Shown here piece by piece: positions 1 to 64,000 of a stretch of DNA of 64,000 nucleotides; position 1 is the first letter of the stretch; every line of letters starts with the position of its first letter. Source of the stretch: [Clostridium] celerecrescens 18A (GTDB lineage Bacteria > Bacillota > Clostridia > Lachnospirales > Lachnospiraceae); assembly GCF_002797975.1 (NCBI RefSeq), contig NZ_PGET01000001.1, positions 3,851,501 through 3,915,500 of the forward strand, read 5' to 3'. A program made the position numbers and the translations under genes. Under the pieces are notes generated by a model. That model made no database searches. It was not told the origin of the DNA and saw only the letters and a list, made by a program, of their open reading frames with translations.

Positions 1-78
1 GTTTCTCTGTTCCGGAACCTCCTTGGGCCACCTGCCGGAATAGGTAGTAACAAACCCAATATTTAGTTTTGTTTTCAT
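1..78 (-). CDS. partial CDS, N-terminus of a possible sugar isomerase
   Basis: Only the first 26 codons are in the window. The frame begins MKTKLNIGFVTTYSGRWPKE and runs off the left edge. A ribosome binding site (TGGAGGG) lies 5 bases before the ATG at 78; another ATG directly upstream at 81 is too close to it. The short beta-strand start (NIGFVTTYSGRWP) resembles proteins of the L-fucose/L-arabinose isomerase superfamily, but 26 residues are too few to be sure. It follows the TSUP genes on the same strand and has its own operator-rich upstream region, so it may be a further member of the catabolic island or a separately controlled unit. Confidence 0.5.
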   Translation of the reverse strand, partial: MKTKLNIGFVTTYSGRWPKEVPEQRN

Positions 79-100
79 CATTTCCCTCCAATACGTAAAA

Positions 101-124
101 ATATTGCACAATATTGTTCAATAT
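101..124. promoter_or_regulatory. two overlapping palindromic operators before the partial gene
   Basis: The half-sites ATATTG and CAATAT form two inverted repeats with 2-bp spacers, at 101-114 and 111-124, offset by 10 bp and sharing four bases. A minus-strand -35-like TTGACA lies further upstream near 165. This looks like a cooperative repressor site covering the start of the transcript for the gene that leaves the left edge. The regulator is unknown. Confidence 0.5.
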
Positions 125-199
125 CAACTCGTGTGTATAATACGTATGTACCATATTTTATTTACTTTGTCAATATCCCCCTATTCTTTTTTTAAATTT

Positions 200-916
200 C
201 TACAGCAGTGCAACGATTCCGGCGATTGCCATGAGTCCATACACGCACATGCTCATAGTCTTTCGGTCAATCCGCGCCACCAGCTTGCTGCCCCAGGCAC
301 TTCCTGCCAATATCGCTATAATCCCAATAGCCATATAGGGAACCAGATCCTCGGTCAGGAATCCGTTGGAAATCCTGGCGATGATGTTAAAAACCACAGT
401 AATGGAAAAAAATGCATTTATTGTGCCCAGATACTCCTCTTTCGAATCCAGGACAGCCAGATAATAAAGGCTCATAGGCGGACCGCTGATCCCAAAAAAA
501 CCGCCGCATATGCCGGCCGTCAGCCCGCAGGCTGCCCCTATTAACAGCGACGGCTTTACTCTGGCTTTCCCCGAAAAAAAGAAAAAGTAAACAGCCAGCC
601 CTATGAGAAACAGGCCAAAAATCCCTTTTCGCTTACCGGCATCAAAATAGGCGGACCAGTGAATGACTATGGTACTGGCCGCCAGATAGATCCCCGCTGG
701 AAGGAGAATCGGCTTTATCCTTACCGACTTCCGGTACCGCCAGAACATAGAAAAGGACAGGATCATGGTAATCACATCACTTAAAGCCGGGGCCGCATTC
801 ATGGACAGGATAAGGGGAAGAAAGATCATGATGATGATCGCACCTCCAAAGCCTGTTACCGCCTGGACGAGTCCTCCTAGAAGAGCTGAAAAAGCCACAA
901 CCAATATTCCTATCAT
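200..916 (-). CDS. TSUP-family (TauE/SafE) anion exporter, distal copy
   Basis: A 238-residue hydrophobic protein with about eight membrane helices and the two-fold TSUP repeat, with glycine-rich motifs GFGGAI near residue 22 and GGFFGISGPP near residue 138. The family moves sulfite, sulfoacetate, sulfolactate, taurine and related organic anions across the cytoplasmic membrane. I chose the ATG at 916 because AAAGGAGG precedes it; the longer frame from 1027 lacks such a site and would add a non-homologous leader. It is the last complete gene of the cluster, just after a second TSUP gene. The pair could export an end product such as a C3 sulfonate (inference). Substrate cannot be read from the sequence. 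Confidence 0.85.
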   Translation of the reverse strand: MIGILVVAFSALLGGLVQAVTGFGGAIIIMIFLPLILSMNAAPALSDVITMILSFSMFWRYRKSVRIKPILLPAGIYLAASTIVIHWSAYFDAGKRKGIFGLFLIGLAVYFFFFSGKARVKPSLLIGAACGLTAGICGGFFGISGPPMSLYYLAVLDSKEEYLGTINAFFSITVVFNIIARISNGFLTEDLVPYMAIGIIAILAGSAWGSKLVARIDRKTMSMCVYGLMAIAGIVALL

Positions 917-989
917 CAAAGCCTCCTTTCCTGATTCCGTGCAACAAAAAGAGCTGAAGCGAACCGTATCCGCAAGCAGCCCTGACGGT

Positions 990-1784
990 TTACATAAATT
1001 GATAAATATTATATATATTAATTCCAATAATGACTACCATCAAAAACAGGAACAGCTTGTCCACTACCTTCTCATCAATCCTTTTATTAATCACCCGGCC
1101 GCTCATTCCGCCTAAGATCCCTCCTATCACCATGAGGACCAAAAGCCAGACGGAAAATTCCGGGACCGTTCCTGTCACCAGGGAATTCAAAAGTCCTGTG
1201 ATCTGGGAAAACAGGATGATGTAAAGGGAATTCTGGGCGGCTGCCTTCGTATCCATGGAAAAGAAGAAAAACAGCACCACCAGATTGATGGGCCCACCTC
1301 CGATTCCTAAAAATGAAGAAAGGATCCCAAGCACCAGTCCGATCGGCACACAAATAACCGGATTTGTCACATGATGAGTATGGATTTTGTCCTTTTTAAT
1401 CGTATAGATCAGCGTTCCCAGAGTGATCACCAGAAGACAGGCCGCCTGAACAGCTCCAACCATATCCTTATCTGCAAACAGGGAAGAGACTGCCTGGAAC
1501 ATGGACTTTCCCACAACTCCTCCAATGGCCGCCCCTATGGCAAGAGGCGTACCGGTCTTCATATCCACCAGGGACTCTCCGCTCATTTTCCCTTTGATTA
1601 CAGAATAACAGGTCATTGCAAGCACAGTGCAGCCTGACAGAAAGCTTATAGCAGATACGCTTAAAACCCCAAATGCATCCAATGTAGGCTTAATGATAAC
1701 GCCTCCGCCAATTCCGCAGATGGCGCCTGCAATGGATGCGCCAAAACTGATCAATAGAAACAATCCATACAAATAACCGCTCAT
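990..1784 (-). CDS. TSUP-family (TauE/SafE) anion exporter, proximal copy
   Basis: About 264 residues with eight or so membrane segments. The paired TSUP signature appears twice: GIGGGVIIKP near the N-terminus and FLGIGGGPINLVV in the middle. Two starts are possible: the ATG at 1784 (GAGGAAGG 11 bases upstream), used here because it matches the family N-terminus, and an ATG at 1820 that overlaps the stop of the deacetylase gene and has AAGGAAGAG before it. Either way it is translationally close-coupled to the deacetylase. It differs clearly in sequence from the next TSUP gene, so the two are not a recent duplication and could form a heteromeric or dual-substrate export system. Confidence 0.85.
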   Translation of the reverse strand: MSGYLYGLFLLISFGASIAGAICGIGGGVIIKPTLDAFGVLSVSAISFLSGCTVLAMTCYSVIKGKMSGESLVDMKTGTPLAIGAAIGGVVGKSMFQAVSSLFADKDMVGAVQAACLLVITLGTLIYTIKKDKIHTHHVTNPVICVPIGLVLGILSSFLGIGGGPINLVVLFFFFSMDTKAAAQNSLYIILFSQITGLLNSLVTGTVPEFSVWLLVLMVIGGILGGMSGRVINKRIDEKVVDKLFLFLMVVIIGINIYNIYQFM

Positions 1785-1810
1785 TTTATCAAAATCCTTC
1801 CTCGCCGGTA

Positions 1811-2956
1811 TTAGCGGCATTCTCTTCCTTGTACATATGTCTTAAGAACATTGCATGCTTCATCAAGTACCACCAGGTTCGCTTTTTTTCCCACCTCAAT
1901 GGAACCCATCCTGTCATAAACACCGATCAGCTTTGCCGGATTTTCTGTAAGAAGCCGTAGTACTTCCGCAAGAGGCTTTCCCGTAAATTCCAGAAGATTC
2001 TTTAATGCGGCTCCCATGGTCAAAGTGCTTCCTGCCCGGCTTCCTCCGCAAGCCAGTCTGGCATCTCCGTTCTCCACAATAACATCATTTACTCCCAGCT
2101 TATAATTCCCATCCGGAAGCCCTGCTGCCATAATGGAATCCGTCACAACCACCACCTGGTCCAGTCCCTTGGTCTTGATGATCAGCCGGACCGTTCCAGG
2201 ATGGAGATGACGTCCGTCACAGATGATTTCACAAAATACCTTGTCAGACTCAAGCACAGCACCCCAGATTGCTGGAAAATGCTGGTGCAGAAGCTTCATG
2301 GCATTTCCCGTGTGGGTGGCGCCTCTGGCGCCCGCCTCAATGGCCGCACACGCGGTTTCGTAATCAGCTCCGGAATGGCCGATAGCCACCTGGATTCCAA
2401 GCTTCTTTAATTCCGGGATCATGGGAATACTGCCCTCAAGTTCAGGTGACAATGTGATATATTTGACATCACCCTCTGCCGCTTTCTGATATTCCTTAAT
2501 GAGTTCCAAATCCCCTTCCCGAAGCAGGTGCTCCGGCATGGCTCCTTTATATTCCGGTGACAGAAAAGGGCCTTCCAAATGGATTCCTAAAAGTTCCGCT
2601 CCCTGATGCTCTCTGGTTTTCCATTTTTTATATTCTTCTATGCACCAAAGGGTCTGCTCCTTTGTATCCGTAAGCACTGACCCCAGCCAGGCCGTCGTCC
2701 CCTGGGCGGCAAAAAAGCGGCAGATTGTTTCATAATCCTCCGCTGTCGCCTTGTTCACATCGACCCCTGCGGCTCCATGGGTATGTATATCGATAAATCC
2801 CGGAACCACCAGCTTTCCTTCCATATCATAAACAACGGCTTCATCCCCGTTGTGAACTCCTGTTATCTCCCGTATTACTCCATCCTCTGCCAGCAAGTCT
2901 CCCAAAACAAAGGCGTTATTAACATAAAACCGCCCGTTTCTGAATAATGTTTTCAT
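1811..2956 (-). CDS. nagA: NagA-family N-acetylhexosamine deacetylase with altered phosphate site
   Basis: A 381-residue amidohydrolase of the N-acetylglucosamine-6-phosphate deacetylase family, usual length. Metal and catalytic residues are present: HTH at 58-60, E128 in HLEGPF, H194, H215 and D273 in VTDS. The segment that reads AMPxLxHREPG in typical NagA is AMKLLHQHFPA here (219-229), so the arginine that binds the 6-phosphate (R227 in E. coli) becomes H226 and the adjacent acid becomes F227. THLFNAM is also changed to THTGNAM. The reaction is therefore probably removal of an N-acyl group from an amino sugar, but perhaps not from GlcNAc-6-phosphate. It has its own promoter and a LacI-type operator upstream, and the TSUP genes follow directly. 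Confidence 0.85.
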   Translation of the reverse strand: MKTLFRNGRFYVNNAFVLGDLLAEDGVIREITGVHNGDEAVVYDMEGKLVVPGFIDIHTHGAAGVDVNKATAEDYETICRFFAAQGTTAWLGSVLTDTKEQTLWCIEEYKKWKTREHQGAELLGIHLEGPFLSPEYKGAMPEHLLREGDLELIKEYQKAAEGDVKYITLSPELEGSIPMIPELKKLGIQVAIGHSGADYETACAAIEAGARGATHTGNAMKLLHQHFPAIWGAVLESDKVFCEIICDGRHLHPGTVRLIIKTKGLDQVVVVTDSIMAAGLPDGNYKLGVNDVIVENGDARLACGGSRAGSTLTMGAALKNLLEFTGKPLAEVLRLLTENPAKLIGVYDRMGSIEVGKKANLVVLDEACNVLKTYVQGRECR

Positions 2957-3011
2957 AAAAATTCCCCTTTCTCATTCTTCAGACCGCCGCTTTTTCTTAC
3001 GATATGCTTTT

Positions 3012-3041
3012 ATCATATCATAATTCGACCAAAAACTCCAA
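3012..3041 (-). promoter_or_regulatory. promoter of the nagA-TSUP unit
   Basis: On the minus strand TTGGAG (3036-3041) and TATGAT (3012-3017) are separated by 18 bp, about 55 bp before the nagA start. The palindrome at 3049-3064 lies just upstream of the -35 box. Confidence 0.5.
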
Positions 3042-3046
3042 TTTAT

Positions 3047-3730
3047 TTAACCAAACGTTTGCTCCTCAAATAAATGGGACAAATTTAATTCCCTGATAAT
3101 GGAGACGATCTCCTTTGACCTGCTGCAACCAAATTTTCTTAAAAGGCTTTTTATCTGGGTCTTGACGGTTATGACTTCCACACAGCGGATTCCCGCAATT
3201 TCCTTTATTTTCCTGTCCTCTAAAAGAAGCTTCACCAGCTCCCGCTCCGCGGCAGTCAGCTGGGAAACATTATTAATAAAGTATAACAGGCTCCGCTCCG
3301 AACGCTGCAGCCTTTTGTATTCGTTCATAATGGTATTCTGTATTCTTGCTTCCATCACCGGCTTTCCCATGTGGGCATTTTTAACATGTTCGATCAGATT
3401 TTCTATTGCTCCGCCTTTTACAACATAATCCACAGCCCCGGTCCCCATAGCAGTAATGATGATGTCCTCGGTCTCGTGAACGGTCAGATAGATGATCTTC
3501 TGGTCATGCTTTATATCCCTTATGTGCTCGGCGGCCAGAATCCCGGCATTTCTGGATTCCATCTCAATGTCCATCAGGATCACATCTGCATCCATTTTAA
3601 GGGCCATTTCCACGATATCCTTTCCTGTGGAGGCGCAGCCAATTACCTTTATCTCTTCATCCCTTTCCAGCTGCTTTTTTAAATCATCACAAAGTATGGT
3701 AAAATCCTCTGCAATCAGCACCTTTATCAT
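3047..3730 (-). CDS. response regulator, receiver plus LuxR/NarL-type HTH
   Basis: 227 residues. The N-terminal receiver (1-120) has the acidic pair E8/D9, phospho-acceptor D54 in ILMDIEME and K105 in YVVKGG. After a helical linker the C-terminal part (about 155-215) has a LuxR-like helix-turn-helix with TAAERELVKLLLEDRKIKEI and VKTQIKSLLRKFG. The gene follows the histidine kinase with a 14-bp gap, so the two form a cognate pair. They sit between the ABC transporter and the deacetylase, which suggests that they sense a substrate or metabolite of this island. The HTH is divergent from classical NarL. The start ATG has GGAAGGGG upstream. Confidence 0.85.
   Translation of the reverse strand: MIKVLIAEDFTILCDDLKKQLERDEEIKVIGCASTGKDIVEMALKMDADVILMDIEMESRNAGILAAEHIRDIKHDQKIIYLTVHETEDIIITAMGTGAVDYVVKGGAIENLIEHVKNAHMGKPVMEARIQNTIMNEYKRLQRSERSLLYFINNVSQLTAAERELVKLLLEDRKIKEIAGIRCVEVITVKTQIKSLLRKFGCSRSKEIVSIIRELNLSHLFEEQTFG
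3049..3064. promoter_or_regulatory. LacI-type operator overlapping the end of the response-regulator gene
   Basis: The core CCAAACGTTTG is identical to the core of the perfect palindrome at 15125-15140, with 12 of 16 positions shared. It covers the last codons and stop of the response-regulator gene and lies about 95 bp before nagA. It may bring the nagA-TSUP unit under the same LacI protein, or act as a CcpA-like cre site. Confidence 0.5.
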
Positions 3731-3744
3731 CTTATTCCCCTTCC

Positions 3745-5244
3745 TTACTCATCCTGGTTTTTACACTTCGGTATCGCGACAAAAAAGGTGGCCCCTTCTC
3801 CCTCCGTACTTTCTAATTTCAGCATTCCAAAATGGTGTTTTATGATCTGTCTCACATAATATAGCCCAAGTCCCCAATTATTATTGGTATTCTTACTGGT
3901 ATAGAACGGATCAAATATTTTTTTCTGTACCTGCCTGGATATGCCCCTTCCATTATCCTGGATCTCAAAGGTCACATAAAGCCTTTCATGGTATACCTTT
4001 ATGCTCAAGTGTTTTTCCTGCCTGCCTGATTCCAGGATGCTTTCATAGCCATTGATCGCCAGATTATACAGGGCTTCGCTTAAATGAACCGCGTCCGCCA
4101 GGATCAATGTCCTGGCTTCTATCTCCGTTTCCACCTCTACCTCCGGATATTTCTCATGAAATCGGTCCAGAACCTTACGGACCACTTCTGAAGTTTCCGT
4201 GGGTACCAGAGTCATGTAATTGGATTTAATACTTTTATATAATTCTTCCATTCGGATTATCATATTCTGATTGATGGTTTCAAGCATATGGGAATATTCC
4301 AGGAGCTTTTCCTTTTCAGGATCGGTCTTTTCCAGTTCCTCTCTGATCCTTTCCTGGATGACCCGGTTTGACAATAACTGATTCTTCATGCCATGGACAA
4401 ACACGGAAAGGCCTTTGCTTGCCATATCCATCTTCTTTTGGATAATGACATCTCCCCTGGTCTCCTCATGCTCCATAACCGTATAGGACTTAAGGCTTAA
4501 AAATCCCAGAATTCCAAACAGCGTGGTAACCACTGAAAGTACCATCCACCGGCTGACAGCCCCCGTCGTAGAATAAAGCAGCCCGCCATAGCGCATATAC
4601 TCTGCGGAATACATCTGATATACCTGAATCGGGTCCTGGCGGAAATAAAAGCAATACATAATTCCCATACAGATCAGAAACACCATAATATAGCGGAACT
4701 GTCTTTTGCAGTAAGGGATGGTAATGCTTTTGTATTCGTGAATCAGGAGCCATAAAGCCGCAGCCAGATAACAGGCGATCCACAAAATTGTGAAATTAAT
4801 AACCAGAAACTGCAGCCATTTTCCCGTTTTTGCAAGCCCTAAAAACAGGGATGGATAGTAGAGAATCAGTGTCATACAGGGCAGCAACATAATCAGGATA
4901 TGCCTGGATTTGCTTCGCAGGATCCATGGAATCATGGAATAATCAAAGGCAAGCATAAGCAGAAATCCCGGAAACAGGGTTCTTCCCATAGCGATCATAT
5001 ACCCCAGCTTCCTTAATGGAAATATCATATAGGACAATTTTCTTTGTATCCTTAAATCAAAAAACAAGAAGAACTTCTGCCCGGTCTGCAGCCCGCCTGT
5101 CTTTGATAAGTAAATGATAATCCCGATGAACATGCAGACAAAGCTGACGCAAAGCCCCAGCATCAGTTTTGTCTGTTTATCTCTTCTAAGGAAAAAAATC
5201 GCTATAGAGGAGGATAAAATAAAGAACAATACAACAAACAGCAT
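3745..5244 (-). CDS. membrane sensor histidine kinase
   Basis: About 499 residues. The N-terminal half has roughly seven hydrophobic segments (to about residue 250) and no large extracellular loop, so the signal is probably sensed in the membrane or cytosol. The phospho-acceptor lies in FVHGMKNQL (H284). A HATPase domain follows, with an N-box containing ALYNLAINGYESIL, then DNGRGIS and NWGLGLYYVRQII. The ATG at 5244 is chosen because AGGAGG lies 5 bases before it; the longer frame starts at 5319 with an ATG that itself overlaps a Shine-Dalgarno-like GGAGG. It is followed closely by its response regulator and preceded by the binding-protein gene. Confidence 0.85.
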   Translation of the reverse strand: MLFVVLFFILSSSIAIFFLRRDKQTKLMLGLCVSFVCMFIGIIIYLSKTGGLQTGQKFFLFFDLRIQRKLSYMIFPLRKLGYMIAMGRTLFPGFLLMLAFDYSMIPWILRSKSRHILIMLLPCMTLILYYPSLFLGLAKTGKWLQFLVINFTILWIACYLAAALWLLIHEYKSITIPYCKRQFRYIMVFLICMGIMYCFYFRQDPIQVYQMYSAEYMRYGGLLYSTTGAVSRWMVLSVVTTLFGILGFLSLKSYTVMEHEETRGDVIIQKKMDMASKGLSVFVHGMKNQLLSNRVIQERIREELEKTDPEKEKLLEYSHMLETINQNMIIRMEELYKSIKSNYMTLVPTETSEVVRKVLDRFHEKYPEVEVETEIEARTLILADAVHLSEALYNLAINGYESILESGRQEKHLSIKVYHERLYVTFEIQDNGRGISRQVQKKIFDPFYTSKNTNNNWGLGLYYVRQIIKHHFGMLKLESTEGEGATFFVAIPKCKNQDE

Positions 5245-5332
5245 AGCTTCCTCCTGAATCATTCTGAAATCCCAGTGCGCCACAAATGGAGGTGTCCCGT
5301 TATTCCCGGATACCTCCATTTAAATTTACTAA

Positions 5333-6427
5333 TTATTTGTGGTTCTCATCATATGCTTCCTGCATGATATCAAAGAGTACATAATTATTTACATCTACCG
5401 GCTTTTCCAGACGGCCTGCGTCTAAGAATACCTTCTGCTGGTTCTCATAATAGGATTTAATGGTTCCGTCCGCCAGGGCTTTTCCCATAAATTCTCCGGT
5501 CAGCCAGTTTCCTTCTTCCGTAGTTGCCAGCATGGTGGCTTCATCAACCTCACACTGTTTTGCTACCAGCTTTGCGACTTCATCGATGTTCTCCGCCCGG
5601 TAATCCCCGGCTTTTTGAAGAGCTCTGGCAAAGCGCACCAAAACATCATGGTTGGAATCAGCATATTTCTGGGTAGTGATAAAGCTGGAAGGAAATGTAA
5701 CCTGATCTAAATAATCCTGATTATTTGCTAACATGATTCCATTGTCTCCAAGAGCCTTCATGATAGTCCCGGTTCCTGGTGACCAGGTGGCACATGCATC
5801 CACATTGCCGCTGATGACGGCTGATACGGTGCCGTTGGCATCCATTTCCACCAGCTCAACATCATCTGTCGTCATTCCCTTAGACTTAAGAGCCAGGTTC
5901 AGGATGATTTCTGCAGATGTACCGCTGGTAACGGCAACCTTTTTGCCCTTTAGATCTTCAATGGTATTGATCCCTTTTGCCTTGTTGCCGATGACTGCAT
6001 CGGCTAAGCTGGTGCAGTCTATCTGAAAGATCACCGCTTCCCCTGATGCACAAAGGGCGTGGGCTCCGTGTCCGATCTGGGAAATATCAATATCACCGGA
6101 AGCCATGGCTGCAATTTCGGCTGGACCTCCCTGAAATTCCACCATTTCCACTTCCAGACCCATTTCCTTAAAATAGCCTTTATCCCTTGCCGTAACGGCC
6201 AGAGAAGCGCTTCCCATATTGGGCATATAGGCAATCCTAAGCTTTGTGATTTCCTGAGCCTTGGTTTCCTCTGCCTTGGTTTCCTCTGCTTTTGTTTCCT
6301 CTGCTTTCGTCTCCTCTGCTTTCGTCTGTGCCGCCGTAGTTGCAGGCGTCTTTGCTCCGCCCGCACATGCGGTCAAAGCCGCTGCCGTCATTACCATCCC
6401 CATAAGTAACGAAATTCTTTTTTTCAT
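5333..6427 (-). CDS. ABC transporter binding lipoprotein, SsuA/TauA (NMT1) type
   Basis: 364 residues with a lipoprotein signal peptide ending in LTAC (C21), a repetitive acidic-lysine linker (35-60) and an NMT1/SsuA-like fold starting LRIAYMPNMGSASLAVTARD. Segments such as DIDISQIGHGAHA and DLKGKKVAVTSGTSAE are typical of binding proteins for alkanesulfonates, taurine, nitrate and similar small anions; sugar binding proteins belong to other families. It is the third gene of an importer operon (permease, ATPase, binding protein). Its presence inside a sugar-enzyme cluster is the main clue that the substrate carries a sulfonate or similar anionic group. Substrate is inferred only. Confidence 0.88.
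   Translation of the reverse strand: MKKRISLLMGMVMTAAALTACAGGAKTPATTAAQTKAEETKAEETKAEETKAEETKAQEITKLRIAYMPNMGSASLAVTARDKGYFKEMGLEVEMVEFQGGPAEIAAMASGDIDISQIGHGAHALCASGEAVIFQIDCTSLADAVIGNKAKGINTIEDLKGKKVAVTSGTSAEIILNLALKSKGMTTDDVELVEMDANGTVSAVISGNVDACATWSPGTGTIMKALGDNGIMLANNQDYLDQVTFPSSFITTQKYADSNHDVLVRFARALQKAGDYRAENIDEVAKLVAKQCEVDEATMLATTEEGNWLTGEFMGKALADGTIKSYYENQQKVFLDAGRLEKPVDVNNYVLFDIMQEAYDENHK
6258..6332 (-). repeat. 15-bp tandem repeat in the lipoprotein linker
   Basis: Five head-to-tail 15-bp units encode repeats of the pentapeptide ETKAE between the lipobox and the binding domain. The first two units are identical and the rest diverge slightly. Such repeats change copy number by slippage and would vary the tether length in steps of five residues without a frameshift. 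Confidence 0.85.
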
Positions 6428-6440
6428 TCCTTTCTCCTCC

Positions 6441-7232
6441 TTATTTCCTGATCTCTAAATATTCCTGATACACCTGAGACCATATGTAATTTTTTAATTC
6501 TAAAAATTCCGGTGTCATCTTTGTTTCCTGATTTCTGGGATATGGAATCCCGATCTCCACAATCTCTTTAATCCGCCCTGGCCTGGCGCTCATAATGATG
6601 ACCTTTTGAGCCAGAATAATGGCCTCATCCACGTCATGAGTGATGAAAAAGCATGTTTTACGTTCTTTCTGCCAGGTAGCTAAAAGCTCTGACTGAAGCT
6701 GGGTCCTGGTCTGGGCATCCAGTGCTCCAAAAGGCTCATCCATGAGAAGCACCTGGGGATTTACCGCATAGGCTCTGGCTATGGCAACCCTCTGTTTCAT
6801 TCCGCCGGACAGTTCCTTTGGATAGGCGCCCGCAAAAGGTTCCAGATCCACCATTCTTAAATATTTCATGGCCTCTTCCCTTGCCTGCTCCCCTTTTATG
6901 CCTTTTAGCTTTAAGCCGAATTCCACATTTTTAAGTACCGTAAGCCATGGAAACAAGGCGTACTGCTGGAACACTACCCCCCGCTCCGGTCCCGGGCCCT
7001 CTACCACCTTGCCATCCACGTATACGTTTCCTGAGGTAGGCTCCAAAAGTCCGGCGATGATATTGAGCAGAGTTGACTTTCCGCAGCCTGATGGGCCTAC
7101 CACACAGATAAACTCATTCTCTTTTATGTCAAGGCTGACTCCGTTTAAGGCTGTCATCTCTCCTTTGCGGGTATTATATGTTTTTACCACATGATCAATT
7201 TTTACTTTTATTGCTGCATTGTCTCCTGCCAT
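6441..7232 (-). CDS. ABC transporter ATPase, SsuB/TauB type
   Basis: 263 residues, a complete ABC ATPase. Walker A is GPSGCGKST (46-54), the signature is LSGGMKQRVAIARA and Walker B is VLLMDEPFGALD, followed by the switch histidine in FITHDVDEAI. The family pattern (FPWLTVLKNVEFGL) is that of nitrate/sulfonate/taurine importers. The gene overlaps the end of the permease gene by 25 bp and is followed after 13 bp by the binding-protein gene, so the three are translationally coupled and form one importer. Confidence 0.92.
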   Translation of the reverse strand: MAGDNAAIKVKIDHVVKTYNTRKGEMTALNGVSLDIKENEFICVVGPSGCGKSTLLNIIAGLLEPTSGNVYVDGKVVEGPGPERGVVFQQYALFPWLTVLKNVEFGLKLKGIKGEQAREEAMKYLRMVDLEPFAGAYPKELSGGMKQRVAIARAYAVNPQVLLMDEPFGALDAQTRTQLQSELLATWQKERKTCFFITHDVDEAIILAQKVIIMSARPGRIKEIVEIGIPYPRNQETKMTPEFLELKNYIWSQVYQEYLEIRK

Positions 7233-8005
7233 CCGGTCAACTTCCTTTCCAAGTATCGTACTATCTGTTCAAAAGTAAGGCCAATCACACCGATAATCAG
7301 GATTCCCATAAGTACGATCGCCATATCGTAATAGCCCTGTGCCTTTTGGATCATCATTCCAAGACCCTTAGACGCTCCTGTCAGCTCTGCCGCCACCAGG
7401 GTGGTTAAAGAAGCAGAAAGTCCAAGCCTGGCCCCCACCAGGATAAAGGGCGTGGAAGCGGGTATGACTACCTGAAAGAATATATCCCGGTCTGTAGCCC
7501 CAAGTACCTTTGCCGCCTTAATCAATGTTACATCCACATTGCAGACGCCCTGGTAAATGGTGACCACCAGTACGAGAAAAGAAGCGATAAATATTACGAT
7601 GATCTTTGCCCTTTCCCCCACTCCTGCTCCCGCAATGACAAGGGGAATATAGGCCAGCGGCGGAATATTTCTCACAAACTGGATCCAGGGAGCCACCAGG
7701 TTCCGAAACGGTGCATACCAGCCCATAAGAAATGCAATGGGAACCGATGCGATGAAGCCGCAGAGAAAACCTGCAATTACCCGGAACAGACTGATATAAA
7801 TATGGGGCCACAAGGTTCCGTCCTGTAGCTTTCCCGCCAGTTTGGATACTACCTCCCACGGCTTTGCAAAGATGACTCCGCCAGCCTCCGTAGACGCTAT
7901 GAAGATCCATAGCAGAAATGCTGCCAGGATGGACAGCAGCATCCATAGCTTTGCAGGAATGCGGTTTAACATACTGTTCTTTTTTTTACTGCTCATGCTT
8001 ACCAT
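7208..8005 (-). CDS. ABC transporter permease, SsuC/TauC type
   Basis: 265 residues with about six membrane helices and a BPD_transp_1 domain. The coupling-helix region contains KAAKVLGATDRDIFFQVVIPASTPFILVG, typical of sulfonate/nitrate importer permeases. Two starts are possible, 8005 and the in-frame ATG at 7996; the SD-like GAGAGGG fits the second better, but the longer form is kept. It is the first gene of the transporter sub-operon. A 79-bp gap with a short palindrome separates it from the GPI-family gene, so it may be transcribed both from the main operon promoter and locally. Confidence 0.9.
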   Translation of the reverse strand: MVSMSSKKKNSMLNRIPAKLWMLLSILAAFLLWIFIASTEAGGVIFAKPWEVVSKLAGKLQDGTLWPHIYISLFRVIAGFLCGFIASVPIAFLMGWYAPFRNLVAPWIQFVRNIPPLAYIPLVIAGAGVGERAKIIVIFIASFLVLVVTIYQGVCNVDVTLIKAAKVLGATDRDIFFQVVIPASTPFILVGARLGLSASLTTLVAAELTGASKGLGMMIQKAQGYYDMAIVLMGILIIGVIGLTFEQIVRYLERKLTGWQETMQQ

Positions 8006-8038
8006 TTCCCTCTCTGTCTTTTTCTAATGTTTTATTAT

Positions 8039-8051
8039 GTGTAGTTTACAC
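8039..8051. promoter_or_regulatory. small palindrome before the transporter genes
   Basis: GTGTA and TACAC flank a 3-bp centre 34 bp before the permease start. It could be a regulator site for the transporter genes, for instance for the clustered response regulator. No clear -35/-10 pair was found next to it. Confidence 0.3.
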
Positions 8052-8084
8052 CCAAAAAAAAGATCTGGGGAGGGGGATTTTTTA

Positions 8085-9347
8085 TCATACCTTTTTTCCC
8101 AAGGCGCTAAACATGCTCCTCTTATATTCCTCCACCCCTTCCTGGTCAAAGGGGTTTATGTTCATCATGGTTCCTGAAATCCCACATGCCATCATAAAAT
8201 AATAAAACAGTTCTCCAAAGGTTTCCTCCGAAATATTTTTTGACAGGAAACGGATGCAGGGCACCCCGCCCCTCCAGTGGGCATTCAGAGTGGCTTCCTC
8301 AGCCGCCTTGTTTATCTGGTCAAAATCCATACCATTCAGATAGTCAAAGCCATCCCTAAAATCCGGATCAGGCGCAATAACCGCCTCTGCGCCGGGATTC
8401 TCTGCTGAGACAAAGGTTTCCATCAGGCTGCGTCTTCCCTCCTGCATATATTGGCCGATGGAATGCAAGTCCTCCGAATAAATTGCTGAGGAAGGAAAAA
8501 TTCCCTTTTTCTCTTTTCCCTCACTTTCTCCAAAAAGCTGCACCCACCATTTTGTCAGATAAGAATACCGGGGTTCAAAGGATACCAGCATCTCAATATC
8601 ATATCCCCTCTCATATAACAGGTTTCTGGCTGCCCCGTAAAGTACCGCAGGGTTGGAAGATGGATTGGCCCGGCAGTCCTCTGCGGCCCTCTTCATCCCG
8701 GCAAGATACATGTCCGGATCAAGCCCTGCTGCCGCTATGGGCAAGAGGCAGACCGGAGAAAATGCGGAGTACCGCCCTCCTACTGATGTGGGAAAGGAAA
8801 GAAACAGATAACCGTTTTCTTTTGCGATTCCCTCCAGCCTGGAACCTTTCGTACCAGTCACAATGATCCGCTTTGCCATCTCCTCTCTATCATACCTCTT
8901 CTTCATCCACTGGCGTAGGATGCGGAAATGGCTTCCCGGCTCCAGTGTCTCAAAATTCTTGGCAATGACATTGATATAAACATTCCGTCCCTCCATCCGC
9001 TTTAACATTTTGCTGACGGAATAAGGAGACAGCGTATTTCCCATATAAAGGATCTCCGGCCCCTTCCCGTCTGCCAGTGCCTCTATCATAGCCCTGGCTG
9101 CCTGGTTGGATCCCCCTACTCCCACAAGAACAAAAAGGTCACCCTCTCTTTTGATCTCCTCTGCCTTTGCCTTTATCGCCTCCAGCTCATCATCCAAAAT
9201 AGCCGGGGAAACCCAGCCCAGAACTTTCTCATGGTCCTCCATGGTAAGGAACCTGCTCAAAGCCATTCCTGCCTTTTCCCTGCTGACCTTAAAATCTTCT
9301 TCCTTAAAATATGTTTCTGCCTTTTTCAAATCTATTGTAACGTTCAT
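8085..9347 (-). CDS. glucose-6-phosphate isomerase family protein with altered phosphate loop
   Basis: 420 residues, close to the Firmicutes GPI length. The SIS-fold hallmarks GVGGS (76-80), VGGRYSAFSP (189-198) and GESEGK...GIFPSS followed by DLHSIGQYMQEG are conserved. The sugar-phosphate loop that normally reads ISKSGTTTEP is IAKNFETLEP (128-137): both phosphate-binding serines are lost and a glutamate is introduced. The enzyme should still interconvert an aldose and a ketose, but on a substrate that may lack a 6-phosphate, for example 6-deoxy-6-sulfoglucose (inference). The start at 9347 is preceded by GGAGGG; the longer frame is not used. It follows a terminator-like hairpin after the aldolase gene. 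Confidence 0.85.
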   Translation of the reverse strand: MNVTIDLKKAETYFKEEDFKVSREKAGMALSRFLTMEDHEKVLGWVSPAILDDELEAIKAKAEEIKREGDLFVLVGVGGSNQAARAMIEALADGKGPEILYMGNTLSPYSVSKMLKRMEGRNVYINVIAKNFETLEPGSHFRILRQWMKKRYDREEMAKRIIVTGTKGSRLEGIAKENGYLFLSFPTSVGGRYSAFSPVCLLPIAAAGLDPDMYLAGMKRAAEDCRANPSSNPAVLYGAARNLLYERGYDIEMLVSFEPRYSYLTKWWVQLFGESEGKEKKGIFPSSAIYSEDLHSIGQYMQEGRRSLMETFVSAENPGAEAVIAPDPDFRDGFDYLNGMDFDQINKAAEEATLNAHWRGGVPCIRFLSKNISEETFGELFYYFMMACGISGTMMNINPFDQEGVEEYKRSMFSALGKKV

Positions 9348-9363
9348 GCTTTCCCTCCATTTC

Positions 9364-9400
9364 AAAAAGGCCGATCCAGATCTTTCTCTGAACCGGCTTT
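9364..9400 (-). terminator. terminator-like hairpin between aldolase and GPI-family genes
   Basis: On the minus strand a 14-bp stem with one mismatch and two G-U pairs (arms 9387-9400 and 9367-9380) is followed by a U-tract. It lies in the 56-bp gap between two genes of the same cluster, so it probably reduces rather than abolishes downstream transcription. Confidence 0.65.
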
Positions 9401-9403
9401 TTT

Positions 9404-10567
9404 TTATAGCCATTTATCAATTTTTTTATAGCGCTCTGCCATCTCATCAATGGTCACACATTCAACCAGCGAAGCCCTCCCGTAGGAGCCGAACTTTATG
9501 ATCAGGGTTCCTACCACTTCCTTTACTCCCCGCTCCACGCAGTCCACAATGGCAGCTACATCCTCATCGGGGATGGTTCCGTACATTACCGTATCCATAA
9601 TGGGAGGCAGAAATACCCTGGGATCAAAAGTTTCCTTCATTGTCTCCAGCCGCTCATAAATGGCGCCGATTGACCCGCTGTTCCTCTTTTCCGGATACTT
9701 TTCAAAGAATTCCTTCATGTTCCTGGTAACAGCAAGACGGATATCCGTATCCACGTTAATCTTATTGATTCCTGCTAAAATGGCAGCCGTAAGCTGTTCC
9801 ATGGATATTCCTTCGGTACCTGACAGCTTTCCTCCAAGACCATTGATCTCATCTACGATGTATTTCGGCACGGTGGAGGAGCCATGAGAAACCAGGGCGC
9901 CGAAAATTCCCAGATGATTCATGCATTCCCTGATGGCAATTACAATCTCCCTGCGCAGCTTTACATCCTTTCCCTTAGAAGCCCCGTGCATGGTGCCATA
10001 GGATATCGCAAGGGCGTCAACGCCGGTTTTCTGGAAGAACTCCACAGCATCCAGTGGATTGGTATATGTGGAAGAATCAGAAAATACGTGATCTTCCACG
10101 CCGGCAAGCACTCCCAGTTCCCCTTCTACGCTGACTCCTCTGCCATGGGCATACTTTACCACTTCCCTGGTAAGCTCTATGTTCTCTTTAAACGACAGGG
10201 AAGAACCGTCAATCATGACGGAAGTATAACCTCCTTCGATGGCAGCCACGCAGGAATCAAAGTCTCTGCCGTGATCTAAATGGAGGACAATAGGGATTTC
10301 AGAATCCATACCGTATTTTTTTACCGCATTTCCTATATTTCTTGCTCCGGCCTTTTTATCTTCCAGGGTTGCATTCAGAAAATCAATTCGTCCTCCCATG
10401 AATCCATTTGCCAGATCCGCCCCCTGCAAAATGGCAGGGGAACGAAACATTTCGTGTACTTCGATTACTGCTTTGGCCTGGGCGACCGCATTCACGTTAA
10501 AGCCGCCCTGCCCAAAGCCATATTTTATGGAGGCCTCCATAAGAGGTCTAAGTGGTATTAAGCTCAT
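9404..10567 (-). CDS. class II fructose-bisphosphate aldolase family protein
   Basis: 387 residues, a zinc-dependent class II aldolase. Visible active-site features are LDHG with D98/H99, the glutamate of VEGELG (about 148-151), H194 in GTMHGASKG, H228 in SHGSST and NVDTD at 271-275. The dihydroxyacetone-phosphate loop, usually HGGSG, is HGSST, keeping the first glycine and the serine, so a ketose 1-phosphate could still be bound. An extended C-terminal region (about 320-387) follows FDPRVFLPP. In the proposed scheme it would split the phosphorylated ketose into DHAP and a C3 aldehyde. SD AGGAG precedes the ATG. The NagB-family gene lies 16 bp upstream. Confidence 0.88.
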   Translation of the reverse strand: MSLIPLRPLMEASIKYGFGQGGFNVNAVAQAKAVIEVHEMFRSPAILQGADLANGFMGGRIDFLNATLEDKKAGARNIGNAVKKYGMDSEIPIVLHLDHGRDFDSCVAAIEGGYTSVMIDGSSLSFKENIELTREVVKYAHGRGVSVEGELGVLAGVEDHVFSDSSTYTNPLDAVEFFQKTGVDALAISYGTMHGASKGKDVKLRREIVIAIRECMNHLGIFGALVSHGSSTVPKYIVDEINGLGGKLSGTEGISMEQLTAAILAGINKINVDTDIRLAVTRNMKEFFEKYPEKRNSGSIGAIYERLETMKETFDPRVFLPPIMDTVMYGTIPDEDVAAIVDCVERGVKEVVGTLIIKFGSYGRASLVECVTIDEMAERYKKIDKWL

Positions 10568-10582
10568 CTGTTTCTCCTATAT

Positions 10583-11404
10583 TCAATCGGTTAAGGCTGC
10601 TACAAATTCTGTAAACGTAAGGGTGATATCCGGATGGTTTTGCAAAAGGCTTACAGGGAATTCCGTGGTCGGCTCACCGTATCCGGCCCTCCGTACCACG
10701 GCTCTGTGCCAGTTACGAAAGCAGCCCAGGCGGATTTTTCCTGCATGTGCGATCTCATGGATTCCGACTGTGACGCAGTAAGAGGGCATATCCTCCAGAG
10801 CTCCGTTAAAATCGCCGATGGCATTGGCTGCCCTTGTTTCCGGACTTATTTTTAAAACCCTTGTCTTCTGGGCCAGAAATTCCTCTGCCCTTAAGGTCCC
10901 GTCCGCCTCGTTAAACGCCACATGGCCGTTAATGCCGATGCCTCCAAAGACCATGTCCACACCTCCAAGCCTTTCAATCAGCTCAGGAATATAAGAGAGG
11001 TTGTCCGGGTCAGGAAATATTCTCTGCTCCCCTGGCATTATTAGCTCCGGCCTGATTTTAGAATAAACGTTTCTGTCCATAAATCCCCGAAAGCTTAAGG
11101 GGTGATCCATAGAGATCCACCTTTTTTCATCATCCAGGTATTCGTCCATATTTATGAACCAAACATTCTTTAAGCTTAAATTTTCCTCATTCACCATTTC
11201 CACAAAGTAAGGATACTGGCCAACGGGTCCTACCGGACAGATGAATACGGTCCTTTCTCCCCTGGCATTATGGCTTTTTATCTCCTCCGCCATCTGCTCA
11301 GCCATCTGACGGAACACCTCGCTGTTATCCTTCATACAAAACAGCTTCATCTTCGGATTCTTCAAAAGGGCTTCCTTATCGTATCTGTAATATTCATGCT
11401 TCAT
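10583..11404 (-). CDS. NagB-family deaminase/isomerase with altered phosphate loop
   Basis: 273 residues of the glucosamine-6-phosphate deaminase/6-phosphogluconolactonase fold. Kept features are MDEY (86-89, general base aspartate), GHVAFNE (160-166, the catalytic histidine and glutamate) and TRAANA (190-195). Changed features are the phosphate loop, normally PTGGTP or similar, here CPVGPVGQYP (56-65); the aspartate of the GIGxDGH motif, here N159; and the region of the phosphate-binding lysine (SQKA in E. coli), here RNWH. It probably deaminates an amino sugar to a ketose but not necessarily a 6-phosphate. It lies between the LarA-family and aldolase genes, with 12- and 15-bp gaps. Confidence 0.82.
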   Translation of the reverse strand: MKHEYYRYDKEALLKNPKMKLFCMKDNSEVFRQMAEQMAEEIKSHNARGERTVFICPVGPVGQYPYFVEMVNEENLSLKNVWFINMDEYLDDEKRWISMDHPLSFRGFMDRNVYSKIRPELIMPGEQRIFPDPDNLSYIPELIERLGGVDMVFGGIGINGHVAFNEADGTLRAEEFLAQKTRVLKISPETRAANAIGDFNGALEDMPSYCVTVGIHEIAHAGKIRLGCFRNWHRAVVRRAGYGEPTTEFPVSLLQNHPDITLTFTEFVAALTD

Positions 11405-11416
11405 GTGAATTCCCCC

Positions 11417-12910
11417 TTATTTATGATGATGAGCCATACAGCCACAATCCTCATGCCCTTTTCCGCCAGGAGTCTCCCCCTTCATCATCAGATGGACCGC
11501 ACTCAGCTTAAAGGTCTGGGGAAGCACCAGAATGTTAGGATTTGCTCCCACAAATTTCTTCTTTGCATCCTCCAGGGCCTCTTCCACCGTAGCTCTGGTC
11601 TTTAATCCCATGCCACGGGCATAACCAGGATCCTGGGCTCCGCATAGGTAAATGGCTGAGGTATTCATCTCGGCAACATGGGCGCAGCTGATCATGGAAA
11701 AACCATGGAAGGGATGAAAGGCATTGCAGTAACGGTATTTCCTGATATACTCTTCATCTGTGGCAAAATATTCTCCGTAGCGGTTCATATCCGGCAGAGT
11801 ATTCATCTGGTCATGCTGGAACATCTCATACATTTCTCTTAAATACGGCCAAAGCTCGTCATGGAAATAACCGTTGCAGGTGGAGGTGAAAATGATGACG
11901 CAGTTATCACTCATGATCCTCTTATGGCGGATCACCTGGGCGGAAATGGCCTGCATCAGCATGATAGGGTTGGTTCCCATTCCGTCCCCGTAATGGAAAA
12001 ACTGGGGCATACCGAAAATCATCACATCGTATTTCTTTTCCGCCCAAGGAACGTAAGTGCGCTTATCAGCCGTAATCCAGGAGTGGGGCTGCATTACAGC
12101 CGCATACCCGCTGTTGATCTCGATCTGGCGGGATTTTGTATCCAGAACCGCATCACAGCAGAAAAATTTCTTTCCCATACATGTTTCCATATACTGCCCG
12201 ATCTCGTCAAACTTTGTCCTCATAAGGGATTTTCCGCTTACAGGAGTGAAATCTGCCCGGTGCATGACCTCCGGCACGTGGTGGGAGGCAATGGAACGCC
12301 AATGGGTGATTCCTGTGGAACAGTGCTTATAGCCGCCGGAATAGCCGCCGTATGGGTTTCCCTGGGTGTGCCCGATGAGGATCGCCACATCACTGTCGTA
12401 CACGTATTTGTTCATCAGAACCGGATCGCCCCGGTCCGTTGTCCCAAGATCCACCAGATGATCGTAATCCTCGCTGTCGTGGTTGATGATCTGATGAGTG
12501 TACCAGAACTCATGGAACAGTTCATTCCCGAGCACGGCCCTGATCTCCTTTTCCGTATTCTTTCTGTGGAGACCGTTGGAGCAGATCAAAAGGATGTCCT
12601 TCTTTTCCACACCCGCTTCATATAATTCTTTTAAAATAAGTTTTATGGAAATTTTCCTGTGAGAGGTAGGCTGTTCTCCTCCCTTTACCCGGTCGGGAAA
12701 TACAATGGTTACTTTCGAGCCCTTGTGGGCCAGCTTTGAAAGCGGCTCCATGCCCATGGGATTTCGTAAGGATTCAAGAGTCTTTTCCTCCAGCTGATCC
12801 TCCGGAATATAAGGCGGATCCGGTACTGTCTCCCCCGGAATAAATATATCCGCAGTATCGGGCAATGTGACGTTTACGGTTCCCTGTCCATACTCTAATG
12901 CTACATTCAT
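11417..12910 (-). CDS. LarA-family nickel-pincer racemase/epimerase
   Basis: 497 residues of the lactate racemase (DUF2088) family, somewhat longer than LarA (about 425). Equivalents of the LarA active-site residues are seen: D73 in FPDR, H115 in NGLHR, H181 in GHTQ, the cofactor-attaching lysine K195 in SGGYKH, and H210/H211. LarA enzymes carry a nickel pyridinium dithio nucleotide and move a hydride at a hydroxyl-bearing carbon; relatives act on several 2-hydroxy acids and on gluconate. The C-terminus ends CGCMAHHHK, a probable metal-binding tail. No larB, larC or larE cofactor genes are in the window. In this operon it may invert a chiral hydroxyl of the C3 product or of the sugar (inference). 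Confidence 0.82.
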   Translation of the reverse strand: MNVALEYGQGTVNVTLPDTADIFIPGETVPDPPYIPEDQLEEKTLESLRNPMGMEPLSKLAHKGSKVTIVFPDRVKGGEQPTSHRKISIKLILKELYEAGVEKKDILLICSNGLHRKNTEKEIRAVLGNELFHEFWYTHQIINHDSEDYDHLVDLGTTDRGDPVLMNKYVYDSDVAILIGHTQGNPYGGYSGGYKHCSTGITHWRSIASHHVPEVMHRADFTPVSGKSLMRTKFDEIGQYMETCMGKKFFCCDAVLDTKSRQIEINSGYAAVMQPHSWITADKRTYVPWAEKKYDVMIFGMPQFFHYGDGMGTNPIMLMQAISAQVIRHKRIMSDNCVIIFTSTCNGYFHDELWPYLREMYEMFQHDQMNTLPDMNRYGEYFATDEEYIRKYRYCNAFHPFHGFSMISCAHVAEMNTSAIYLCGAQDPGYARGMGLKTRATVEEALEDAKKKFVGANPNILVLPQTFKLSAVHLMMKGETPGGKGHEDCGCMAHHHK

Positions 12911-12957
12911 CTTACACGTCTCCTTTTCTCCAATTTTGTTTACGAATGAATCTGACC

Positions 12958-13800
12958 CTATTTTCCTAAATAGGCCTCTATGATCTCTAAATATTCCTCA
13001 GGATAAAAACCGATCTCCCCCTGGAATCTGGTCAGGGCGATCAGTCCTCCGTCAATGACTGGAATGGAAGCCAGCATCTTAGCATTGTCAGCCTTTAGTC
13101 CTCCGCCGTAGACCACCGGAAGCCCTCCGGTCACTTCTTTGATATAAGAACCGGTCCTGGCTATATACTCTTTATCCGGCGGAGTTTTCCCCGGTCCAAT
13201 GGCCCATACCGGCTCATAGGCGATGACTACTCCCCCAGTGTCCACACCAAATAATCCGGTCTCAAGCTGCTCCTTTAATACTTCCTGCCAGTGTGGCTGT
13301 TCCTCTGCAGTTTCCCCAATGCAGTAAAGCACGGACAGTCCTGCCTTAAGCGCCTGTAAAACCTCCTGATTCAGCAGGCGGTTAACCGCATGGGAGTCGG
13401 TCACTCCTGCTTCCGAAAGAATCCCTGCCTTGTCCCTTCGTTCTTCACAATGGCCGATGATGGTGGTGGTACAGCCAATGGCTTTTGCTGCGTTTGCCGT
13501 ACGGTTCGTAGTAAAGGCTCCAAAATTTCCGCCTGCTGCGGTATCCTCACGGAACACTCCCTGACAGCCGATGTTCACCGGGCTGTTTTCCCCCAAAGCA
13601 CCTGCCGCCTGGATCAAATGGGCTTCAGGAAAATACATGGAAAAATCCACGTCATCATTCTCATACTTTCTTAAAGCTTCCTGGGTGTTTGATACAATAT
13701 AGCTTCCCCACTCCCGGACAGGCGCTATAGAATTTACGCCGCCCTTTTCCCGGGGAATATCAAACCGCTTTAAATTTAAAAAAATATGCTTCATTTTCAT
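12958..13800 (-). CDS. triosephosphate isomerase family protein with altered phosphate loops
   Basis: 280 residues (TIM is about 250). The catalytic residues are kept: N9 and K11 in NLK, H117 in IIGHCEE, E196 in AYEPVW, and flexible loop 6 VWAIGPGKTP. The two loops that hold the phosphate are changed: YGGSV is YGGGL (231-235), losing the serine, and the LVGGAS segment is LIALTR (253-258), replacing the double glycine and adding an arginine. The enzyme should isomerise a C3 or C4 hydroxy-aldehyde to the ketone but may recognise an anion other than phosphate, perhaps a sulfonate (inference). It lies 33 bp after the kinase gene. SD GGGAGG precedes the ATG. Confidence 0.82.
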   Translation of the reverse strand: MKMKHIFLNLKRFDIPREKGGVNSIAPVREWGSYIVSNTQEALRKYENDDVDFSMYFPEAHLIQAAGALGENSPVNIGCQGVFREDTAAGGNFGAFTTNRTANAAKAIGCTTTIIGHCEERRDKAGILSEAGVTDSHAVNRLLNQEVLQALKAGLSVLYCIGETAEEQPHWQEVLKEQLETGLFGVDTGGVVIAYEPVWAIGPGKTPPDKEYIARTGSYIKEVTGGLPVVYGGGLKADNAKMLASIPVIDGGLIALTRFQGEIGFYPEEYLEIIEAYLGK

Positions 13801-13833
13801 TATCCTCCCTTTTTTATCTTAATTTCACCAATT

Positions 13834-15006
13834 TTATATATTTTCATGAAAATCTATGAAATCCCTTAGTTCCGGGCCGATCAGTGGACGGCACCATTTT
13901 ATGAACTCATTGGTCACGTCGTTTCCACGCTCATTAATAAAGCTTTCCGGAATGGCTCTTTCATGGAGCATGACCTTTTCAATGGGAATCCGTTCCATAT
14001 GGATGCAGTATTCTCCATCCAACTTGTCCTCCCGGATAAAGCCGATCATCACTCCGCCCTCGCCTTCCATGGCCGCTTTTAAGGCTTCCCGCCCTGCAAG
14101 TACGGCCTCCTCCCGATCAACCGGGGACTGCCATGCAATGGAGGAACGTCCGCAGATTCCAGGTTTTTCGCTTCTGGCCTTAATATCCAGCTTTTGAATC
14201 ACCAGATTGGCAAGATAGGCGCTTACATCTCCGTAATAGGTTGCCCGTCCGGTCTTGTAGATCGGGGGAACCACCGGCCTTCCATCTTCCCCTTTTAAGC
14301 CTTCGCTGGCAACCACGACCACGCCGCCCTTTTCTTCATAAAGCTTCTTCACATCCGCTAAAAATTCCTCTTCCTTAAACGGACGCTCCGGCAGATAAAT
14401 CAGATGGGGTGCATCTCCCGGCTTTTTACGGGCAAGGGCCGAAGCTGCCGTGACCCAGCCTGCATTTCTTCCCATGGCCTCAATTACGCATACGTGGATG
14501 GGCAGGGATTTTACATCCATTCCAACCTCTGCAGTGGTAGCTGCAATGTACCTGGCCGCACTGCCAAATCCAGGGGTGTGATCGGTAATTGCAATATCAT
14601 TATCAATGGTCTTGGGAATCCCAACCACCGTAACTCCCGACTTTCTGCAGGCTTCATGAATCTTTCCGCAGGTATCCATGGTTCCATTGCCTCCGTTAAG
14701 AAGAACATACCTGATATGATATTTCTCAAATATGGCCGGCATGGCCTCATAATCCTCCTTCTCCAGGGCGTACCTGGAGGAGCCAATGGCCGTAGCAGGG
14801 GTTTCCAAAAGAAGACTGAGCCTTTCCTCCGGAAACTCCATGAGATCCAGAAAATTCTCTTTTAAAATCCCTTCACTGCCGCCCAGTGCAGCATATACTT
14901 TATCAACCTTTTTGCTTTCCCTGGCCTCTTTGATCACACCGTAAAGAGATGAATTGATAACCGCAGTTGGACCGCCTCCATGTACCACCAGAACATTGCC
15001 ATTCAT
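13834..15006 (-). CDS. 6-phosphofructokinase family protein (PPi/ATP type undecided)
   Basis: About 390 residues from the ATG at 15006, where the family N-terminus (MNGNVLVVHGGGPTAVINSS) begins; the frame also extends to a TTG at 15054, and the SD AAGGAG is rather far (13 bases) from 15006. The donor loop is GGNGTMD (105-111) rather than GGDGS or GGDDS, PKTIDND (131-137) supplies the catalytic aspartate, and EAMGRNAGW (176-184) matches the sugar-binding MGR motif. The ending NERGNDVTNEFIKWCRPLIG resembles the longer PPi-PFK-like group. It is the first gene of the cluster, directly behind the LacI operator, and would phosphorylate the ketose at C1 before aldol cleavage. Confidence 0.82.
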   Translation of the reverse strand: MNGNVLVVHGGGPTAVINSSLYGVIKEARESKKVDKVYAALGGSEGILKENFLDLMEFPEERLSLLLETPATAIGSSRYALEKEDYEAMPAIFEKYHIRYVLLNGGNGTMDTCGKIHEACRKSGVTVVGIPKTIDNDIAITDHTPGFGSAARYIAATTAEVGMDVKSLPIHVCVIEAMGRNAGWVTAASALARKKPGDAPHLIYLPERPFKEEEFLADVKKLYEEKGGVVVVASEGLKGEDGRPVVPPIYKTGRATYYGDVSAYLANLVIQKLDIKARSEKPGICGRSSIAWQSPVDREEAVLAGREALKAAMEGEGGVMIGFIREDKLDGEYCIHMERIPIEKVMLHERAIPESFINERGNDVTNEFIKWCRPLIGPELRDFIDFHENI

Positions 15007-15124
15007 ATGTTTGATCCACTCTCCTTCTCGTAAAAACATTTCACTGTTTCTCAACGGAACCCGCCGGTCTTCCGTCCTTATGTTATAAGCGTACCATATT
15101 CTCCTCCGGATTTGTGCAAATTTT

Positions 15125-15140
15125 ACCCAAACGTTTGGGT
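15125..15140. promoter_or_regulatory. perfect 16-bp LacI-family operator
   Basis: ACCCAAACGTTTGGGT is a perfect palindrome with the central CG typical of LacI-family operators. It lies in the divergent region between the kinase gene (-) and the LacI gene (+), about 120 bp from the former and 73 bp before the latter. A plus-strand TATACT follows at 15148-15153. It probably serves both the catabolic operon and autoregulation. Confidence 0.8.
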
Positions 15141-15212
15141 TTTATGGTATACTGTTTTCAGTAATTATGGTTTATAATAACATAAAAGAAAATTCTTTTC
15201 CGGAGGTAGCCT

Positions 15213-16235
15213 ATGACATTAAAGGAAATAGCGGAAGAAGCCGGCGTGTCCATTTCCACCGTATCCAGAGTCGTGAACAAAAACATACCCGGCGCCGCCA
15301 GCAAAGAAGTCCAGGACCGGATATGGGAAATCGTCCGCCGGACCGGATACACCCCAAATCCCACAGCCCGCAGCTTAAAGCTTGGAGAAAATAAAGCTTC
15401 TTTGACCTCCTCCCGTTCCATCGCCTGCCTGTTTGCAAGAACCACGGATACGGTGACTGACTTATTTTTCTCCTCCCTTGCCCGGAGCATCGAGCAGGAA
15501 GCCTTTAAACGAAACTATGTATTAAAATATTCCTTTTCTTCTTTTGATATCAGCCACCCCGGCACTTTCCGGCTGATCACCGACAACCACGTAGACGGCG
15601 TGGTCATTTTAGGGCGCTGTGATAAACAGCTTCTTGGCCTTCTAAAAAAGTATTTTAACTGCCTGGCCTATACGGGCTTAAACAATCTGGAGGCAAAATA
15701 CGATCAGATCATCTGTGACGGGCAACAGGCCGCCCTTGCTGCCACCAGCTATTTAACCGGCCTTGGGCACAAGAAAATCGCATACATCGGAGAAACCAAA
15801 GCGGAAAACCGCTACACCGGATACTGCGACGGATTAAAGGCCGGCGGGCTTCCCCTTCGACCAGAATATGCTGCCAACGTGGCCCTCTCCTCTGAGGGAG
15901 GATATCAGGGCGCAAAGCGCCTTTTAGAAGCAGGCTGTGACGCTACCGCTTATTTCTGCAGCAACGATATCACGGCCATCGGAGCCATGAAGGCCTTTCA
16001 CGAATCCGGGCTTCGCATCCCCAAGGATATCTCAGTCATCAGCATTGATGATATTGACACGGCCCAGTACTTAACTCCCATGCTCACCACGGTCCATATC
16101 CCGGTGGAGGAGATGGGGCAGATGACGGCGAAGATCCTGATCGACCGTATCGAAGGCGGCCACCGTCTTCCCGTTAAGATTGACCTGCCGTTTTACATTG
16201 CTGTCCGTGACAGCTGCGCAGCTCCAAGACGGTAA
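15213..16235 (+). CDS. LacI-family transcriptional regulator of the catabolic island
   Basis: 340 residues. An N-terminal helix-turn-helix (LKEIAEEAGVSISTVSRVVN) is followed by the hinge and a periplasmic-binding-protein-like effector domain with VDGVVILGRCD, GHKKIAYIG and DISVISIDDID. The start has CGGAGG 6 bases upstream. It is transcribed away from the kinase-TIM-LarA-NagB-aldolase genes and faces the perfect operator at 15125-15140, so it is the likely repressor of the whole set, with a pathway intermediate or the incoming substrate as inducer (inference). Confidence 0.92.
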   Translation: MTLKEIAEEAGVSISTVSRVVNKNIPGAASKEVQDRIWEIVRRTGYTPNPTARSLKLGENKASLTSSRSIACLFARTTDTVTDLFFSSLARSIEQEAFKRNYVLKYSFSSFDISHPGTFRLITDNHVDGVVILGRCDKQLLGLLKKYFNCLAYTGLNNLEAKYDQIICDGQQAALAATSYLTGLGHKKIAYIGETKAENRYTGYCDGLKAGGLPLRPEYAANVALSSEGGYQGAKRLLEAGCDATAYFCSNDITAIGAMKAFHESGLRIPKDISVISIDDIDTAQYLTPMLTTVHIPVEEMGQMTAKILIDRIEGGHRLPVKIDLPFYIAVRDSCAAPRR

Positions 16236-16290
16236 ACCCAGGCAGTCAGTAGAGCGGCTGTGGCACCCGGCCTGAGTCTTGACAGGAGGG

Positions 16291-16380
16291 ATGCTTATAA
16301 GTACATATAAAGAATTTATGATTATTATAGCTATGGCTGGATTAATCGTATCTATCCTAAATTATACACATAAGAAATAG
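16291..16380 (+). CDS. small hydrophobic type I toxin (holin-like toxin family)
   Basis: A 29-residue frame with one membrane helix (FMIIIAMAGLIVSIL) and a basic end, resembling the holin-like/TxpA-type toxins of Firmicutes, whose members start with M-S-T-Y/F-E. Here the matching position is ISTYKEF, so the ancestral start codon seems to be ATA at 16297; it lies at ideal spacing (6-7 bases) from AGGAGGG, whereas the in-frame ATG at 16291 is only 1 base from it. Either ATA initiation or weak initiation is implied. The 3' end is overlapped by a minus-strand antisense RNA with a strong promoter. Confidence 0.65.
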   Translation: MLISTYKEFMIIIAMAGLIVSILNYTHKK

Positions 16381-16471
16381 CCGCCCTGCTCCTGACAAAG
16401 TAGACGGCTATTCTTAGTTAAACTATTCGCCAGGGCGGGGAGCCTTAACCTCCCTTGCTGACTGTCTTGTT
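16376..16471 (-). ncRNA. antisense RNA antitoxin overlapping the toxin 3' end
   Basis: A near-consensus minus-strand promoter (16478-16505) would start an RNA near 16471. It runs through a structured region and ends in a hairpin with arms AATAGCCG / CGGCTATT (16405-16412 and 16376-16383) followed by a U-rich stretch. About 95 nt, it overlaps the end of the toxin message. The layout matches TxpA/RatA-type pairs, in which the RNAs overlap at their 3' ends. Confidence 0.65.
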
Positions 16472-16477
16472 AAGTAT

Positions 16478-16505
16478 ATTATATGTCAATTTATATATTT
16501 GTCAA
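16478..16505 (-). promoter_or_regulatory. strong promoter of the antisense RNA
   Basis: On the minus strand TTGACA (16500-16505), 16 bp and TATAAT (16478-16483) match the sigma-A consensus exactly. No ORF follows within 100 bases, so the product is an RNA. Confidence 0.75.
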
Positions 16506-16510
16506 ACATG

Positions 16511-16538
16511 AAAAACCGCCCGGTGCCAGACGGTTTTT
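16511..16538 (-). terminator. terminator of the amidase gene
   Basis: Arms AAAAACCG (16511-16518) and CGGTTTTT (16531-16538) form a hairpin with a U-tract on the minus strand, 55 bp after the amidase stop. Confidence 0.6.
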
Positions 16539-16592
16539 CATAGATTTCTCCCAATTCGCTTCATTCGATTAACAAGAGCGTATGTACTTTCC

Positions 16593-17306
16593 TTATCTCG
16601 TATTCAAATACTCCATAACCCCCATATGAATCGTCCAGGCCACCCGGTCCTGGTAATCCGAATTATTCAAAAGAGCGGATTCCTTCCAATTGGTTAAAAA
16701 GCCGCATTCCACGATTACGATCGGGGTCCGCACATGTAGAAGAAGGTAGTAATTATCATTGGGCTTTGCCAGTCTGGTATTTTTCTCGCCCAGCACATAA
16801 TCAAACCGGCTTTGTAAAATCTCAGCCAGTTCTTTTCCCTTATCGGATTTTTTATAGTAAAATACCTGTCCTCCGTATACATATTCCTCATGATAGCTGT
16901 TCTGGTGAATACTGACGGTAAGTGACGGACTTTCATCATTGATGATCTCACAGCGCCTGCTCATATCCGCCATCTTTTTTCTGCTGTCCTTTTCCGTATA
17001 CAATCCGTTGTCATCTTCTCTGGTCAGAACCACTTTCACGTCAGAAGCCTCCAGATACTTTTTTAACCGGTATGCTATCTGCAAATTTATATCCTTTTCC
17101 AGGGTTCCGTCTATACCGATCTTTCCCGGATCATTTCCTCCATGTCCCGCATCTATGACGACGACTGGCCTTTCTTTTCCGGACTTTGCATTAACCCCTG
17201 CCGTCATCTTTCCAGCCTGACTTGAAATTACATATACCAACACCAGCAAAACCAGTGCCATGATGGGTTCCCACTTCTTTAATTTCACATTTTCTACCTG
17301 ATTCAT
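16593..17306 (-). CDS. N-acetylmuramoyl-L-alanine amidase, CwlD type
   Basis: 237 residues. One N-terminal membrane helix (about 14-30, MALVLLVLVYVISS) anchors the protein outside, followed by an Amidase_3 zinc domain: VVIDAGHGGNDPG (first zinc histidine), E69 after GIDGTLEK, the SVSIHQNSYH-like second zinc region read here as LTVSIHQNSYH, and VIVECGFLTN with the catalytic glutamate. It cleaves the bond between muramic acid and L-alanine in peptidoglycan. The single TM and short length fit CwlD, which makes muramic lactam in spore cortex. The SD is weak (AAGAAG). It stands alone, with a terminator downstream. Confidence 0.85.
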   Translation of the reverse strand: MNQVENVKLKKWEPIMALVLLVLVYVISSQAGKMTAGVNAKSGKERPVVVIDAGHGGNDPGKIGIDGTLEKDINLQIAYRLKKYLEASDVKVVLTREDDNGLYTEKDSRKKMADMSRRCEIINDESPSLTVSIHQNSYHEEYVYGGQVFYYKKSDKGKELAEILQSRFDYVLGEKNTRLAKPNDNYYLLLHVRTPIVIVECGFLTNWKESALLNNSDYQDRVAWTIHMGVMEYLNTR

Positions 17307-17367
17307 CTTCTTAATGAATTATATCTTTTAGTGAAATAAAAAAGAACTGCTCCCTGTGACTTTCCTG

Positions 17368-18795
17368 TTATTCTGAACTCAATACATTATAGTCTCTTGT
17401 CCCATCGTTCGTAATCCACTCCAGATATTGAGCCAGGATGCTGGGATAGCCTTCCTCTTCCCACAGCTTGTAGCCGGCCTTCGCTTTGGCCTTTTCCCGG
17501 ATGTCTGTAACGGTTCCTGCATAACAGGCGGCGTTAAGCTCCGCATAGACCTTTGCCATCTGTTCCTTCTGAGATTTAGTCAATCCCTTTAGTGTATCAA
17601 GCCTTTTGAACTCATCCTGGGCCTGATTGTAGAATACCTTGCTTAAAAACTTTTTCCCAAACTCATCGAAGTTCAAAAGGTTTTTATCAGTGCTTCCCGT
17701 ATTCTTTGCCCATTCTTTCATATCCAGCGGCTTTGTATGATAGCGGAAGCTCCCGTCATCTCCATAATATAAGATCCCATACTGGCAAGGCGGCGTGGAT
17801 AAGGAGCTGGTAACAATCTCATAGATCCCGGAGTCGCTTCTGGACCTCATATAGTGCTGCACATGAAGATGACCGCTTAAAAACAAGGGGACCTCCCAGC
17901 TTTCCAGCTGGTCAATAAGCTGTTCACTGTGTTCAATGGTGCAGTCCTGTAAGTATACTTCACTTTCATCAAGAAGATTATGGTGGCCTACCGGAATCAC
18001 ATTCATCCCCAGATTCCAGGCCTCCTCCATCTGCTCCTCAATCCAGTCATATGTATCATCCCGAATCATTCCTCCAACCAGGTTTCTGGGTTCATACTGG
18101 CATGTATCAAGCATTAAGGCTCTGGTATAATCATTCACCTGATAAACATAGCTTAAGGAAGCAGGGTCCCGGCTGACCGCCTCATTGTATCCGAAATCCT
18201 GGTAAATCTCCTCGAATTCATCCGAGGTTACGTTTTCTGCCCCTAAAAAGGTATCTCCTACAAATTGAGCTGCCTTAGAATTATTGATATCATGGTTTCC
18301 GGGAATTACGATTACTGGAATTCCGGCTTCTTCAATTTTACTGAGCTTTTCGGCAAGTTCTTCATGACTTTCCTTTTCGCCTTCATAGGTTAAGTCTCCG
18401 CTTAAGATTACCAGATCTGGCCGTTCCTTTTTTACCTCTTCCACAAAAGCATCCGTAATCTCCCAGATGTATTGCATCACCTTGCCGTCACCATGGTCTA
18501 TACTGTATTGAAAACCCTTCTGAAAATCCGTTAAGTCCCTGGCCAAATAATGAATATCCGTAGCGACAATGATCTTGCAGCCATTGTCAAAGGCTTCCTC
18601 AGGAGGCTGTGAAGCCGGGTCCTCCGAAGTTTGGGGGAATTCTTCAATGGTTGTCGGTTCCGTCCTCGTTGTTTCTGTCTCCTGTGGGGTTGTACTCTCT
18701 GCGCTGGTGCTTTCCGGCTCTGTTCCTTTAAACGAGCAGCCTGCCAATATACATACCACGCCCAGCAATGCTGCTAATACGATCCTGTTTCTCAT
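17368..18795 (-). CDS. secreted lipoprotein metallophosphoesterase
   Basis: 475 residues. A lipobox LAGC (C20) is followed by a low-complexity Thr/Glu/Ser-rich linker (about 25-65) and a calcineurin-like metallophosphoesterase domain with the motifs ATDIHYLARD, ILSGDLTYEGE, IPGNHDIN, PVGHHNLL and LSGHLHVQHY. The enzyme acts on the outer face of the membrane on an unknown phosphodiester or phosphomonoester. A helical C-terminal region of about 120 residues has no recognised motif. It follows the GH18 gene with a 33-bp gap and is probably cotranscribed, suggesting a joint envelope role. Confidence 0.85.
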   Translation of the reverse strand: MRNRIVLAALLGVVCILAGCSFKGTEPESTSAESTTPQETETTRTEPTTIEEFPQTSEDPASQPPEEAFDNGCKIIVATDIHYLARDLTDFQKGFQYSIDHGDGKVMQYIWEITDAFVEEVKKERPDLVILSGDLTYEGEKESHEELAEKLSKIEEAGIPVIVIPGNHDINNSKAAQFVGDTFLGAENVTSDEFEEIYQDFGYNEAVSRDPASLSYVYQVNDYTRALMLDTCQYEPRNLVGGMIRDDTYDWIEEQMEEAWNLGMNVIPVGHHNLLDESEVYLQDCTIEHSEQLIDQLESWEVPLFLSGHLHVQHYMRSRSDSGIYEIVTSSLSTPPCQYGILYYGDDGSFRYHTKPLDMKEWAKNTGSTDKNLLNFDEFGKKFLSKVFYNQAQDEFKRLDTLKGLTKSQKEQMAKVYAELNAACYAGTVTDIREKAKAKAGYKLWEEEGYPSILAQYLEWITNDGTRDYNVLSSE

Positions 18796-18828
18796 AACCT
18801 GACCTTTCTGTCTCTTACACTCTTTCGT

Positions 18829-20490
18829 TTACTTTTTATCAAGCCGGATTTCATCCCACAAGTCTGACGGTTCGAATCCCAGCTTCCAGCAAGCCACACC
18901 CGCCAGACCATACTGCTTTATTAAATCCATCTTAAGCCCAATGGACCGCTCTTCTTCCAGCCACAGCTTTTTAAGCCCTTCCTCTGACCGTAATTCTCCG
19001 TAATACTGGCCCAGTTCCTCCTGCCAGTATAATTCCACTTGATTTTCGCTGACCCATTCCTTTGAACGGGCAATGCCCAAAGAGGATGAGGTAACCTTTC
19101 CATCAGGTCCCTCGGTCCATACCCTTGTATAGAGGGGGATTCCATTGATCACCTTTTCCTTTGGAACCTGGGCCAGGGTATCCTTGATCCCGTTTTCCAC
19201 ATATTGTATAGAAGCCACAGAACCGGCGTCCCCGCCTGCATAATGTTCATCATATCCCATAATAATCACGTAATCAGCCACGATCCCCTGTTCTTTCCTG
19301 TTATAGAACTGATTGCCGGGAGCCGGAACATAATTATCCACGGATAAAACGATCCCCTTCTCACGGCAGGGTATGGAAAGCTCCCGTATGAACTGAACAT
19401 AATGGACCCCTGCTTCTTCCTTGATGCCTTCAAAATCCAGATTAATCCCGTCAATACCGTACCGCTCCACTTCCGACATAAGGGCATCAATCAGCTTCCG
19501 TCTGATGGAGGTCTTTGACATCAGGATCTCCGTATTTACATCAGGGCTGAAATTATTGATGAGGGCCCAGACCTTTAAGCCCTTATCATGAGCTTTCTTT
19601 ACATAATCCTCCTGAGCCAGGGACCGGAAATTTCCTTCATTATCCGTAAGCTCAAACCAGGTTGGAGAAATGACATTGACCCCTTTTGTATTGGCGATCA
19701 CGCTGTCAAATGAACCATTTCCTTCAAGGGTTGTCATCTGGTGCCAGGCAAGGCAAACTGGCTCTTCCATAGAAATATTGGTGTAGACCGGTGCTGCAAA
19801 AGTGCTTTTAAGAACCTCACTGGTCTCTTCCCCCAGCCGTTTGCGTTCCACATAGCCTACAAACCCGTCTTCCGTCCGTACCTTATCCCACTTTACCATA
19901 GATTCCAGAACAGTGACCTGGCTTCCAGGAGAAATCCATGTTACGATAGGGCTCTTCACTCCGCCTTTTACCCTGACATTGCCCTTTTCGGAAACCATTG
20001 CCTTTTTCTGGGCATCCCAGTTGTTATTTATAAAAATACGCTTATGCTCAGCGCTGTCATAGGCAGTCACGCGGATATCCGTATAATTTGCCACCAGTCC
20101 GACGGACAAATAAACCCCGTTCTCACTCACCCAGACCAGGGGTTTCCCAGACATTCCGACCGTGGAATGATCCGCATAGACAATGGAGTCCGGCAGGGCA
20201 TACACAAGAAGATTTTCATTGCTGTCCCAGTAAAACCGCTCATTTAACATTTCATTCACCCACTCTATCGGAAGATAGGTTTGTTCCTGCAGGTAAAGCC
20301 CTTTTGCCTCCTGCAGATCCTCATTGAGATAAAGGGCCACTTCGTCTCCCTTTACTCCCAGCAGTCCGGCTATATCTGCCTGTTCCTTTGAGGGAATATA
20401 CCGTTCCAGAAACCAAACCCCTGAAAATATGGCGGTCACTAATAAAATCAATCCTAGCGTCGCAAGAACCGGCGCTGTTTTCTTCTTCAT
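18829..20490 (-). CDS. membrane-anchored GH18 family protein with SH3-like domain
   Basis: 553 residues. An N-terminal membrane anchor (8-28) precedes a domain of about 130 residues resembling the copper-amine-oxidase-like stalk, a bacterial SH3-like segment (about 165-220, VRVKGGVKSPIVTWISPGSQVTVLE), and a GH18 barrel carrying DGINLDFEGI, the DxxDxDxE catalytic motif with the acid/base glutamate. Close relatives include YaaH/SleL-type enzymes that act on spore cortex or peptidoglycan amino sugars. SD GGAGG is well placed. Its neighbour is the lipoprotein phosphoesterase. Confidence 0.85.
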   Translation of the reverse strand: MKKKTAPVLATLGLILLVTAIFSGVWFLERYIPSKEQADIAGLLGVKGDEVALYLNEDLQEAKGLYLQEQTYLPIEWVNEMLNERFYWDSNENLLVYALPDSIVYADHSTVGMSGKPLVWVSENGVYLSVGLVANYTDIRVTAYDSAEHKRIFINNNWDAQKKAMVSEKGNVRVKGGVKSPIVTWISPGSQVTVLESMVKWDKVRTEDGFVGYVERKRLGEETSEVLKSTFAAPVYTNISMEEPVCLAWHQMTTLEGNGSFDSVIANTKGVNVISPTWFELTDNEGNFRSLAQEDYVKKAHDKGLKVWALINNFSPDVNTEILMSKTSIRRKLIDALMSEVERYGIDGINLDFEGIKEEAGVHYVQFIRELSIPCREKGIVLSVDNYVPAPGNQFYNRKEQGIVADYVIIMGYDEHYAGGDAGSVASIQYVENGIKDTLAQVPKEKVINGIPLYTRVWTEGPDGKVTSSSLGIARSKEWVSENQVELYWQEELGQYYGELRSEEGLKKLWLEEERSIGLKMDLIKQYGLAGVACWKLGFEPSDLWDEIRLDKK

Positions 20491-20727
20491 CTGTTTTCCT
20501 CCTGCTAATGGATCGTATCGTCTTTTGCCTATACTATCTTTTGGATTATATCATGAGCAAACTCATCTTCGCTCTCTTTTGCCCATTATATCACAATTCT
20601 TATTTTTTGGAATTTACATTTTCATTACATTAAATATCCCCTAATCCCACCCTGACGCACTGAAACAGCCAGCTTAAGGCTGAAGATGGCATCCCGCATG
20701 CGTCCCCCTTATGGCACGATCCAACAT

Positions 20728-21045
20728 TTACCGGTAATAAACCCGGTCAAATCTTATTTCCCGCAGTTTTCCGGTCTCTCCGTCAGGTACAAAATCGGCC
20801 ATATAAAAACTATCGTCCTCCCTTATTTCAAATATTTTATTCCAGTCTTTCTCAGGCAGTTCTTCTCCATCTATAATGATGGCGATTCCCTGGTCCCGGT
20901 ATTTTTTAAGTCCTGCCAGATACTGACCTTTCTCTGTCTGCACGTTCCTTTCCCTGGCATCTTCTCTTCTCATCTGCATATCCCCCGTCTGTTTCTCTAT
21001 TGTTACATAGGCCGGGGGAGGACCACAAGGGTTTTGCCGTGACAC
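20728..21045 (-). CDS. hypothetical protein, last gene of the kinase/ParA-like operon
   Basis: 105 residues, not recognised. A GTG start at 21045 is preceded by GGGGAGG (4-base gap). The N-terminus is proline-rich (NPCGPPPAYVTIE), the middle is basic and helical, and the C-terminal half (GIAIIIDGEELPEKDWNKIF) looks like a small alpha/beta domain. No signal peptide or membrane segment. It lies 16 bp after the ParA-like gene and is probably part of the same three-gene operon; the Pro-rich tail may be an interaction or phosphorylation segment (inference). Confidence 0.6.
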   Translation of the reverse strand: MSRQNPCGPPPAYVTIEKQTGDMQMRREDARERNVQTEKGQYLAGLKKYRDQGIAIIIDGEELPEKDWNKIFEIREDDSFYMADFVPDGETGKLREIRFDRVYYR

Positions 21046-21061
21046 AATTCCTCCCCGATAA

Positions 21062-21679
21062 TTAAAAAAACTTCTGATAAAAGCCTATGATTTCACCGGT
21101 GACAGCAAACACGTCTACTGAAACCGGAATTCGGGAGATGGGTATGTTAAGCCTCTTTTCCGCATTCTTTCTGGCTTCCTCGCTTCCAAATGACACGAGC
21201 GTCTTCCAGCTCTTTTCCGCTTTTTTCCCTTTTCTCTCAAACTCCAGAAACGTTTCCATCTGCCACTCGCTTAAGCTCCCGAGAACAAATTGCCTGTCGC
21301 ATCTTAAAAATTCTTCCAGATTACCTTCCCTTACGGTTCCGTAATCCACAATCACCGCCTGGTAACCGGACTTTTTGCACAATAGCAGCGTATCAATCCC
21401 CGCTCTTTCATAATAATCCGCTTCCAGTATCCGAAAACCTCCGGCCTGGAACTGTTCCTTTGCGCACAGCTTTCTCATCTTCCGGAAATCCCCATGGCTG
21501 TTCCATTCCAAAACCGCACACCGCTTCCTTAAGACTCCTCCTAAGTATCCTGCTGTCATAACAGTAAAATGGGTCACCCCTACTCCTCTTCCGGTTCCGA
21601 TGATTCCAATGATTTCCTGATTGACCGGCTTTTTACTGGAGTGTAAAAGCTTCCACACCTTTTTTACGGTTCTATTCAT
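21062..21679 (-). CDS. ParA/MinD-like P-loop protein, degenerate
   Basis: 205 residues. A P-loop-like GIIGTGRGVGVTHFTV (about 25-40) resembles the deviant Walker A of ParA/MinD ATPases, though the signature lysine is replaced (GRGVGVTH rather than KGGVGKT). Later segments AVIVDYGTV and FVLGSLSEWQMETFLEF match the strand order of this fold, as in TadZ/CpaE-type proteins. It sits 7 bp after the kinase gene, whose C-terminal domain carries a similar loop (GSKSGAGTTH), so the two probably interact or are related by duplication. Function unknown. Confidence 0.65.
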   Translation of the reverse strand: MNRTVKKVWKLLHSSKKPVNQEIIGIIGTGRGVGVTHFTVMTAGYLGGVLRKRCAVLEWNSHGDFRKMRKLCAKEQFQAGGFRILEADYYERAGIDTLLLCKKSGYQAVIVDYGTVREGNLEEFLRCDRQFVLGSLSEWQMETFLEFERKGKKAEKSWKTLVSFGSEEARKNAEKRLNIPISRIPVSVDVFAVTGEIIGFYQKFF

Positions 21680-21686
21680 AAGGTAA

Positions 21687-23165
21687 TTATCCTCTTCCTA
21701 TGGTACAGTTTTTACCCGAAAACATCTGGGAAAGCCAATCGCTAATCAGTCTTCCATATCTGCCTGTCCCACTTTTCCTTATGCTTTTTATTTCTAAAAT
21801 GCGTTCCAGAAGAGTCTTGTAAAAGTCTCCTGTTTCCGCATTTAACTCAAAAGGGTCCGGAAAATAAGGAGCTTTCATGCATCGGGAAAGGGCTGCCCCT
21901 TCAGGCATCCTTATCCTGGTTGCACCGGCTGCATGATTATAGACGAATCCATAGGAGCTATGGCCTTTCACTACATATTCTGCAGAGTAATAGGCACTGC
22001 TTCTGCTCCAGCTGCTGCCGTCGCATACCAGTATCAATGCATCCGGGCTACTCAGCAGTGCCTGTTCAACATTTTTTCCGTAATCCAGAATATGGATCTT
22101 ATACGGCGGCTCTTTTAATTTCACTCCCGGCCCGTAATAGGGTTTCCAAATAAACCCCCGGTACCTCATCAGGCCATACTGGTCCCGCTTTGCGGCTGCA
22201 TGATCACCAAGCCCGGTGCCCATGCCGGAGTCATTTTTTTCTTCAAATAAATTGGGATATCCGTGATTCCTAAGATAGACAGACAAGCCGATTCCAATAT
22301 GAGTCGTACCGGCCCCTGATTTGCTCCCTGCAAGAGCAATTGTAAGAGATGACGATTGTAGACGGTCTTTTGCAGCCGTTCCCATGTTATTAAGCTGTCC
22401 AAGCCTCTCACCCAGCTCCTGTGCTGATGAAAACCGTTCTTCTTTTTCCTTTTTCATACATCGTTTTATGACGGCAGCCAGATCGGCATCCATTGATGAA
22501 GCCGGTTTGTAGGGCAGTTTGGAAAATTCTCCTGTAAACAGAAAATGGATGATAGCACCAATGGCATATATGTCTGTTCTTTCATCCAATACTCCATCCT
22601 TTGAATACTGCTCCGGCGCCGCACATCCTACGGTTCCATACCGCTCTCCGGGCATATTTGCTTCAGCTACGGACGCGGCAAGTTCAAAGTCAATCAGTTT
22701 AACGATATCATGACACAATAACAGGTTTTTCGGCTGTAAATCCAAATGTAATATGGGGTTTGGTCCTGCGAGATGCAGGTAACTGATGATGCTGGTCAAC
22801 TGGATTCCATATGATATGGCCAGTTCCCGCGATAGATGGCCCTGTTTTTTCACAAGGTCATATAAAGAATCTCCTTCCAGATACTCTTCGATTAAATAAC
22901 TATAAAATTCGTCTTCCTCTACATCATAAATAATGGGAATTCCAGGATGGCGAAGTTCCTTCAGAACAAGCGCTTCATGCCTTAGACGTTCGAATTTCAG
23001 AAAGCTTTTGGGTACCCGCTTGATCGCCCGGTATTCCTCAAGCCCTAGATGAACCGCCAAAAAAACTGTCCCTGCCCGGCCGGTTCCCAGGATGCCGTAT
23101 AGCTGATATTTTCCAAACAGAACGGCGCTTACTAAAACCACCTCCTTTTGTCTGTCCAATATCAT
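21687..23165 (-). CDS. Ser/Thr protein kinase fused to a ParA-like P-loop domain
   Basis: 492 residues. The kinase domain (about 20-265) has GTGRAGTVF, the ATP lysine K49 in AIKR, HLDLQPKN (140-147, in place of HRDLKPEN), DFE (159-161, in place of DFG) and the APE equivalent AAPEQ. From about 275 a second domain starts with ALAGSKSGAGTTHIGIGLSVYL, a ParA/MinD-like P-loop without the usual lysine, and runs to residue 455. There are no membrane segments or PASTA repeats, so it is cytosolic. The start is uncertain: ATG at 23165 has no SD, whereas a perfect AAAGGAGGTGG lies inside the frame near 23125 with no standard in-frame start at normal spacing. Confidence 0.8.
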   Translation of the reverse strand: MILDRQKEVVLVSAVLFGKYQLYGILGTGRAGTVFLAVHLGLEEYRAIKRVPKSFLKFERLRHEALVLKELRHPGIPIIYDVEEDEFYSYLIEEYLEGDSLYDLVKKQGHLSRELAISYGIQLTSIISYLHLAGPNPILHLDLQPKNLLLCHDIVKLIDFELAASVAEANMPGERYGTVGCAAPEQYSKDGVLDERTDIYAIGAIIHFLFTGEFSKLPYKPASSMDADLAAVIKRCMKKEKEERFSSAQELGERLGQLNNMGTAAKDRLQSSSLTIALAGSKSGAGTTHIGIGLSVYLRNHGYPNLFEEKNDSGMGTGLGDHAAAKRDQYGLMRYRGFIWKPYYGPGVKLKEPPYKIHILDYGKNVEQALLSSPDALILVCDGSSWSRSSAYYSAEYVVKGHSSYGFVYNHAAGATRIRMPEGAALSRCMKAPYFPDPFELNAETGDFYKTLLERILEIKSIRKSGTGRYGRLISDWLSQMFSGKNCTIGRG

Positions 23166-23213
23166 CTCTTGGGGTACATTCTAATATATTCCATATGTTT
23201 TTTCAACTATTTT

Positions 23214-23315
23214 TTACGGAAACTTGAAACTTTTAGCCTGAGTAATGGGAGCCAGTGCACGCTCTAACTCTTTAAACCAAAGTGTTTGTTCTTCCAGATA
23301 GTGAAGAATCAGCAT
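23214..23315 (-). pseudogene. short coding fragment, possible gene remnant
   Basis: A 33-residue frame (MLILHYLEEQTLWFKELERA then 13 more residues) reads like the amphipathic C-terminal helix of a larger protein but has no recognised family and no ribosome binding site. It abuts the oppositely oriented flavoprotein remnant, so this interval is probably decayed sequence. Confidence 0.3.
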
Positions 23316-23496
23316 AAACGGCAAGGCCGTCTTTGTCAACGATCTTTCTTTAAAAACTCGTGCACTGGACGAAAATCCCGGCATAAAGGGCCTTTACAAT
23401 ACACCTGACAATCCCGTCTTTGAGCTTTTCTACATTGATGTAGAGGAAGTGGAAACTTTCAGCTTTACGGATGGCCCAAAAACCTATACCGTTTAA
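23305..23496 (+). pseudogene. C-terminal remnant of a pyridoxamine-phosphate-oxidase-like flavoprotein
   Basis: An open frame of 63 codons without a start encodes ISINGKAVFVNDLSLK and then YNTPDNPVFELFYID, which matches the C-terminal end of small FMN-binding split-barrel proteins (PPOX family), typically ending in YSSPDNPVFExFYL. Everything N-terminal of this is missing and an in-frame TGA lies just upstream. It is a truncated pseudogene. The remainder of 23170-23597 holds no other gene. Confidence 0.6.
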
Positions 23497-23597
23497 CCGC
23501 AAACGGTAGTGAACCATCTCCTTTCACCAATGGTAACTTTCTGTTATAATCTAATCAAGATCAGAGGTATTACATTAATTTGCAAGGTGGTAAAAAT

Positions 23598-24077
23598 ATG
23601 ATTGAGGATTATATTGTGACCCAAATGAATAAAGATTCCATAAAGAAATATGGTGCACTGGACTTGGTCTGGCAGGTCTTTTTGGAATTTGAAGCTCCCG
23701 AATATTCTGACGAAGGCATTCAGGAGTTTAAGAACTTTATAGATTTAAATTCCATAGAACAAAAAATCGATAAAAACGAAATGCTCTTCTGGGGTTGTTT
23801 CTGCGGTGAGAACATCGTGGGAGTAGTTGCAACCAGACAACCATGTCATATTTCACTTTTATTTGTGGATAAAGAACATCACCGGCAAGGAATTGGGCGC
23901 GAATTGTTAAGTACCATAACATCTTTTTACAAGGAGGCAGGTGTTAATCGGGAAATGACGGTTAATTCATCACCTTACGCAGTAGAAATATATCATAAAC
24001 TGGGATTTATGGATACAGACACCGAACAGCTTGTAAATGGAATACGGTTTACTCCAATGAAGTATGTATTCAGCTAA
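23598..24077 (+). CDS. GNAT-family N-acetyltransferase
   Basis: 159 residues with a single GNAT domain; the acetyl-CoA loop is LLFVDKEHHRQGIGREL (the R/QxxGxG/A motif), and MTVNSSPYAVEIYHKLGFM is the usual C-terminal strand-helix. The ATG at 23598 is preceded by AAGGTGG; an upstream in-frame TTG at 23580 is less likely. Substrate unknown. It stands alone between decayed sequence and mecA. Confidence 0.88.
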   Translation: MIEDYIVTQMNKDSIKKYGALDLVWQVFLEFEAPEYSDEGIQEFKNFIDLNSIEQKIDKNEMLFWGCFCGENIVGVVATRQPCHISLLFVDKEHHRQGIGRELLSTITSFYKEAGVNREMTVNSSPYAVEIYHKLGFMDTDTEQLVNGIRFTPMKYVFS

Positions 24078-24154
24078 TAAGAATTTAAAAATTCCTCTAT
24101 TATGCAAGCTTGGAGATTAATCCTATCACTTATAATCTTTATATCAAAAAATAA

Positions 24155-24192
24155 AACTGGGAAATTCCAATAAGCCAATAGGATTCCCGGTT
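24155..24192 (+). terminator. weak terminator-like hairpin after the acetyltransferase gene
   Basis: Arms AACTGGGAA (24155-24163) and TTCCCGGTT (24184-24192) with a 20-base loop, 78 bp after the stop. The U-tract is poor. Confidence 0.35.
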
Positions 24193-24238
24193 ATTAGCAT
24201 TCAAACCTTAAAATTATATAAATTTTTTCACATAGTAA

Positions 24239-24268
24239 TTGCTTTTTCGCTATATTATATAGTATAGT
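24239..24268 (+). promoter_or_regulatory. promoter of mecA
   Basis: TTGCTT (24239-24244) and TATAGT (24263-24268) are separated by 18 bp, about 60 bp before the mecA start, in an AT-rich stretch. Confidence 0.45.
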
Positions 24269-24328
24269 TATGTTGAGGAAGTATGTAAACATTCATTCAC
24301 CATTTTAAAAAGAACAGGAAGTGATCCT

Positions 24329-25048
24329 ATGAAGATAGAACGTATTAACGAAAATCAAATTCGCTGTACGCTTACCAGCTTTGATTTAAGCGTCAGAAAC
24401 TTAAATTTAGGCGAGCTTGCCTATGGCAGTGAAAAAGCCCGCAACCTGTTCCGCGAGATGATTCAGAAAGCCTCTAACGAAGTGGGATTCGAAGCAGAAG
24501 ACATTCCTCTCATGGTAGAAGCAATTCCATTGTCCAACGAAAGTGTGATGTTAGTAATCACAAAAATCGAAGATCCGGAAGAATTAGATACAAGGTTTGC
24601 CAAATTTTCACCATCAGCCGACGAAGACTTGGATTCCATGCCAGGAGACCTGGCAAGCGAACTTTTGGAAGGCGCCGACGGACTGTTAAACCTGTTAGGG
24701 ATTGACAAGAAAGAAGAACCGGAGGCCGAAGAGCCAAAAGAAAAATCAAGCGCTTCCTCGATAAGAATCTATTGTTTTCAAAGTCTGGACCAGATATCTG
24801 ATGCTGCAAGGACCATCGGGCAGGTTTACGATGGCGAGAATACATTATATAAAAAACCTGATACCAGGCAGTATTATCTGGTGATCAGGAACACTCCTGA
24901 CAAGTCTCTGGATTTCAGCCGTGTCTGCAACCTGCTTGCGGAATATGGTTCCAAGATTCATCAGGACTACGCCTCCGAAGCGTACTACAGGGAACATTAC
25001 GAGGTGCTGATTGAAGGTCACGCCCTTCAGTCTCTTGCCAAACTTTAA
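24329..25048 (+). CDS. mecA: MecA-like adaptor protein
   Basis: 239 residues. The N-terminal part (MKIERINENQIRCTLTSFDL ...) matches the substrate-binding domain of MecA/YpbH, followed by an acidic linker (about 95-145, EEPEAEEPKEK) and the C-terminal ClpC-binding domain with SLDQISDAARTIGQVY and the terminal FSRVCNLLAEYG segment. MecA delivers proteins such as ComK to the ClpCP protease. It stands alone with its own promoter and a strong terminator downstream. Confidence 0.85.
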   Translation: MKIERINENQIRCTLTSFDLSVRNLNLGELAYGSEKARNLFREMIQKASNEVGFEAEDIPLMVEAIPLSNESVMLVITKIEDPEELDTRFAKFSPSADEDLDSMPGDLASELLEGADGLLNLLGIDKKEEPEAEEPKEKSSASSIRIYCFQSLDQISDAARTIGQVYDGENTLYKKPDTRQYYLVIRNTPDKSLDFSRVCNLLAEYGSKIHQDYASEAYYREHYEVLIEGHALQSLAKL

Positions 25049-25083
25049 TCCGTTCCTTTGTTCATAGTACTTCATCACAAATC

Positions 25084-25126
25084 AAAAATGAGGTTCGGCC
25101 CCTTAAAAGGGCCGAGCCTCATTTTT
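25084..25126. terminator. bidirectional terminator between mecA and the hydrolase gene
   Basis: A long hairpin (AAAAATGAGG arm, AAAA loop, CCTCATTTTT arm) with A- and T-tracts on both sides lies between two convergent genes and serves both. Confidence 0.85.
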
Positions 25127-26015
25127 AAAATTCCAAAGCTTCTTCCAGAAAGAATGTAAAAATCAAATCTAAAGTGGCATCTGTCTCCTTGCTCGGGATC
25201 AATATCCAGTTATGAATCATCTTAGCCCCTTTTTTATATATGATTTCCGTACCCTTAAATTTTCCCGCCTTTTCTGCCAGAAGCTCGCAGTCCGGTGTGA
25301 GAATCTCATCTGTGCCTGAAAATATCAGGATCTGTCCCAGCTGTTCCCAGTTTCCATAAAGGGGTGAAACAAAGGGGTGATCCGGTTCCAAAGGGCCGCA
25401 GTAGCGGGCGCCGGCTTCTTTTAACGCTTCCACCGGAAGGATAGGATCCGTTTTTTTCATTATCTTTATCTTTGGATTGTTAAGAGCAATGTCCAGCCAC
25501 GGGGAAACCACGGCAGTTCTCACCGGCATAGGCAGGTTCCCCACATCCCGTAGTTCCTGTAAAAACGAGAGAGCCAGACCACCGCCGGAAAAATCCCCAA
25601 AAAGAAAAAACTCATCTTCCGGATACTCTGCCGTCAGCCAGCTGTAAACCCGGACCAGATACCGGTGGACATCTATCGCCGTGTATTCCGGAGCCAGAGG
25701 GCAGGAAGGTATGGTCACCTTAACCTGCTTTTCTATGGCAAAACACTCTGCCATTTTCCTGTAACGCTCTGAAGGCTCCAGGGTATAGGCCCCTCCCGTC
25801 AGCATGAGGATATGGGCATTCTTTGAATAACTTCCATTTATGGTGACTCCGGGAAAACCATCTATGTTCCAGGTTTTTACCCGTACCTTTTTTGTAAATT
25901 GTTCCTGGGTCAGCGCCCCAGTTCCTCTGGGCGGCTGTTCCAGTTCAAGAGCCATCTTTTTATCCGCTTTTTTTAGACCTGCAGCAAATCTTGCCATCTC
26001 TGTTTTCATGCTCAT
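25125..26015 (-). CDS. alpha/beta hydrolase, esterase/acetyl-hydrolase type
   Basis: About 296 residues of the hormone-sensitive-lipase-like alpha/beta hydrolase group. MLTGGAYTL takes the place of the HGGG oxyanion motif, GDFSGGGLAL (GxSxG) holds the nucleophile serine, SGTDEILTPD the aspartate and MIHNW the catalytic histidine. No signal peptide. The ATG at 26015 has AAGGAG about 11 bases upstream; the frame extends to 26048 but without an SD. It lies 34 bp after the MATE gene and may be cotranscribed. Substrate unknown. Confidence 0.8.
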   Translation of the reverse strand: MSMKTEMARFAAGLKKADKKMALELEQPPRGTGALTQEQFTKKVRVKTWNIDGFPGVTINGSYSKNAHILMLTGGAYTLEPSERYRKMAECFAIEKQVKVTIPSCPLAPEYTAIDVHRYLVRVYSWLTAEYPEDEFFLFGDFSGGGLALSFLQELRDVGNLPMPVRTAVVSPWLDIALNNPKIKIMKKTDPILPVEALKEAGARYCGPLEPDHPFVSPLYGNWEQLGQILIFSGTDEILTPDCELLAEKAGKFKGTEIIYKKGAKMIHNWILIPSKETDATLDLIFTFFLEEALEF

Positions 26016-26049
26016 GATTTCCACATCTCCTTTCCCAGTCGTCCACATG

Positions 26050-27438
26050 TTACGATTCTTTGCATGATCTGTTTAATTTTCTCATTTCATACAGAACAAA
26101 CTGGCTGACAATTACCATTGAAGTAATATCCGCCACAGGCCCTGCATACAGAATTCCTTCCAGACCAAAAGAAAGGGGAAGGATAAGAATCAGAGGGATC
26201 AATAATAAAAGCTGACGCAGCATGGATAAAATGGAAGCCTTTAAGGGTTGTCCCGTTGACTGGAAATAGCTGGTTGTCACAACCTGGAATCCGGCCGTAA
26301 AGATTCCCAGCATATAAATCTTCAGGCAGCGGATGGCAAACTGGGTGAACTGTACATCCTCCGTCCCAAACAGGCTTAAAATCTGTCCTGGGAACAATTG
26401 GCAGGCCAGCCAGCCTGTAATGGCAACCGTTGTTGCTGCCACAGCCGCTGAAAGATAAGTCTTCCTCACACGCTTTGGCTGATTCGCTCCCTTATTGAAT
26501 CCCAGAATGGGCTGGGAGCCGATGCCGATCCCTATACAGATAGAAATAAGGATCATTCCGATCTTATTTACAACACCCATGGCGCTTAATGCCACATCAC
26601 CGCCAATGCCTGTCTTGTTTCCATAATACACCAGAGAATTATTCATGACAACCTGCAAAATGGTAGATGCCACCTGGGTGATTCCGCTTGAGACTCCAAG
26701 TGGCAGCGCCAGCCTGCAGATATTCCCATCAATGCGTAAACTATTTTTATTAAGGCGCATATGCTTTCCTTTGTATACAAAATACAGGACCAGCACGACT
26801 GCGGAAATGATCTGAGAAGTAATGGTGGCAATGGCCGCTCCTGTCACGCCCCAATGAAATACGAAAATATAAATCGGATCCAGAATGGTATTTAAAGCAG
26901 CACCAACTAAAATGGCATACATAGATAAGGCCGGACTCCCGTCTGTCCTGGCCATATTGCTTAGCACCACAGAGAGCATATTAAAAGGTGTGCCCAGTAA
27001 TATAATAGAAGTGTACTGCCTTGCATATTCCATGGTATTGGCGGTGGCCCCGAAAATCCTTAGCATAGGCGTCATAAGCGGAAATCCTACAGCCATAACA
27101 ACCGCGCTGGCTGCAATGGTCACCAAAAAAACAGTTCCAAGAGTCTTGTCCGCCTCTTCCTCATTCTTTTCACCAAGCTTAATGGCTGCATAGGCGCTTC
27201 CCCCAGCTCCCAAGAGAGTCGATATGGCTAAAATGATGGTGACAATCGGAAATGCAATGGTGGTCGCCGCATTTCCCAGATACCCAATGCCCTGACCGAT
27301 AAAGATCTGATCAACAATATTATAAATCGAATTTACCAGCATGGCAACAATCGCTGGAAGTGCAAACTGCATCAGCAAATGTCCCACTGGTTTATATCCC
27401 AGGGGATTCTCCCCCTGTTTTATCCTGTCTTGTTCCAT
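26050..27438 (-). CDS. MATE-family multidrug/cation antiporter
   Basis: About 462 residues with 12 predicted membrane helices and the duplicated MATE layout (MQFALPAIVAMLVNSIYNIVDQIFIGQ; later GIGIGSQPILGFNKGA). It should export cationic compounds in exchange for sodium or protons. The chosen ATG (27438) follows AGGAA; the longer frame overlaps the MarR gene. The MarR-type gene ends 9 bp before it, so the two are cotranscribed and the pump is probably controlled by that repressor. Confidence 0.88.
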   Translation of the reverse strand: MEQDRIKQGENPLGYKPVGHLLMQFALPAIVAMLVNSIYNIVDQIFIGQGIGYLGNAATTIAFPIVTIILAISTLLGAGGSAYAAIKLGEKNEEEADKTLGTVFLVTIAASAVVMAVGFPLMTPMLRIFGATANTMEYARQYTSIILLGTPFNMLSVVLSNMARTDGSPALSMYAILVGAALNTILDPIYIFVFHWGVTGAAIATITSQIISAVVLVLYFVYKGKHMRLNKNSLRIDGNICRLALPLGVSSGITQVASTILQVVMNNSLVYYGNKTGIGGDVALSAMGVVNKIGMILISICIGIGIGSQPILGFNKGANQPKRVRKTYLSAAVAATTVAITGWLACQLFPGQILSLFGTEDVQFTQFAIRCLKIYMLGIFTAGFQVVTTSYFQSTGQPLKASILSMLRQLLLLIPLILILPLSFGLEGILYAGPVADITSMVIVSQFVLYEMRKLNRSCKES

Positions 27439-27446
27439 AAAATGTT

Positions 27447-27896
27447 CTATTCCTTTCCTTTCTGCTCCACGATGTGATCGAGAGCATTGCAAGCCATGCG
27501 TATGAGCATTTGCTCCGCCGCATCACGTTCCTCTTTTGTAAACCCTTTTAAAATAATATCCGCCCACTCATTTACGCTTTCCAAGGTCTTACCCACGACA
27601 GCTGCCGCTTTGTCCGTAACGTAAATCCTTCGGATGCGTTTATCCTCCTGTGCCATTTCCGTCACAACATATCCTTCTTCTTCCAGCTTTTTAACCGCGC
27701 GGGTGGCAGTAGCCTTATCGTAATGCCCAAAAGAAGCCAGCTCGTGCAGGCTCATACCAGGCTTTTTAAAAATCTGCAATAAAAAAAACTGTTGTCCACA
27801 GCCTATCTGATAAGTAGATAATTGATTTGCAAAATACGTATTATTAAGTCTCTGGATAATCGAGATATATTTCCCAATTTCCTTGTGCTCGCACAT
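27447..27896 (-). CDS. MarR-family transcriptional regulator
   Basis: 149 residues with a winged helix: MSLHELASFGHYDKATATRAVKKLEEEGYV is the recognition region and DKRIRRIYVTDKA the wing. ATG at 27896 follows GGAGGT at good spacing; a TTG at 27911 is in frame but overlaps the SD. It is the first gene of an operon with the MATE pump and probably represses it until a drug or phenolic ligand binds. Confidence 0.88.
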   Translation of the reverse strand: MCEHKEIGKYISIIQRLNNTYFANQLSTYQIGCGQQFFLLQIFKKPGMSLHELASFGHYDKATATRAVKKLEEEGYVVTEMAQEDKRIRRIYVTDKAAAVVGKTLESVNEWADIILKGFTKEERDAAEQMLIRMACNALDHIVEQKGKE

Positions 27897-28000
27897 GATT
27901 TCCACCTCCAAGCCTATCGGACGGCATTTTATCTTTTTTTAAGATGATAAACAGCATAACATAAAGTGGTTGCATTCGCAACTTTTTTTTATTCATGCAA

Positions 28001-28038
28001 TAAAAAGCGGTACCGATTTTACAAAACCGGTACCGCTT
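28001..28038 (-). terminator. terminator of the serine dehydratase operon
   Basis: Arms AAGCGGTACCG (28005-28015) and CGGTACCGCTT (28028-28038); on the minus strand the hairpin is followed by a U-rich run. It lies 14 bp after the sdaAA stop. Confidence 0.85.
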
Positions 28039-28051
28039 ATCATACTATTTT

Positions 28052-28930
28052 TTATTTTGTTTTAAAAATCTCACATGTTCTCCTGCAAGCAGCCTCCGTA
28101 GCCGCACATCCGCCAAGGGAAGTTTCCCTTAATTCAAATGGGATCGAACGCCCAACCATCATCATAGTGTCCACCGTCTGATCAAATGGTATGAACTGCT
28201 CTACTCCTGATAATGCCATTTCAGCACATACCAGTGCATTGGAAGCCCCCAGAACATTACGGCTCTGACAGGGGTACTCCACCAGGCCGGCTACCGGATC
28301 GCAGACCAGACCTAAGAGATTCACGATTGCTGAGGAAGCCGCATCCATGCACTGCTTTGGTGTTCCGCCCATGATTTCCGTTGCCGCCGCTGCTGCCATT
28401 GCGGAAGCAGCGCCAACCTCAGCCTGACAGCCGGCCTGTGCACCGGCCACGGTAGCATTCCGCATAATCAGATAACCAACCGCGCTTGCTGTAAAAAGGC
28501 CATCAATGATCTGTTCGTGATCTAAGGAAAACTCTTCCTCCAAAGCAAGCAGCAGTCCGGGCAGAACTCCGGAACTTCCTGCCGTGGGCGCCGCTACAAT
28601 AAGGCCCATGGAAGCATTTACTTCCAAAACAGCCAGAGAATAGGTAATCGCCTTGGACAGCATGCTTCCGCATATGGATTTTCCTGATCTTCTTCTGTTG
28701 CGTACCTTTGCAGCTTCTCCCCCAATCAAGCCGCCGATGGAAGCCACCGGCTCATCTAACGGCTTATGACAGGCTTCCTTCATGATCCGGTAAGCTTCTT
28801 TCATCCGGCTTATGGTCTCTTCCGGATCGGCACCGAACTCACTGGCTTCCCGTTTCCGCATCACTTCTGAAATCCGGCAGTGATTTTCCTCACACAATTT
28901 CAACAATTCACTTCCTGATATAAAGTCCAT
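28052..28930 (-). CDS. sdaAA: L-serine dehydratase, iron-sulfur type, alpha subunit
   Basis: 292 residues. Typical blocks are SKAITYSLAVLEVNASMGLIVAAPTAGSSGVLPG and the cluster cysteines in GCQAEVGAASAM, LVCDPVAGLVEYPCQSRN and the C-terminal GGCAATEAACRRTCE. With the beta subunit it converts L-serine to pyruvate and ammonia using a [4Fe-4S] cluster. The start has TTAGGAGG and lies 9 bp after the beta-subunit gene. The operon also contains a symporter, which points to serine uptake and fermentation. Confidence 0.94.
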   Translation of the reverse strand: MDFISGSELLKLCEENHCRISEVMRKREASEFGADPEETISRMKEAYRIMKEACHKPLDEPVASIGGLIGGEAAKVRNRRRSGKSICGSMLSKAITYSLAVLEVNASMGLIVAAPTAGSSGVLPGLLLALEEEFSLDHEQIIDGLFTASAVGYLIMRNATVAGAQAGCQAEVGAASAMAAAAATEIMGGTPKQCMDAASSAIVNLLGLVCDPVAGLVEYPCQSRNVLGASNALVCAEMALSGVEQFIPFDQTVDTMMMVGRSIPFELRETSLGGCAATEAACRRTCEIFKTK

Positions 28931-28939
28931 AATAGCCTC

Positions 28940-29608
28940 CTAAACCTGTATAAGCATAACATCTTCTACTTTCGGGTGTTCCCGCAGCTTATCCAGTAAT
29001 TCCTGTGGGATTTCCTCATCAGACTCCACCACAGAGTAAGCAGTCGCCCCTTTCTGTTCCCGGAACAGACGCATGAAAGCAATATTTACATTGCGCTCAC
29101 TTAAACTGGTGGCAATATAGGCCACCATGCCGGGATAGTCCAGGTGACGTATAACCAGAGTGGAATATTCTCCAGTAAAGTCTACATCAATGCCGTTGAT
29201 CCTGATAATTTTAACTTTACCGCCTCCTAATGAGACACCGCGGACCGATATCGTTCCGCCCATTTCTCCAGACACATGGATCTCTACTGTGTTTGGATGA
29301 ACTTCTGTTTCTTTTTCATCCACTCGGAAGGAATACTTTATCCCGCATTCATCAGCCAGTTGGAAGGAATTTTTAATTCTCAGATCATAAGTCTCAAACC
29401 CTAGGATGCCGCCAAGAAGCGCGCGGTCGGTTCCATGGCCTTTGTAGGTCTTTGCAAAAGAACCGTATAAAACAAACTCCACTTCGCTAATGGGTTCGTT
29501 GAACATTTTTTTAACCAGAAGAGCAATTGCCACAGCACCCGCAGTATGGGAACTGGATGGCCCTACCATATTAGGGCCTATTACCTCGAAAATACTGATA
29601 GACGGCAT
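28940..29608 (-). CDS. sdaAB: L-serine dehydratase, iron-sulfur type, beta subunit
   Basis: 222 residues. The N-terminal part has VIGPNMVGPSSSHTAGAVAIA and GSFAKTYKGHGTDRALLGGILG, standard for SdaAB, and the C-terminal 75 residues form an ACT domain (STLVIRHLDYPGMVAYIATSL), a likely serine-binding regulatory part. It forms the enzyme with the alpha subunit encoded 9 bp downstream. AAAGGAGAAGG precedes the ATG. The symporter gene ends 27 bp upstream. Confidence 0.93.
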   Translation of the reverse strand: MPSISIFEVIGPNMVGPSSSHTAGAVAIALLVKKMFNEPISEVEFVLYGSFAKTYKGHGTDRALLGGILGFETYDLRIKNSFQLADECGIKYSFRVDEKETEVHPNTVEIHVSGEMGGTISVRGVSLGGGKVKIIRINGIDVDFTGEYSTLVIRHLDYPGMVAYIATSLSERNVNIAFMRLFREQKGATAYSVVESDEEIPQELLDKLREHPKVEDVMLIQV

Positions 29609-29635
29609 AAACAGCCTTCTCCTTTCGCAATCACC

Positions 29636-30847
29636 TTAACCTTTGTTGTCTTTCTTAATATATTTGTGGTAATACAAATCAACCAGCGCACTGATCGCAT
29701 TATCTCCGGATACGTTACATGCAGTTCCAAAGCTGTCCTGTGCAATATACATTGCCTGAAGAAGGCTGGCAATATCTCCTACTGCAGGGATTCCGACGAT
29801 TGGGAAGAATGGAGTCGCCGTAAAAATAGAACCGCCCGGAGCTCCCGGAGATGCAACTAAGGCTACTCCCAGTACACAGATAAATGGGAACAGGGTAAGG
29901 AATCCATGAGGCATGCCGTAAATGAGCAAAGTTGCGGTCACACAGCAGGTAATTGTGATCATGGAACCTGCCATATGAATGTTAGCGCAAAGCGGAACTA
30001 CGAAGTTACGGATTTCTTCTGAAATACCATTGCTTTCCGCACATTTAATATTAACCGGAATGGTAGCCGCAGAAGACTGGGTACCAATCGCAGTCAGATA
30101 GCCTGGTAACTGGTTCTTTAACATGGTAAACGGATTTCTTTTTGTCAATATACCTGCTAAGGTAAAGGCTGCAAGGAGATAGATTAAATGAAGCAGTATC
30201 ACGATCACGAATACCTTCCAAAGCACTGACATAATCGCGAATGTAGTTCCCTGATATGTCATCTTGGCAAAGGTTCCGCAGATATACAAAGGGAGAATTG
30301 GAATGATCACCCGGTTCAGTACCTTTGTAATGATCTCGGAAAATTCTTTGATCACATGATACAGGGCATCTCCGATTTCTTTGCCCCGCATGGTGCTGAT
30401 GCATACTCCCAGTACAAAGGCCAGTACAACAGCAGCGGTTGTTTCAAGTAACGGTGTAATGGTCAGGGAAAAATATCCGCTGATCGCCTTATCACTTGCA
30501 GAAGCAACTTTTGCAACGACCTCTTCATTCACAAAAGAAGGAAAAAACGAACTGGCTACCGCATAAGCTGCACTTCCTGCCAGCAATGTGGAAGCATAGG
30601 AAATGGCTGCGGTAAATGCCAGCAGCTTTCCGGCTCCCTGAGATAAGTCTGCGATTCCCATAGTAACAAAAGCCACTACCATAAGCGGGATGATAAACAT
30701 TAAAAATTGTTTAAACAAATCTGATACTGTAATCAATATCGAAGTTACAAAACTGGGACAGTACATACCAATTAAAATACCAATGATGATTGCAATAATC
30801 AGCCTTGGTACCAGTCCCAGCTTCTTTCTCTTTTTACTTTCCTCCAT
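29636..30847 (-). CDS. dicarboxylate/amino acid:cation symporter (DAACS), probable serine uptake
   Basis: 403 residues with about eight membrane helices and the two re-entrant loops of the glutamate-transporter fold (GTQSSAATIPVNIKC, and AGSMITITCCVTATLL). The family takes up glutamate, aspartate, C4-dicarboxylates, serine or threonine with sodium or protons. As the first gene of an operon with both serine dehydratase subunits, serine/threonine is the likely substrate, as in SstT (inference). A -35/-10 pair and an operator-like site lie upstream. Confidence 0.88.
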   Translation of the reverse strand: MEESKKRKKLGLVPRLIIAIIIGILIGMYCPSFVTSILITVSDLFKQFLMFIIPLMVVAFVTMGIADLSQGAGKLLAFTAAISYASTLLAGSAAYAVASSFFPSFVNEEVVAKVASASDKAISGYFSLTITPLLETTAAVVLAFVLGVCISTMRGKEIGDALYHVIKEFSEIITKVLNRVIIPILPLYICGTFAKMTYQGTTFAIMSVLWKVFVIVILLHLIYLLAAFTLAGILTKRNPFTMLKNQLPGYLTAIGTQSSAATIPVNIKCAESNGISEEIRNFVVPLCANIHMAGSMITITCCVTATLLIYGMPHGFLTLFPFICVLGVALVASPGAPGGSIFTATPFFPIVGIPAVGDIASLLQAMYIAQDSFGTACNVSGDNAISALVDLYYHKYIKKDNKG

Positions 30848-30900
30848 ATCAATACCTTCCTTTCATACGAATAAAATAAATTTTATTGTATTCATTTATA

Positions 30901-30920
30901 TGATGTAATTTATTTTATCA
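30901..30920. promoter_or_regulatory. operator-like site in the symporter promoter
   Basis: TGATGTAATTTATTTTATCA shares 16 of 20 positions with the perfect palindrome at 31808-31827 before the YheO-type regulator gene. It covers the -10 box of the symporter promoter, so a bound protein would block transcription. Confidence 0.55.
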
Positions 30921-30940
30921 TAGATGCTTTTAAAATGCAA
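30912..30940 (-). promoter_or_regulatory. promoter of the symporter-sdaAB-sdaAA operon
   Basis: TTGCAT (30935-30940), 17 bp and TAAAAT (30912-30917) on the minus strand, about 65 bp before the start codon. Confidence 0.55.
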
Positions 30941-31019
30941 TATTATTATGTTTTTCTAACAATTAAACAAAAAAATCTGCAGAGATTTTCATTATCAACC
31001 GTTTCCGCTGTATTAATGT

Positions 31020-31703
31020 TTATTCATTCTTTTTTTCTGTAGCTACTCCCACATTCCGAATGTGCATATATACGGTGTTTTTCGATATTCCAAGATAGTC
31101 AGCTACTTTTACAACCGCATCTTTCATGGTAAAAACTCCCTGTTGATGCAGGGAATTAATGATTTCCTTATTTTTAAGAGACGGAAGTATCCCGTCATCT
31201 GCCAATACCGTTTTCCGAACCTCCTGGACCTTGCTGAAAATTAATTCATCCATATTCTTAGCAAAGGTTTCAGTTTTAACCAGGGAATGAGTAGATATTG
31301 CGGGGATATAGCTGGTCAGAATCTCAGAAAAACCTGTATTCAAATAAAAATTGATACATAAAAGACCGATAATTCGTTTTTCCTCTCCCCTCACCACAAT
31401 GGTGGAGGATTTTAATGGTTCTCCTTTTTTGTTCTTGGTAAAATAGGAGATATAGCTTTTTTCGCCATCCTTTTCAATTTCTTCCAGCATCTGAATGGCC
31501 AGGTCCGTAATCGGCATTCCTTCCGTACGTCCTGTGTGGTGTCCATTGATGATCTTTATGACGGAATGCTCCGTATCCTCCAGACTATGAAGCACCATCT
31601 CATAGCCTCCCCCCAGATAATCTGCAAGCCCTTCCATCATGATCTTATAGGATTCCAGTATAATTCGGTCAATCAGTGTTAAGTGTACATTATGATCCTT
31701 CAT
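31020..31703 (-). CDS. YheO/DauR-type transcriptional regulator
   Basis: About 227 residues. The N-terminal half is a YheO-like PAS domain (DYLGGGYEMVLHSLEDTEHSVIKIINGHHTGR), typical of regulators that sense small amino-acid-like ligands, and the C-terminal part is a helix-turn-helix (VVKVADYLGISKNTVYMHIRNVG). ATG at 31703 is preferred because AGGGG lies 9 bases upstream; the ATG at 31712 overlaps it. It lies upstream of the symporter-serine dehydratase operon on the same strand, and a shared operator-like sequence suggests it controls that operon (inference). Confidence 0.82.
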   Translation of the reverse strand: MKDHNVHLTLIDRIILESYKIMMEGLADYLGGGYEMVLHSLEDTEHSVIKIINGHHTGRTEGMPITDLAIQMLEEIEKDGEKSYISYFTKNKKGEPLKSSTIVVRGEEKRIIGLLCINFYLNTGFSEILTSYIPAISTHSLVKTETFAKNMDELIFSKVQEVRKTVLADDGILPSLKNKEIINSLHQQGVFTMKDAVVKVADYLGISKNTVYMHIRNVGVATEKKNE

Positions 31704-31755
31704 TGTATTCATCCCCTACATTCATTTTTTAAGGAATAATGCATTATTTTTAGGA

Positions 31756-31784
31756 ATTATAGCATGCTATAAAATATTTTTCAA
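31756..31784 (-). promoter_or_regulatory. promoter and palindrome before the YheO-type gene
   Basis: TTGAAA (31779-31784), 17 bp and TATAAT (31756-31761) on the minus strand. The -10 box lies at the edge of a perfect 16-bp palindrome, TTATAGCATGCTATAA (31757-31772), and a second perfect palindrome, AATAATGCATTATT, lies at 31735-31748 near the transcription start. The palindromes suggest autoregulation. Confidence 0.65.
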
Positions 31785-31807
31785 TAAAAAGATAGATTAC
31801 TTAACAG

Positions 31808-31827
31808 TAATGTAATTTATTACATTA
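31808..31827. promoter_or_regulatory. perfect 20-bp palindromic operator before the YheO-type gene
   Basis: TAATGTAA and TTACATTA flank a 4-bp centre, upstream of the -35 box. A close copy occurs in the symporter promoter at 30901-30920. Confidence 0.6.
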
Positions 31828-31861
31828 AAAAAGTCCAGGTAATGCCTGCCTGGACTTTTTT
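31827..31861 (-). terminator. terminator after the alpha-galactosidase gene
   Basis: 13-bp arms (31827-31839 and 31849-31861) with A- and T-tracts, directly at the end of the GH36 gene. It can stop transcripts from either side. Confidence 0.85.
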
Positions 31862-31863
31862 CT

Positions 31864-34080
31864 TCATTCTGGTTTTTTATTAATAAAGATGAGGAAAGAG
31901 GCAAAATCCCCTGATTCTCTAAAAATGCGGTTTCTGTCAATGGGAATACCAGCGTACATAAGCTCGCTTCCATAGTATTCTCCGGTCTCTCCCGGCAGGG
32001 AAACTTTATAAAGCATATCCTCGCAAAGACCCTGGAGCTTTAACCGCAGCCAGCCTGCATTGGCCGGATTCAAAACCTGATAATAAGCGGTAATTGCCTG
32101 TTCCAAATCTTCTGATACTGCCATCCATGCCGTATCATTTCCTTCAAATGGACTTTTTAACCGGTAAAATGTTCCCTGATGTAAAAGTTTCCGGTACTTC
32201 TTATAGCATGCAATCTGCTGCTTTACTGTCTCTATTTCCTCGGGAGACAGATGATTCAAATCCAGTTCATATCCAAAAGCCCCGAAAATTGCTGCATTTC
32301 CCCTGGAATCCAAAGGCGTTATTCTGTGAACCTGATGGTTGGGAACTGCGGAGACATGGGCTCCGATGCTGGATATGGGATAAACCATGGTGGTACCGTA
32401 CTGGATCTTTAACCGGTCCATGGCATCCGTATTGTCACTGCACCATGCCTGGGGAGCAAAGTATAGCATTCCAGGGTCAAACCTGGCTCCTCCGCTGGCG
32501 CAGGATTCAAACAGGATCTCCGGGAAATCCCTGGTGAGCCGGGTATATAAGTCATAGACTCCCAGGATAAATTTATGCATCACCATTCCCTGCCCGTTAG
32601 GGGAGGTTCCTCTGGAGTAGCATTCCGTCAGATACCGGTTCATGTCCCACTTGATATAGGAAATTCTTGCATTTCCAATAATATCCTTGAGCATACCATA
32701 AACCGCATCAACAATTTCCTTTCTTGAAAAATCAAGGACATGCTGATTCCTGCTTGGCGTTTCATAGCGGCCGGGAGCAGACAAAATCCAGTCTGGATGG
32801 GCCTCATAAAACCGGCTGTCTTTATTGACCATCTCCGGCTCGATCCACAAACCAAATTTTAAACCCAGGGCCTCCACCTTCTCAGACAGTCCGGAAATTC
32901 CTTCCGGAAGCTTATTCAGGTTCACTTGCCAGTCTCCTAGGCCCCTGTAGTCATCACTTCGTTCCCCAAACCAGCCGTCATCAAGAACAAACAGCTCCAC
33001 GCCTGTTTCCTTCGCCTTTTTGGCAATGGCGAAAATCTTTTCTTCGTTAAAATCCATATAGGTTGCTTCCCAGTTGTTCAAAAGCACCGGTCTTTCCCTG
33101 TCTCTCCAATATCCTCTCGCAAGCCGGGTCCTGTATAAGCGGTGGAAGATCTGGCTCATAAAGGAAAGCCCCTGTTCCGAATATACCATCACAAGCTCCG
33201 GTGTCTGGAAGGATTCCCCTGCTTTCAAAGGCCATTCAAAGGTGTCCGGATGGATTCCCATGAGCACCCGGGTGGTATCATGGGTGCAGACTTCCACCTG
33301 TCCCAGGAAGCTGCCGCTGTACACAAGGCTGAAGCCATATACCTGTCCGCTTTTCTCCGTAGTCTCTTTTCTTGCAAGTGCCAGGAATGGATTGTGCTCT
33401 GCGCTGCTGATCCCTCTCATACTGTAGATGGACTGTATTCCCTGTTCCAGGGAACGCCTCTTCAAATACCGCTCCCTGGACCATGCCCCGGAAAGCTGAA
33501 TCATCTCATAATCACAATCCGGCAGGTCAACAGCACCGCTCATAGCCGTTAAGAGGACGATCTCCTCCTTGCCATGATGGTCAAAACGGGCATGCCTTGT
33601 AAGGACCGGCATCTCTTCATAGATCGTATACGAAAGGATCAGATCCGTATCCATCACATCATCATGAAGGGTGATCTCCAGAGTGGCAGCCTCCCTCTCC
33701 TCTTCCACATAGGTGGCAGGAAGAGGCTCTATGGAGTGCTTTCCCTCAAAGATACGGTGGGACACATAGGTAAAGTTAGTGATCCTGCTGCCATTCTCCT
33801 GCCTGACGATGCAGGCACCATACCGGTAATCCCCTGTTCCATAAGCCGGATATTCCTGCTTCGTATATTGGAGACATAAGCTGACCGGCTCCGGACAGCT
33901 TATGGCGGCATGGGCGCGCTCTCCTGTCTCAAGGAGATATGCATAGGACTCCCTGTCTGTAATCCGTTTCCCATAGTACAGATTTCCCATTTGGCCATTG
34001 GCCATGATCTGAATGATATAACTCATGGACTGGTTATACAGGTGAAACTGTTTCGCTTGTTCATGATAAATGATAGACAT
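31864..34080 (-). CDS. alpha-galactosidase, GH36 family
   Basis: 738 residues, a full-length cytosolic GH36 enzyme. An N-terminal beta-sandwich is followed by the barrel with LNNWEATYMDF, VLDDGWFG, KWDMNRYLTE (nucleophile aspartate) and ESCASGGARFDPGMLYF...CSDNTDA (acid/base aspartate). It releases galactose from melibiose, raffinose and related sugars. No signal peptide, so it acts on imported oligosaccharides. It is the last gene of an operon after the two permease genes and the binding protein. AAGGAG precedes the ATG. Confidence 0.93.
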   Translation of the reverse strand: MSIIYHEQAKQFHLYNQSMSYIIQIMANGQMGNLYYGKRITDRESYAYLLETGERAHAAISCPEPVSLCLQYTKQEYPAYGTGDYRYGACIVRQENGSRITNFTYVSHRIFEGKHSIEPLPATYVEEEREAATLEITLHDDVMDTDLILSYTIYEEMPVLTRHARFDHHGKEEIVLLTAMSGAVDLPDCDYEMIQLSGAWSRERYLKRRSLEQGIQSIYSMRGISSAEHNPFLALARKETTEKSGQVYGFSLVYSGSFLGQVEVCTHDTTRVLMGIHPDTFEWPLKAGESFQTPELVMVYSEQGLSFMSQIFHRLYRTRLARGYWRDRERPVLLNNWEATYMDFNEEKIFAIAKKAKETGVELFVLDDGWFGERSDDYRGLGDWQVNLNKLPEGISGLSEKVEALGLKFGLWIEPEMVNKDSRFYEAHPDWILSAPGRYETPSRNQHVLDFSRKEIVDAVYGMLKDIIGNARISYIKWDMNRYLTECYSRGTSPNGQGMVMHKFILGVYDLYTRLTRDFPEILFESCASGGARFDPGMLYFAPQAWCSDNTDAMDRLKIQYGTTMVYPISSIGAHVSAVPNHQVHRITPLDSRGNAAIFGAFGYELDLNHLSPEEIETVKQQIACYKKYRKLLHQGTFYRLKSPFEGNDTAWMAVSEDLEQAITAYYQVLNPANAGWLRLKLQGLCEDMLYKVSLPGETGEYYGSELMYAGIPIDRNRIFRESGDFASFLIFINKKPE

Positions 34081-34094
34081 AATTCATACTCCTT

Positions 34095-34925
34095 TTATAA
34101 TTTTCCTCCGGATGTAGCAATTCCTTCTATAAACTGTTTCTGGAATATCAGATAAATGATAATCATGGGGATACAGGCCAGTAAGGATGCCGCCATAAGC
34201 TCCGGATAATTTGTTTCAAACTGTCCCTGCAGCTTTGCAAGGGCGGCAGACAGGGGCATGGTATTTTGCTCTGTATTGACGACCAGAGGCCACATCAGCT
34301 CCTTAAATCCAAACAGTGCGGTAAAGATACCAAGAGCCACCATGGAGGACTTTGTAAGAGGGGCCATTACATAAAGAAAGGTCTGGCCGATATTGCAGCC
34401 GTCAAGCCTGGCCGCCTCCTCTAAGGAAGAAGGAAGCCCCATATAAGCCTGCCTTAATAAAAAGGTTCCAAAGGCTGTCACGAGCCCCGGAAAAAGCAGG
34501 CCAAAGGAGGTATTTAACATTCCAAGCTTACTTACCATTAAGTATTGAGGAATAATAAAGATCTGGGAGGGCACCATCATCTGGAACAAAACCAGGGAAA
34601 AGGCCAGATTCTTTCCCTTAAAGTGAAGGCGTCCAAAGGCATATCCCGCCATGGTTGCAGTAAGTACCGCACAAATGACCCGTTCTACAATCAGCATTAA
34701 CGTATTCCAGTACAGCCTTAAAAAGTTCATTTTGCTTATGATGGATAAAAATGCTTCCTTTCTCCATACCGTAGGAAAAATGATAAACGGATTCATCTGA
34801 GTTGCCTCCGATGTGCTTTTAAAGGCCGTTAAAAACATCCACAAAAAGGGTACCAGCATAATGACAGATCCGATTGTGAGAATGAAGTAAACGATGGCTG
34901 ATTTAATTTTTCTACTCTTATCCAT
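34095..34925 (-). CDS. sugar ABC transporter permease, MalG/LacG type
   Basis: About 276 residues with six membrane helices and the coupling motif EAARLDGCNIGQTFLYVMAPL. The ATG at 34925 has GGGAGGAG upstream; the longer frame from 34967 overlaps the other permease gene. It pairs with the MalF-type permease and the lipoprotein of the same operon to import alpha-galactosides. The ATPase is not encoded here and is probably a shared MsmK-like protein. Confidence 0.9.
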   Translation of the reverse strand: MDKSRKIKSAIVYFILTIGSVIMLVPFLWMFLTAFKSTSEATQMNPFIIFPTVWRKEAFLSIISKMNFLRLYWNTLMLIVERVICAVLTATMAGYAFGRLHFKGKNLAFSLVLFQMMVPSQIFIIPQYLMVSKLGMLNTSFGLLFPGLVTAFGTFLLRQAYMGLPSSLEEAARLDGCNIGQTFLYVMAPLTKSSMVALGIFTALFGFKELMWPLVVNTEQNTMPLSAALAKLQGQFETNYPELMAASLLACIPMIIIYLIFQKQFIEGIATSGGKL

Positions 34926-34936
34926 AATTCTCCTCC

Positions 34937-35842
34937 CTAGCTGTAGTTCACCCATTTTTTCTGACAAATCATCTGAATCATTGTGATCAGAAGGATTACC
35001 ATAAGAAGCAGCATGACAATGGAAGAGCCGTATCCCTTGTTTCCTTCTATAAACGAATATTTATAGAAAAGGTACACCAGGGACTGGGTCTTTACCAGCG
35101 CCGGGTTGCTTTTTCCCATCATCATATAGATGCTGTCAAACACCTGCATGGCCCCTATGACTCTGGTCACTGTCACAAAAAACATGGTGGGTGATATTAA
35201 GGGCAGTGTAATCGTAAAAAACTGGCTGATTCCGTTTGCTCCGTCAATCTGCGCCGCCTCATAATAGTCCCGGGGTATTTCCTGAAGGCCTGCAAAAAAC
35301 AGTACCATATTATAACCGATCACGGACCAGATTCCTACGATTGCTACGGAGATAAATGCGATATTGGGATTGGAGATCCAGTTTACGCCGGAAAGTCCGA
35401 TCCCGCGAAGCAGATGGTTAAGCAGTCCGAATTCCGAGTTATAAAGCCATCTCCAAACCATAGCCACCGCCGCAGGAGCAGCTACCATTGGCAGGAAATA
35501 AATGGTCCTCCATATTGAGCGTCCCCGGATTTTTCCATTTAAAAAAACGGCTAGCACAAGTGCAATCGCAATGGAAAACGGTACCTCCACCACCGCATAT
35601 TTACATGTATTCCATAAAGCCTGCCATACAGTCCCATCACTGAAAAGCTTCCGGTAATTGTCAAAGCCAATAAATACATTGCCTTTGCCAAAAGCCCCTG
35701 TTTTGAAAAAGCTTTGATAAATGGTCTGAAAAATAGGGATGATGTTTAATATAATTAGTCCTGCCATGGTAGGCAGCAAAAACATCCACCCCCATAAAAA
35801 TTCACTTCTCTCCCGTTTTGATACCTTTGACTTTCTGTTCAT
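34937..35842 (-). CDS. sugar ABC transporter permease, MalF/UgpA type
   Basis: About 301 residues with six membrane helices and the coupling motif EAAQIDGANGISQFFTITLPLI. The ATG at 35842 follows CGGAGGG; a longer frame to 35881 lacks an SD. It lies 12 bp before the partner permease and about 106 bp after the binding-protein gene, with a stabilising hairpin in that gap. Confidence 0.9.
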   Translation of the reverse strand: MNRKSKVSKRERSEFLWGWMFLLPTMAGLIILNIIPIFQTIYQSFFKTGAFGKGNVFIGFDNYRKLFSDGTVWQALWNTCKYAVVEVPFSIAIALVLAVFLNGKIRGRSIWRTIYFLPMVAAPAAVAMVWRWLYNSEFGLLNHLLRGIGLSGVNWISNPNIAFISVAIVGIWSVIGYNMVLFFAGLQEIPRDYYEAAQIDGANGISQFFTITLPLISPTMFFVTVTRVIGAMQVFDSIYMMMGKSNPALVKTQSLVYLFYKYSFIEGNKGYGSSIVMLLLMVILLITMIQMICQKKWVNYS

Positions 35843-35905
35843 GCAGACCCTCCGTATTTCTTTGTCAAGCGATATACTCAATCCGCTTCACCACTTGATT
35901 CGGCT

Positions 35906-35940
35906 AAAAAGGGGGAGGCGCTTTAAAAGCCTGCCTCCCC
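35906..35940 (-). terminator. intra-operon terminator/stabiliser hairpin after the binding-protein gene
   Basis: GGGGAGGC and GCCTCCCC arms (35912-35919, 35933-35940) followed by U's on the minus strand. Partial termination here would yield more binding protein than permease, as in many sugar operons. Confidence 0.6.
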
Positions 35941-35948
35941 AGCCCTTC

Positions 35949-37286
35949 CTATTCTTGTGCCAGCAAGGCATTCATTTCCTGAGTAATATCCTTGCAGACA
36001 TCATCAACACTCTTCGCTCCAGTCCATGCATCGATCAATTTTTCATGGCTCATATTGTTCCAGGCAACCGTTGATTTAGAGTATGGCCTGATGACCAGGT
36101 CACTCATCATATCTAAATATGCCTGGAGGTTAAAGTCCTGATATGCCTTTATCCAGTTATCCGTTGTTCCTTCATAGGCAGAAATAACGATTCCAAGGTC
36201 AGACTGCTTCTGCTGAGCTTCCTTTGATCCCATGTATTCGATCAGCTTCCAAGCTTCTTCAGGCATGCCGGTATTAGCGGAAGCTGCCCAGCCCAGTCCA
36301 TTGTAAATGGAGATCCTCTTTCCAGAGGCCGCATCCTTTGGAAGGACTGCGATGTCACAGTTTGCCTTTACGTAATCATTATTGCAAAGCTCCGGAAGCA
36401 TCCAAGAGCCAGCCGTAATCATGGCTACCTTACCGGCTTCAAACAAAGCTTCCTCTGTATTCTCTGCCATCACTTCGTATGGAGGCGCATATCCTTCTTT
36501 CATCAGGTCTGTGATAAACGTTAAGGCCTTGATGGTTCCCGGCTGGTCAAATCCGGAAGATTTTTTATCATCGCTGATCACATAACCACCCATATCATAA
36601 ACGATATTGTTCCAGCCTGCCTGGTCATTGGTGGGCCTTAAGGCAAATCCATACTGGCTTCCATCTGCTTTGGTCAGCTTTTTTGCTGCTTCTGCATAAT
36701 CATCCCAGGTCCAATCCTTGTCGGGATAAGGGATTCCCGCTTCATCAAACATGGTTTTGTTGTACCAGAGTGCGATGGTATCGATATCCTTTGGCACTGC
36801 ATACTGCTTTGTACCTTCCCAATTATAGATCTGCACAATGTCCTTAGGGAATTTATCCATTTCCAGCTTCTTGCTTTCCTTGATGCGGTCTGTTAAGTTC
36901 AGGAGCATCTCGTATTCGGAATACCTTGCGATCTCATTGGAATGCATCCAGAAAACATCGGGAAGAGATCCGCCGGTTGCTCCTGCCTCCAGCATAGTCC
37001 AGTACTGCTCCCATGGGGTTACCTGAATTTGAGTTTTAATTCCCGTTTCATTTGTAAAGTCCTTCATGATCTCCGTAAGTCCCGGTTCCTGGTTCTTGTC
37101 CCAGATTGCAACCGTGAGAGTTCCCTGAGCAGCCGTACTTTCTGACTCACTGGAGCTTTCCGCCGCCTGCTTTGTTTCTCCCGAGCTTGCAGGAGCCGTT
37201 TCCTTCCCGGTCTTGCTTCCGCAGCCAACCAGTGCTGCCGCCATTACCGCTGCCATTGCCGCCGTCAACCACCATTTACATTTCAT
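35949..37286 (-). CDS. sugar ABC transporter substrate-binding lipoprotein
   Basis: 445 residues. Lipobox LVGC (C22), a short Ser/Glu-rich linker, then an extracellular solute-binding fold of family 1 (TLTVAIWDKNQEPGLTEIMKDF; VFWMHSNEIARYSEYEMLLNL; KDIDTIALWYNKTMFDEAGI). It captures an oligosaccharide, probably an alpha-galactoside judging by the GH36 enzyme in the operon. It is the first gene of the operon, with GGGAGGT before the start and AraC-type repeats in the promoter region. Confidence 0.92.
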   Translation of the reverse strand: MKCKWWLTAAMAAVMAAALVGCGSKTGKETAPASSGETKQAAESSSESESTAAQGTLTVAIWDKNQEPGLTEIMKDFTNETGIKTQIQVTPWEQYWTMLEAGATGGSLPDVFWMHSNEIARYSEYEMLLNLTDRIKESKKLEMDKFPKDIVQIYNWEGTKQYAVPKDIDTIALWYNKTMFDEAGIPYPDKDWTWDDYAEAAKKLTKADGSQYGFALRPTNDQAGWNNIVYDMGGYVISDDKKSSGFDQPGTIKALTFITDLMKEGYAPPYEVMAENTEEALFEAGKVAMITAGSWMLPELCNNDYVKANCDIAVLPKDAASGKRISIYNGLGWAASANTGMPEEAWKLIEYMGSKEAQQKQSDLGIVISAYEGTTDNWIKAYQDFNLQAYLDMMSDLVIRPYSKSTVAWNNMSHEKLIDAWTGAKSVDDVCKDITQEMNALLAQE

Positions 37287-37336
37287 TTTGTTACCTCCCT
37301 TTGATTAGTCAGTTTATATAGTTAAAACTGAATTTA

Positions 37337-37389
37337 AAACCATTTTTTGTGTATTTTTATTTGTCTGTCTCTGATTATAAACCATTTTT
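37337..37389 (-). promoter_or_regulatory. direct repeats and -10 box before the alpha-galactoside operon
   Basis: AAACCATTTTT occurs at 37337-37347 and again at 37379-37389, 42 bp apart (four helical turns). A minus-strand TATAAT lies at 37374-37379. The helically phased direct repeats fit an AraC-family activator, and an AraC gene lies next door at 37440. Confidence 0.5.
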
Positions 37390-37439
37390 CATCTATATTA
37401 CATAGACTAATGTGATAGGTACATGGTGTTTTGTTATAT

Positions 37440-38237
37440 TTACCGAACCTCTTCTCTCATCTTCTTCCGATACTGGAGCGGGGACTCCCCCTCTGCCTGC
37501 AGGAAACTTTTACAAAATACCGAAGCATCATGAAAGCCACAGGATAAACCGGTTTCCGTTATACTTAGGCCTGTATCCTCTAACAGGCGCTTTGCCTCCA
37601 TGATCCGGTAGGCCGTTAAATACTGTTTCGGAGAAATGCCCTTATATTTCATAAAAAGCCTGTACAGATAGGTCCTGTCGATCCCCACATATTTTGACAC
37701 ATCCCCGATCTGAATGGGGTAGCTGTAATTATGGCGTATATAGGTTTCCGCCCTGGACAGATAACTATGCTCATACTCTCCCACTTCCTTGCTGCGTTTT
37801 GGGAACCGGGAAAACAGCAGATAAAGATACCCAGCCGTTTCATCCATATTATGCTCCCCGCTTTCAAAAACAGTCACCAGCCGGTCCATATAGTCTCGCC
37901 ATTCCTCTCCGTGATCAAAATGGTACACATATTCATTTTCCTCCTGCCGGTAATCACTTAACAGCCTCTCCGCTTCAGTCCCTGCAAAAGCTGCCCAGGC
38001 ATATTCCCAGGGTTCCTCCTTATCCGCCTGATAATAAGTGACTTCCTGAGGTTTAATTAAAAATGCATCTCCCTCCTTTAAGGCATATTCCTCGCCTCCT
38101 GTGCGATAGATCCCCTTTCCCCGCAGGATCACATGCATCAGGTAATGCTTCCGGATCGCCGGTCCGAAAAAATGCCCTGACGCACACTGTTCACGACCGC
38201 AGTAATAAATGGTCAACCCCCGTACCCATTGATTCAT
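37440..38237 (-). CDS. AraC-family regulator of the alpha-galactoside operon
   Basis: 265 residues. An N-terminal cupin-like sugar-sensing domain (RGKGIYRTGGEEYALKEGDAFLI) is followed by two helix-turn-helices (IQIGDVSKYVGIDRTYLYRLFMKY and LSITETGLSCGFHDASVFCKSFLQAEGESP). GGAGGG precedes the ATG. It lies just upstream of the binding-protein gene on the same strand and divergent from the GH4 gene, and probably activates one or both upon binding the sugar. Confidence 0.9.
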   Translation of the reverse strand: MNQWVRGLTIYYCGREQCASGHFFGPAIRKHYLMHVILRGKGIYRTGGEEYALKEGDAFLIKPQEVTYYQADKEEPWEYAWAAFAGTEAERLLSDYRQEENEYVYHFDHGEEWRDYMDRLVTVFESGEHNMDETAGYLYLLFSRFPKRSKEVGEYEHSYLSRAETYIRHNYSYPIQIGDVSKYVGIDRTYLYRLFMKYKGISPKQYLTAYRIMEAKRLLEDTGLSITETGLSCGFHDASVFCKSFLQAEGESPLQYRKKMREEVR

Positions 38238-38355
38238 GCTTCACCCTCCTATACAACAAAATGACAATTTTATGAAACAAACTTCCTATCTTTTTTTCTG
38301 CTGCAATTATACAATATCCTCATCAGACAGACAAGGAAAACAAGGAGGAAGAAAT

Positions 38356-39678
38356 ATGGTAAAGATAACTTTTATGGGGGCAGGCAGCACGATATTTGCA
38401 AGAAATGTCTTAGGCGACTGCATGTGCACTCCAGTACTTCAGGATGCTGTGATCGCTCTTTACGATATTGATCAGGTGCGGCTTTCGGATTCGGAGCTTA
38501 TTCTGAATGCAATCAACAAAAATGCGAATGAAGGACGGGCGGATATAAAAACTTATCTGGGAGAGGAAAACCGGAAGGAAGCCTTATCCGGTGCCACCTT
38601 TGTAGTGAACGCCATTCAGGTGGGCGGATACGATCCCTGTACGATTACAGACTTCGAAATTCCTAAAAAATACGGTTTAAAACAAACCATTGCGGATACC
38701 CTGGGGATCGGCGGTATTATGCGGGGCTTAAGGACCATTCCGGTCATGGAGGATTTTGCAAGAGATATGGAAGAGGTTTGTCCGGATGCCTACTTCTTAA
38801 ATTATACCAATCCCATGGCTATTTTAACTGGTTACATGCAGCGTTACACCTCCATTAAAACCATTGGTTTATGCCACAGCGTCCAGGTATGCTCAGAAAC
38901 TTTATTAAAGGAACTTGATATGGAGGATAAGCTGGAAGGGCGTACAGAATTAATTGCAGGAATTAACCATATGGCCTGGCTCTTAAAGCTCCATGACAGA
39001 GATGGAAACGACCTTTACCCCATGATCCGTCAGAAGGCCTCCAGGAAAAACCAGACAGAAAAACATAAGGATATGGTCCGCTTTGAATACATCAGCCATT
39101 TAGACTATTATTGTACGGAATCCAGTGAACACAATGCAGAATACAATCCGTTGTTCATAAAATCCAAGTACCCGGAAATGATCGAAGAATTCCAGATCCC
39201 CTTAGATGAATATCCGCGGCGCTGCATCAAGCAGATCAATGAGTGGGAAGAGGAAAAAAACTCTATCCTAAACAACGGACAGATCACTCATGCCCGTTCT
39301 CATGAATACGCCTCCTATATTATGGAAGCAATTTTGACCAATAAGCCTTACAAGATCGGGGCAAGTGTCTTAAACCGGGGGCTGATCGATAACCTCCCCG
39401 CCGATGCCTGCGTAGAAGTTCCCTGCCTGGTAGACGGAAGCGGAATCACTCCCTGCCATGTTGGCCCTCTTCCCACCCAGCTGGCAGCCATGAACATGAC
39501 AAACATAAATCCCCAGCTTCTCACCATAGAAGCCGCCCGTAACAGGGACAGAAAAACCATTTATCAGGCAGCCATGCTGGATCCTCACACTGCTGCCGAG
39601 CTTAACATAAAAGATATCCGCGCCATGGTAGATGAACTCATTACAGCCCATGGCGATTACATGAAAATGTACCAGTAA
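38356..39678 (+). CDS. GH4 family alpha-galactosidase (MelA type)
   Basis: 440 residues from the ATG at 38356 (AAGGAGG upstream; the frame extends to 38236 without support). An NAD-binding Rossmann start (ITFMGAGSTIFARNVLGD) and NYTNPMAILT, GLCHSVQ and GINHMAW (the manganese-binding cysteine and histidine) are typical of MelA. GH4 enzymes cleave by an NAD- and Mn-dependent redox mechanism. The locus thus has two unrelated alpha-galactosidases. Specificity for galactosides rather than glucosides or galacturonides is the likely but not certain call. Confidence 0.88.
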   Translation: MVKITFMGAGSTIFARNVLGDCMCTPVLQDAVIALYDIDQVRLSDSELILNAINKNANEGRADIKTYLGEENRKEALSGATFVVNAIQVGGYDPCTITDFEIPKKYGLKQTIADTLGIGGIMRGLRTIPVMEDFARDMEEVCPDAYFLNYTNPMAILTGYMQRYTSIKTIGLCHSVQVCSETLLKELDMEDKLEGRTELIAGINHMAWLLKLHDRDGNDLYPMIRQKASRKNQTEKHKDMVRFEYISHLDYYCTESSEHNAEYNPLFIKSKYPEMIEEFQIPLDEYPRRCIKQINEWEEEKNSILNNGQITHARSHEYASYIMEAILTNKPYKIGASVLNRGLIDNLPADACVEVPCLVDGSGITPCHVGPLPTQLAAMNMTNINPQLLTIEAARNRDRKTIYQAAMLDPHTAAELNIKDIRAMVDELITAHGDYMKMYQ

Positions 39679-39803
39679 ACGAAACTTCCAGGAATCGTTA
39701 TTTACAAGATGCCCATAATGCCTGTATACTTGACCCTATCAAACATCCTACATAAAAGCGGATCGTCTGACAGGGTCTTTCACCATTTTGAGGGGGTATA
39801 CCT

Positions 39804-40676
39804 TTGAGCGAAAAACAAACGACTTATAAAAACGTTGCCGGGTTCCGCTGCTTAAGGAACATTAAACGGCAGACCAATGATCTGTACCTGGTCCACTGTG
39901 GAATCCAGCAGTGTCCTCCGGGATACACCTACGATCATAAGATTCCAAATGAATATCACCTTCACTTTGTGCTGGGGGGCGCAGGCTCCCTGGAAATCAA
40001 CGGGAAACGGTATGATCTGAAAACCGATGACATCTTTCTCATTCCCAAGGGACATCCCGTTCTTTACAATGCGGATCATAAAAATCCCTGGGAGTATATG
40101 TGGATCACTTTTGACGGTGAAATGGCGGAGGCCTATTTAAGCTATGTGGGCATATCCCCGCAGCTCCCTGCCATCCATTCCCAGATTCCCAATCAGCTTT
40201 ATCTACCCATGATACACAAAATACTGGATACCAGTGAACTGACCTTTGCCAATGAAATCAAACGGGTGGGATACCTATACGAGATATTGTCCACTTTGAT
40301 CGAAATGCAGAATACCATAAGAACCAGTAAAAAGAACCAGTACGACTATTCCATCGATACTTATGTAGATTATGCCCTTCAGTATATTAAGCTGAACTAC
40401 AACAGCATTAAGGTACAGGACATCGCAGACTACATCGGGATCAACCGTTCCTATTTAACTACAATATTCAAAAAACAGCTTCACGTTTCTCCTCAGGAAT
40501 ACTTAATGAGGTACAGGCTTAACATTGCCGCCAATCAGCTTGCCACCACCTCCTTATCCATTCAGGAAATTGCCACAGACATCGGATATCATAACCCTTT
40601 AACCTTTTCCAAGATATTTAAGCAGGAATTCGGCGTCAGCCCGAAGCATTACAGGGAAGAAAAACGGCAGCCATAA
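39804..40676 (+). CDS. AraC-family regulator, second copy
   Basis: 290 residues, starting at TTG (GAGGGGG upstream). The cupin domain (NEYHLHFVLGGAGSLEINGKRYDL) and two C-terminal helix-turn-helices (IKVQDIADYIGINRSYLTTIFKK; LSIQEIATDIGYHNPLTFSKIFKQEFGVSP) mark a typical sugar-responsive AraC protein. It follows the GH4 gene by 125 bp and probably regulates it, giving the locus two related regulators. Confidence 0.88.
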   Translation: MSEKQTTYKNVAGFRCLRNIKRQTNDLYLVHCGIQQCPPGYTYDHKIPNEYHLHFVLGGAGSLEINGKRYDLKTDDIFLIPKGHPVLYNADHKNPWEYMWITFDGEMAEAYLSYVGISPQLPAIHSQIPNQLYLPMIHKILDTSELTFANEIKRVGYLYEILSTLIEMQNTIRTSKKNQYDYSIDTYVDYALQYIKLNYNSIKVQDIADYIGINRSYLTTIFKKQLHVSPQEYLMRYRLNIAANQLATTSLSIQEIATDIGYHNPLTFSKIFKQEFGVSPKHYREEKRQP

Positions 40677-40700
40677 GAAGGCTCATTACCCACATAAAAA

Positions 40701-40733
40701 ACAGGAGGCTGGTCCTTAAGGACTGCCTCCTGT
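40701..40733 (-). terminator. terminator between the AraC gene and the DUF1858 gene
   Basis: A 14-bp near-perfect stem with a TTAA loop; on the minus strand it is followed by UUUUUU. It ends the DUF1858 transcript and may also stop the convergent AraC transcript. Confidence 0.8.
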
Positions 40734-40749
40734 CATATAATAATATATT

Positions 40750-40950
40750 CTATACTTCTGCTAACACTTCGTTAATCTGGGAAACCAGTACATCACAGTC
40801 TATTCCATGAACCTGGCAAGCTTCCTCAAGGGACTCACCCTGAGATGCTGGACAGCCGAGGCAATGCATACCTGCACGCATTAACATAGGTGCAATGTTC
40901 TCGTCCATTTCAAGCAGTGCGCCTATTAACATATCCTTCTGGATCTGCAT
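40750..40950 (-). CDS. DUF1858 redox-disulfide protein
   Basis: 66 residues with a CxxC-type motif ([18 protein letters not shown]), the pattern of small hybrid-cluster-associated redox disulfide proteins. It may act in thiol redox or metal handling. It lies alone, divergent from the pyruvate formate-lyase genes, whose oxygen sensitivity is a plausible functional link (inference). SD AAGGAGG. Confidence 0.85.
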
Positions 40951-41080
40951 CTTGTATTCCTCCTTAAAAAATTGTACTTACTGTCTTTATAATATAATAC
41001 TTTTCCTCCTGATTAGCAAGGGCTAAATTCCTTTTTTTCCTTCTGACTTCTTTTTGTCAAATTTTTCTCAATAAGTAGTC

Positions 41081-41110
41081 TTGACATTGTATACAGTATT
41101 CATATATAAT
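41081..41110 (+). promoter_or_regulatory. promoter of the pyruvate formate-lyase operon
   Basis: TTGACA (41081-41086), 18 bp and TATAAT (41105-41110). The start codon is 92 bp downstream, leaving a long leader that begins with the inverted repeat at 41113-41135. Confidence 0.75.
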
Positions 41111-41112
41111 GT

Positions 41113-41135
41113 ATTCATACAAAGATTGTATGAAT
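41113..41135. promoter_or_regulatory. perfect inverted repeat at the pfl transcription start
   Basis: ATTCATACAA and TTGTATGAAT are exact 10-bp inverted repeats with a 3-bp spacer, starting 3 bp after the -10 box. The half-site GTATTCATA also occurs at 41096-41104 in the promoter spacer. A repressor of fermentation genes could bind here; the sequence is not the Rex consensus as I know it. Confidence 0.6.
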
Positions 41136-41202
41136 TATAATCTTTGACGGCACTCATTTATAATTGACACTTATACAGCAGATTTTACGGAGGAACAATA
41201 CT

Positions 41203-43263
41203 ATGAGAACAGAATGGAGAGCTTTCACGGGCGGTGTTTGGGAACGGGAGATCAACGTCAGGGACTTTATACAGAAAAATTACACACCTTATGACGGCGA
41301 TGATTCCTTTCTTGCCGGACCTACCACAGCAACAAACGCTCTTTGGGCGCAGGTTATGGATTTATCCAAGCAGGAGCGGGAGGCCGGCGGCGTGTTGGAT
41401 ATGGATACAAAGACCATCTCCACCATCACTTCCCACGGACCGGGATATTTAGATAAAGAAAAAGAAACTATCGTAGGCTTTCAGACTGATAAGCCTTTCA
41501 AGCGTTCCTTACAGCCTTACGGCGGCATCCGTATGGCAGAGAAGGCCTGTGCGGATAATGGCTATACCATTGATCCTGAAGTCAAGAAATTTTTTACAAT
41601 TCACAGAAAGACACACAATGCCGGTGTTTTTGACGCTTATACCCAGGAAATGCGTGACTGCCGTTCAAACCACATCATCACAGGACTACCGGATGCCTAT
41701 GGCCGTGGCCGAATCATTGGAGATTACCGCCGGGTGGCCCTTTACGGCATTGACCGCCTGATCACAGACAAGGAAGAGCAGAAGGATACAACACGTACAA
41801 CCATGTACTCTGACGTGATCCGGGAAAGAGAAGAGCTTTCTGAGCAGATCCGCGCCCTTAAGGAATTAAAGGAGCTGGGAAGCATCTATGGCTTTGATCT
41901 TTCCAAACCAGCCTCCAACGTAGAAGAGGCAATCCAGTGGCTGTACTTTGCCTACCTAGCCGCTGTCAAGGAACAAAACGGAGCAGCCATGTCCTTAGGC
42001 CGCACCTCAACCTTTATTGATGTTTATGCACAGAGAGATTTAGAAGAAGGAACCTTTACTGAGGAGCAGATTCAGGAATTTGTAGATCATTTCATCATGA
42101 AGCTTCGTCTGGTAAAATTTGCCCGTACTCCGGAATACAATGAGCTGTTCTCCGGCGATCCTACCTGGGTAACGGAATCCATCGGAGGAGTCGGCATCGA
42201 CGGACGCCATCTGGTGACCAAGACTTCCTTCCGCTACCTCCACACCCTTTCTAATCTGGGAACAGCTCCTGAGCCAAACTTAACCGTGCTCTGGTCTACA
42301 AAGCTTCCGGAAAACTTTAAGCGCTTCTGCGCAAGGACTTCCATTGAGTCCTCTTCCATTCAATACGAGAACGATGACCTGATGAGAGTGACGCATGGAG
42401 ATGATTATGCCATTGCCTGCTGCGTATCTTCCATGAGAGTCGGTAAGGAAATGCAGAACTTCGGCGCAAGGGCCAATCTTGCAAAATGCCTGTTATATGC
42501 GATTAACGGCGGCATTGATGAAGTCACCAAAAAACAGGTCGGCCCCAAATACCGCCCCATCACTTCCGAGTACCTGGATTATGAAGAGGTTATGGCCGCC
42601 TATAAGGATATGATGAACTGGCTTGCAAGGGTTTATGTAAACACCTTGAACATCATCCACTATATGCATGACAAATACAGCTATGAGCGTATTCAGATGG
42701 CTCTACACGATAAAAAGGTGACCCGTTGGTTCGCAACCGGTATTGCCGGACTTTCCGTAGTGGCTGATTCCTTATCTGCCATCAAATATGCCAAGGTTAA
42801 GACCGTACGGGATGAAAATGGAATCGTAACTGATTACATCGTAGAAGGAGACTTCCCCAAATACGGCAATAACGATGACCGGGTAGACATGATCGCAAAC
42901 GAACTGGTTCACACCTTTATGAACTATGTAAAAGGAAACCACACTTACCGGGGCGGCATTCCTACCACCTCCATCTTGACAATCACTTCCAACGTCGTAT
43001 ATGGTAAGAATACAGGAGCAACTCCTGACGGGCGTAAGAAGGGAGAAGCCTTTGCACCTGGCGCAAACCCAATGCACCTTAGGGATACTCACGGTGCTGT
43101 CGCTTCCCTGGCATCGGTTGCAAAGCTTCCATTCAGAGATGCCCAGGATGGAATCTCCAATACCTTCTCAATCGTACCTGGAGCCCTTGGCAAAGAAGAT
43201 CAGATCTTCACAGGAGATTTAGAGGTGGATTTAGAGCTGGCTCTTAGCGAAGATCAGAAGTAA
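41203..43263 (+). CDS. pflB: pyruvate formate-lyase, catalytic barrel without the glycyl radical domain
   Basis: 686 residues from the ATG at 41203 (ACGGAGG upstream). The sequence follows PFL closely, with the two catalytic cysteines in IACCVSS (C406/C407) and the late block [20 protein letters not shown]. It stops after [17 protein letters not shown] plus a short acidic tail, where other PFLs continue into the glycyl radical domain; that domain is encoded as a separate ORF at 43566. The enzyme converts pyruvate and CoA to acetyl-CoA and formate. The split is clean, each ORF has its own ribosome binding site, and it does not look like a single frameshift. Confidence 0.93.
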
Positions 43264-43274
43264 GGAGTGTTATT

Positions 43275-43544
43275 ATGGCAGATCCAAAGGAGAAACAGAT
43301 TGACGATATCGTCTCCATGCTTGACCAGTTCATGGCTGGAAACGGCGGACATATGAACATCCGCGTATCAGAAGATGGTACTGTAAGTACCGATGAAACA
43401 ATGGCTAAATCAGTTACTACCACAAACTCCACGGATTGTGCAGACGGAAATTCCGCCTGCAGAGTGCCCACTTTATTCCAGGCTTTGGATACAGACGATG
43501 AAGACCCGGAAAGCAACCGGCTGTTTATGGAAGACACTTATTAA
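43275..43544 (+). CDS. small protein between PFL body and glycyl radical domain
   Basis: 89 residues, ATG with AAGGAG 7 bases upstream, 11 bp after the PFL body. The first 35 residues (KQIDDIVSMLDQFMAGNGGH) resemble the start of a PFL glycyl radical domain ([19 protein letters not shown] in the next ORF), but the glycine-radical strand is absent and the rest is an acidic Thr/Asp-rich segment with two cysteines. It may be a duplicated, rebuilt piece of the domain that bridges or protects the other two subunits (inference). Confidence 0.75.
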   Translation: MADPKEKQIDDIVSMLDQFMAGNGGHMNIRVSEDGTVSTDETMAKSVTTTNSTDCADGNSACRVPTLFQALDTDDEDPESNRLFMEDTY

Positions 43545-43565
43545 ATACAATAGGAGGATTATAAA

Positions 43566-43811
43566 ATGGCAAATATCAGCGAATCTCAAATCAATAACCT
43601 TGTTAATTTATTAGATGGCTATGTGGAAGAAGGCGGACATCACTTAAATGTCAATGTCTTCACCCGTGATACCTTATTAGACGCTCAGAAGCATCCGGAA
43701 AGTTATCCCCAGCTTACTGTACGCGTATCCGGTTATGCGGTGAATTTTATCAAACTGACAAAGGAACAGCAGGATGAGGTAATCTCCCGTACGTTCCACA
43801 GCAATATGTAA
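43566..43811 (+). CDS. stand-alone glycyl radical domain of pyruvate formate-lyase (GrcA-like)
   Basis: 81 residues, ATG after [26 protein letters not shown] and RVSGYAVNF (radical glycine G56) match the PFL C-terminus and the autonomous glycyl radical cofactor (GrcA/YfiD). In species with a full-length PFL such a protein repairs oxygen-cleaved enzyme; here the body lacks the domain, so this subunit is probably essential. It is 21 bp after the small ORF and 24 bp before the activase gene. Confidence 0.9.
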
Positions 43812-43835
43812 TAAACAGCAAAGAAGGCGATCTGT

Positions 43836-44609
43836 ATGACAGGATATATCCATTCCATTGAAAGCTTCGGTACCGTTGATGGTCCGGGCGTGCGTATGGT
43901 GATTTTTTTACAAGGCTGTCCCATGCGCTGCCAATATTGCCATAATCCGGACACCTGGAAGATGGCGGGCGGCACGCCAATGACGGTAGAAGAACTATTA
44001 AAGCAGTATGAGTCGTCCCGGAGTTTTTACCGGGGCGGAGGCATCACAGCCACCGGCGGAGAGCCCCTTATGCAGCTGGATTTTGTGACTGAGCTTTTTG
44101 AAGCTGCAGGAAAGAAGAACATCCATACCTGCCTGGATACTTCAGGTGTCACGTTTCATAGGAACGATCCGGATTACAGGAAGAAAATAGACCGGCTTCT
44201 GGACTCTACCGATCTTGTCATGCTGGACATCAAGCACATTGTTGATACAAAGCACAAAACACTTACAGGTCATTCCAATGAAAACATTCTGGATTTTGCC
44301 CAGTATTTAAGTGACCGGGATATCCCGGTGTGGATCCGTCACGTGGCAGTGCCGCAGATCACGGATGAGACCCCTGATCTATACAGGCTGGGGCGTTTTA
44401 TCGGCGGGCTTAAGAATGTGAAGGCCCTTGATGTCCTGCCTTATCATGACATGGGAAAGGTAAAATACGAAAGCATGGGTATGGACTATCCCTTAAAGGA
44501 TATCCCCCCCATGTCAGGGGAAGGTGCCGTTGCCGCCAAGAAGATAATCTTAAGCGGGATCAGGGATGTCCGCACAGGAATCCCTGATCGGTATTGCTCC
44601 CAAAATTAA
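43836..44609 (+). CDS. pflA: pyruvate formate-lyase activating enzyme
   Basis: 257 residues. A radical-SAM enzyme with CPMRCQYCHNP (CxxxCxxC), the glycine-rich ITATGGEPLMQ and LDTSGVT. It uses S-adenosylmethionine and a [4Fe-4S] cluster to form the radical on the glycine of PFL. It directly follows the glycyl radical ORF, so the four genes form one operon. Confidence 0.95.
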   Translation: MTGYIHSIESFGTVDGPGVRMVIFLQGCPMRCQYCHNPDTWKMAGGTPMTVEELLKQYESSRSFYRGGGITATGGEPLMQLDFVTELFEAAGKKNIHTCLDTSGVTFHRNDPDYRKKIDRLLDSTDLVMLDIKHIVDTKHKTLTGHSNENILDFAQYLSDRDIPVWIRHVAVPQITDETPDLYRLGRFIGGLKNVKALDVLPYHDMGKVKYESMGMDYPLKDIPPMSGEGAVAAKKIILSGIRDVRTGIPDRYCSQN

Positions 44610-44698
44610 ACAATAATTGTACCATTTACTACTTGAATATTTCTGATTTATAGTATAAAATATAGAAAAATCTATATAATATAAGGAGGTAATTTATC

Positions 44699-44869
44699 AT
44701 GGCACGAGTTATTAGTGACGCTTGCGTTAGCTGCGGAAGCTGTGAAGGTGAATGCCCAGTAAGCGCTATCAGCCAGGGTGATTCTCAGTTTGTTATTGAT
44801 GCTGATGCATGTATCGATTGTGGCGCTTGTGAGGGCGTATGTCCAACAGGAGCTATTTCTGAAGCATAA
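44699..44869 (+). CDS. 2[4Fe-4S] ferredoxin
   Basis: 56 residues, starting MARVISDACVSCGSCEGECP, with a second cluster motif CIDCGACEGVCP. This is a clostridial-type low-potential ferredoxin. AAGGAGG lies upstream, as does an AT-rich region with its own likely promoter. It follows the activase and may supply electrons for the radical-SAM reaction (inference). Confidence 0.95.
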   Translation: MARVISDACVSCGSCEGECPVSAISQGDSQFVIDADACIDCGACEGVCPTGAISEA

Positions 44870-44880
44870 TTATGATACAT

Positions 44881-44912
44881 AAATGCCTCTTCCGAAAGGA
44901 AGAGGCATTTTG
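44881..44912 (+). terminator. terminator of the ferredoxin gene
   Basis: AAATGCCTCTTCC, a GAAA tetraloop and GGAAGAGGCATTTT with a T-run; a strong intrinsic terminator 11 bp after the stop. Confidence 0.9.
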
Positions 44913-44980
44913 TTATATCAACACATTCTTTATATCTGCATACGAATAATTAACCAGATAAAGGAGAGGACATTTCTATT

Positions 44981-45694
44981 ATGAGAAAGCCACTGATCGG
45001 CTTAACCCCCGCCCACGATATTGAAAGCGGTGATGTTAAGGCACGTCCTACTTATATGCGGGCATTAAAAGCTGCGGGAGCGATCCCAGTCGTGATGCCC
45101 TTAGATGCCTCAGAAGAAGATTTAAAGCAGCTTACAAAGGATATGGACGGATTTCTGTTCACAGGCGGCCCTGATGTGCACCCCTTCCTTTTTGGGGAAG
45201 AGACACAGGCTCACTGCGGCAATGTGTCCCCAGCCAGGGACCAGATGGAGATTTCCCTGCTTCCTATGATTATGGAACTTCGGAAACCGGTACTTGGGAT
45301 CTGCCGGGGAATTCAGGTTTTAAACATCGCTCTTGGAGGAAACATCTGGCAGGATATCCCCTCCCAGGTAACACGTGAATTTCCTCTTGCCCATTCCCAG
45401 CCATTTAGTTATGATATGCCATGCCATACGGTTGCTTTAACCGAGGGCAGTCTCCTTGCCCGGATATCAGAAAGCTCTTCCATAAAGGTCAATAGCATGC
45501 ACCATCAGGCCGTCAGGGATCTTGCACCGGGACTTATTGCCTCCGCCTACTCTCCAGACCATTTGATCGAGGCCCTGGAAATGACAGACTATCCCTTTTT
45601 TATCGGGGTTCAATGGCATCCGGAATATCTGTGGGAAAAGAATAAAGAGGCGTTCCGACTGTTTCAGACTTTTGTAAATGCTTGTAAAGAATAA
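44981..45694 (+). CDS. class I glutamine amidotransferase-like peptidase C26 (PuuD type)
   Basis: 237 residues. FTGGPDVHP, GICRGIQVLNIALGG (nucleophile cysteine) and QWHPEYLW (catalytic histidine-glutamate) define a gamma-glutamyl-gamma-aminobutyrate hydrolase-like peptidase. It hydrolyses gamma-glutamyl conjugates of amines. AAAGGAGAGG precedes the start. It stands alone. Confidence 0.9.
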   Translation: MRKPLIGLTPAHDIESGDVKARPTYMRALKAAGAIPVVMPLDASEEDLKQLTKDMDGFLFTGGPDVHPFLFGEETQAHCGNVSPARDQMEISLLPMIMELRKPVLGICRGIQVLNIALGGNIWQDIPSQVTREFPLAHSQPFSYDMPCHTVALTEGSLLARISESSSIKVNSMHHQAVRDLAPGLIASAYSPDHLIEALEMTDYPFFIGVQWHPEYLWEKNKEAFRLFQTFVNACKE

Positions 45695-45705
45695 TCAGTA
45701 TGCAT

Positions 45706-45750
45706 AAAAAATCCGCAGTTTCCACTTTCACCGGCAGCTGCGGATTTCCT
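45706..45750. terminator. terminator after the peptidase gene
   Basis: AAAAATCCGCAG and CTGCGGATTT form the stem, with A- and T-tracts on both sides, between convergent genes. Confidence 0.6.
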
Positions 45751-45797
45751 TGCCAGAGCCTGTTTGATTGCTCTATTTATCTGAAAGTAGTGTGGTT

Positions 45798-46457
45798 TTA
45801 TAACTTTTTTCCATTTCGCCCGAACTTCTTCTTACGATTAAAAAATGGGATCTTAGAAGCAGCAGCTTCTGCACGCCCTTTGTTGTCCTTTTGATACGAA
45901 CGCATAAGCTCGTCCAACTGTTTGAAACGCTCTTCTTCTTTTTCTTCTTTTAAACTCAATAAATATTCCATTTCCTTAATGACCTTGTCATTAACCAAGC
46001 AGCTGACATCCTGGCTTAACTGCTCATTATTTACCTCTAAAGCCCGTCCAATGATATGGTTCATGATTTCCTGAAACTGCTCCATTTTCTCCTGGGCAAT
46101 GGAAATCTGCGCCGTGTTATGTACATCCAGGCCTGTCCCATCCTCAGTGCCAGATATTGCACTCTCTTTTAATTCCTGAGCTACCTGTCCTTCCAGTAAC
46201 TCATCTGGTATGACAGGGTCTCTGCCCTCCTCAATAACCTTATCAAGCGCTGTCTTAATGGCCTTTAACTGATACCCCTTGTCCTTTAAGTCCTTGATCT
46301 GCTTGAATAAACGGATGTGTGCTTCAGTGTAATACCGGTGCCCCATCTCATTTCTGGGAATCTTCAACTCCAGCTCGTCCTCCCAGTATCTAAGGACATG
46401 AGACTCCACATCGACCTTCTTCGATGCATCCGATATTAAGTAATGTATCTCAGCCAT
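45798..46457 (-). CDS. MerR-like helix-turn-helix regulator
   Basis: 219 residues. The N-terminal MerR winged helix is HYLISDASKKVDVESHVLRYWEDELEL, then NEMGHRYYTEAHIRLFKQIKDLKDKGY; a long acidic and helical region follows (about 75-200) and the end is strongly basic (AAASKIPFFNRKKKFGRNGKKL). The layout resembles chromosome-anchoring RacA-like and uncharacterised MerR proteins. It lies next to the dnaB operon, separated by the palindromic element. SD AAAGGAGAGG. Confidence 0.85.
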   Translation of the reverse strand: MAEIHYLISDASKKVDVESHVLRYWEDELELKIPRNEMGHRYYTEAHIRLFKQIKDLKDKGYQLKAIKTALDKVIEEGRDPVIPDELLEGQVAQELKESAISGTEDGTGLDVHNTAQISIAQEKMEQFQEIMNHIIGRALEVNNEQLSQDVSCLVNDKVIKEMEYLLSLKEEKEEERFKQLDELMRSYQKDNKGRAEAAASKIPFFNRKKKFGRNGKKL

Positions 46458-46675
46458 AGCTATATCCTCTCCTTTGGTTCGTTAAGTTTTCATAACCTTA
46501 CTATTTATATCATATGCGGGCTTCGGATGGATTATGAATGGGAATTGGAAGTTTTTTGAGGGATTTGAGAAAATTTTTAGGAGAGGGGGAGTATATGGGT
46601 GGGGGGAAAAGAGAAATGGCGGGGGTGCAGGAGCCATCAGGGGGAAGGTGGGAATTTTTGCGGGGCCGCAGGAGC

Positions 46676-46813
46676 CATCTGGGAGAATGGATTCGAGGTT
46701 CGAATCCATTCTCCCAGATGGGGGGCGTTCGCCCCATAGAAGAAGAGAGTCCTCTGGTCCCGGAAAAGCAAAAATACTTGCTTTTCCGGGACCAGAGGAC
46801 TCTCTTCTTCTAT
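46676..46813. repeat. array of long palindromes after dnaB
   Basis: Three hairpins lie back to back: a perfect 21-bp inverted repeat (46676-46696 / 46700-46720, 3-base loop), a small GGGGCG/CGCCCC hairpin (46722-46735), and a perfect 36-bp inverted repeat (46736-46771 / 46778-46813, 6-base loop). The last ends 6 bp before the dnaB stop and can act as its terminator. The preceding stretch (46540-46675) is G- and purine-rich and repeats the motif GGAGCCATC(A/T)GGG. Spurious ORFs on both strands come from this symmetry. Confidence 0.9.
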
Positions 46814-46818
46814 CCTGC

Positions 46819-48153
46819 TCATTGCTTGGCCATGTTTGCAAACTTTGTATATTCAGGTCTCCAGGCCAGATTGATCGTTCCGATCGGACCGTTTCTCTGT
46901 TTTGCTATAATTACTTCCGCAATATTAGGCATATCCGTATCTTTATTATAATAATCATCACGGTATAAGAACATAACCACGTCGGCATCCTGCTCGATGG
47001 CTCCGGATTCTCGGAGGTCGGAAAGCATGGGGCGGTGGTCTGGTCTTGTTTCGCAGGCCCGGCTTAACTGGGATAAGGCGATTACAGGAGCGTTCATCTC
47101 TCTTGCCAGGGCTTTTAAGGATCTGGAGATTTCTGAGATCTCCTGCTGGCGGTTGTCGCCGCCTTTTCCGCTTCCGCTCATCAACTGCAGGTAGTCGATG
47201 ATGACTACACTAAGACCGTATTCCAGCTTCATCTTACGGCACTTGGAACGCAGTTCACCGATGGAGATTCCAGGGGTATCGTCTATGATCAGCTTGGAAT
47301 TGCCGATAACACCGATTCCCTCTACCACAGCATCCCAGTCGGAATCGGATAAGGTTCCGGTTCTAAGCTTTTGGGAATCTACATTGGATTCCATGGCAAG
47401 CATACGGTTTACCAGCTGTTCCTTGGACATCTCCAGGCTGAATACCATACAGGGCAGACCTTTTTTTACAGCGATATGGTCTACCAGGTTCAGCACAAAT
47501 GCCGTCTTTCCCATGGAGGGTCGTGCGGCGATGAGGACGAAATCTGAAGGCTGCAGGCCGGAGGTCTTATAATCTAAGTCAATAAAGCCTGTGGGAATTC
47601 CGGTTACAGTTCCCTGGTTTTTGGAAGCCTCTTCGATTTTTTCCAGAACATTCATGGCAACCTGGCGGATGGGTACGAAATCTCCTGAGCTGCGGTTCTG
47701 GAGCAGATCAAATATGGTCTTTTCCGTGACAGCCATAATGGTTTCTAAGGGTTCCTTTCCTGCGTAGCAGGTATTGGCTATTTCTTCATTTACCTTAATA
47801 AGCCGCCTTAGAACCGCTTTATCACGGACAATGTTCGCATAGGACTTTATATTGGCAGATGTAGGGACTGTGGTAATGATATCCCTGACAAAGTCCAGAC
47901 TTGAAACTTCGGGAGGAACATCCTTTACCTTTAAACGGTTTTGAAGAGTCACTAAATCCACCGGTAAATTCTCATTAAAAAGCTCCAGCATGGCCTCAAA
48001 CATGATGCCATACTGGTGCTGGTAAAAATCTCCTGCTGTAACGATCTCGGAAGCCGTGATGATTGCATCCCGGTCCATCAGCATGGAACCGATAACAGAT
48101 TGCTCTGCTTCGATGCTGTGAGGGAGTACCCGTTTGATCAGGGCATCATCCAT
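46819..48153 (-). CDS. dnaB: replicative DNA helicase
   Basis: 444 residues. The N-terminal primase-binding domain (LPHSIEAEQSVIGSMLMD) is followed by a RecA-like ATPase with Walker A ARPSMGKTAF, Walker B VVIIDYLQLM and the SQLSRACETR region. It unwinds DNA at replication forks. No intein. It is the last gene of the conserved gdpP-rplI-dnaB operon, 11 bp after rplI. Confidence 0.96.
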   Translation of the reverse strand: MDDALIKRVLPHSIEAEQSVIGSMLMDRDAIITASEIVTAGDFYQHQYGIMFEAMLELFNENLPVDLVTLQNRLKVKDVPPEVSSLDFVRDIITTVPTSANIKSYANIVRDKAVLRRLIKVNEEIANTCYAGKEPLETIMAVTEKTIFDLLQNRSSGDFVPIRQVAMNVLEKIEEASKNQGTVTGIPTGFIDLDYKTSGLQPSDFVLIAARPSMGKTAFVLNLVDHIAVKKGLPCMVFSLEMSKEQLVNRMLAMESNVDSQKLRTGTLSDSDWDAVVEGIGVIGNSKLIIDDTPGISIGELRSKCRKMKLEYGLSVVIIDYLQLMSGSGKGGDNRQQEISEISRSLKALAREMNAPVIALSQLSRACETRPDHRPMLSDLRESGAIEQDADVVMFLYRDDYYNKDTDMPNIAEVIIAKQRNGPIGTINLAWRPEYTKFANMAKQ

Positions 48154-48164
48154 GTTTATGCCTC

Positions 48165-48611
48165 CTAGCTTTCCACTACCTTAACATTCAGTTTTGCAGT
48201 TACATCTTTATGAAGCTTGATTGGAACCTCATGGGAACCAAAGGTTTTAAGCGGTTCAGGAAGGACCAGCTTCTTTTTATCAATATCATAGCCCAGCTGA
48301 TTCTTAATGGCAGCGGAAATTTCCTTTCCTGATACGGAGCCAAAGGCTCTTCCGCCCTCTCCTGCCCGAATGGATAAGGTGATCGTTGCTTCTGAAAGCT
48401 TGGCTCCAAGCTCCTTTGCCGCCTCCAGCTGTTCCGCTGCAACCCTGGCCTCATTGGCCTTCTGTAGCTTTAAGTCATTTAAATTCTTAGCCGTTGCTTC
48501 GATTCCCAGCTTTTTAGGGAGAATGAAATTTCTTGCATATCCGTCGTTAACCTTAACGATCTGTCCCTTCTTGCCCAATGCCTTTACGTCTTCTAATAAT
48601 ACAACTTCCAT
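48165..48611 (-). CDS. rplI: 50S ribosomal protein L9
   Basis: 148 residues, full length. [19 protein letters not shown] and [13 protein letters not shown] are the L9 N-terminal signature, with the long helix and C-terminal domain intact. It binds 23S rRNA. The start overlaps the gdpP stop region, so the two are coupled. Confidence 0.96.
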
Positions 48612-50671
48612 TATGATATGTCTCCCTTCTCTAACATCTCTTTAATAACCGCTTTTACGCGGGTTCTGGCTTCTTCAATGCTGACTCCTGCAAGCTGTGC
48701 GCCTGCGATGGTACGGTGTCCGCCGCCGCCCAGTTTTTCCATCATGACCTGCACGTTGACTTCATCAATGGAACGGGCGCTTATATACACCGCATGATTA
48801 TAATCTGTCATAACAATGGAGGCCTTGATCCCGGCTATGTCAAGCAGCTCATTGGCCGCCTGAGCTCCCACAACCGTGGGGCTTCCGATTCCTACCGAGG
48901 AACATACGCTGATGGCAAAGCAGCCCTCGAAAATCTCTGCCTCCCGGACAGCCTCTGCCTTTGCCTTGTAATCTTCCAGGTCATCACGGAACATCTTCCG
49001 CACACGGACCACATCCGCGCCGTTTCTTCTTAAGAAAGCTGCCGCTTCAAAGGTCCTGACACCCGTCTGATTGGTAAAATTATTGGTATCAATGACGATG
49101 CCTGCATACAGGGCATCTGCTTCTGCCGATTTGATTTTAATACCGTCTGCAATGTATTGCAGGACCTCCGCTACCATTTCACAGGAGGAGGAAGCATATG
49201 GCTCTACATAAGACAGGACCGCATTGTCAATGATCTCACTGCTCTGCCTGTGATGGTCCAGAACCACAATCGTCTTTACTAGACGCAAAAGCTCCGGGGC
49301 ATCGGTAATGCTGGGACGGTTTACATCCACCACCACCAAAAGAGTGTTGGCATCCACCAGCTCTGCTGCCTTGGATCCGGTCAGGAATAAATCCTCCGGG
49401 TAATCGGGATTCCCTACAAAACGATCAAGAATAGGGCGTACCGAGGTCGTCACTTCATTAATAATGATATGGGCCTTCTTATCCATGGCCGTGGCAATGC
49501 GGTAAATTCCAACTGCAGCGCCAAAGGCATCAATATCTGTTAAACGGTGCCCCATGATCAGAAGCCGGTCCTTTGTTTCCATCAGCTCTCTGAGAGCGTG
49601 AGCTTTTACACGGGCCTTCACGCGGGTGGTCTTTTCTACCTGCTGGGCCTTGCCTCCAAAATACTGGATCCGTTCGCCATCCTTGATCACCGCCTGGTCA
49701 CCGCCCCGACCAAGAGCCATATCAATAGCGATTCTTGCGAACTCGTAATTTCTGGAATAGCTATCCCCGTTCATACCAAGGCCAATGCTTAGAGTCACCG
49801 CCATCTCATTGCCGATATTGACGGTTTTCACTTCCTCCAGAATGGAAAAACGGTTTTCTTTCAGCTCGGTGATATAGGACTGTTTTATGGAAATAAAATA
49901 CTTATCTTTTTCCAGTTTCTTAACGATTCCGTTCATATTGGAAATGTACTTCGTGATCTTCCGGTCAATGAGGGCCGTAAGCAGAGAACGGCGTACTTCT
50001 TCCACACTCTCTAACGCCTCATCATAATTATCCAGATAGATAAGACCGGCCACCATTTTCTGATCATCTACCATCTGTTTATAGGAGAGAATGTCCGTTT
50101 CATCAAAAAGATAGACTGCCACGAGCATCTGTCCGGCAGCCTCCACTCCAACGGATGAAATAATCGCTTCCGGTGAATCTTTCATATAGACAGCTTTTAA
50201 GCGGATCTGGTATTTCCTTTCATTGCGTGCAGCATGCAAAACGGCCATTCCATCGTTAAGCTTTAACACTTCCTTCGTAATCTCCGGAAAAATAGTCATG
50301 AGGTTCTTTTTTGTGACCTTTAGAGGTTTTTCTTCCCCTAACACCTCTGAAAACGCTGTATTCCCCCAGAGAATCCTTCCGTCAACATCCGCCATTGCAT
50401 ACGGAAGTTCCAGATCAGTAAGAAGCTGCTTCTGCATCCAGGAATATTCCGCAGAAAATTCCACAAGGCCGCTCATCAGAAGTCTCCTTCTGTAAGTATA
50501 AAGCCAGACTGCTATACCAACATACAAAAGCGTAAAAACGGCCATAATTATACCCGCCTTTGTACTGGCAGCGCCGATCACCGTATTGGCGGCGATCAGC
50601 AGTGCGCTTAGATAAAGCGGCCACTGCATATACGTCCTTAGCTGTCCCTTTATTTTGAACTTTTCTTTCAT
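48611..50671 (-). CDS. gdpP: cyclic-di-AMP phosphodiesterase, GdpP type
   Basis: 686 residues. Two N-terminal membrane helices, a PAS-like domain, a degenerate GGDEF domain and a DHH/DHHA1 phosphodiesterase with [35 protein letters not shown] and the C-terminal [13 protein letters not shown]. It degrades c-di-AMP at the membrane. GGAGAAAG precedes the ATG. The genes rplI and dnaB follow, an order conserved in Firmicutes. Confidence 0.94.
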
Positions 50672-50804
50672 ATCTTTCTCCTTATGGAAAAAAGGGTTCT
50701 CTTTTTCACTGTCTTAACATTATATCATAGTCATCTGGGTTCGTCCATTAAATTACAAAAAGTAAGGAAATACAAGGCTTTCCGTAAATTTGAAATGATT
50801 TTTT

Positions 50805-50841
50805 AAGGGTTTTTGCGTTACATAAAACGCAAAAACCCCTT
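50805..50841 (-). terminator. hairpin after the lone receiver gene
   Basis: AAGGGTTTTTGCGTT and AACGCAAAAACCCCTT form a 15-bp stem between the receiver gene and gdpP. The U-tract on the minus strand is imperfect. Confidence 0.5.
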
Positions 50842-50910
50842 TTGACTGTTTAACCATTATATCCAGACTTATCCTTCTCTGTGAAGGCAAAAATCACCGC
50901 CTGCTATTTT

Positions 50911-51297
50911 TTACATGCTAGATATGACTACTCTTTTATACATTTTATATTGATCAATCATTTTAATAATCTGCAATTTTGTATAGGGCTTAATAATAAA
51001 GCCAAAAGCCCGTATCTTCCAGGCTTCCAGCGAAAAGCCGGGAATGCCGGAAAGAAGTACTACCTCCGGCGGGTCCGGAAGTTCATACAGCTTAGCTGCA
51101 AGAGTAATCCCGCTGATATCCGGCATGACCACATCCGAAAACACCATATCTACCGGATTTTCTTTCACATATTGTATGGCTGTAATGGCTTCATTGAAGC
51201 TTCCGCACAGCTCAATTCCGTCTATTTCCTTTAAAATACGAGTCAGCTTGATTAATAATTCCTCTGAGTTATCCACTGCTACAACCCTGATGCTCAT
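50911..51297 (-). CDS. stand-alone response-regulator receiver protein
   Basis: 128 residues, a single CheY-like domain: DN at 9-10 and a DMVFSDVVMPDISG phospho-acceptor region, LLSG and the lysine in FIIKPYT. There is no DNA-binding or RNA-binding output domain, so it acts by protein contact or is a divergent member. GGAGG precedes the ATG. No kinase lies nearby. Confidence 0.85.
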   Translation of the reverse strand: MSIRVVAVDNSEELLIKLTRILKEIDGIELCGSFNEAITAIQYVKENPVDMVFSDVVMPDISGITLAAKLYELPDPPEVVLLSGIPGFSLEAWKIRAFGFIIKPYTKLQIIKMIDQYKMYKRVVISSM

Positions 51298-51628
51298 AAT
51301 TCCTCCATGGTTTTATCTCTTTTTCATTAATGTAATAATGCTATTATACTTAAAAATGAATATTCTTTCAACGGGGACAATATAAATTATGACCTTTGCG
51401 TCGATATTTGATACCTTGACAAGGCTTTTAGACATGAGTAAATGTATAATTTGGCAAAATAAATGTGGGAACGAATGTAGAATTATTAGACAGTCAATCG
51501 GACATCTGCAATCCGCTTTGCTTCCTGATGAGGTTAAAATCCAGAACCATTACTTGAAAATGAAAGAAAGGTTACTTCACTGCCCTGCCCCAGATTTATC
51601 AGAAGCAAGGCAGAAAAAAGGATCTTCC
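51298..51628. other. gene-poor interval between the receiver and PII genes
   Basis: About 330 bp. It holds a weak hairpin (CTGCCCTGC / GCAAGGCAG near 51580-51613) that may end the PII transcript. A plus-strand open frame begins at 51389 but runs antisense through PII, has no SD and no recognised family, so I see no supported gene here. Confidence 0.4.
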
Positions 51629-51970
51629 TTATTTGACCGCGTCAACTCCCCTTTCTCCAGTGCGGATCCTGATGGCATCTTGTACATCGGATATAAATAT
51701 CTTCCCATCGCCAAATTCTCCGGTATACGCCTTATCTACGATACAGGCGACAACAGCCTCCGCCTGTTCCTCGGGCACCACCGTCTCGATTTTGATTTTT
51801 GTAAGAAAGTTGTAATCCACTTCAACGCCCCGGACAAACTCCGTCCAGCCCTTCTGGTTTCCACAGCCCATGACCTGCATAACGCTTAAGCCATTTAAGT
51901 TCAGCTTATCTATGACTTCCTTAATTTCCTCCAGTTTCTCCGGACGGATATAAGCTTCTATTTTTTTCAT
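51629..51970 (-). CDS. glnB: nitrogen regulatory protein PII
   Basis: 113 residues from MKKIEAYIRPEKLEEIKEVI at 51970 (GGAGGG upstream; the longer frame overlaps the amt gene and is rejected). The T-loop region and the C-terminal GEFGDGKIFISDVQDAIRIRTGERG are standard PII, though the uridylylation tyrosine region (EVDYNF) is non-canonical. It binds ATP/ADP and 2-oxoglutarate and docks on the ammonium channel encoded 16 bp upstream (GlnK role). Confidence 0.93.
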   Translation of the reverse strand: MKKIEAYIRPEKLEEIKEVIDKLNLNGLSVMQVMGCGNQKGWTEFVRGVEVDYNFLTKIKIETVVPEEQAEAVVACIVDKAYTGEFGDGKIFISDVQDAIRIRTGERGVDAVK

Positions 51971-51986
51971 ATGGCGACCCTCCTTT

Positions 51987-53222
51987 TTAATCCATACCGT
52001 TAAATGCAGGATAAGCGGTTTCTCCATGCTCCGAGATATCAAGTCCGAGAGCTTCCTCTTTTCTTGAAACCTTAATTCCTTTCGTAACAAGCGATGTAAT
52101 CCTCGCAGCAATCAGAGTACCTATAACAGCAATCACAATGGTGATCCCAATGGCCGCCAGCTGGCGGAGGAAAAGAGCGGCTTCACCAAATGCAAGGCCG
52201 TTCCAGGCCGCCGCCGGATTAATACTGGTTTTCCCAAATATACCGGTGGCAATCCCGCCCCAGATACCGCCGATCCCGTGACATCCGAATACATCTAAGG
52301 CATCGTCATAGCCGAATCTGGACTTCACGTAGTCGATAAAAAAATAACAAATAGGGCTGACAAGTCCTCCGATAATGATTGCCGCCCAGACCGGTACAAA
52401 GCCGGCACCGGGAGTTATGGCCACCAGGCCGATGACCATTCCGGTGGAAGCACCCACAAGGGTTGGCTTTCCGTTCTTTATAACCTCCACAAGTACCCAG
52501 GAAAGGAGGGCAGAGGCCGCTGCAGTGTTGGTCGTCATAAATGCGTGGGCAGCCAGCTCATTTGCCGCCAGGGCACTGCCGCCGTTAAAGCCAAACCAGC
52601 CAAACCAGAGCAGGGAAGCACCCAGAAATACAAATGGAATATTGTGAGGATGGTAAGGCGCTTTTCCCAGGTTCTTTCGTTTGCCAAGGAGAATGGAGAG
52701 TACCAGTGCACTGACCCCGGAGCTTATATGTACCACATTTCCTCCTGCAAAATCAACAGAGCCGATCCGGAATAAATAGCCTCCTCCCCATACCATATGA
52801 GCCAGGGGATAATAGACGATCAACGACCAGAGCACCATGAAAATAACGAGGGAAGCAAACTTCATTCGCTCCGCAATGGCTCCCGTGATCAACGCCGGGG
52901 AGATGATGGCAAACATCATTTGGAATATGGGAAAAGCCAAGGTATTGGGATAAGGCAGAGCGGTGTCCTTAAAAGTGTTGAAATTGAGACCGGTCCATCT
53001 TAAATCACCGATGACTCCTCCCAGGTCACCGCTGAAAGACAGGGAAAAACCAATCAAAACCCACATAACAGATCCGACTCCCATGATGATGGCAGATGAC
53101 ATCATCATATTAATAACATTTTTGCGTTTTACCAGACCTCCATAAAAAAATGCCAGCCCCGGCGTCATAATAAAAACCAGTGCCGAACTGATCAAAAGCC
53201 AGGCCAAATCTCCATGATCCAT
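51987..53222 (-). CDS. amt: ammonium transporter
   Basis: 411 residues with 11 membrane helices. AWLLISSALVFIMTPGLAFFYGGLV, the pore region and FGCHGIGGIWGGIATGIFG with the twin-histidine partner are typical of Amt/MEP. It takes up ammonium when nitrogen is scarce. PII follows in the same operon. The leader contains a terminator hairpin, so expression is probably attenuated when nitrogen is sufficient. Confidence 0.95.
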   Translation of the reverse strand: MDHGDLAWLLISSALVFIMTPGLAFFYGGLVKRKNVINMMMSSAIIMGVGSVMWVLIGFSLSFSGDLGGVIGDLRWTGLNFNTFKDTALPYPNTLAFPIFQMMFAIISPALITGAIAERMKFASLVIFMVLWSLIVYYPLAHMVWGGGYLFRIGSVDFAGGNVVHISSGVSALVLSILLGKRKNLGKAPYHPHNIPFVFLGASLLWFGWFGFNGGSALAANELAAHAFMTTNTAAASALLSWVLVEVIKNGKPTLVGASTGMVIGLVAITPGAGFVPVWAAIIIGGLVSPICYFFIDYVKSRFGYDDALDVFGCHGIGGIWGGIATGIFGKTSINPAAAWNGLAFGEAALFLRQLAAIGITIVIAVIGTLIAARITSLVTKGIKVSRKEEALGLDISEHGETAYPAFNGMD

Positions 53223-53259
53223 AATTGCAGCTCCTCCTTTTTAATCCAGATAAAAAAAT

Positions 53260-53301
53260 GAAGCCATAACCCTTTGTGCCAATGCACAATGTTATGGCTT
53301 C
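53260..53301 (-). terminator. leader attenuator terminator before amt
   Basis: GAAGCCATAAC and GTTATGGCTTC (11 bp, with an inner TTGTGC/GCACAA stem) followed by AUUUUUUU on the minus strand, 38 bp before the amt start and downstream of the promoter. The left arm overlaps an alternative hairpin at 53292-53312. Confidence 0.75.
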
Positions 53302-53312
53302 GTTGCCTTAAA
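53292..53312 (-). promoter_or_regulatory. putative antiterminator hairpin with ANTAR-type hexaloop
   Basis: On the minus strand GGC, the hexaloop AACGAA and GCC form a short stem, extended by TTA/TAA past one mismatch. A at loop position 1 and G at position 4 is the signature of RNA hairpins bound by ANTAR proteins. It shares bases with the terminator, so the two are mutually exclusive. Only one of the usual two hairpins was found. Confidence 0.4.
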
Positions 53313-53339
53313 GTTTTCTGCCGTCTCCGGTATAGGGTT

Positions 53340-53368
53340 AGACTAATGGAAGAGCAGTTTTTTGTCAA
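53340..53368 (-). promoter_or_regulatory. promoter of the amt-glnB operon
   Basis: TTGACA (53363-53368), 17 bp and TAGTCT (53340-53345) on the minus strand, giving a leader of about 110 nt. Confidence 0.6.
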
Positions 53369-53472
53369 GGAATTTCAGAAGAACGGCCTGATAAACTAAT
53401 TTATTAAATTTACTGGTTAAAAAAATAAATTAATTCTTTCATTTTCATTGATTTTAGGGCCTGGCATTTCTA

Positions 53473-54990
53473 TTATAGCAGAATCATACCGCCGTTATTA
53501 GCAATCTCCACCACAGAATGCTTACGCAAATACTCCAGGGCCATCTGCGGAACCTCTGTTCCAATGCGTTTTATGACCCGGCATTCCCTGTATACCTCAT
53601 AACCTCCCGTGCCGCTGGCCCGGTAATCGCTCATGCAAAGGCTTAAGGTGCGGCCTGCAAAAGGTTCTCCCTTATACAGGATCTTCTTCACCCGGTTTCC
53701 CACAGACTCTTTTAAGTCCACTTCAAAGGTGATCCCGGAAAAATAATCGTAATTATAATGCTCCACTTTAGGCTTTAAGAACACGTCTGATATCTCTATA
53801 TTCCCATGTTTTAAAGTAAAATATTCGGCGCAGCGCTCCAAAGCCTTTTTCATAGACTCTTCCTTTATCTCAAGGACCACAAGGGTATTTGAAAACGGAT
53901 AGACCCGCACCAGGTCCCGCATGGTCACATGACTCGGCAGGCTGATGGGCGAATTTCCCAGGCCAACACAGGAGATATCCGCTCCCGTATAGTCAAGCTG
54001 AACCTGATTGAAAAAATCTGCAATGGGCGACCCATAGAGTGCCATATCAAGCTTGCTCTTTTCCGGAACAGGCTCCTTTAAACGGCCGATGTCCACATCC
54101 AGCCATTCCTGGACTGCCTCCTCCAGAGGAAGCAGAGACTCATAAGGCTCTTTCCCATGAACTTCCCCGGCAGGGCAGACGGAAGATTTCACCGAGACCT
54201 TCCCATTTTCGAGCCTGATATCCAGACAGGCATACTGTGCGGCATTAGGAGCCAGCTGCAGGGTATGGGTTCCGAATAGATCTCTTCCTGGAACTGACAT
54301 GTGCTGGTGGGCTGTCAAAAGGATGTCGTAATCCAGCTCCTTTAAAATGCGGCAGCCCACATTTTCTCCTGATGTACTTAAAACCATTCCGTTGTCAAGA
54401 TCACATTCATAGCCGCCGTGATAGATGCAAACGGTGACATCTGCCTGGCTTTTCAGATTTTGCAGCTCATTTGCAGCCGCTTCAAAAGCATCAGTAATAT
54501 GGATCTTCTCTAAATGTTCCGGCTGCTCCCATACGTTAACATAATCTGTCACAACACCGGTCACTCCCAGGCGAAGCCCGTTTTCCAGCGTAAAGACATG
54601 GCTTCTTGATATCCGGGCATTTCCTTCTAAGTCTAAGGCATTGGCACAGAGGCAGATTCCTTTCAGTGCCTGAACGTATTCTGCAAGACACTCATAGCCA
54701 AAATTAAAATCATGATTTCCTGGAACAACGGCATCATAACCTGCCTCATTGTATACCCTTGCTATGGGGTTTATTCCAGGGACAGCTTCCTTTCTGGAAG
54801 TGATATAGGTGGCAAAGGGCGCCCCCTGCAACGTATCTCCTCCGTCAAATACAAGAGTATTTCCATCCTTTTGAAAGTTGGAGATGCAGTTTAGAAGTCC
54901 CATGGGCCGTTCTTCTCTGTCACCGTAAGAGGTGGGGAACAGGTATCCGTGCACATCCGAGGTGTAATAAATTCTTGCCTGTTTCTCCAA
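53473..54990 (-). CDS. 5'-nucleotidase/2',3'-cyclic phosphodiesterase family protein
   Basis: 505 residues with a TTG start (GGGGGTGA upstream). The metallophosphatase part has YTSDVHGYLFP, FDGGDTLQGAP, VPGNHDFNFG and LLTAHQHMSV; the C-terminal domain has the UshA-like substrate pocket (YPFSNTLVVLEIK and SDYRASGTGGYEVY). No signal peptide, unlike secreted UshA, so it acts in the cytosol. It is the last gene of the phosphonate-type ABC operon, 4 bp after the permease gene, and may release phosphate from the imported compound (inference). Confidence 0.88.
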   Translation of the reverse strand: MEKQARIYYTSDVHGYLFPTSYGDREERPMGLLNCISNFQKDGNTLVFDGGDTLQGAPFATYITSRKEAVPGINPIARVYNEAGYDAVVPGNHDFNFGYECLAEYVQALKGICLCANALDLEGNARISRSHVFTLENGLRLGVTGVVTDYVNVWEQPEHLEKIHITDAFEAAANELQNLKSQADVTVCIYHGGYECDLDNGMVLSTSGENVGCRILKELDYDILLTAHQHMSVPGRDLFGTHTLQLAPNAAQYACLDIRLENGKVSVKSSVCPAGEVHGKEPYESLLPLEEAVQEWLDVDIGRLKEPVPEKSKLDMALYGSPIADFFNQVQLDYTGADISCVGLGNSPISLPSHVTMRDLVRVYPFSNTLVVLEIKEESMKKALERCAEYFTLKHGNIEISDVFLKPKVEHYNYDYFSGITFEVDLKESVGNRVKKILYKGEPFAGRTLSLCMSDYRASGTGGYEVYRECRVIKRIGTEVPQMALEYLRKHSVVEIANNGGMILL

Positions 54991-54994
54991 CTGA

Positions 54995-55804
54995 TCACCC
55001 CCTGGCCAGCTTTACGCGTATTTTGGTGGATATGTATTCCACGATAAGAACTAAAACCACAAGGCCGACCAGAATAGCTCCCGCTTCATTCCACCGGTAG
55101 GCATTCATGGCAAAGATCAGGGGCGCACCTATGCCTCCGGCTCCCACCAGTCCCAGAACCGTTGCATCCCTTAAGTTAATATCGAACCGGTAGATCACCG
55201 TAGATGCAAAATTGGGAATCAGCTGGGGCAGGATTCCATACCGAATCTTCTGGAACGTATTGCAGCCGCAGGCATCTAAGGATTCCAGAATCCTGGTGTC
55301 CAGATCCTCGATGGCTTCAATATACATTTTGGATACCATACCAATGGAGCAGACGGACATGGTTAAAAGTCCGGTAAATGCACCGGGTCCGCTGACGCGG
55401 ATGAACATAAGGCCATATACAAAGGCCGGAATGGTCCTCACCGCCATGATCACCAAACGGCTTAAATAGGCTATGGGAGCCGGCATCAAATTAGATGCTG
55501 ATAAAAAGGACAAGGGAATGGCAAGAAATGCCCCCACAATGGTTCCTAAAAATGCTATGCAGACCGTTTCCAAAAGAAGGTAGGGAACTCCCTGTACGGT
55601 TAAATTAAACAGCAGTTTCCTGTCCGGGTGAAAAATCCCGTTTAAAATATTTCCGGCAATCTTTAGCCCTCCAAGTCCGCTTCCTGAAAAATCCACGGCA
55701 GAGCCGGACCATAGAACGAGGGCCAGGACAACCACGGACACGGTTATCCGGTAAACGGTGTTTCTTGGGCGTTCTTCATATGCTTTTTCAATCTGTTTAT
55801 TCAT
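54995..55804 (-). CDS. phnE: phosphonate-type ABC permease, PhnE, second copy
   Basis: 269 residues with about six membrane helices. FLGTIVGAFLAIPLSFLSASNLM and LDACGCNTFQKIRYGILPQLIPNF (coupling helix) match PhnE. It forms the transmembrane part with the other PhnE-like protein encoded 12 bp upstream. TAGGAGG precedes the ATG. Confidence 0.9.
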   Translation of the reverse strand: MNKQIEKAYEERPRNTVYRITVSVVVLALVLWSGSAVDFSGSGLGGLKIAGNILNGIFHPDRKLLFNLTVQGVPYLLLETVCIAFLGTIVGAFLAIPLSFLSASNLMPAPIAYLSRLVIMAVRTIPAFVYGLMFIRVSGPGAFTGLLTMSVCSIGMVSKMYIEAIEDLDTRILESLDACGCNTFQKIRYGILPQLIPNFASTVIYRFDINLRDATVLGLVGAGGIGAPLIFAMNAYRWNEAGAILVGLVVLVLIVEYISTKIRVKLARG

Positions 55805-55816
55805 CAGTCGGCCCTC

Positions 55817-56638
55817 CTACACCAGTTTCCGGCGGCAGTAACGGCTCACCGACTCAATTAAAAATACGGCAACAAACAGCATGATAAGAATCATGCCCAC
55901 ACTGGGGTATTCTCTCCAGCCTAATTTCTCATTCAGAATCAGCCCAAGGCCGCCTGCGCCTACGTAGCCTAAAATCGCTGCATAGCGGACATTACCTTCA
56001 AAGCAAAACAATCCATTGGATATATAGGAAGGAAGTACCTGGGGAATGATGGCGCTCACAAAGGCCCGGACCTTGGTGGCTCCTATGGCTTCCATGGCCT
56101 CAAAGGCTCCCATATCGGCAGTTTCGATCTCTTCATATAAAATCTTACCCATATAGGCAAAGGTGAAAACGGTAATGGCCGTAGTTCCTGCCAGGGTGCC
56201 CAGGCCGAACACATAAGTGGCGATCAGAGCGGTCACCAGAGTAGGAAGAGTCCTCACAATGCTTAAGAACAATCTCATGATGCTGACGACTGCAGAACTT
56301 TTTATAATATTGGTAGAAGCAGCCATAGCAAAGGGGATGACCAGCACCGCACCAATCACGGTCCCCAGAAGCGACATCTTGATGGTGTCAAACAAAGGCT
56401 TCCACACCTGAGAGCTATAGGAAAATGCCGGAGGAACCATCATTCCTAATATAACAAAGAACTGATTTCCCCTTTCCAACAAGACCTTCATGTCAAAGCC
56501 GGTGATTTTCACGGAAAGCACGGTTAAAAACACCAGGATCAAAGCGATCAGAGGAAGCCTGGAAGCCGGCCGAAAGACGGTCTTTCCGCTGGACAATTCG
56601 ATTTTCCTGGGCGGAAATATCTTGTCATATAAACTCAT
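55817..56638 (-). CDS. phnE: phosphonate-type ABC permease, PhnE, first copy
   Basis: 273 residues. MSLLGTVIGAVLVIPFAMAAS and MEAIGATKVRAFVSAIIPQVLPSY are PhnE signatures. The start overlaps the end of phnC by 4 bp (ATGA overlap). A heterodimer of two PhnE proteins is usual in clostridial systems. Confidence 0.9.
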   Translation of the reverse strand: MSLYDKIFPPRKIELSSGKTVFRPASRLPLIALILVFLTVLSVKITGFDMKVLLERGNQFFVILGMMVPPAFSYSSQVWKPLFDTIKMSLLGTVIGAVLVIPFAMAASTNIIKSSAVVSIMRLFLSIVRTLPTLVTALIATYVFGLGTLAGTTAITVFTFAYMGKILYEEIETADMGAFEAMEAIGATKVRAFVSAIIPQVLPSYISNGLFCFEGNVRYAAILGYVGAGGLGLILNEKLGWREYPSVGMILIMLFVAVFLIESVSRYCRRKLV

Positions 56639-57390
56639 CCTGCCGCCTCCTCTTCTTTTCCTTCATATATTTCATTTAAAATATCCTGGGTGACTTCAGT
56701 GGAAGGGCCATCGTATACGATCTGACCGGCCCGTATGCCTACAACGCGGCTTGCATACTGGAGCGCCAGATCCACATGGTGAATATTTAACAGGATGGTA
56801 ATGTTCATTTCCTTATTGATCCTTAAAAAATCTCCCATAACCTGTTTAGCCGTAACCGGGTCAAGGGAAGCCACCGGCTCATCCGCCAGGATGATCTGGG
56901 GATTCTGAGCCAGGGTCCTTGCAAGCGCGACCCTCTGCTGCTGGCCTCCTGACAGCTGATCCGCACGGACAAACGCCTTATCCAGGATTCCCACCTTGTC
57001 GAGTGCCTCTAAAGCCCCCAGCTTATCCTCCTTTGGATATATGCCGAACAGAGCCTTTATAAACGGCAGTTCCGGCACCTTAGACATAAGAACATTATTA
57101 ATGACCAGGGTTCTGGTCACCAGGTTAAAGGACTGGAAGATCATGCCGATTCTGCGGCGGAATCGCCTTAACTCCTTTCCTTTTAACTGCATTACATCGG
57201 TTCCATCTACGGTCAAACTTCCTTCCGTGATATCATGCATGCGGTTAATGGTACGGAGAAGGGTAGACTTTCCGGCACCGGAAAGACCGATGATCGCTAC
57301 AAATTCCCCCTGCTCAATCTTTAAGTTAACATCTTTTAAGGCATGAAAGCCATTGGGATACTTTTTGCCCACCTGATTAAATTCAATCAT
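56635..57390 (-). CDS. phnC: phosphonate-type ABC ATPase
   Basis: 251 residues. Walker A GLSGAGKST, signature LSGGQQQRVALART and Walker B IILADEPVASLD, plus the PhnC-typical GMIFQSFNLV. It energises import of a phosphonate-like substrate. It follows the binding-protein gene and a stem-loop. Confidence 0.92.
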   Translation of the reverse strand: MIEFNQVGKKYPNGFHALKDVNLKIEQGEFVAIIGLSGAGKSTLLRTINRMHDITEGSLTVDGTDVMQLKGKELRRFRRRIGMIFQSFNLVTRTLVINNVLMSKVPELPFIKALFGIYPKEDKLGALEALDKVGILDKAFVRADQLSGGQQQRVALARTLAQNPQIILADEPVASLDPVTAKQVMGDFLRINKEMNITILLNIHHVDLALQYASRVVGIRAGQIVYDGPSTEVTQDILNEIYEGKEEEAAG

Positions 57391-57417
57391 ATTTTCCTCA
57401 TTTCCCAGGATAGAGTT

Positions 57418-57456
57418 CGGAGGCGCCGCAAATGTATTCCGTTTACGACGCCTCCG
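57418..57456 (-). terminator. intergenic stem-loop between phnD and phnC
   Basis: 11-bp arms CGGAGGCG... (57418-57428 and 57446-57456, one mismatch) without a U-tract. Probably an mRNA-stabilising hairpin that keeps binding-protein message abundant rather than a true terminator. Confidence 0.4.
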
Positions 57457-57473
57457 CAGCCTGTGTGTATTAT

Positions 57474-58580
57474 TTATTTCGCATTTAATTCCTTAATCAT
57501 CTTCTGTGCCGCACGTTCATTGTCATAATCAGCGCTCTGTGCAGGCTTATATCCATTGTGGCTGTAGATGGCGATGACTTTCTTGCCCTCTTCCGTGTTG
57601 CCAATGTTGATAAATGCGTTTTGTACTGCCTTTATAAACGCATCATCCATGATTTTAGAGGTCTTGCTCACGCTGACCGTATCATTGAAAATAGGAGGAG
57701 TCACACCGATTACACCTGTTTCTTCCCAGATGGAGCCGGCTCTTCCGTATTCAGATTTCCATTTCTCCTCATAATCCCTGCGGGCGTCCGCATAGGTACA
57801 GAGAACATCCACCTGCCCGGAAGCAAGTCTTGCAAATGCGCTTCCATAAGAATCAGACTGAACTGCATGGGAAAGATTTAAAATATTCTTCTGGAAATTA
57901 TCCTGAAGCCATAAGGAGGGATAAATGTATCCTGCCGGTGAAGAGGATGACATAACGCTCCAGTTTGCTCCGTCTAAATCCTCAAAGGTCAATGCTTCGC
58001 CCTTGTTTACCTTATCTGACAATGCTTTCCCCTTTTCAGAAGGTCCTGCAATAATAAGCGCGCGGTAGGAAGTTGCCTGATCTGTGGTTCCCTCGGTTGC
58101 CTTACCATCATTCCAGTCCTTTGCGGAATCAAAATTCTTGCTTAATGCATCCCTGGTGGCCGTAAGAATCACTTCTGCGCCATCATCATAAAGGACATAA
58201 GTACCTCCAGGAATCAGACCGATATCTGCAGTACCTGCGGAAAGAGCCTCTCCAACCGCTTCATAGCTGGTTCCAACCGTAATTACTACTTCCCCGATAT
58301 CATAGCCTTCTTTTCCCAGCTCTGACTTCAGCATGTCTTTTAAAGGCTCTGTGGCGGTTACGATCTCCTGCGGCTCTCTGGAAGGAACAAAGTATACATT
58401 CAGTTTGTCGACCTTCTTGTTCTCAGCTTTTGCCTCCGCCTTTGTGGTTTCTCCTGCTGCAGAAGACGCTGCCTCGGTCCCTGCTGCGGTTGTGGCTCCT
58501 GTTTGGCTGCCGCCAGAACATCCGCCGATCATTGCTGCACAAAGTGCTGCTGCCATTAATACAGAAACTGTTTTTTTCAT
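57474..58580 (-). CDS. phnD: phosphonate-type ABC binding lipoprotein
   Basis: 368 residues from the ATG at 58580 (AAAAGGAG upstream). Lipobox IGGC (C21), a Thr/Ala/Glu-rich linker, then a PhnD-like fold: LNVYFVPSREPQEIVTATEPL, ADIGLIPGGTYVLYDDG and SSSPAGYIYPSLWL. Relatives bind phosphonates, phosphite or phosphate esters. It is followed by phnC-phnE-phnE and the nucleotidase-like gene. Confidence 0.9.
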   Translation of the reverse strand: MKKTVSVLMAAALCAAMIGGCSGGSQTGATTAAGTEAASSAAGETTKAEAKAENKKVDKLNVYFVPSREPQEIVTATEPLKDMLKSELGKEGYDIGEVVITVGTSYEAVGEALSAGTADIGLIPGGTYVLYDDGAEVILTATRDALSKNFDSAKDWNDGKATEGTTDQATSYRALIIAGPSEKGKALSDKVNKGEALTFEDLDGANWSVMSSSSPAGYIYPSLWLQDNFQKNILNLSHAVQSDSYGSAFARLASGQVDVLCTYADARRDYEEKWKSEYGRAGSIWEETGVIGVTPPIFNDTVSVSKTSKIMDDAFIKAVQNAFINIGNTEEGKKVIAIYSHNGYKPAQSADYDNERAAQKMIKELNAK

Positions 58581-58628
58581 ACTGCTCTCCTTTTTGTGTG
58601 ATTCATCGGTTCTTGGGATCATGAGTCA

Positions 58629-59603
58629 TCACGCACTGTCCCCTACCTCTAGCTTTGTCGGGAGATAAATTGTCATATTGTCCTTACGGCCTTCCTGGAT
58701 CTGTTCCAGCAGAAGCTTGATCGCTGTCTGCCACACGATATCAGGAAACATCCGGACCTTTGTGTACGAGGGCCATTTGGATTCCAGGGTCTCAATGTCC
58801 TTATAGATGACCACTGCCACATCCTTTGGCACGCGAAGTCCTGCATCCTGAAATGCTTCCAAAGCACCTTCCGCGACCTCTTCGCTTCCTAAGAGCACCG
58901 CTTCCGGCAGACGGCCTGACTGGATTGCCTGCTTTGCCAGATGATAACCGCTTTCCCTGCTGATATCGCCTATGTAAAAATTCTCTTCCTCATAAAAGCC
59001 TCTCTGCATAAAAGCTCCCCGGATTCCTTCCAGTCTCCGGTAACCGATTCTTACCTGGCCTTCTTCATAAATTCCTCCGATATAGCCTACGCTGCAGTAT
59101 TTTTTCTGGTCCATAAGATAGTCCAGCATTTCATGGATTCCCTTATTAAAGTCCATGACAATGCTGTCATACTCATAATCCTTTGGATCTGAATTGATGA
59201 ATACGATGGCAAAACTCTGCATACGCAGAAACTCCATCTCTTCCTCAGAAAAAACGCCGAAGGCCATGATACCGTCGTACTGTCCAGGCTGGTTTTTATC
59301 CAGCCGCTCAAACCGCACATCATTTTTTCCTGACATGGACTTTACGATTAGGTCCAGGGAAGAAAGCCTGATGTTGGTCCGGTCTTTCCGGATAATATGC
59401 CAGTCAGCAACTCCTATAACAATTCCTCTTTCTTTCTGCGCATGACGCCTCCTGGGTGGGACATATTTTAACTCGTGGGCAATTCTGAATATCCTTTTTT
59501 TCACTTCCGGACTCACCACAATGGTATCATCCTGGTTTAATACCCTTGATACCGTTGCAATGGATACATCCGCAAGCTGCGAAATTTCTTTTATTGTAGC
59601 CAT
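58629..59603 (-). CDS. LacI-family regulator of the phn-type operon
   Basis: 324 residues. HTH TIKEISQLADVSIATVSRVLN, then a binding-protein-like effector domain (YDGIMAFGVFSEEEMEFL, GYIGGIYEEGQVRIGYRRLEGI, DVAVVIYKDIETL). It is the first gene of the operon, 49 bp before phnD, and has a consensus promoter with a 14-bp palindrome. A LacI regulator is unusual for phosphonate uptake (normally Pho control) and suggests that the substrate is used as a carbon or energy source (inference). Confidence 0.88.
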   Translation of the reverse strand: MATIKEISQLADVSIATVSRVLNQDDTIVVSPEVKKRIFRIAHELKYVPPRRRHAQKERGIVIGVADWHIIRKDRTNIRLSSLDLIVKSMSGKNDVRFERLDKNQPGQYDGIMAFGVFSEEEMEFLRMQSFAIVFINSDPKDYEYDSIVMDFNKGIHEMLDYLMDQKKYCSVGYIGGIYEEGQVRIGYRRLEGIRGAFMQRGFYEEENFYIGDISRESGYHLAKQAIQSGRLPEAVLLGSEEVAEGALEAFQDAGLRVPKDVAVVIYKDIETLESKWPSYTKVRMFPDIVWQTAIKLLLEQIQEGRKDNMTIYLPTKLEVGDSA

Positions 59604-59630
59604 AATCTATATCCTCACCTTCCAATTTTC

Positions 59631-59659
59631 ATTATAATTGCAGTTTCTGTCAGCGTCAA
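59631..59659 (-). promoter_or_regulatory. promoter of the LacI-phn operon
   Basis: TTGACG (59654-59659), 17 bp and TATAAT (59631-59636) on the minus strand, 28 bp before the start codon. Confidence 0.75.
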
Positions 59660-59666
59660 TAAGTAA

Positions 59667-59680
59667 AGTAAAATTTTACT
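59667..59680. promoter_or_regulatory. 14-bp palindrome upstream of the LacI-phn promoter
   Basis: AGTAAAATTTTACT is a perfect palindrome 8 bp upstream of the -35 box. It may be the operator of the LacI protein, though it lacks the central CG. Confidence 0.5.
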
Positions 59681-59713
59681 AAATTTTTACCTAATTTTGA
59701 TCCGGTATTCACA

Positions 59714-59743
59714 AAAAGGATGTCTGACTTGAGACATCCTTTT
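59714..59743 (-). terminator. terminator of topB
   Basis: AAAAGGATGTC and GACATCCTTTT arms (59714-59724, 59733-59743) with a U-tract on the minus strand. A second hairpin, GTCACGGCCT/AGGCCGTGAC (59764-59793), lies between it and the topB stop. Confidence 0.75.
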
Positions 59744-59813
59744 CCTATACTACATGGTCCTTTGTCACGGCCTCCCTTTGTCCAGGCCGTGACTTGGTCG
59801 ATCAGCGAACCAG

Positions 59814-62018
59814 TTAATCCTCATTTCCTCCCAGATTCAGCTTTGCAAACGCATCTGCAAAGGCTGAATTGATGGGCTTATCCGCTTCCTTTTTCTGTTG
59901 GTTCAAATACTTTGCCACATCCTTTTTGGATACCCCGGCGCCTTCCTTGGCACGCCGTTCCTTAAAGTTAGAAAGCTTTTCCTTGTAGCCGCATTTGCAG
60001 ACAAAGATTTGTCCGTCTCCTTTTCCCTTAAGCTCCAGCTTCTTATGGCAGACCGGGCATCTTGCATTGCTGGTTCTGGAAACTGTTTCCCGGTGCCCGC
60101 ACTCCCTATCCTGGCAGACCAGCATCTCGCTGTTTTTTCCTTTAACTGCCAACATCCGTTTGCCGCAGACCGGGCATTTGTGGTTGGTTAAGTTGTCATG
60201 GTTAAAACTGCCTTCGCCTGACTTGATCTGATGAATCAGATCACCGGAATACTGTCTGATGTCCTTCATAAACGCGGCCCGTTTTAATTTCCCCCCAGCA
60301 ATTTCGGAAAGTCTCATCTCCCATTCAGCCGTCAGCTCCGGTTTCTTTAGATCCTCCGGTACAAGAGTGAGCAGCTGTTTGGCCTTGGAGGTCAAATAGA
60401 TGTCCTTCCCACGCCGTTCTAAAAGAAAGCTGGAAAACAGCTTTTCAATGATATCCGCTCTTGTGGCCACGGTCCCAAGTCCCCCTGTTTCTCCCAGGGT
60501 CCTTGCCATATCACGGTCTTTTGTTTCCATATAAGAAACCGGATTTTCCATGGCCGAAAGAAGGGTCGCTTCCTGAAAGGGTGACGGGGACTTTGTCTTT
60601 CCTTCGGTCATGGTAACTGTAAGCCCTGCAAGCCGGTCCCCCTTTTTCATAACAGGAAGATTTTGCTCTTTTAATTCCTGCTCCTCGTCTTCCTCATCCT
60701 GAGTTTCATAAACTTCCTTCCAACCCAGTGCCTTTACGGTCTTTCCTCTGGCCGCAAGAGTTTCTCCTCCTAAATCCAGGGTAATTTCTGTCTGTTCATA
60801 TTCAAATGGAGGATATAGTACCGCCAGGAACCTGCGGACCACCAGATCATAGATCTTCCGCTCATCAATGGTCATATGTTCCATCTGGACAAACTGTTCC
60901 GTAGGAATGATGGCATGATGATCTGTCACCTTCTTGTCGTTTACAAAAGAGGGAGCTGCCTGGATCCTCTGGTTCATCAGCCTTCCGGCCAGCTTCCGGT
61001 ACGGACCAACACCGCAGGCTTCCAGTCTTTCCTTGATGGATGGAACGATGTCCGAGCTTAAATACCTGGAGTCTGTTCTGGGGTAGGTGAGGACCTTGTG
61101 GTTTTCATAAAGCCTTTGCATGATATTTAACGTCTCTTTTGCAGAATAGTTGAACCTTCGGTTGGCTTCCCTCTGCAGCTCCGTTAAATCATAAAGCTGG
61201 GGAGATTCCATCTTCTTCGGAACGCTTTTTACCTCTGTGACCACGCCCTCACCCTGGGCTTTCATTTTATTTAGAAGGGATTCCACCCGGTCCTTATCAA
61301 AGGAACGGAAACTCTTTGATTTCTCATCCCGCCAGGTAAAGGAAAGGGCCGGAGCTGCACATTTGGCAGTAATGCCGTAGTAAGGCTTGGGAACAAAACT
61401 TTTGATTTCCTCTTCTCTCCTTGCGATGATGGCAAGCGTGGGGGTCTGCACCCGGCCGCAGCTTAAGCTGGCGTTGTATTTGCAGGTCAGCGCCCTGGTT
61501 GCATTGATACCTACCAGCCAGTCCGCTTCGGCACGGCACATGGCGGCATCGTATAAGTTATCATATTCATGGCCATTTTTTAATTTTGCAAAGCCTTCCT
61601 TAATGGCCTTATCCGTAACGGAAGAGATCCAGAGCCTTTTTATGGGCTTCTTATTCCCCGCCTTTTCAAGAATCAGTCTGGCTACAAGCTCCCCTTCCCG
61701 CCCGGCATCCGTAGCAATGATGATTTCACCTACATCTGCACGGTGAATCTGGGTTTTTACCACACGGTACTGCTTGCCGGTCTGCTTGATCACTTCAAGC
61801 CGGAACTGGTCCGGCATCATGGGAAGATTCTCTATCTTCCATTCCTTATATTTGGGATCATAGTCTTCAGGGTCAGCAAGCGTCACCAGATGGCCAAGTC
61901 CCCAAGTGATCACATAATTTTCCCCTTCGATTACTCCATTGTTATTCCTATTGCAGTGAAGGACCCGGGCAATATCCCTGGCCACCGACGGTTTTTCCGC
62001 TATAATTAATGATTTCAT
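59814..62018 (-). CDS. topB: DNA topoisomerase III
   Basis: 734 residues. A Toprim domain (MKSLIIAEKPSVARDIARVL; the acidic ATDAGREGEL), the catalytic tyrosine in TYPRTDSRYLS, and a C-terminal part with two CxxC...C-type zinc motifs (CPVCGKRM...CQDRECGHRE; CPVCHKKLELKG...CKCGY). It relaxes and decatenates DNA through single-strand cuts. Housekeeping-sized and ungapped, rather than a plasmid-type short copy. TTTGGAGG precedes the ATG. Confidence 0.94.
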   Translation of the reverse strand: MKSLIIAEKPSVARDIARVLHCNRNNNGVIEGENYVITWGLGHLVTLADPEDYDPKYKEWKIENLPMMPDQFRLEVIKQTGKQYRVVKTQIHRADVGEIIIATDAGREGELVARLILEKAGNKKPIKRLWISSVTDKAIKEGFAKLKNGHEYDNLYDAAMCRAEADWLVGINATRALTCKYNASLSCGRVQTPTLAIIARREEEIKSFVPKPYYGITAKCAAPALSFTWRDEKSKSFRSFDKDRVESLLNKMKAQGEGVVTEVKSVPKKMESPQLYDLTELQREANRRFNYSAKETLNIMQRLYENHKVLTYPRTDSRYLSSDIVPSIKERLEACGVGPYRKLAGRLMNQRIQAAPSFVNDKKVTDHHAIIPTEQFVQMEHMTIDERKIYDLVVRRFLAVLYPPFEYEQTEITLDLGGETLAARGKTVKALGWKEVYETQDEEDEEQELKEQNLPVMKKGDRLAGLTVTMTEGKTKSPSPFQEATLLSAMENPVSYMETKDRDMARTLGETGGLGTVATRADIIEKLFSSFLLERRGKDIYLTSKAKQLLTLVPEDLKKPELTAEWEMRLSEIAGGKLKRAAFMKDIRQYSGDLIHQIKSGEGSFNHDNLTNHKCPVCGKRMLAVKGKNSEMLVCQDRECGHRETVSRTSNARCPVCHKKLELKGKGDGQIFVCKCGYKEKLSNFKERRAKEGAGVSKKDVAKYLNQQKKEADKPINSAFADAFAKLNLGGNED

Positions 62019-62105
62019 GTAATTCCTCCAAACTCAAGTCTCTTCCAATTATATCGTATTGTCCAGGTTATTACAACTTCTACATCATATCGAGCCGTGC
62101 CAAAA

Positions 62106-62140
62106 AAGCCGTTCCTGTCATGCGGTAACAGGAGCGGCTT
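62106..62140 (-). terminator. terminator of the MATE gene
   Basis: AAGCCGTTCCTGT and ACAGGAGCGGCTT arms; on the minus strand the hairpin is followed by UUUUUU. It lies about 165 bp after the MATE stop and before topB. Confidence 0.7.
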
Positions 62141-62218
62141 ATTGGAGGAGTCATGATCCCTCACGGGTCAATTGAAGGTATCATCAGAGGGTTCGTCTGA
62201 TGTATAGAATATTCACAT

Positions 62219-62240
62219 GTAGTTAGTTCAAGCTAACTAC
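62219..62240. promoter_or_regulatory. palindrome of MarR-operator type
   Basis: GTAGTTAG and CTAACTAC flank a 6-bp centre. The form resembles MarR-family operators. It lies between the MATE stop and the topB start, and could serve a topB promoter on the minus strand (TATACA near 62205). Confidence 0.35.
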
Positions 62241-62306
62241 TTTTATATTATCACAAACGAAAATGAAATACAAGAGATTTCTTGAAATTATTTCTCATTA
62301 ACTTAT

Positions 62307-63695
62307 TTAATCTTCCTGCCCCAACACAATGTTATGGATCCACACGCCTTTTTTCACCAGCACAAAGCCAACAATGCATTTTATGATCTCCACCATCTGG
62401 CACATGAAATATAGCGGTACGATAGGAATGATAGTATACCGGCTGAGAGTATAGGCAACCGGAATGCTGACCACCCACATGAAAACACTGTCAAACAAAA
62501 AGGTGATAAACGTCTTTCCACCGGATCGCAGGGTAAAATAAGCCACGTTCATGAATGCGTTCATTGGCATACACAAAGCCAGTATGCGGATAAACTGGAC
62601 GGCCAGGCTCCTGACCTCGTCCGTGGTATTGTAGATCATAGGGAACAGAGGGGCTGTGATTGCTAAAAGTCCTCCCATGAACACGCAAGAACCAATGGAA
62701 AAGGCAATCAGTTTCGTGTCCGTATCCCTGGCTTCTTCCATTTTTCCGGCTCCTAAAAGCTGTCCCACAATGATAGAGACCGCACTTCCAAGGGCTAAGT
62801 AAACCACATTAAATACATTTCCTATGGTTGAGGATATATTAAGGCCTGCCACAGCAGTCAATCCCCTCACAGAGTAGCACTGCATCAAAGTTGCCACTCC
62901 CGCAGCCCAAAGGGCTTCGTTTACGATAAGAGGTGTCCCCTTAATAAAGATATTCCTCACAAGGCCAGCCGGTATATAAAAGCTGTTATAAGCTCCTGAA
63001 ATAAACGGATTCTTTTTCGGGTTCCTATGAGTCCAGACTATTATGACCGCTGCTTCTACGAATCTGGCCATAACGGTTGCTATTGCCGCCCCCATTACAC
63101 CCAGAACCGGGGCTCCAAGCTTTCCAAAAATCAGGATATAATTAAACACAAGATTTACCAGGACTGCCACAATTCCGGCTTTCATGGGTACTACCGTTTC
63201 CCCGCACTCCCTCAAAGTACTGACATAAGCCTGCTCAATCGCAAAGGGTACCAAACCAATCAGCATGACAAGCATATACCGCCTTCCATGCATCAGTGCT
63301 GTCGCAAGCTCCGCATCATTCCCCTCTCCATGGAGATACATGGCAATCATATCTTCTCCTAAGAAGTAGAACAAAGCCACTGCAACCGCAGACAGAAGCG
63401 CGCAGCAGATGATTTTAAACCGGAATGTATGCCGCACTCCGTCATGCCTTCCGCAGCCAAAGAACTGGGCGCCGAAGATACCTGCTCCCGATATGATTCC
63501 AAAAATACTGATGTTAAAGACAAAGATCAGCTGGTTTACAATAGCCACGCCGGACATCTGCTCTGTCCCTACCATACCCACCATAATATTATCCAGCAGG
63601 CTGACAAAGTTTGTGATCCCATTTTGAACCATAATGGGAATGGCGATTGTTAACACCATTCTGTAAAACGCCTTATTTCCGATAAATTTTTTCAT
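62307..63695 (-). CDS. MATE-family efflux transporter
   Basis: 462 residues with 12 predicted membrane helices in two halves (ITNFVSLLDNIMVGMVGTEQMSGVAIVNQL near the N-terminus; INVSSTIGNVFNVVY-type second half). It differs from the MarR-linked MATE protein. No regulator lies next to it in the window. The SD is weak (GGAAG). It probably exports organic cations using sodium or proton gradients. Confidence 0.9.
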   Translation of the reverse strand: MKKFIGNKAFYRMVLTIAIPIMVQNGITNFVSLLDNIMVGMVGTEQMSGVAIVNQLIFVFNISIFGIISGAGIFGAQFFGCGRHDGVRHTFRFKIICCALLSAVAVALFYFLGEDMIAMYLHGEGNDAELATALMHGRRYMLVMLIGLVPFAIEQAYVSTLRECGETVVPMKAGIVAVLVNLVFNYILIFGKLGAPVLGVMGAAIATVMARFVEAAVIIVWTHRNPKKNPFISGAYNSFYIPAGLVRNIFIKGTPLIVNEALWAAGVATLMQCYSVRGLTAVAGLNISSTIGNVFNVVYLALGSAVSIIVGQLLGAGKMEEARDTDTKLIAFSIGSCVFMGGLLAITAPLFPMIYNTTDEVRSLAVQFIRILALCMPMNAFMNVAYFTLRSGGKTFITFLFDSVFMWVVSIPVAYTLSRYTIIPIVPLYFMCQMVEIIKCIVGFVLVKKGVWIHNIVLGQED

Positions 63696-63811
63696 AAGTT
63701 CTTCCAGTAAAAGCGCGCTTTTCTGTTATACCTCCGTAACGTAGATTTTCTGCCTTAAACAGAGTATCATAACTTTAATATGGAACAAGGTCCTATGTCA
63801 ACAAAATCTGA

Positions 63812-63916
63812 TTATTTTACCCGGTTTTTCACTGAGAGTGACTGCGGATAATCAATAGACGGGAGCCTCTGTCCAACGGTCACAATCCCGTCAGGCAGCG
63901 GTTCCCGCCTATCCAT
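63812..63916 (-). CDS. small ORF after the edge gene
   Basis: 34 codons (MDRREPLPDGIVTVGQRLPS and 14 more residues) starting 18 bp after the stop of the gene at the right edge. The ribosome binding site is poor (AAGAGAAAG). Composition looks coding, but no family is recognised. It may be a coupled small protein or a decayed tail. The rest of 63696-63811 holds nothing I can name. Confidence 0.3.
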   Translation of the reverse strand: MDRREPLPDGIVTVGQRLPSIDYPQSLSVKNRVK

Positions 63917-63934
63917 ATCTTTCTCTTGGGAATT

Positions 63935-64000
63935 TTACTTCTCCTTTGCCTTGGCAAACAGGCTTTGAAGAAGAATAAAAAATGCCAGCAGCGCCGCAAT
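63935..64000 (-). CDS. partial CDS, C-terminus of a membrane protein
   Basis: Only 21 residues and the stop are in the window: a hydrophobic helix (IAALLAFFILLQSLF) ending in the basic AKAKEK. It is the last membrane segment and cytosolic tail of a protein that extends beyond the right edge. The family cannot be told. Confidence 0.5.
   Translation of the reverse strand: MAALLAFFILLQSLFAKAKEK

Follow-up and report, generated by a model that had tools for sequence, protein, structure and literature searches.

Genes for a parallel upper glycolysis in a Lachnospiraceae anaerobe may serve sugars that carry sulfate where glycolysis expects phosphate

The anaerobe [Clostridium] celerecrescens 18A carries a second set of sugar-breakdown genes which, judged from sequence, most likely digests sugars bearing sulfate where glycolysis expects phosphate. 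In the window, i.e. the whole stretch of 64,000 nucleotides analyzed here, these genes form 14 ORFs, all on the minus strand (200-15054), with a divergent LacI-family gene on the plus strand (15213-16235). The operon of named families on one strand that had been described in the first-pass annotation is thus confirmed, and its coordinates agree with the ORF list. The genes and the two palindromes discussed below are:

200..1027, minus strand: TSUP1, TauE/SafE-family exporter (PF01925, 85 bits against a cut-off of 32.6)
990..1820, minus strand: TSUP2, TauE/SafE-family exporter (PF01925, 102 bits, cut-off 32.6)
1811..2956, minus strand: NagA-like deacetylase (TIGR00221, 314.9 bits, NCBI cut-off 225.65; alignments)
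3047..3730, minus strand: response regulator (RR), named by eye from its translation; labelled RR homologues
3052..3061, no strand: palindrome CAAACGTTTG, predicted probable LacI operator, inside the RR gene at its 3' end and 96 bp before NagA-TSUP2-TSUP1
3745..5319, minus strand: sensor histidine kinase (HK), named by eye from its translation; labelled HK homologues
5333..6427, minus strand: solute-binding lipoprotein (SBP) of SsuA/TauA/NMT1 type (in the PDB it matches proteins that bind taurine, sulfonates and nitrate, E 2e-14 to 4e-12)
6441..7232, minus strand: Tau/Ssu-type ATPase of an ABC transporter, assigned by eye from its translation and with labelled homologues
7208..8005, minus strand: Tau/Ssu-type permease of an ABC transporter, assigned by eye from its translation and with labelled homologues
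8085..9413, minus strand: GPI-like isomerase (profile match and alignments)
9404..10567, minus strand: class II aldolase with a C-terminal extension, 387 aa (PF01116, 238 bits)
10583..11404, minus strand: NagB-like deaminase (101.7 bits, cut-off 236.9)
11417..12910, minus strand: LarA-like nickel-pincer enzyme of the single-His/Asn185 subfamily (LarA_Bw/LarA_Sp structures 9q2u, 9q3j)
12958..13800, minus strand: TIM-like isomerase (Pfam match and alignments)
13834..15054, minus strand: PFK-like sugar kinase, putatively of the PPi-PFK subfamily (PRK14072, 420 bits)
15125..15140, no strand: palindrome ACCCAAACGTTTGGGT, predicted probable LacI operator, between PFK and LacI
15213..16235, plus strand: LacI-family regulator, divergent from the operon (Pfam/NCBIfam matches)

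Pfam or NCBIfam matches were obtained for TauE/SafE (twice), NagA, PGI, class II aldolase, NagB-like, Lar_N, TIM, PFK and LacI. Neither a sugar kinase nor a PTS is present among the operon genes, and neither a sulfoquinovosidase nor a sulfolactaldehyde (SLA) reductase was recognized among the 14, four of which were named by eye.

We tentatively propose, giving it somewhat less than an even chance, a LacI-controlled, nickel-linked route parallel to the Embden-Meyerhof pathway for hexoses and N-acetylhexosamines that are O-sulfated at C6. We infer its substrates and all of its reactions, including those of the TIM- and LarA-like enzymes, from the gene content, its conservation, the extra gene copies, the altered phosphate sites, the palindrome common to the operon genes, the linkage of TSUP to LarA and the links of TSUP and NagA to sulfatase maturases. 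Candidate substrates are GlcNAc-6-sulfate and glucose-6-sulfate, and mannose-6-sulfate in the loci with a ManA-like gene (L004, L031, L033, L097 and L140; 62 bits, cut-off 116). They would be imported by the Tau/Ssu-type ABC system. GlcNAc-6-sulfate would then be deacetylated by the NagA-like enzyme and deaminated by the NagB-like enzyme to fructose-6-sulfate, while glucose-6-sulfate would enter via the GPI-like isomerase. After phosphorylation at C1 by the PFK-like kinase, the class II aldolase would release DHAP, which enters ordinary glycolysis, and glyceraldehyde-3-sulfate. The TIM-like isomerase and the LarA-like enzyme, with its nickel-pincer cofactor, may then work on the latter, and a sulfur anion would be exported by TSUP. 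As for the origin of such substrates, the accessible part of PMC11659886 describes GH20 sulfoglycosidases that liberate 6S-GlcNAc and names 6S-Man among the sulfated glycan sugars it lists.

Altered phosphate sites with mostly retained catalytic residues had been claimed in the first-pass annotation for the NagA-, NagB-, GPI- and TIM-like proteins. A search for these four families revealed further copies of each elsewhere in the same genome, and alignment with them shows this pattern in all four proteins. Furthermore, the check for canonical phosphate sites proposed at the time showed the canonical residues to be replaced, near-invariantly among homologues at the positions given here. The counts include the window protein (TIM, n = 80; NagB, n = 36; NagA, n = 39; GPI, n = 15) and were taken from rows of at least 85% of its length, by which short ORFs were dropped (two each for LarA and GPI, one each for NagA and TIM). 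In the TIM-like protein the catalytic residues K11, H117 and E196 are found in 80/80 and loop 6 is intact, and the phosphate residues, whose numbering we take to be S211, G232 and G233, are replaced by G, A and L, together with K236 (80/80) and R258 (79/80, one gap). Since even five distant homologues retain the Lys, with R or K at 258, the ligand is suggested to be an anion. In NagB, D87, H161 and E166 are conserved in 36/36, CPVGPVG stands in place of the phosphate loop, and R230, W232 and R234 of an FRNWHR motif occur in 36/36. In NagA, H215, E128 and D273 are conserved in 39/39, and a His (HQH, likewise 39/39) stands where other NagAs have the Arg of HHRE/HHRD. In GPI, E298, H317 and K431 are found in 15/15.

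Some of these changes are smaller than had been assumed. D141 to N in NagB is an ordinary change, because Asn likewise occupies this position in the genome's other NagB. The NagA alteration is milder, since the score of 314.9 exceeds the NCBI NagA cut-off of 225.65 and the altered position 217 varies among homologues, and the GPI phosphate loop is altered only in part (SKSGTTTEP to AKNFETLEP). Glu 155 of the GPI-like protein lies within this former phosphate loop, which is odd for anion binding and was counted against the O-sulfate reading. It is very unlikely that the operon merely duplicates GlcNAc catabolism with enzymes for ordinary 6-phospho sugars: NagA scores above the NCBI cut-off, and PFK and aldolase above their subfamily cut-offs, but phosphate-site residues are lost near-invariantly in NagB, GPI and TIM, the operon has no sugar kinase or PTS, and TSUP is linked to LarA. 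The PFK-TIM-LarA-aldolase set was found repeatedly in many Lachnospiraceae and also outside that family.

LacI probably binds the palindrome CAAACGTTTG as its operator. The site between PFK and LacI, ACCCAAACGTTTGGGT, is conserved across homologous loci, with 0.03 occurrences expected when up to 2 mismatches are allowed, and the palindrome is also present in locus L171. CAAACGTTTG is absent from the sulfatase-bearing gene set to the left of the window and also from L061, L119, L166, L167 and L169; both absences were counted against the O-sulfate reading.

In 16 of 33 genomes LarA has a TSUP gene no more than 12 kb away, as compared to 0.57 expected. Moreover, 4 of 19 matches to the anaerobic sulfatase maturase (anSME) have a TSUP gene within 391 bp, with 0.06 expected, and the three of these four TSUPs that were compared (all but that of G167) are TSUP2-like (64-78%). 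Six regions were chosen for a TSUP gene near a sulfatase or, in the case of L171, near LarA; G127 was chosen for a TSUP gene 27 kb from LarA. A TSUP2-like gene (60-78%) accompanies a sulfatase or anSME in five of the six, L170 being the exception; as they were picked for that pairing, they show that it exists and not how frequent it is. In a tree in which 12/32 inner branches are well supported, the TSUP2-like genes from the sulfatase or anSME side intermix with the operon TSUP2s. In L171 a maturase gene is followed by a TSUP2-NagA pair, whose NagA is 77% identical to its best reference. Sulfatase enrichment near LarA was rejected as proof of an O-sulfate because, by genome density, it is not significant: PF00884 genes occur within 20 kb of LarA in at least 4 of 25 genomes versus 1.7 expected (P = 0.08), and within 10 kb in at least 2 versus 0.9.

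Some neighborhoods of the homologous genes also contain sulfatases. Among 80 homologous loci, 15 have sulfatase clusters (7 of them in one gene order) and 7 have anSME. A second gene set on the same strand, which includes a sulfatase, lies immediately beyond the left end of the window (L091). This sulfatase, following the window operon, is of the Cys type and has no visible signal peptide; its top PDB match is a GlcNAc-6-sulfatase, tied with a putative sulfatase. In L061 a sulfatase cluster stands in line with CUT1, aldolase-2, SIS, TSUP-like, PFK, TIM and LarA genes, and L119 combines GH29, GH20, sulfatase, GH2, two LarA, TIM, PFK, aldolase, NagA and NagB genes, its glycosidases being of mucin type. 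GH20 was rejected as a marker, as it occurs in 9/33 genomes and not in this one.

The first-pass annotation had proposed a C6-sulfonate pathway. What stands of it is a parallel upper glycolysis for a C6-substituted, sulfur-bearing hexose or aminohexose with TSUP export, for which the linkage of 16/33 versus 0.57 argues. Sulfatases cleave sulfate esters and not sulfonates. The sulfonate identity is therefore less supported, because TSUP and NagA adjoin sulfatase maturases (4/19 versus 0.06; L171) and L119 holds a sulfatase with mucin-type glycosidases. Thus the 'sulfo' idea is supported, and 'sulfonate' is probably not its best version. Sulfoquinovose or sulfoquinovosamine passing through the same steps to DHAP and sulfolactaldehyde, with TIM and LarA acting on a C3-sulfonate and TSUP exporting this or sulfite, is a possibility that we consider rather doubtful. 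It would agree with the Tau/Ssu-type importer, whose relatives handle taurine, sulfonates or nitrate, with the isomerase adjoining the operon, which is closest to the sulfoquinovose isomerase SftI (219 bits, cut-off 700), with a GlcNAc_2-epim-family gene (cluster c32; the family of E. coli YihS) in 3/80 loci and with FSA/TalC-like genes, recognized by eye, in L036, L038, L039 and L116. It would also agree with the TauE of E. gilvus, a probable 3-sulfopropionate exporter according to the part of PMC11489063 available, and with the 17/33 genomes in which anSME went unmatched at E 1e-40, among them 10 of the 16 with TSUP near LarA. The importer's relatives, the SftI-like isomerase and these genomes were also counted against the O-sulfate reading, as were the sulfatase enrichment that fell short of significance and the scarcity of GH20. 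However, besides the maturase links and L119, the missing sulfoquinovosidase and SLA reductase speak against it, as does the prevalence of NagA and NagB (39 and 35 labelled ORFs in the 80 loci) over GPI (16), despite the rarity of sulfoquinovosamine in nature.

Returning to C6 O-sulfates, the sulfate might also be stripped first, so that the enzymes use sugars with a free C6-OH (GlcNAc, glucose, fructose, glyceraldehyde) phosphorylated at C1 only. Some loci hold sulfatases without a signal peptide visible by eye, in one gene order sulfatase, aldolase, TIM and LarA are joined by a gene of the ketohexokinase family, and the Glu in the GPI loop would fit as well. We nevertheless regard this as improbable, given the other Nag and glycolytic enzymes already in the genome, the TIM with invariant Lys/Arg and intact loop 6, and the operons in genomes without anSME or, as in G051 and G264, without PF00884 among the matches listed. 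In such genomes the sulfur would leave without a matured sulfatase, or as a C3 compound.

LarA retains H115, N185, K195, H306 and Y307 in 69/69. With Asn in place of the second catalytic His, one His retained and the NPN-lysine, it belongs to the single-His subfamily, which was published in 2025 from structures and without an assigned function, by authors who also noticed glycolysis-like gene neighbors (PMC12611868). LarB, LarC and LarE genes, for supply of the NPN cofactor, are present in some homologous loci, and a search for LarA on plasmids gave zero matches at E 1e-40. We think it improbable, but worth stating, that the O-sulfate is removed without a sulfatase: glyceraldehyde-3-sulfate, released by the aldolase, would be converted by the TIM-like enzyme to its enediolate or to DHA-sulfate, beta-elimination would give inorganic sulfate and methylglyoxal, and LarA, with one base and its hydride-carrying nickel-pincer cofactor, would make lactate from methylglyoxal through an internal redox rearrangement, with TSUP exporting sulfate. 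If true, this would explain why LarA manages with one catalytic His and why the TIM, LarA and TSUP genes stay linked in genomes that lack a sulfatase maturase. Loop 6, which in normal TIM shields the enediolate, is intact, and this was counted against such desulfation.

LarA might also act in a glycolysis of C6-carboxylates (uronates, N-acetylhexosaminuronates), in which the aldolase would yield tartronate semialdehyde, with the TIM-like enzyme serving as hydroxypyruvate isomerase and LarA as glycerate racemase. Other LarA groups racemize glycerate (PMC11770544, in the part available), a gene nearest to tartronate-semialdehyde reductase, though below cut-off, takes the place of TIM in L144, and in L141 and L144 LarA (in L141 also TIM) lies near genes that by eye are TctABC- and DapA-like. 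Against this stand the links to TSUP, the Tau/Ssu-type importer and anSME, an arylsulfotransferase-family gene in L141, and the absence of lactate racemization in LarA_Sp (PMC12611868), and we consider it quite unlikely.

Mucin and glycosaminoglycans commonly contain sulfated amino sugars; when bacteria consume these, sulfatases are the usual explanation, and many Lachnospiraceae are gut bacteria. If true, a glycolysis of their own for such sugars, in which the sulfo group is kept from step to step, would represent a new kind of catabolism in this family. It would also assign the single-histidine LarA enzymes, whose structures were described in 2025, to a pathway and suggest candidate substrates for them. 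The palindrome CAAACGTTTG defines a testable regulon and a route to further parts of the pathway. Such a pathway is not named in the literature searched on sulfoglucosamine/sulfoquinovosamine, GlcNAc-6-sulfate, glucose- and fructose-6-sulfate, C3-sulfates and sulfoglycolysis, nor did that on single-His LarA give a function beyond PMC12611868, subscription papers and preprints lying mostly outside its coverage; nothing on such a route was found in the accessible part of PMC13096917.

Compared with known systems, the proposed route resembles sulfo-EMP of E. coli (YihS/YihV/YihT/YihU) in isomerization, phosphorylation at C1 and cleavage to DHAP and a sulfur-bearing C3 compound (PMC12890257, as far as available), and PFK and aldolase homologues are present here, known from their genes. 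It differs in its NagA, NagB, GPI, PFK, class II FBA and TIM homologues, its amino-sugar entry and its nickel enzyme; the substituent is probably an O-sulfate, and sulfoquinovosidase and sulfolactaldehyde reductase were not recognized in the window operon. The resemblance to sulfo-TAL (SqvD/SftI, SqvA/SftT) lies in the adjoining SftI-like isomerase, in FSA/TalC-like genes in a few homologous loci and in the TauE exporter of the E. gilvus cluster (available part of PMC11489063), but the window has a kinase and an aldolase instead of a transaldolase and lacks the same two recognizable enzymes. GlcNAc catabolism by NagA and NagB shares enzyme families and reaction order, whereas here the operon has no kinase or PTS and phosphate-site residues are replaced. 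Finally, the window LarA matches LarA_Bw and LarA_Sp over the full length (851-869 bits), with Asn185, H115, H306 and Y307 in common; that study proposed no pathway past carbohydrate metabolism (PMC12611868), and the links to TSUP, the palindrome and the sulfatase maturases are new here.

The genome consists of one contig of 5.27 Mb (C1), in which the window spans C1:3851501-3915500; a Lacrimispora celerecrescens contig (L028) matches residues 57-280 of the window TIM at 96%. The operon comprises 14 genes, all on the minus strand, which run from PFK (15054) to TSUP1 (200) with gaps below 100 bp or overlaps, and the LacI gene is divergent from them. RR, HK, ATPase and permease were named by eye and the remaining families by profile or structure matches. 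The operon probably encodes a parallel EMP route for sugars with a sulfur-bearing C6 substituent, sulfate and sulfonate being taken jointly. What becomes of the C3 unit, and which steps TIM and LarA perform, we infer.

Compared to the genome's other TIM copy, K11, H117, E196 and loop 6 (AIGPGK) are retained in the operon TIM. In this alignment G, A and L stand in place of S211, G232 and G233, which we take to be the phosphate-contacting residues; two further residues, K236 and R258, are newly present. Among the window and 79 loci, K236 occurs in 80/80 and R258 in 79/80 with one gap; five distant homologues share the pattern, one with K instead of R. In NagB, CPVGPVG replaces the usual phosphate loop, and R230, W232 and R234 of the FRNWHR motif are present in 36/36. 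In place of SKSGTTTEP, found in the genome's other GPI, the operon GPI carries AKNFETLEP, of which A, K, N and F are conserved in 15/15, and NagA has HQH in 39/39 as compared to HHRE in the B. subtilis structure and HHRD in the genome's other copy.

The search for co-occurrence of the altered homologues in other genomes, proposed in the first-pass annotation, was carried out, and PFK, aldolase, TIM and LarA indeed recur together. Among the best 80 of 201 relatives from a scan with the TIM alignment, mainly Lachnospiraceae, ORFs labelled by identity thresholds were TIM (80), LarA (70), PFK (61), aldolase (52), LacI (43), NagA (39), NagB (35), SBP (34), ATPase (32), permease (31), HK and RR (17 each), TSUP2 and GPI (16 each) and TSUP1 (2), many of these loci being cut by contig ends. 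In the distant genomes of L140, L142, L143 and L145, PFK, aldolase, TIM, LarA and a TSUP are still clustered. With this genome counted, LarA (E 1e-60) was found in 25/298 family and 9/398 phylum genomes.

The strongest statistical link to sulfur is the proximity of TSUP to LarA: a TSUP lies at most 12 kb from LarA in 16 of the 33 LarA-bearing genomes, as compared to 0.57 expected from the TSUP number and size of each genome. TSUP2-like genes located away from LarA (60-78% identity to the best reference) were viewed in six regions chosen for a TSUP near a sulfatase or, in L171, LarA, a choice that demonstrates the pairing and implies no frequency; their neighbours in L166-L169 are sulfatases or anSME and in L171 both anSME and NagA, and none with a sulfatase or anSME was seen in L170, the sixth region. 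TSUP was within 391 bp of anSME for 4 of 19 anSME matches (two of which score below the cut-off), as compared to 0.06 expected within 2 kb. In a tree with several weak forks, the sulfatase- or anSME-linked TSUP2s form no clade separate from those of the operons. Mainly because of these TSUP/NagA-anSME links, we favour an O-sulfate over a sulfonate as the substituent. Export of a C3 sulfonate would also be possible for TSUP; one study describes TauE as the probable 3-sulfopropionate exporter of E. gilvus (PMC11489063). Of the sulfoglycolytic route proposed initially, the parallel EMP pathway for a sulfur-bearing C6 group is supported, also by the TSUP-LarA link, and the sulfonate is less supported than the favoured O-sulfate.

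Sulfatase clusters are present in 15 and anSME in 7 of the same best 80 of 201 loci. Seven of the clusters share one gene order, and in L061 and the Lacrimispora amygdalina-type loci they stand in line with the core genes. L119 (G167) contains two tandem LarA genes amid GH29, GH20, GH2, sulfatase, NagA and NagB. The genome itself has a second gene set:

L091:10389-19612 (C1, left of the window), strand of the operon (-), SftI-like isomerase, LacI, CUT1 importer, sulfatase, aldolase and SIS protein

The order is SftI-like isomerase, LacI, SBP, sulfatase, two permeases, a second class II aldolase and a GlmD-like SIS protein. The sulfatase, embedded in the CUT1 importer genes, is of the Cys type without a visible signal peptide, and its top PDB match, GlcNAc-6-sulfatase, is equalled by a putative sulfatase. 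Counting against an O-sulfate, PF00884 near LarA was not significantly enriched (at least 4/25 genomes, 1.7 expected within 20 kb, P=0.08), and none was found for G051 and G264 among the matches listed. Likewise against it, no anSME match was obtained in 17 of the 33 LarA genomes, including G018, G051, G082, G113, G155, G230, G241, G526, G548 and G592 of the 16 with a nearby TSUP; the sole match in G215 is short and weak.

A palindrome, probably the LacI operator, is located upstream of the operon:

between PFK and LacI, palindrome ACCCAAACGTTTGGGT

In the best 80 of 201 loci, CAAACGTTTG was found in 75 copies at 60 loci. An ORF begins no more than 400 bp downstream of 74 of these copies, and a core gene follows 61 of them, in 55 loci. 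Five of six comparison 10-mers occurred 0-5 times; the sixth, AAACGTTTGC, with 22 copies, overlaps this probable operator itself. Across this genome CAAACGTTTG is not enriched (6 sites, 9 for the control); two of the six precede PFK and NagA of the operon. It also precedes the TSUP2-like genes of L168, where TSUP2 and LarA are on different contigs, and L171, 27 kb from LarA; no site was found in L166, L167, L169, L061, L119 or the L091 gene set. A further site of the six stands 222 bp upstream of a gene whose product is a NikA-like binding protein, scoring 144 bits against a cut-off of 393; L024 has a similar arrangement. This fits a need for nickel.

By eye, further gene sets were observed in the window. 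A UshA-like 5'-nucleotidase adjoins a phosphonate-type ABC transporter with two permeases and a PhnD-like binding protein (53473-58622), with LacI encoded at 58629. The stretch 31864-39678 contains a GH4-like glycosidase gene that is divergent from an AraC regulator gene, CUT1 importer genes and a GH36-like gene. Among the relatives, a DUF4838-type protein, possibly an uncharacterised glycosidase, is found in or adjoining the operon (L003:14553-16430 and L116:4550-6409 by Pfam, the right end of L119 by similarity).

LarB, LarC and LarE genes were found in some homologous loci. As seen by eye, TIM-LarA-TSUP in L109 (G113) is in line with genes for a 2-oxoacid/acetoin dehydrogenase-like complex and a Tau-type importer. 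LarA-TIM in L141 (G329) lies near a gene assigned by Pfam to the arylsulfotransferase family (PF05935) and near genes that by eye are DapA-like and Tct-like, with no PFK recognised within that stretch. The window LarA is a full-length match to the structures of LarA_Bw and LarA_Sp. According to PMC12611868, the second catalytic His is Asn in the single-His LarAs, lactate racemisation was not detected for LarA_Sp, and the subfamily, whose substrate is not established there, has glycolysis-like gene neighbours.
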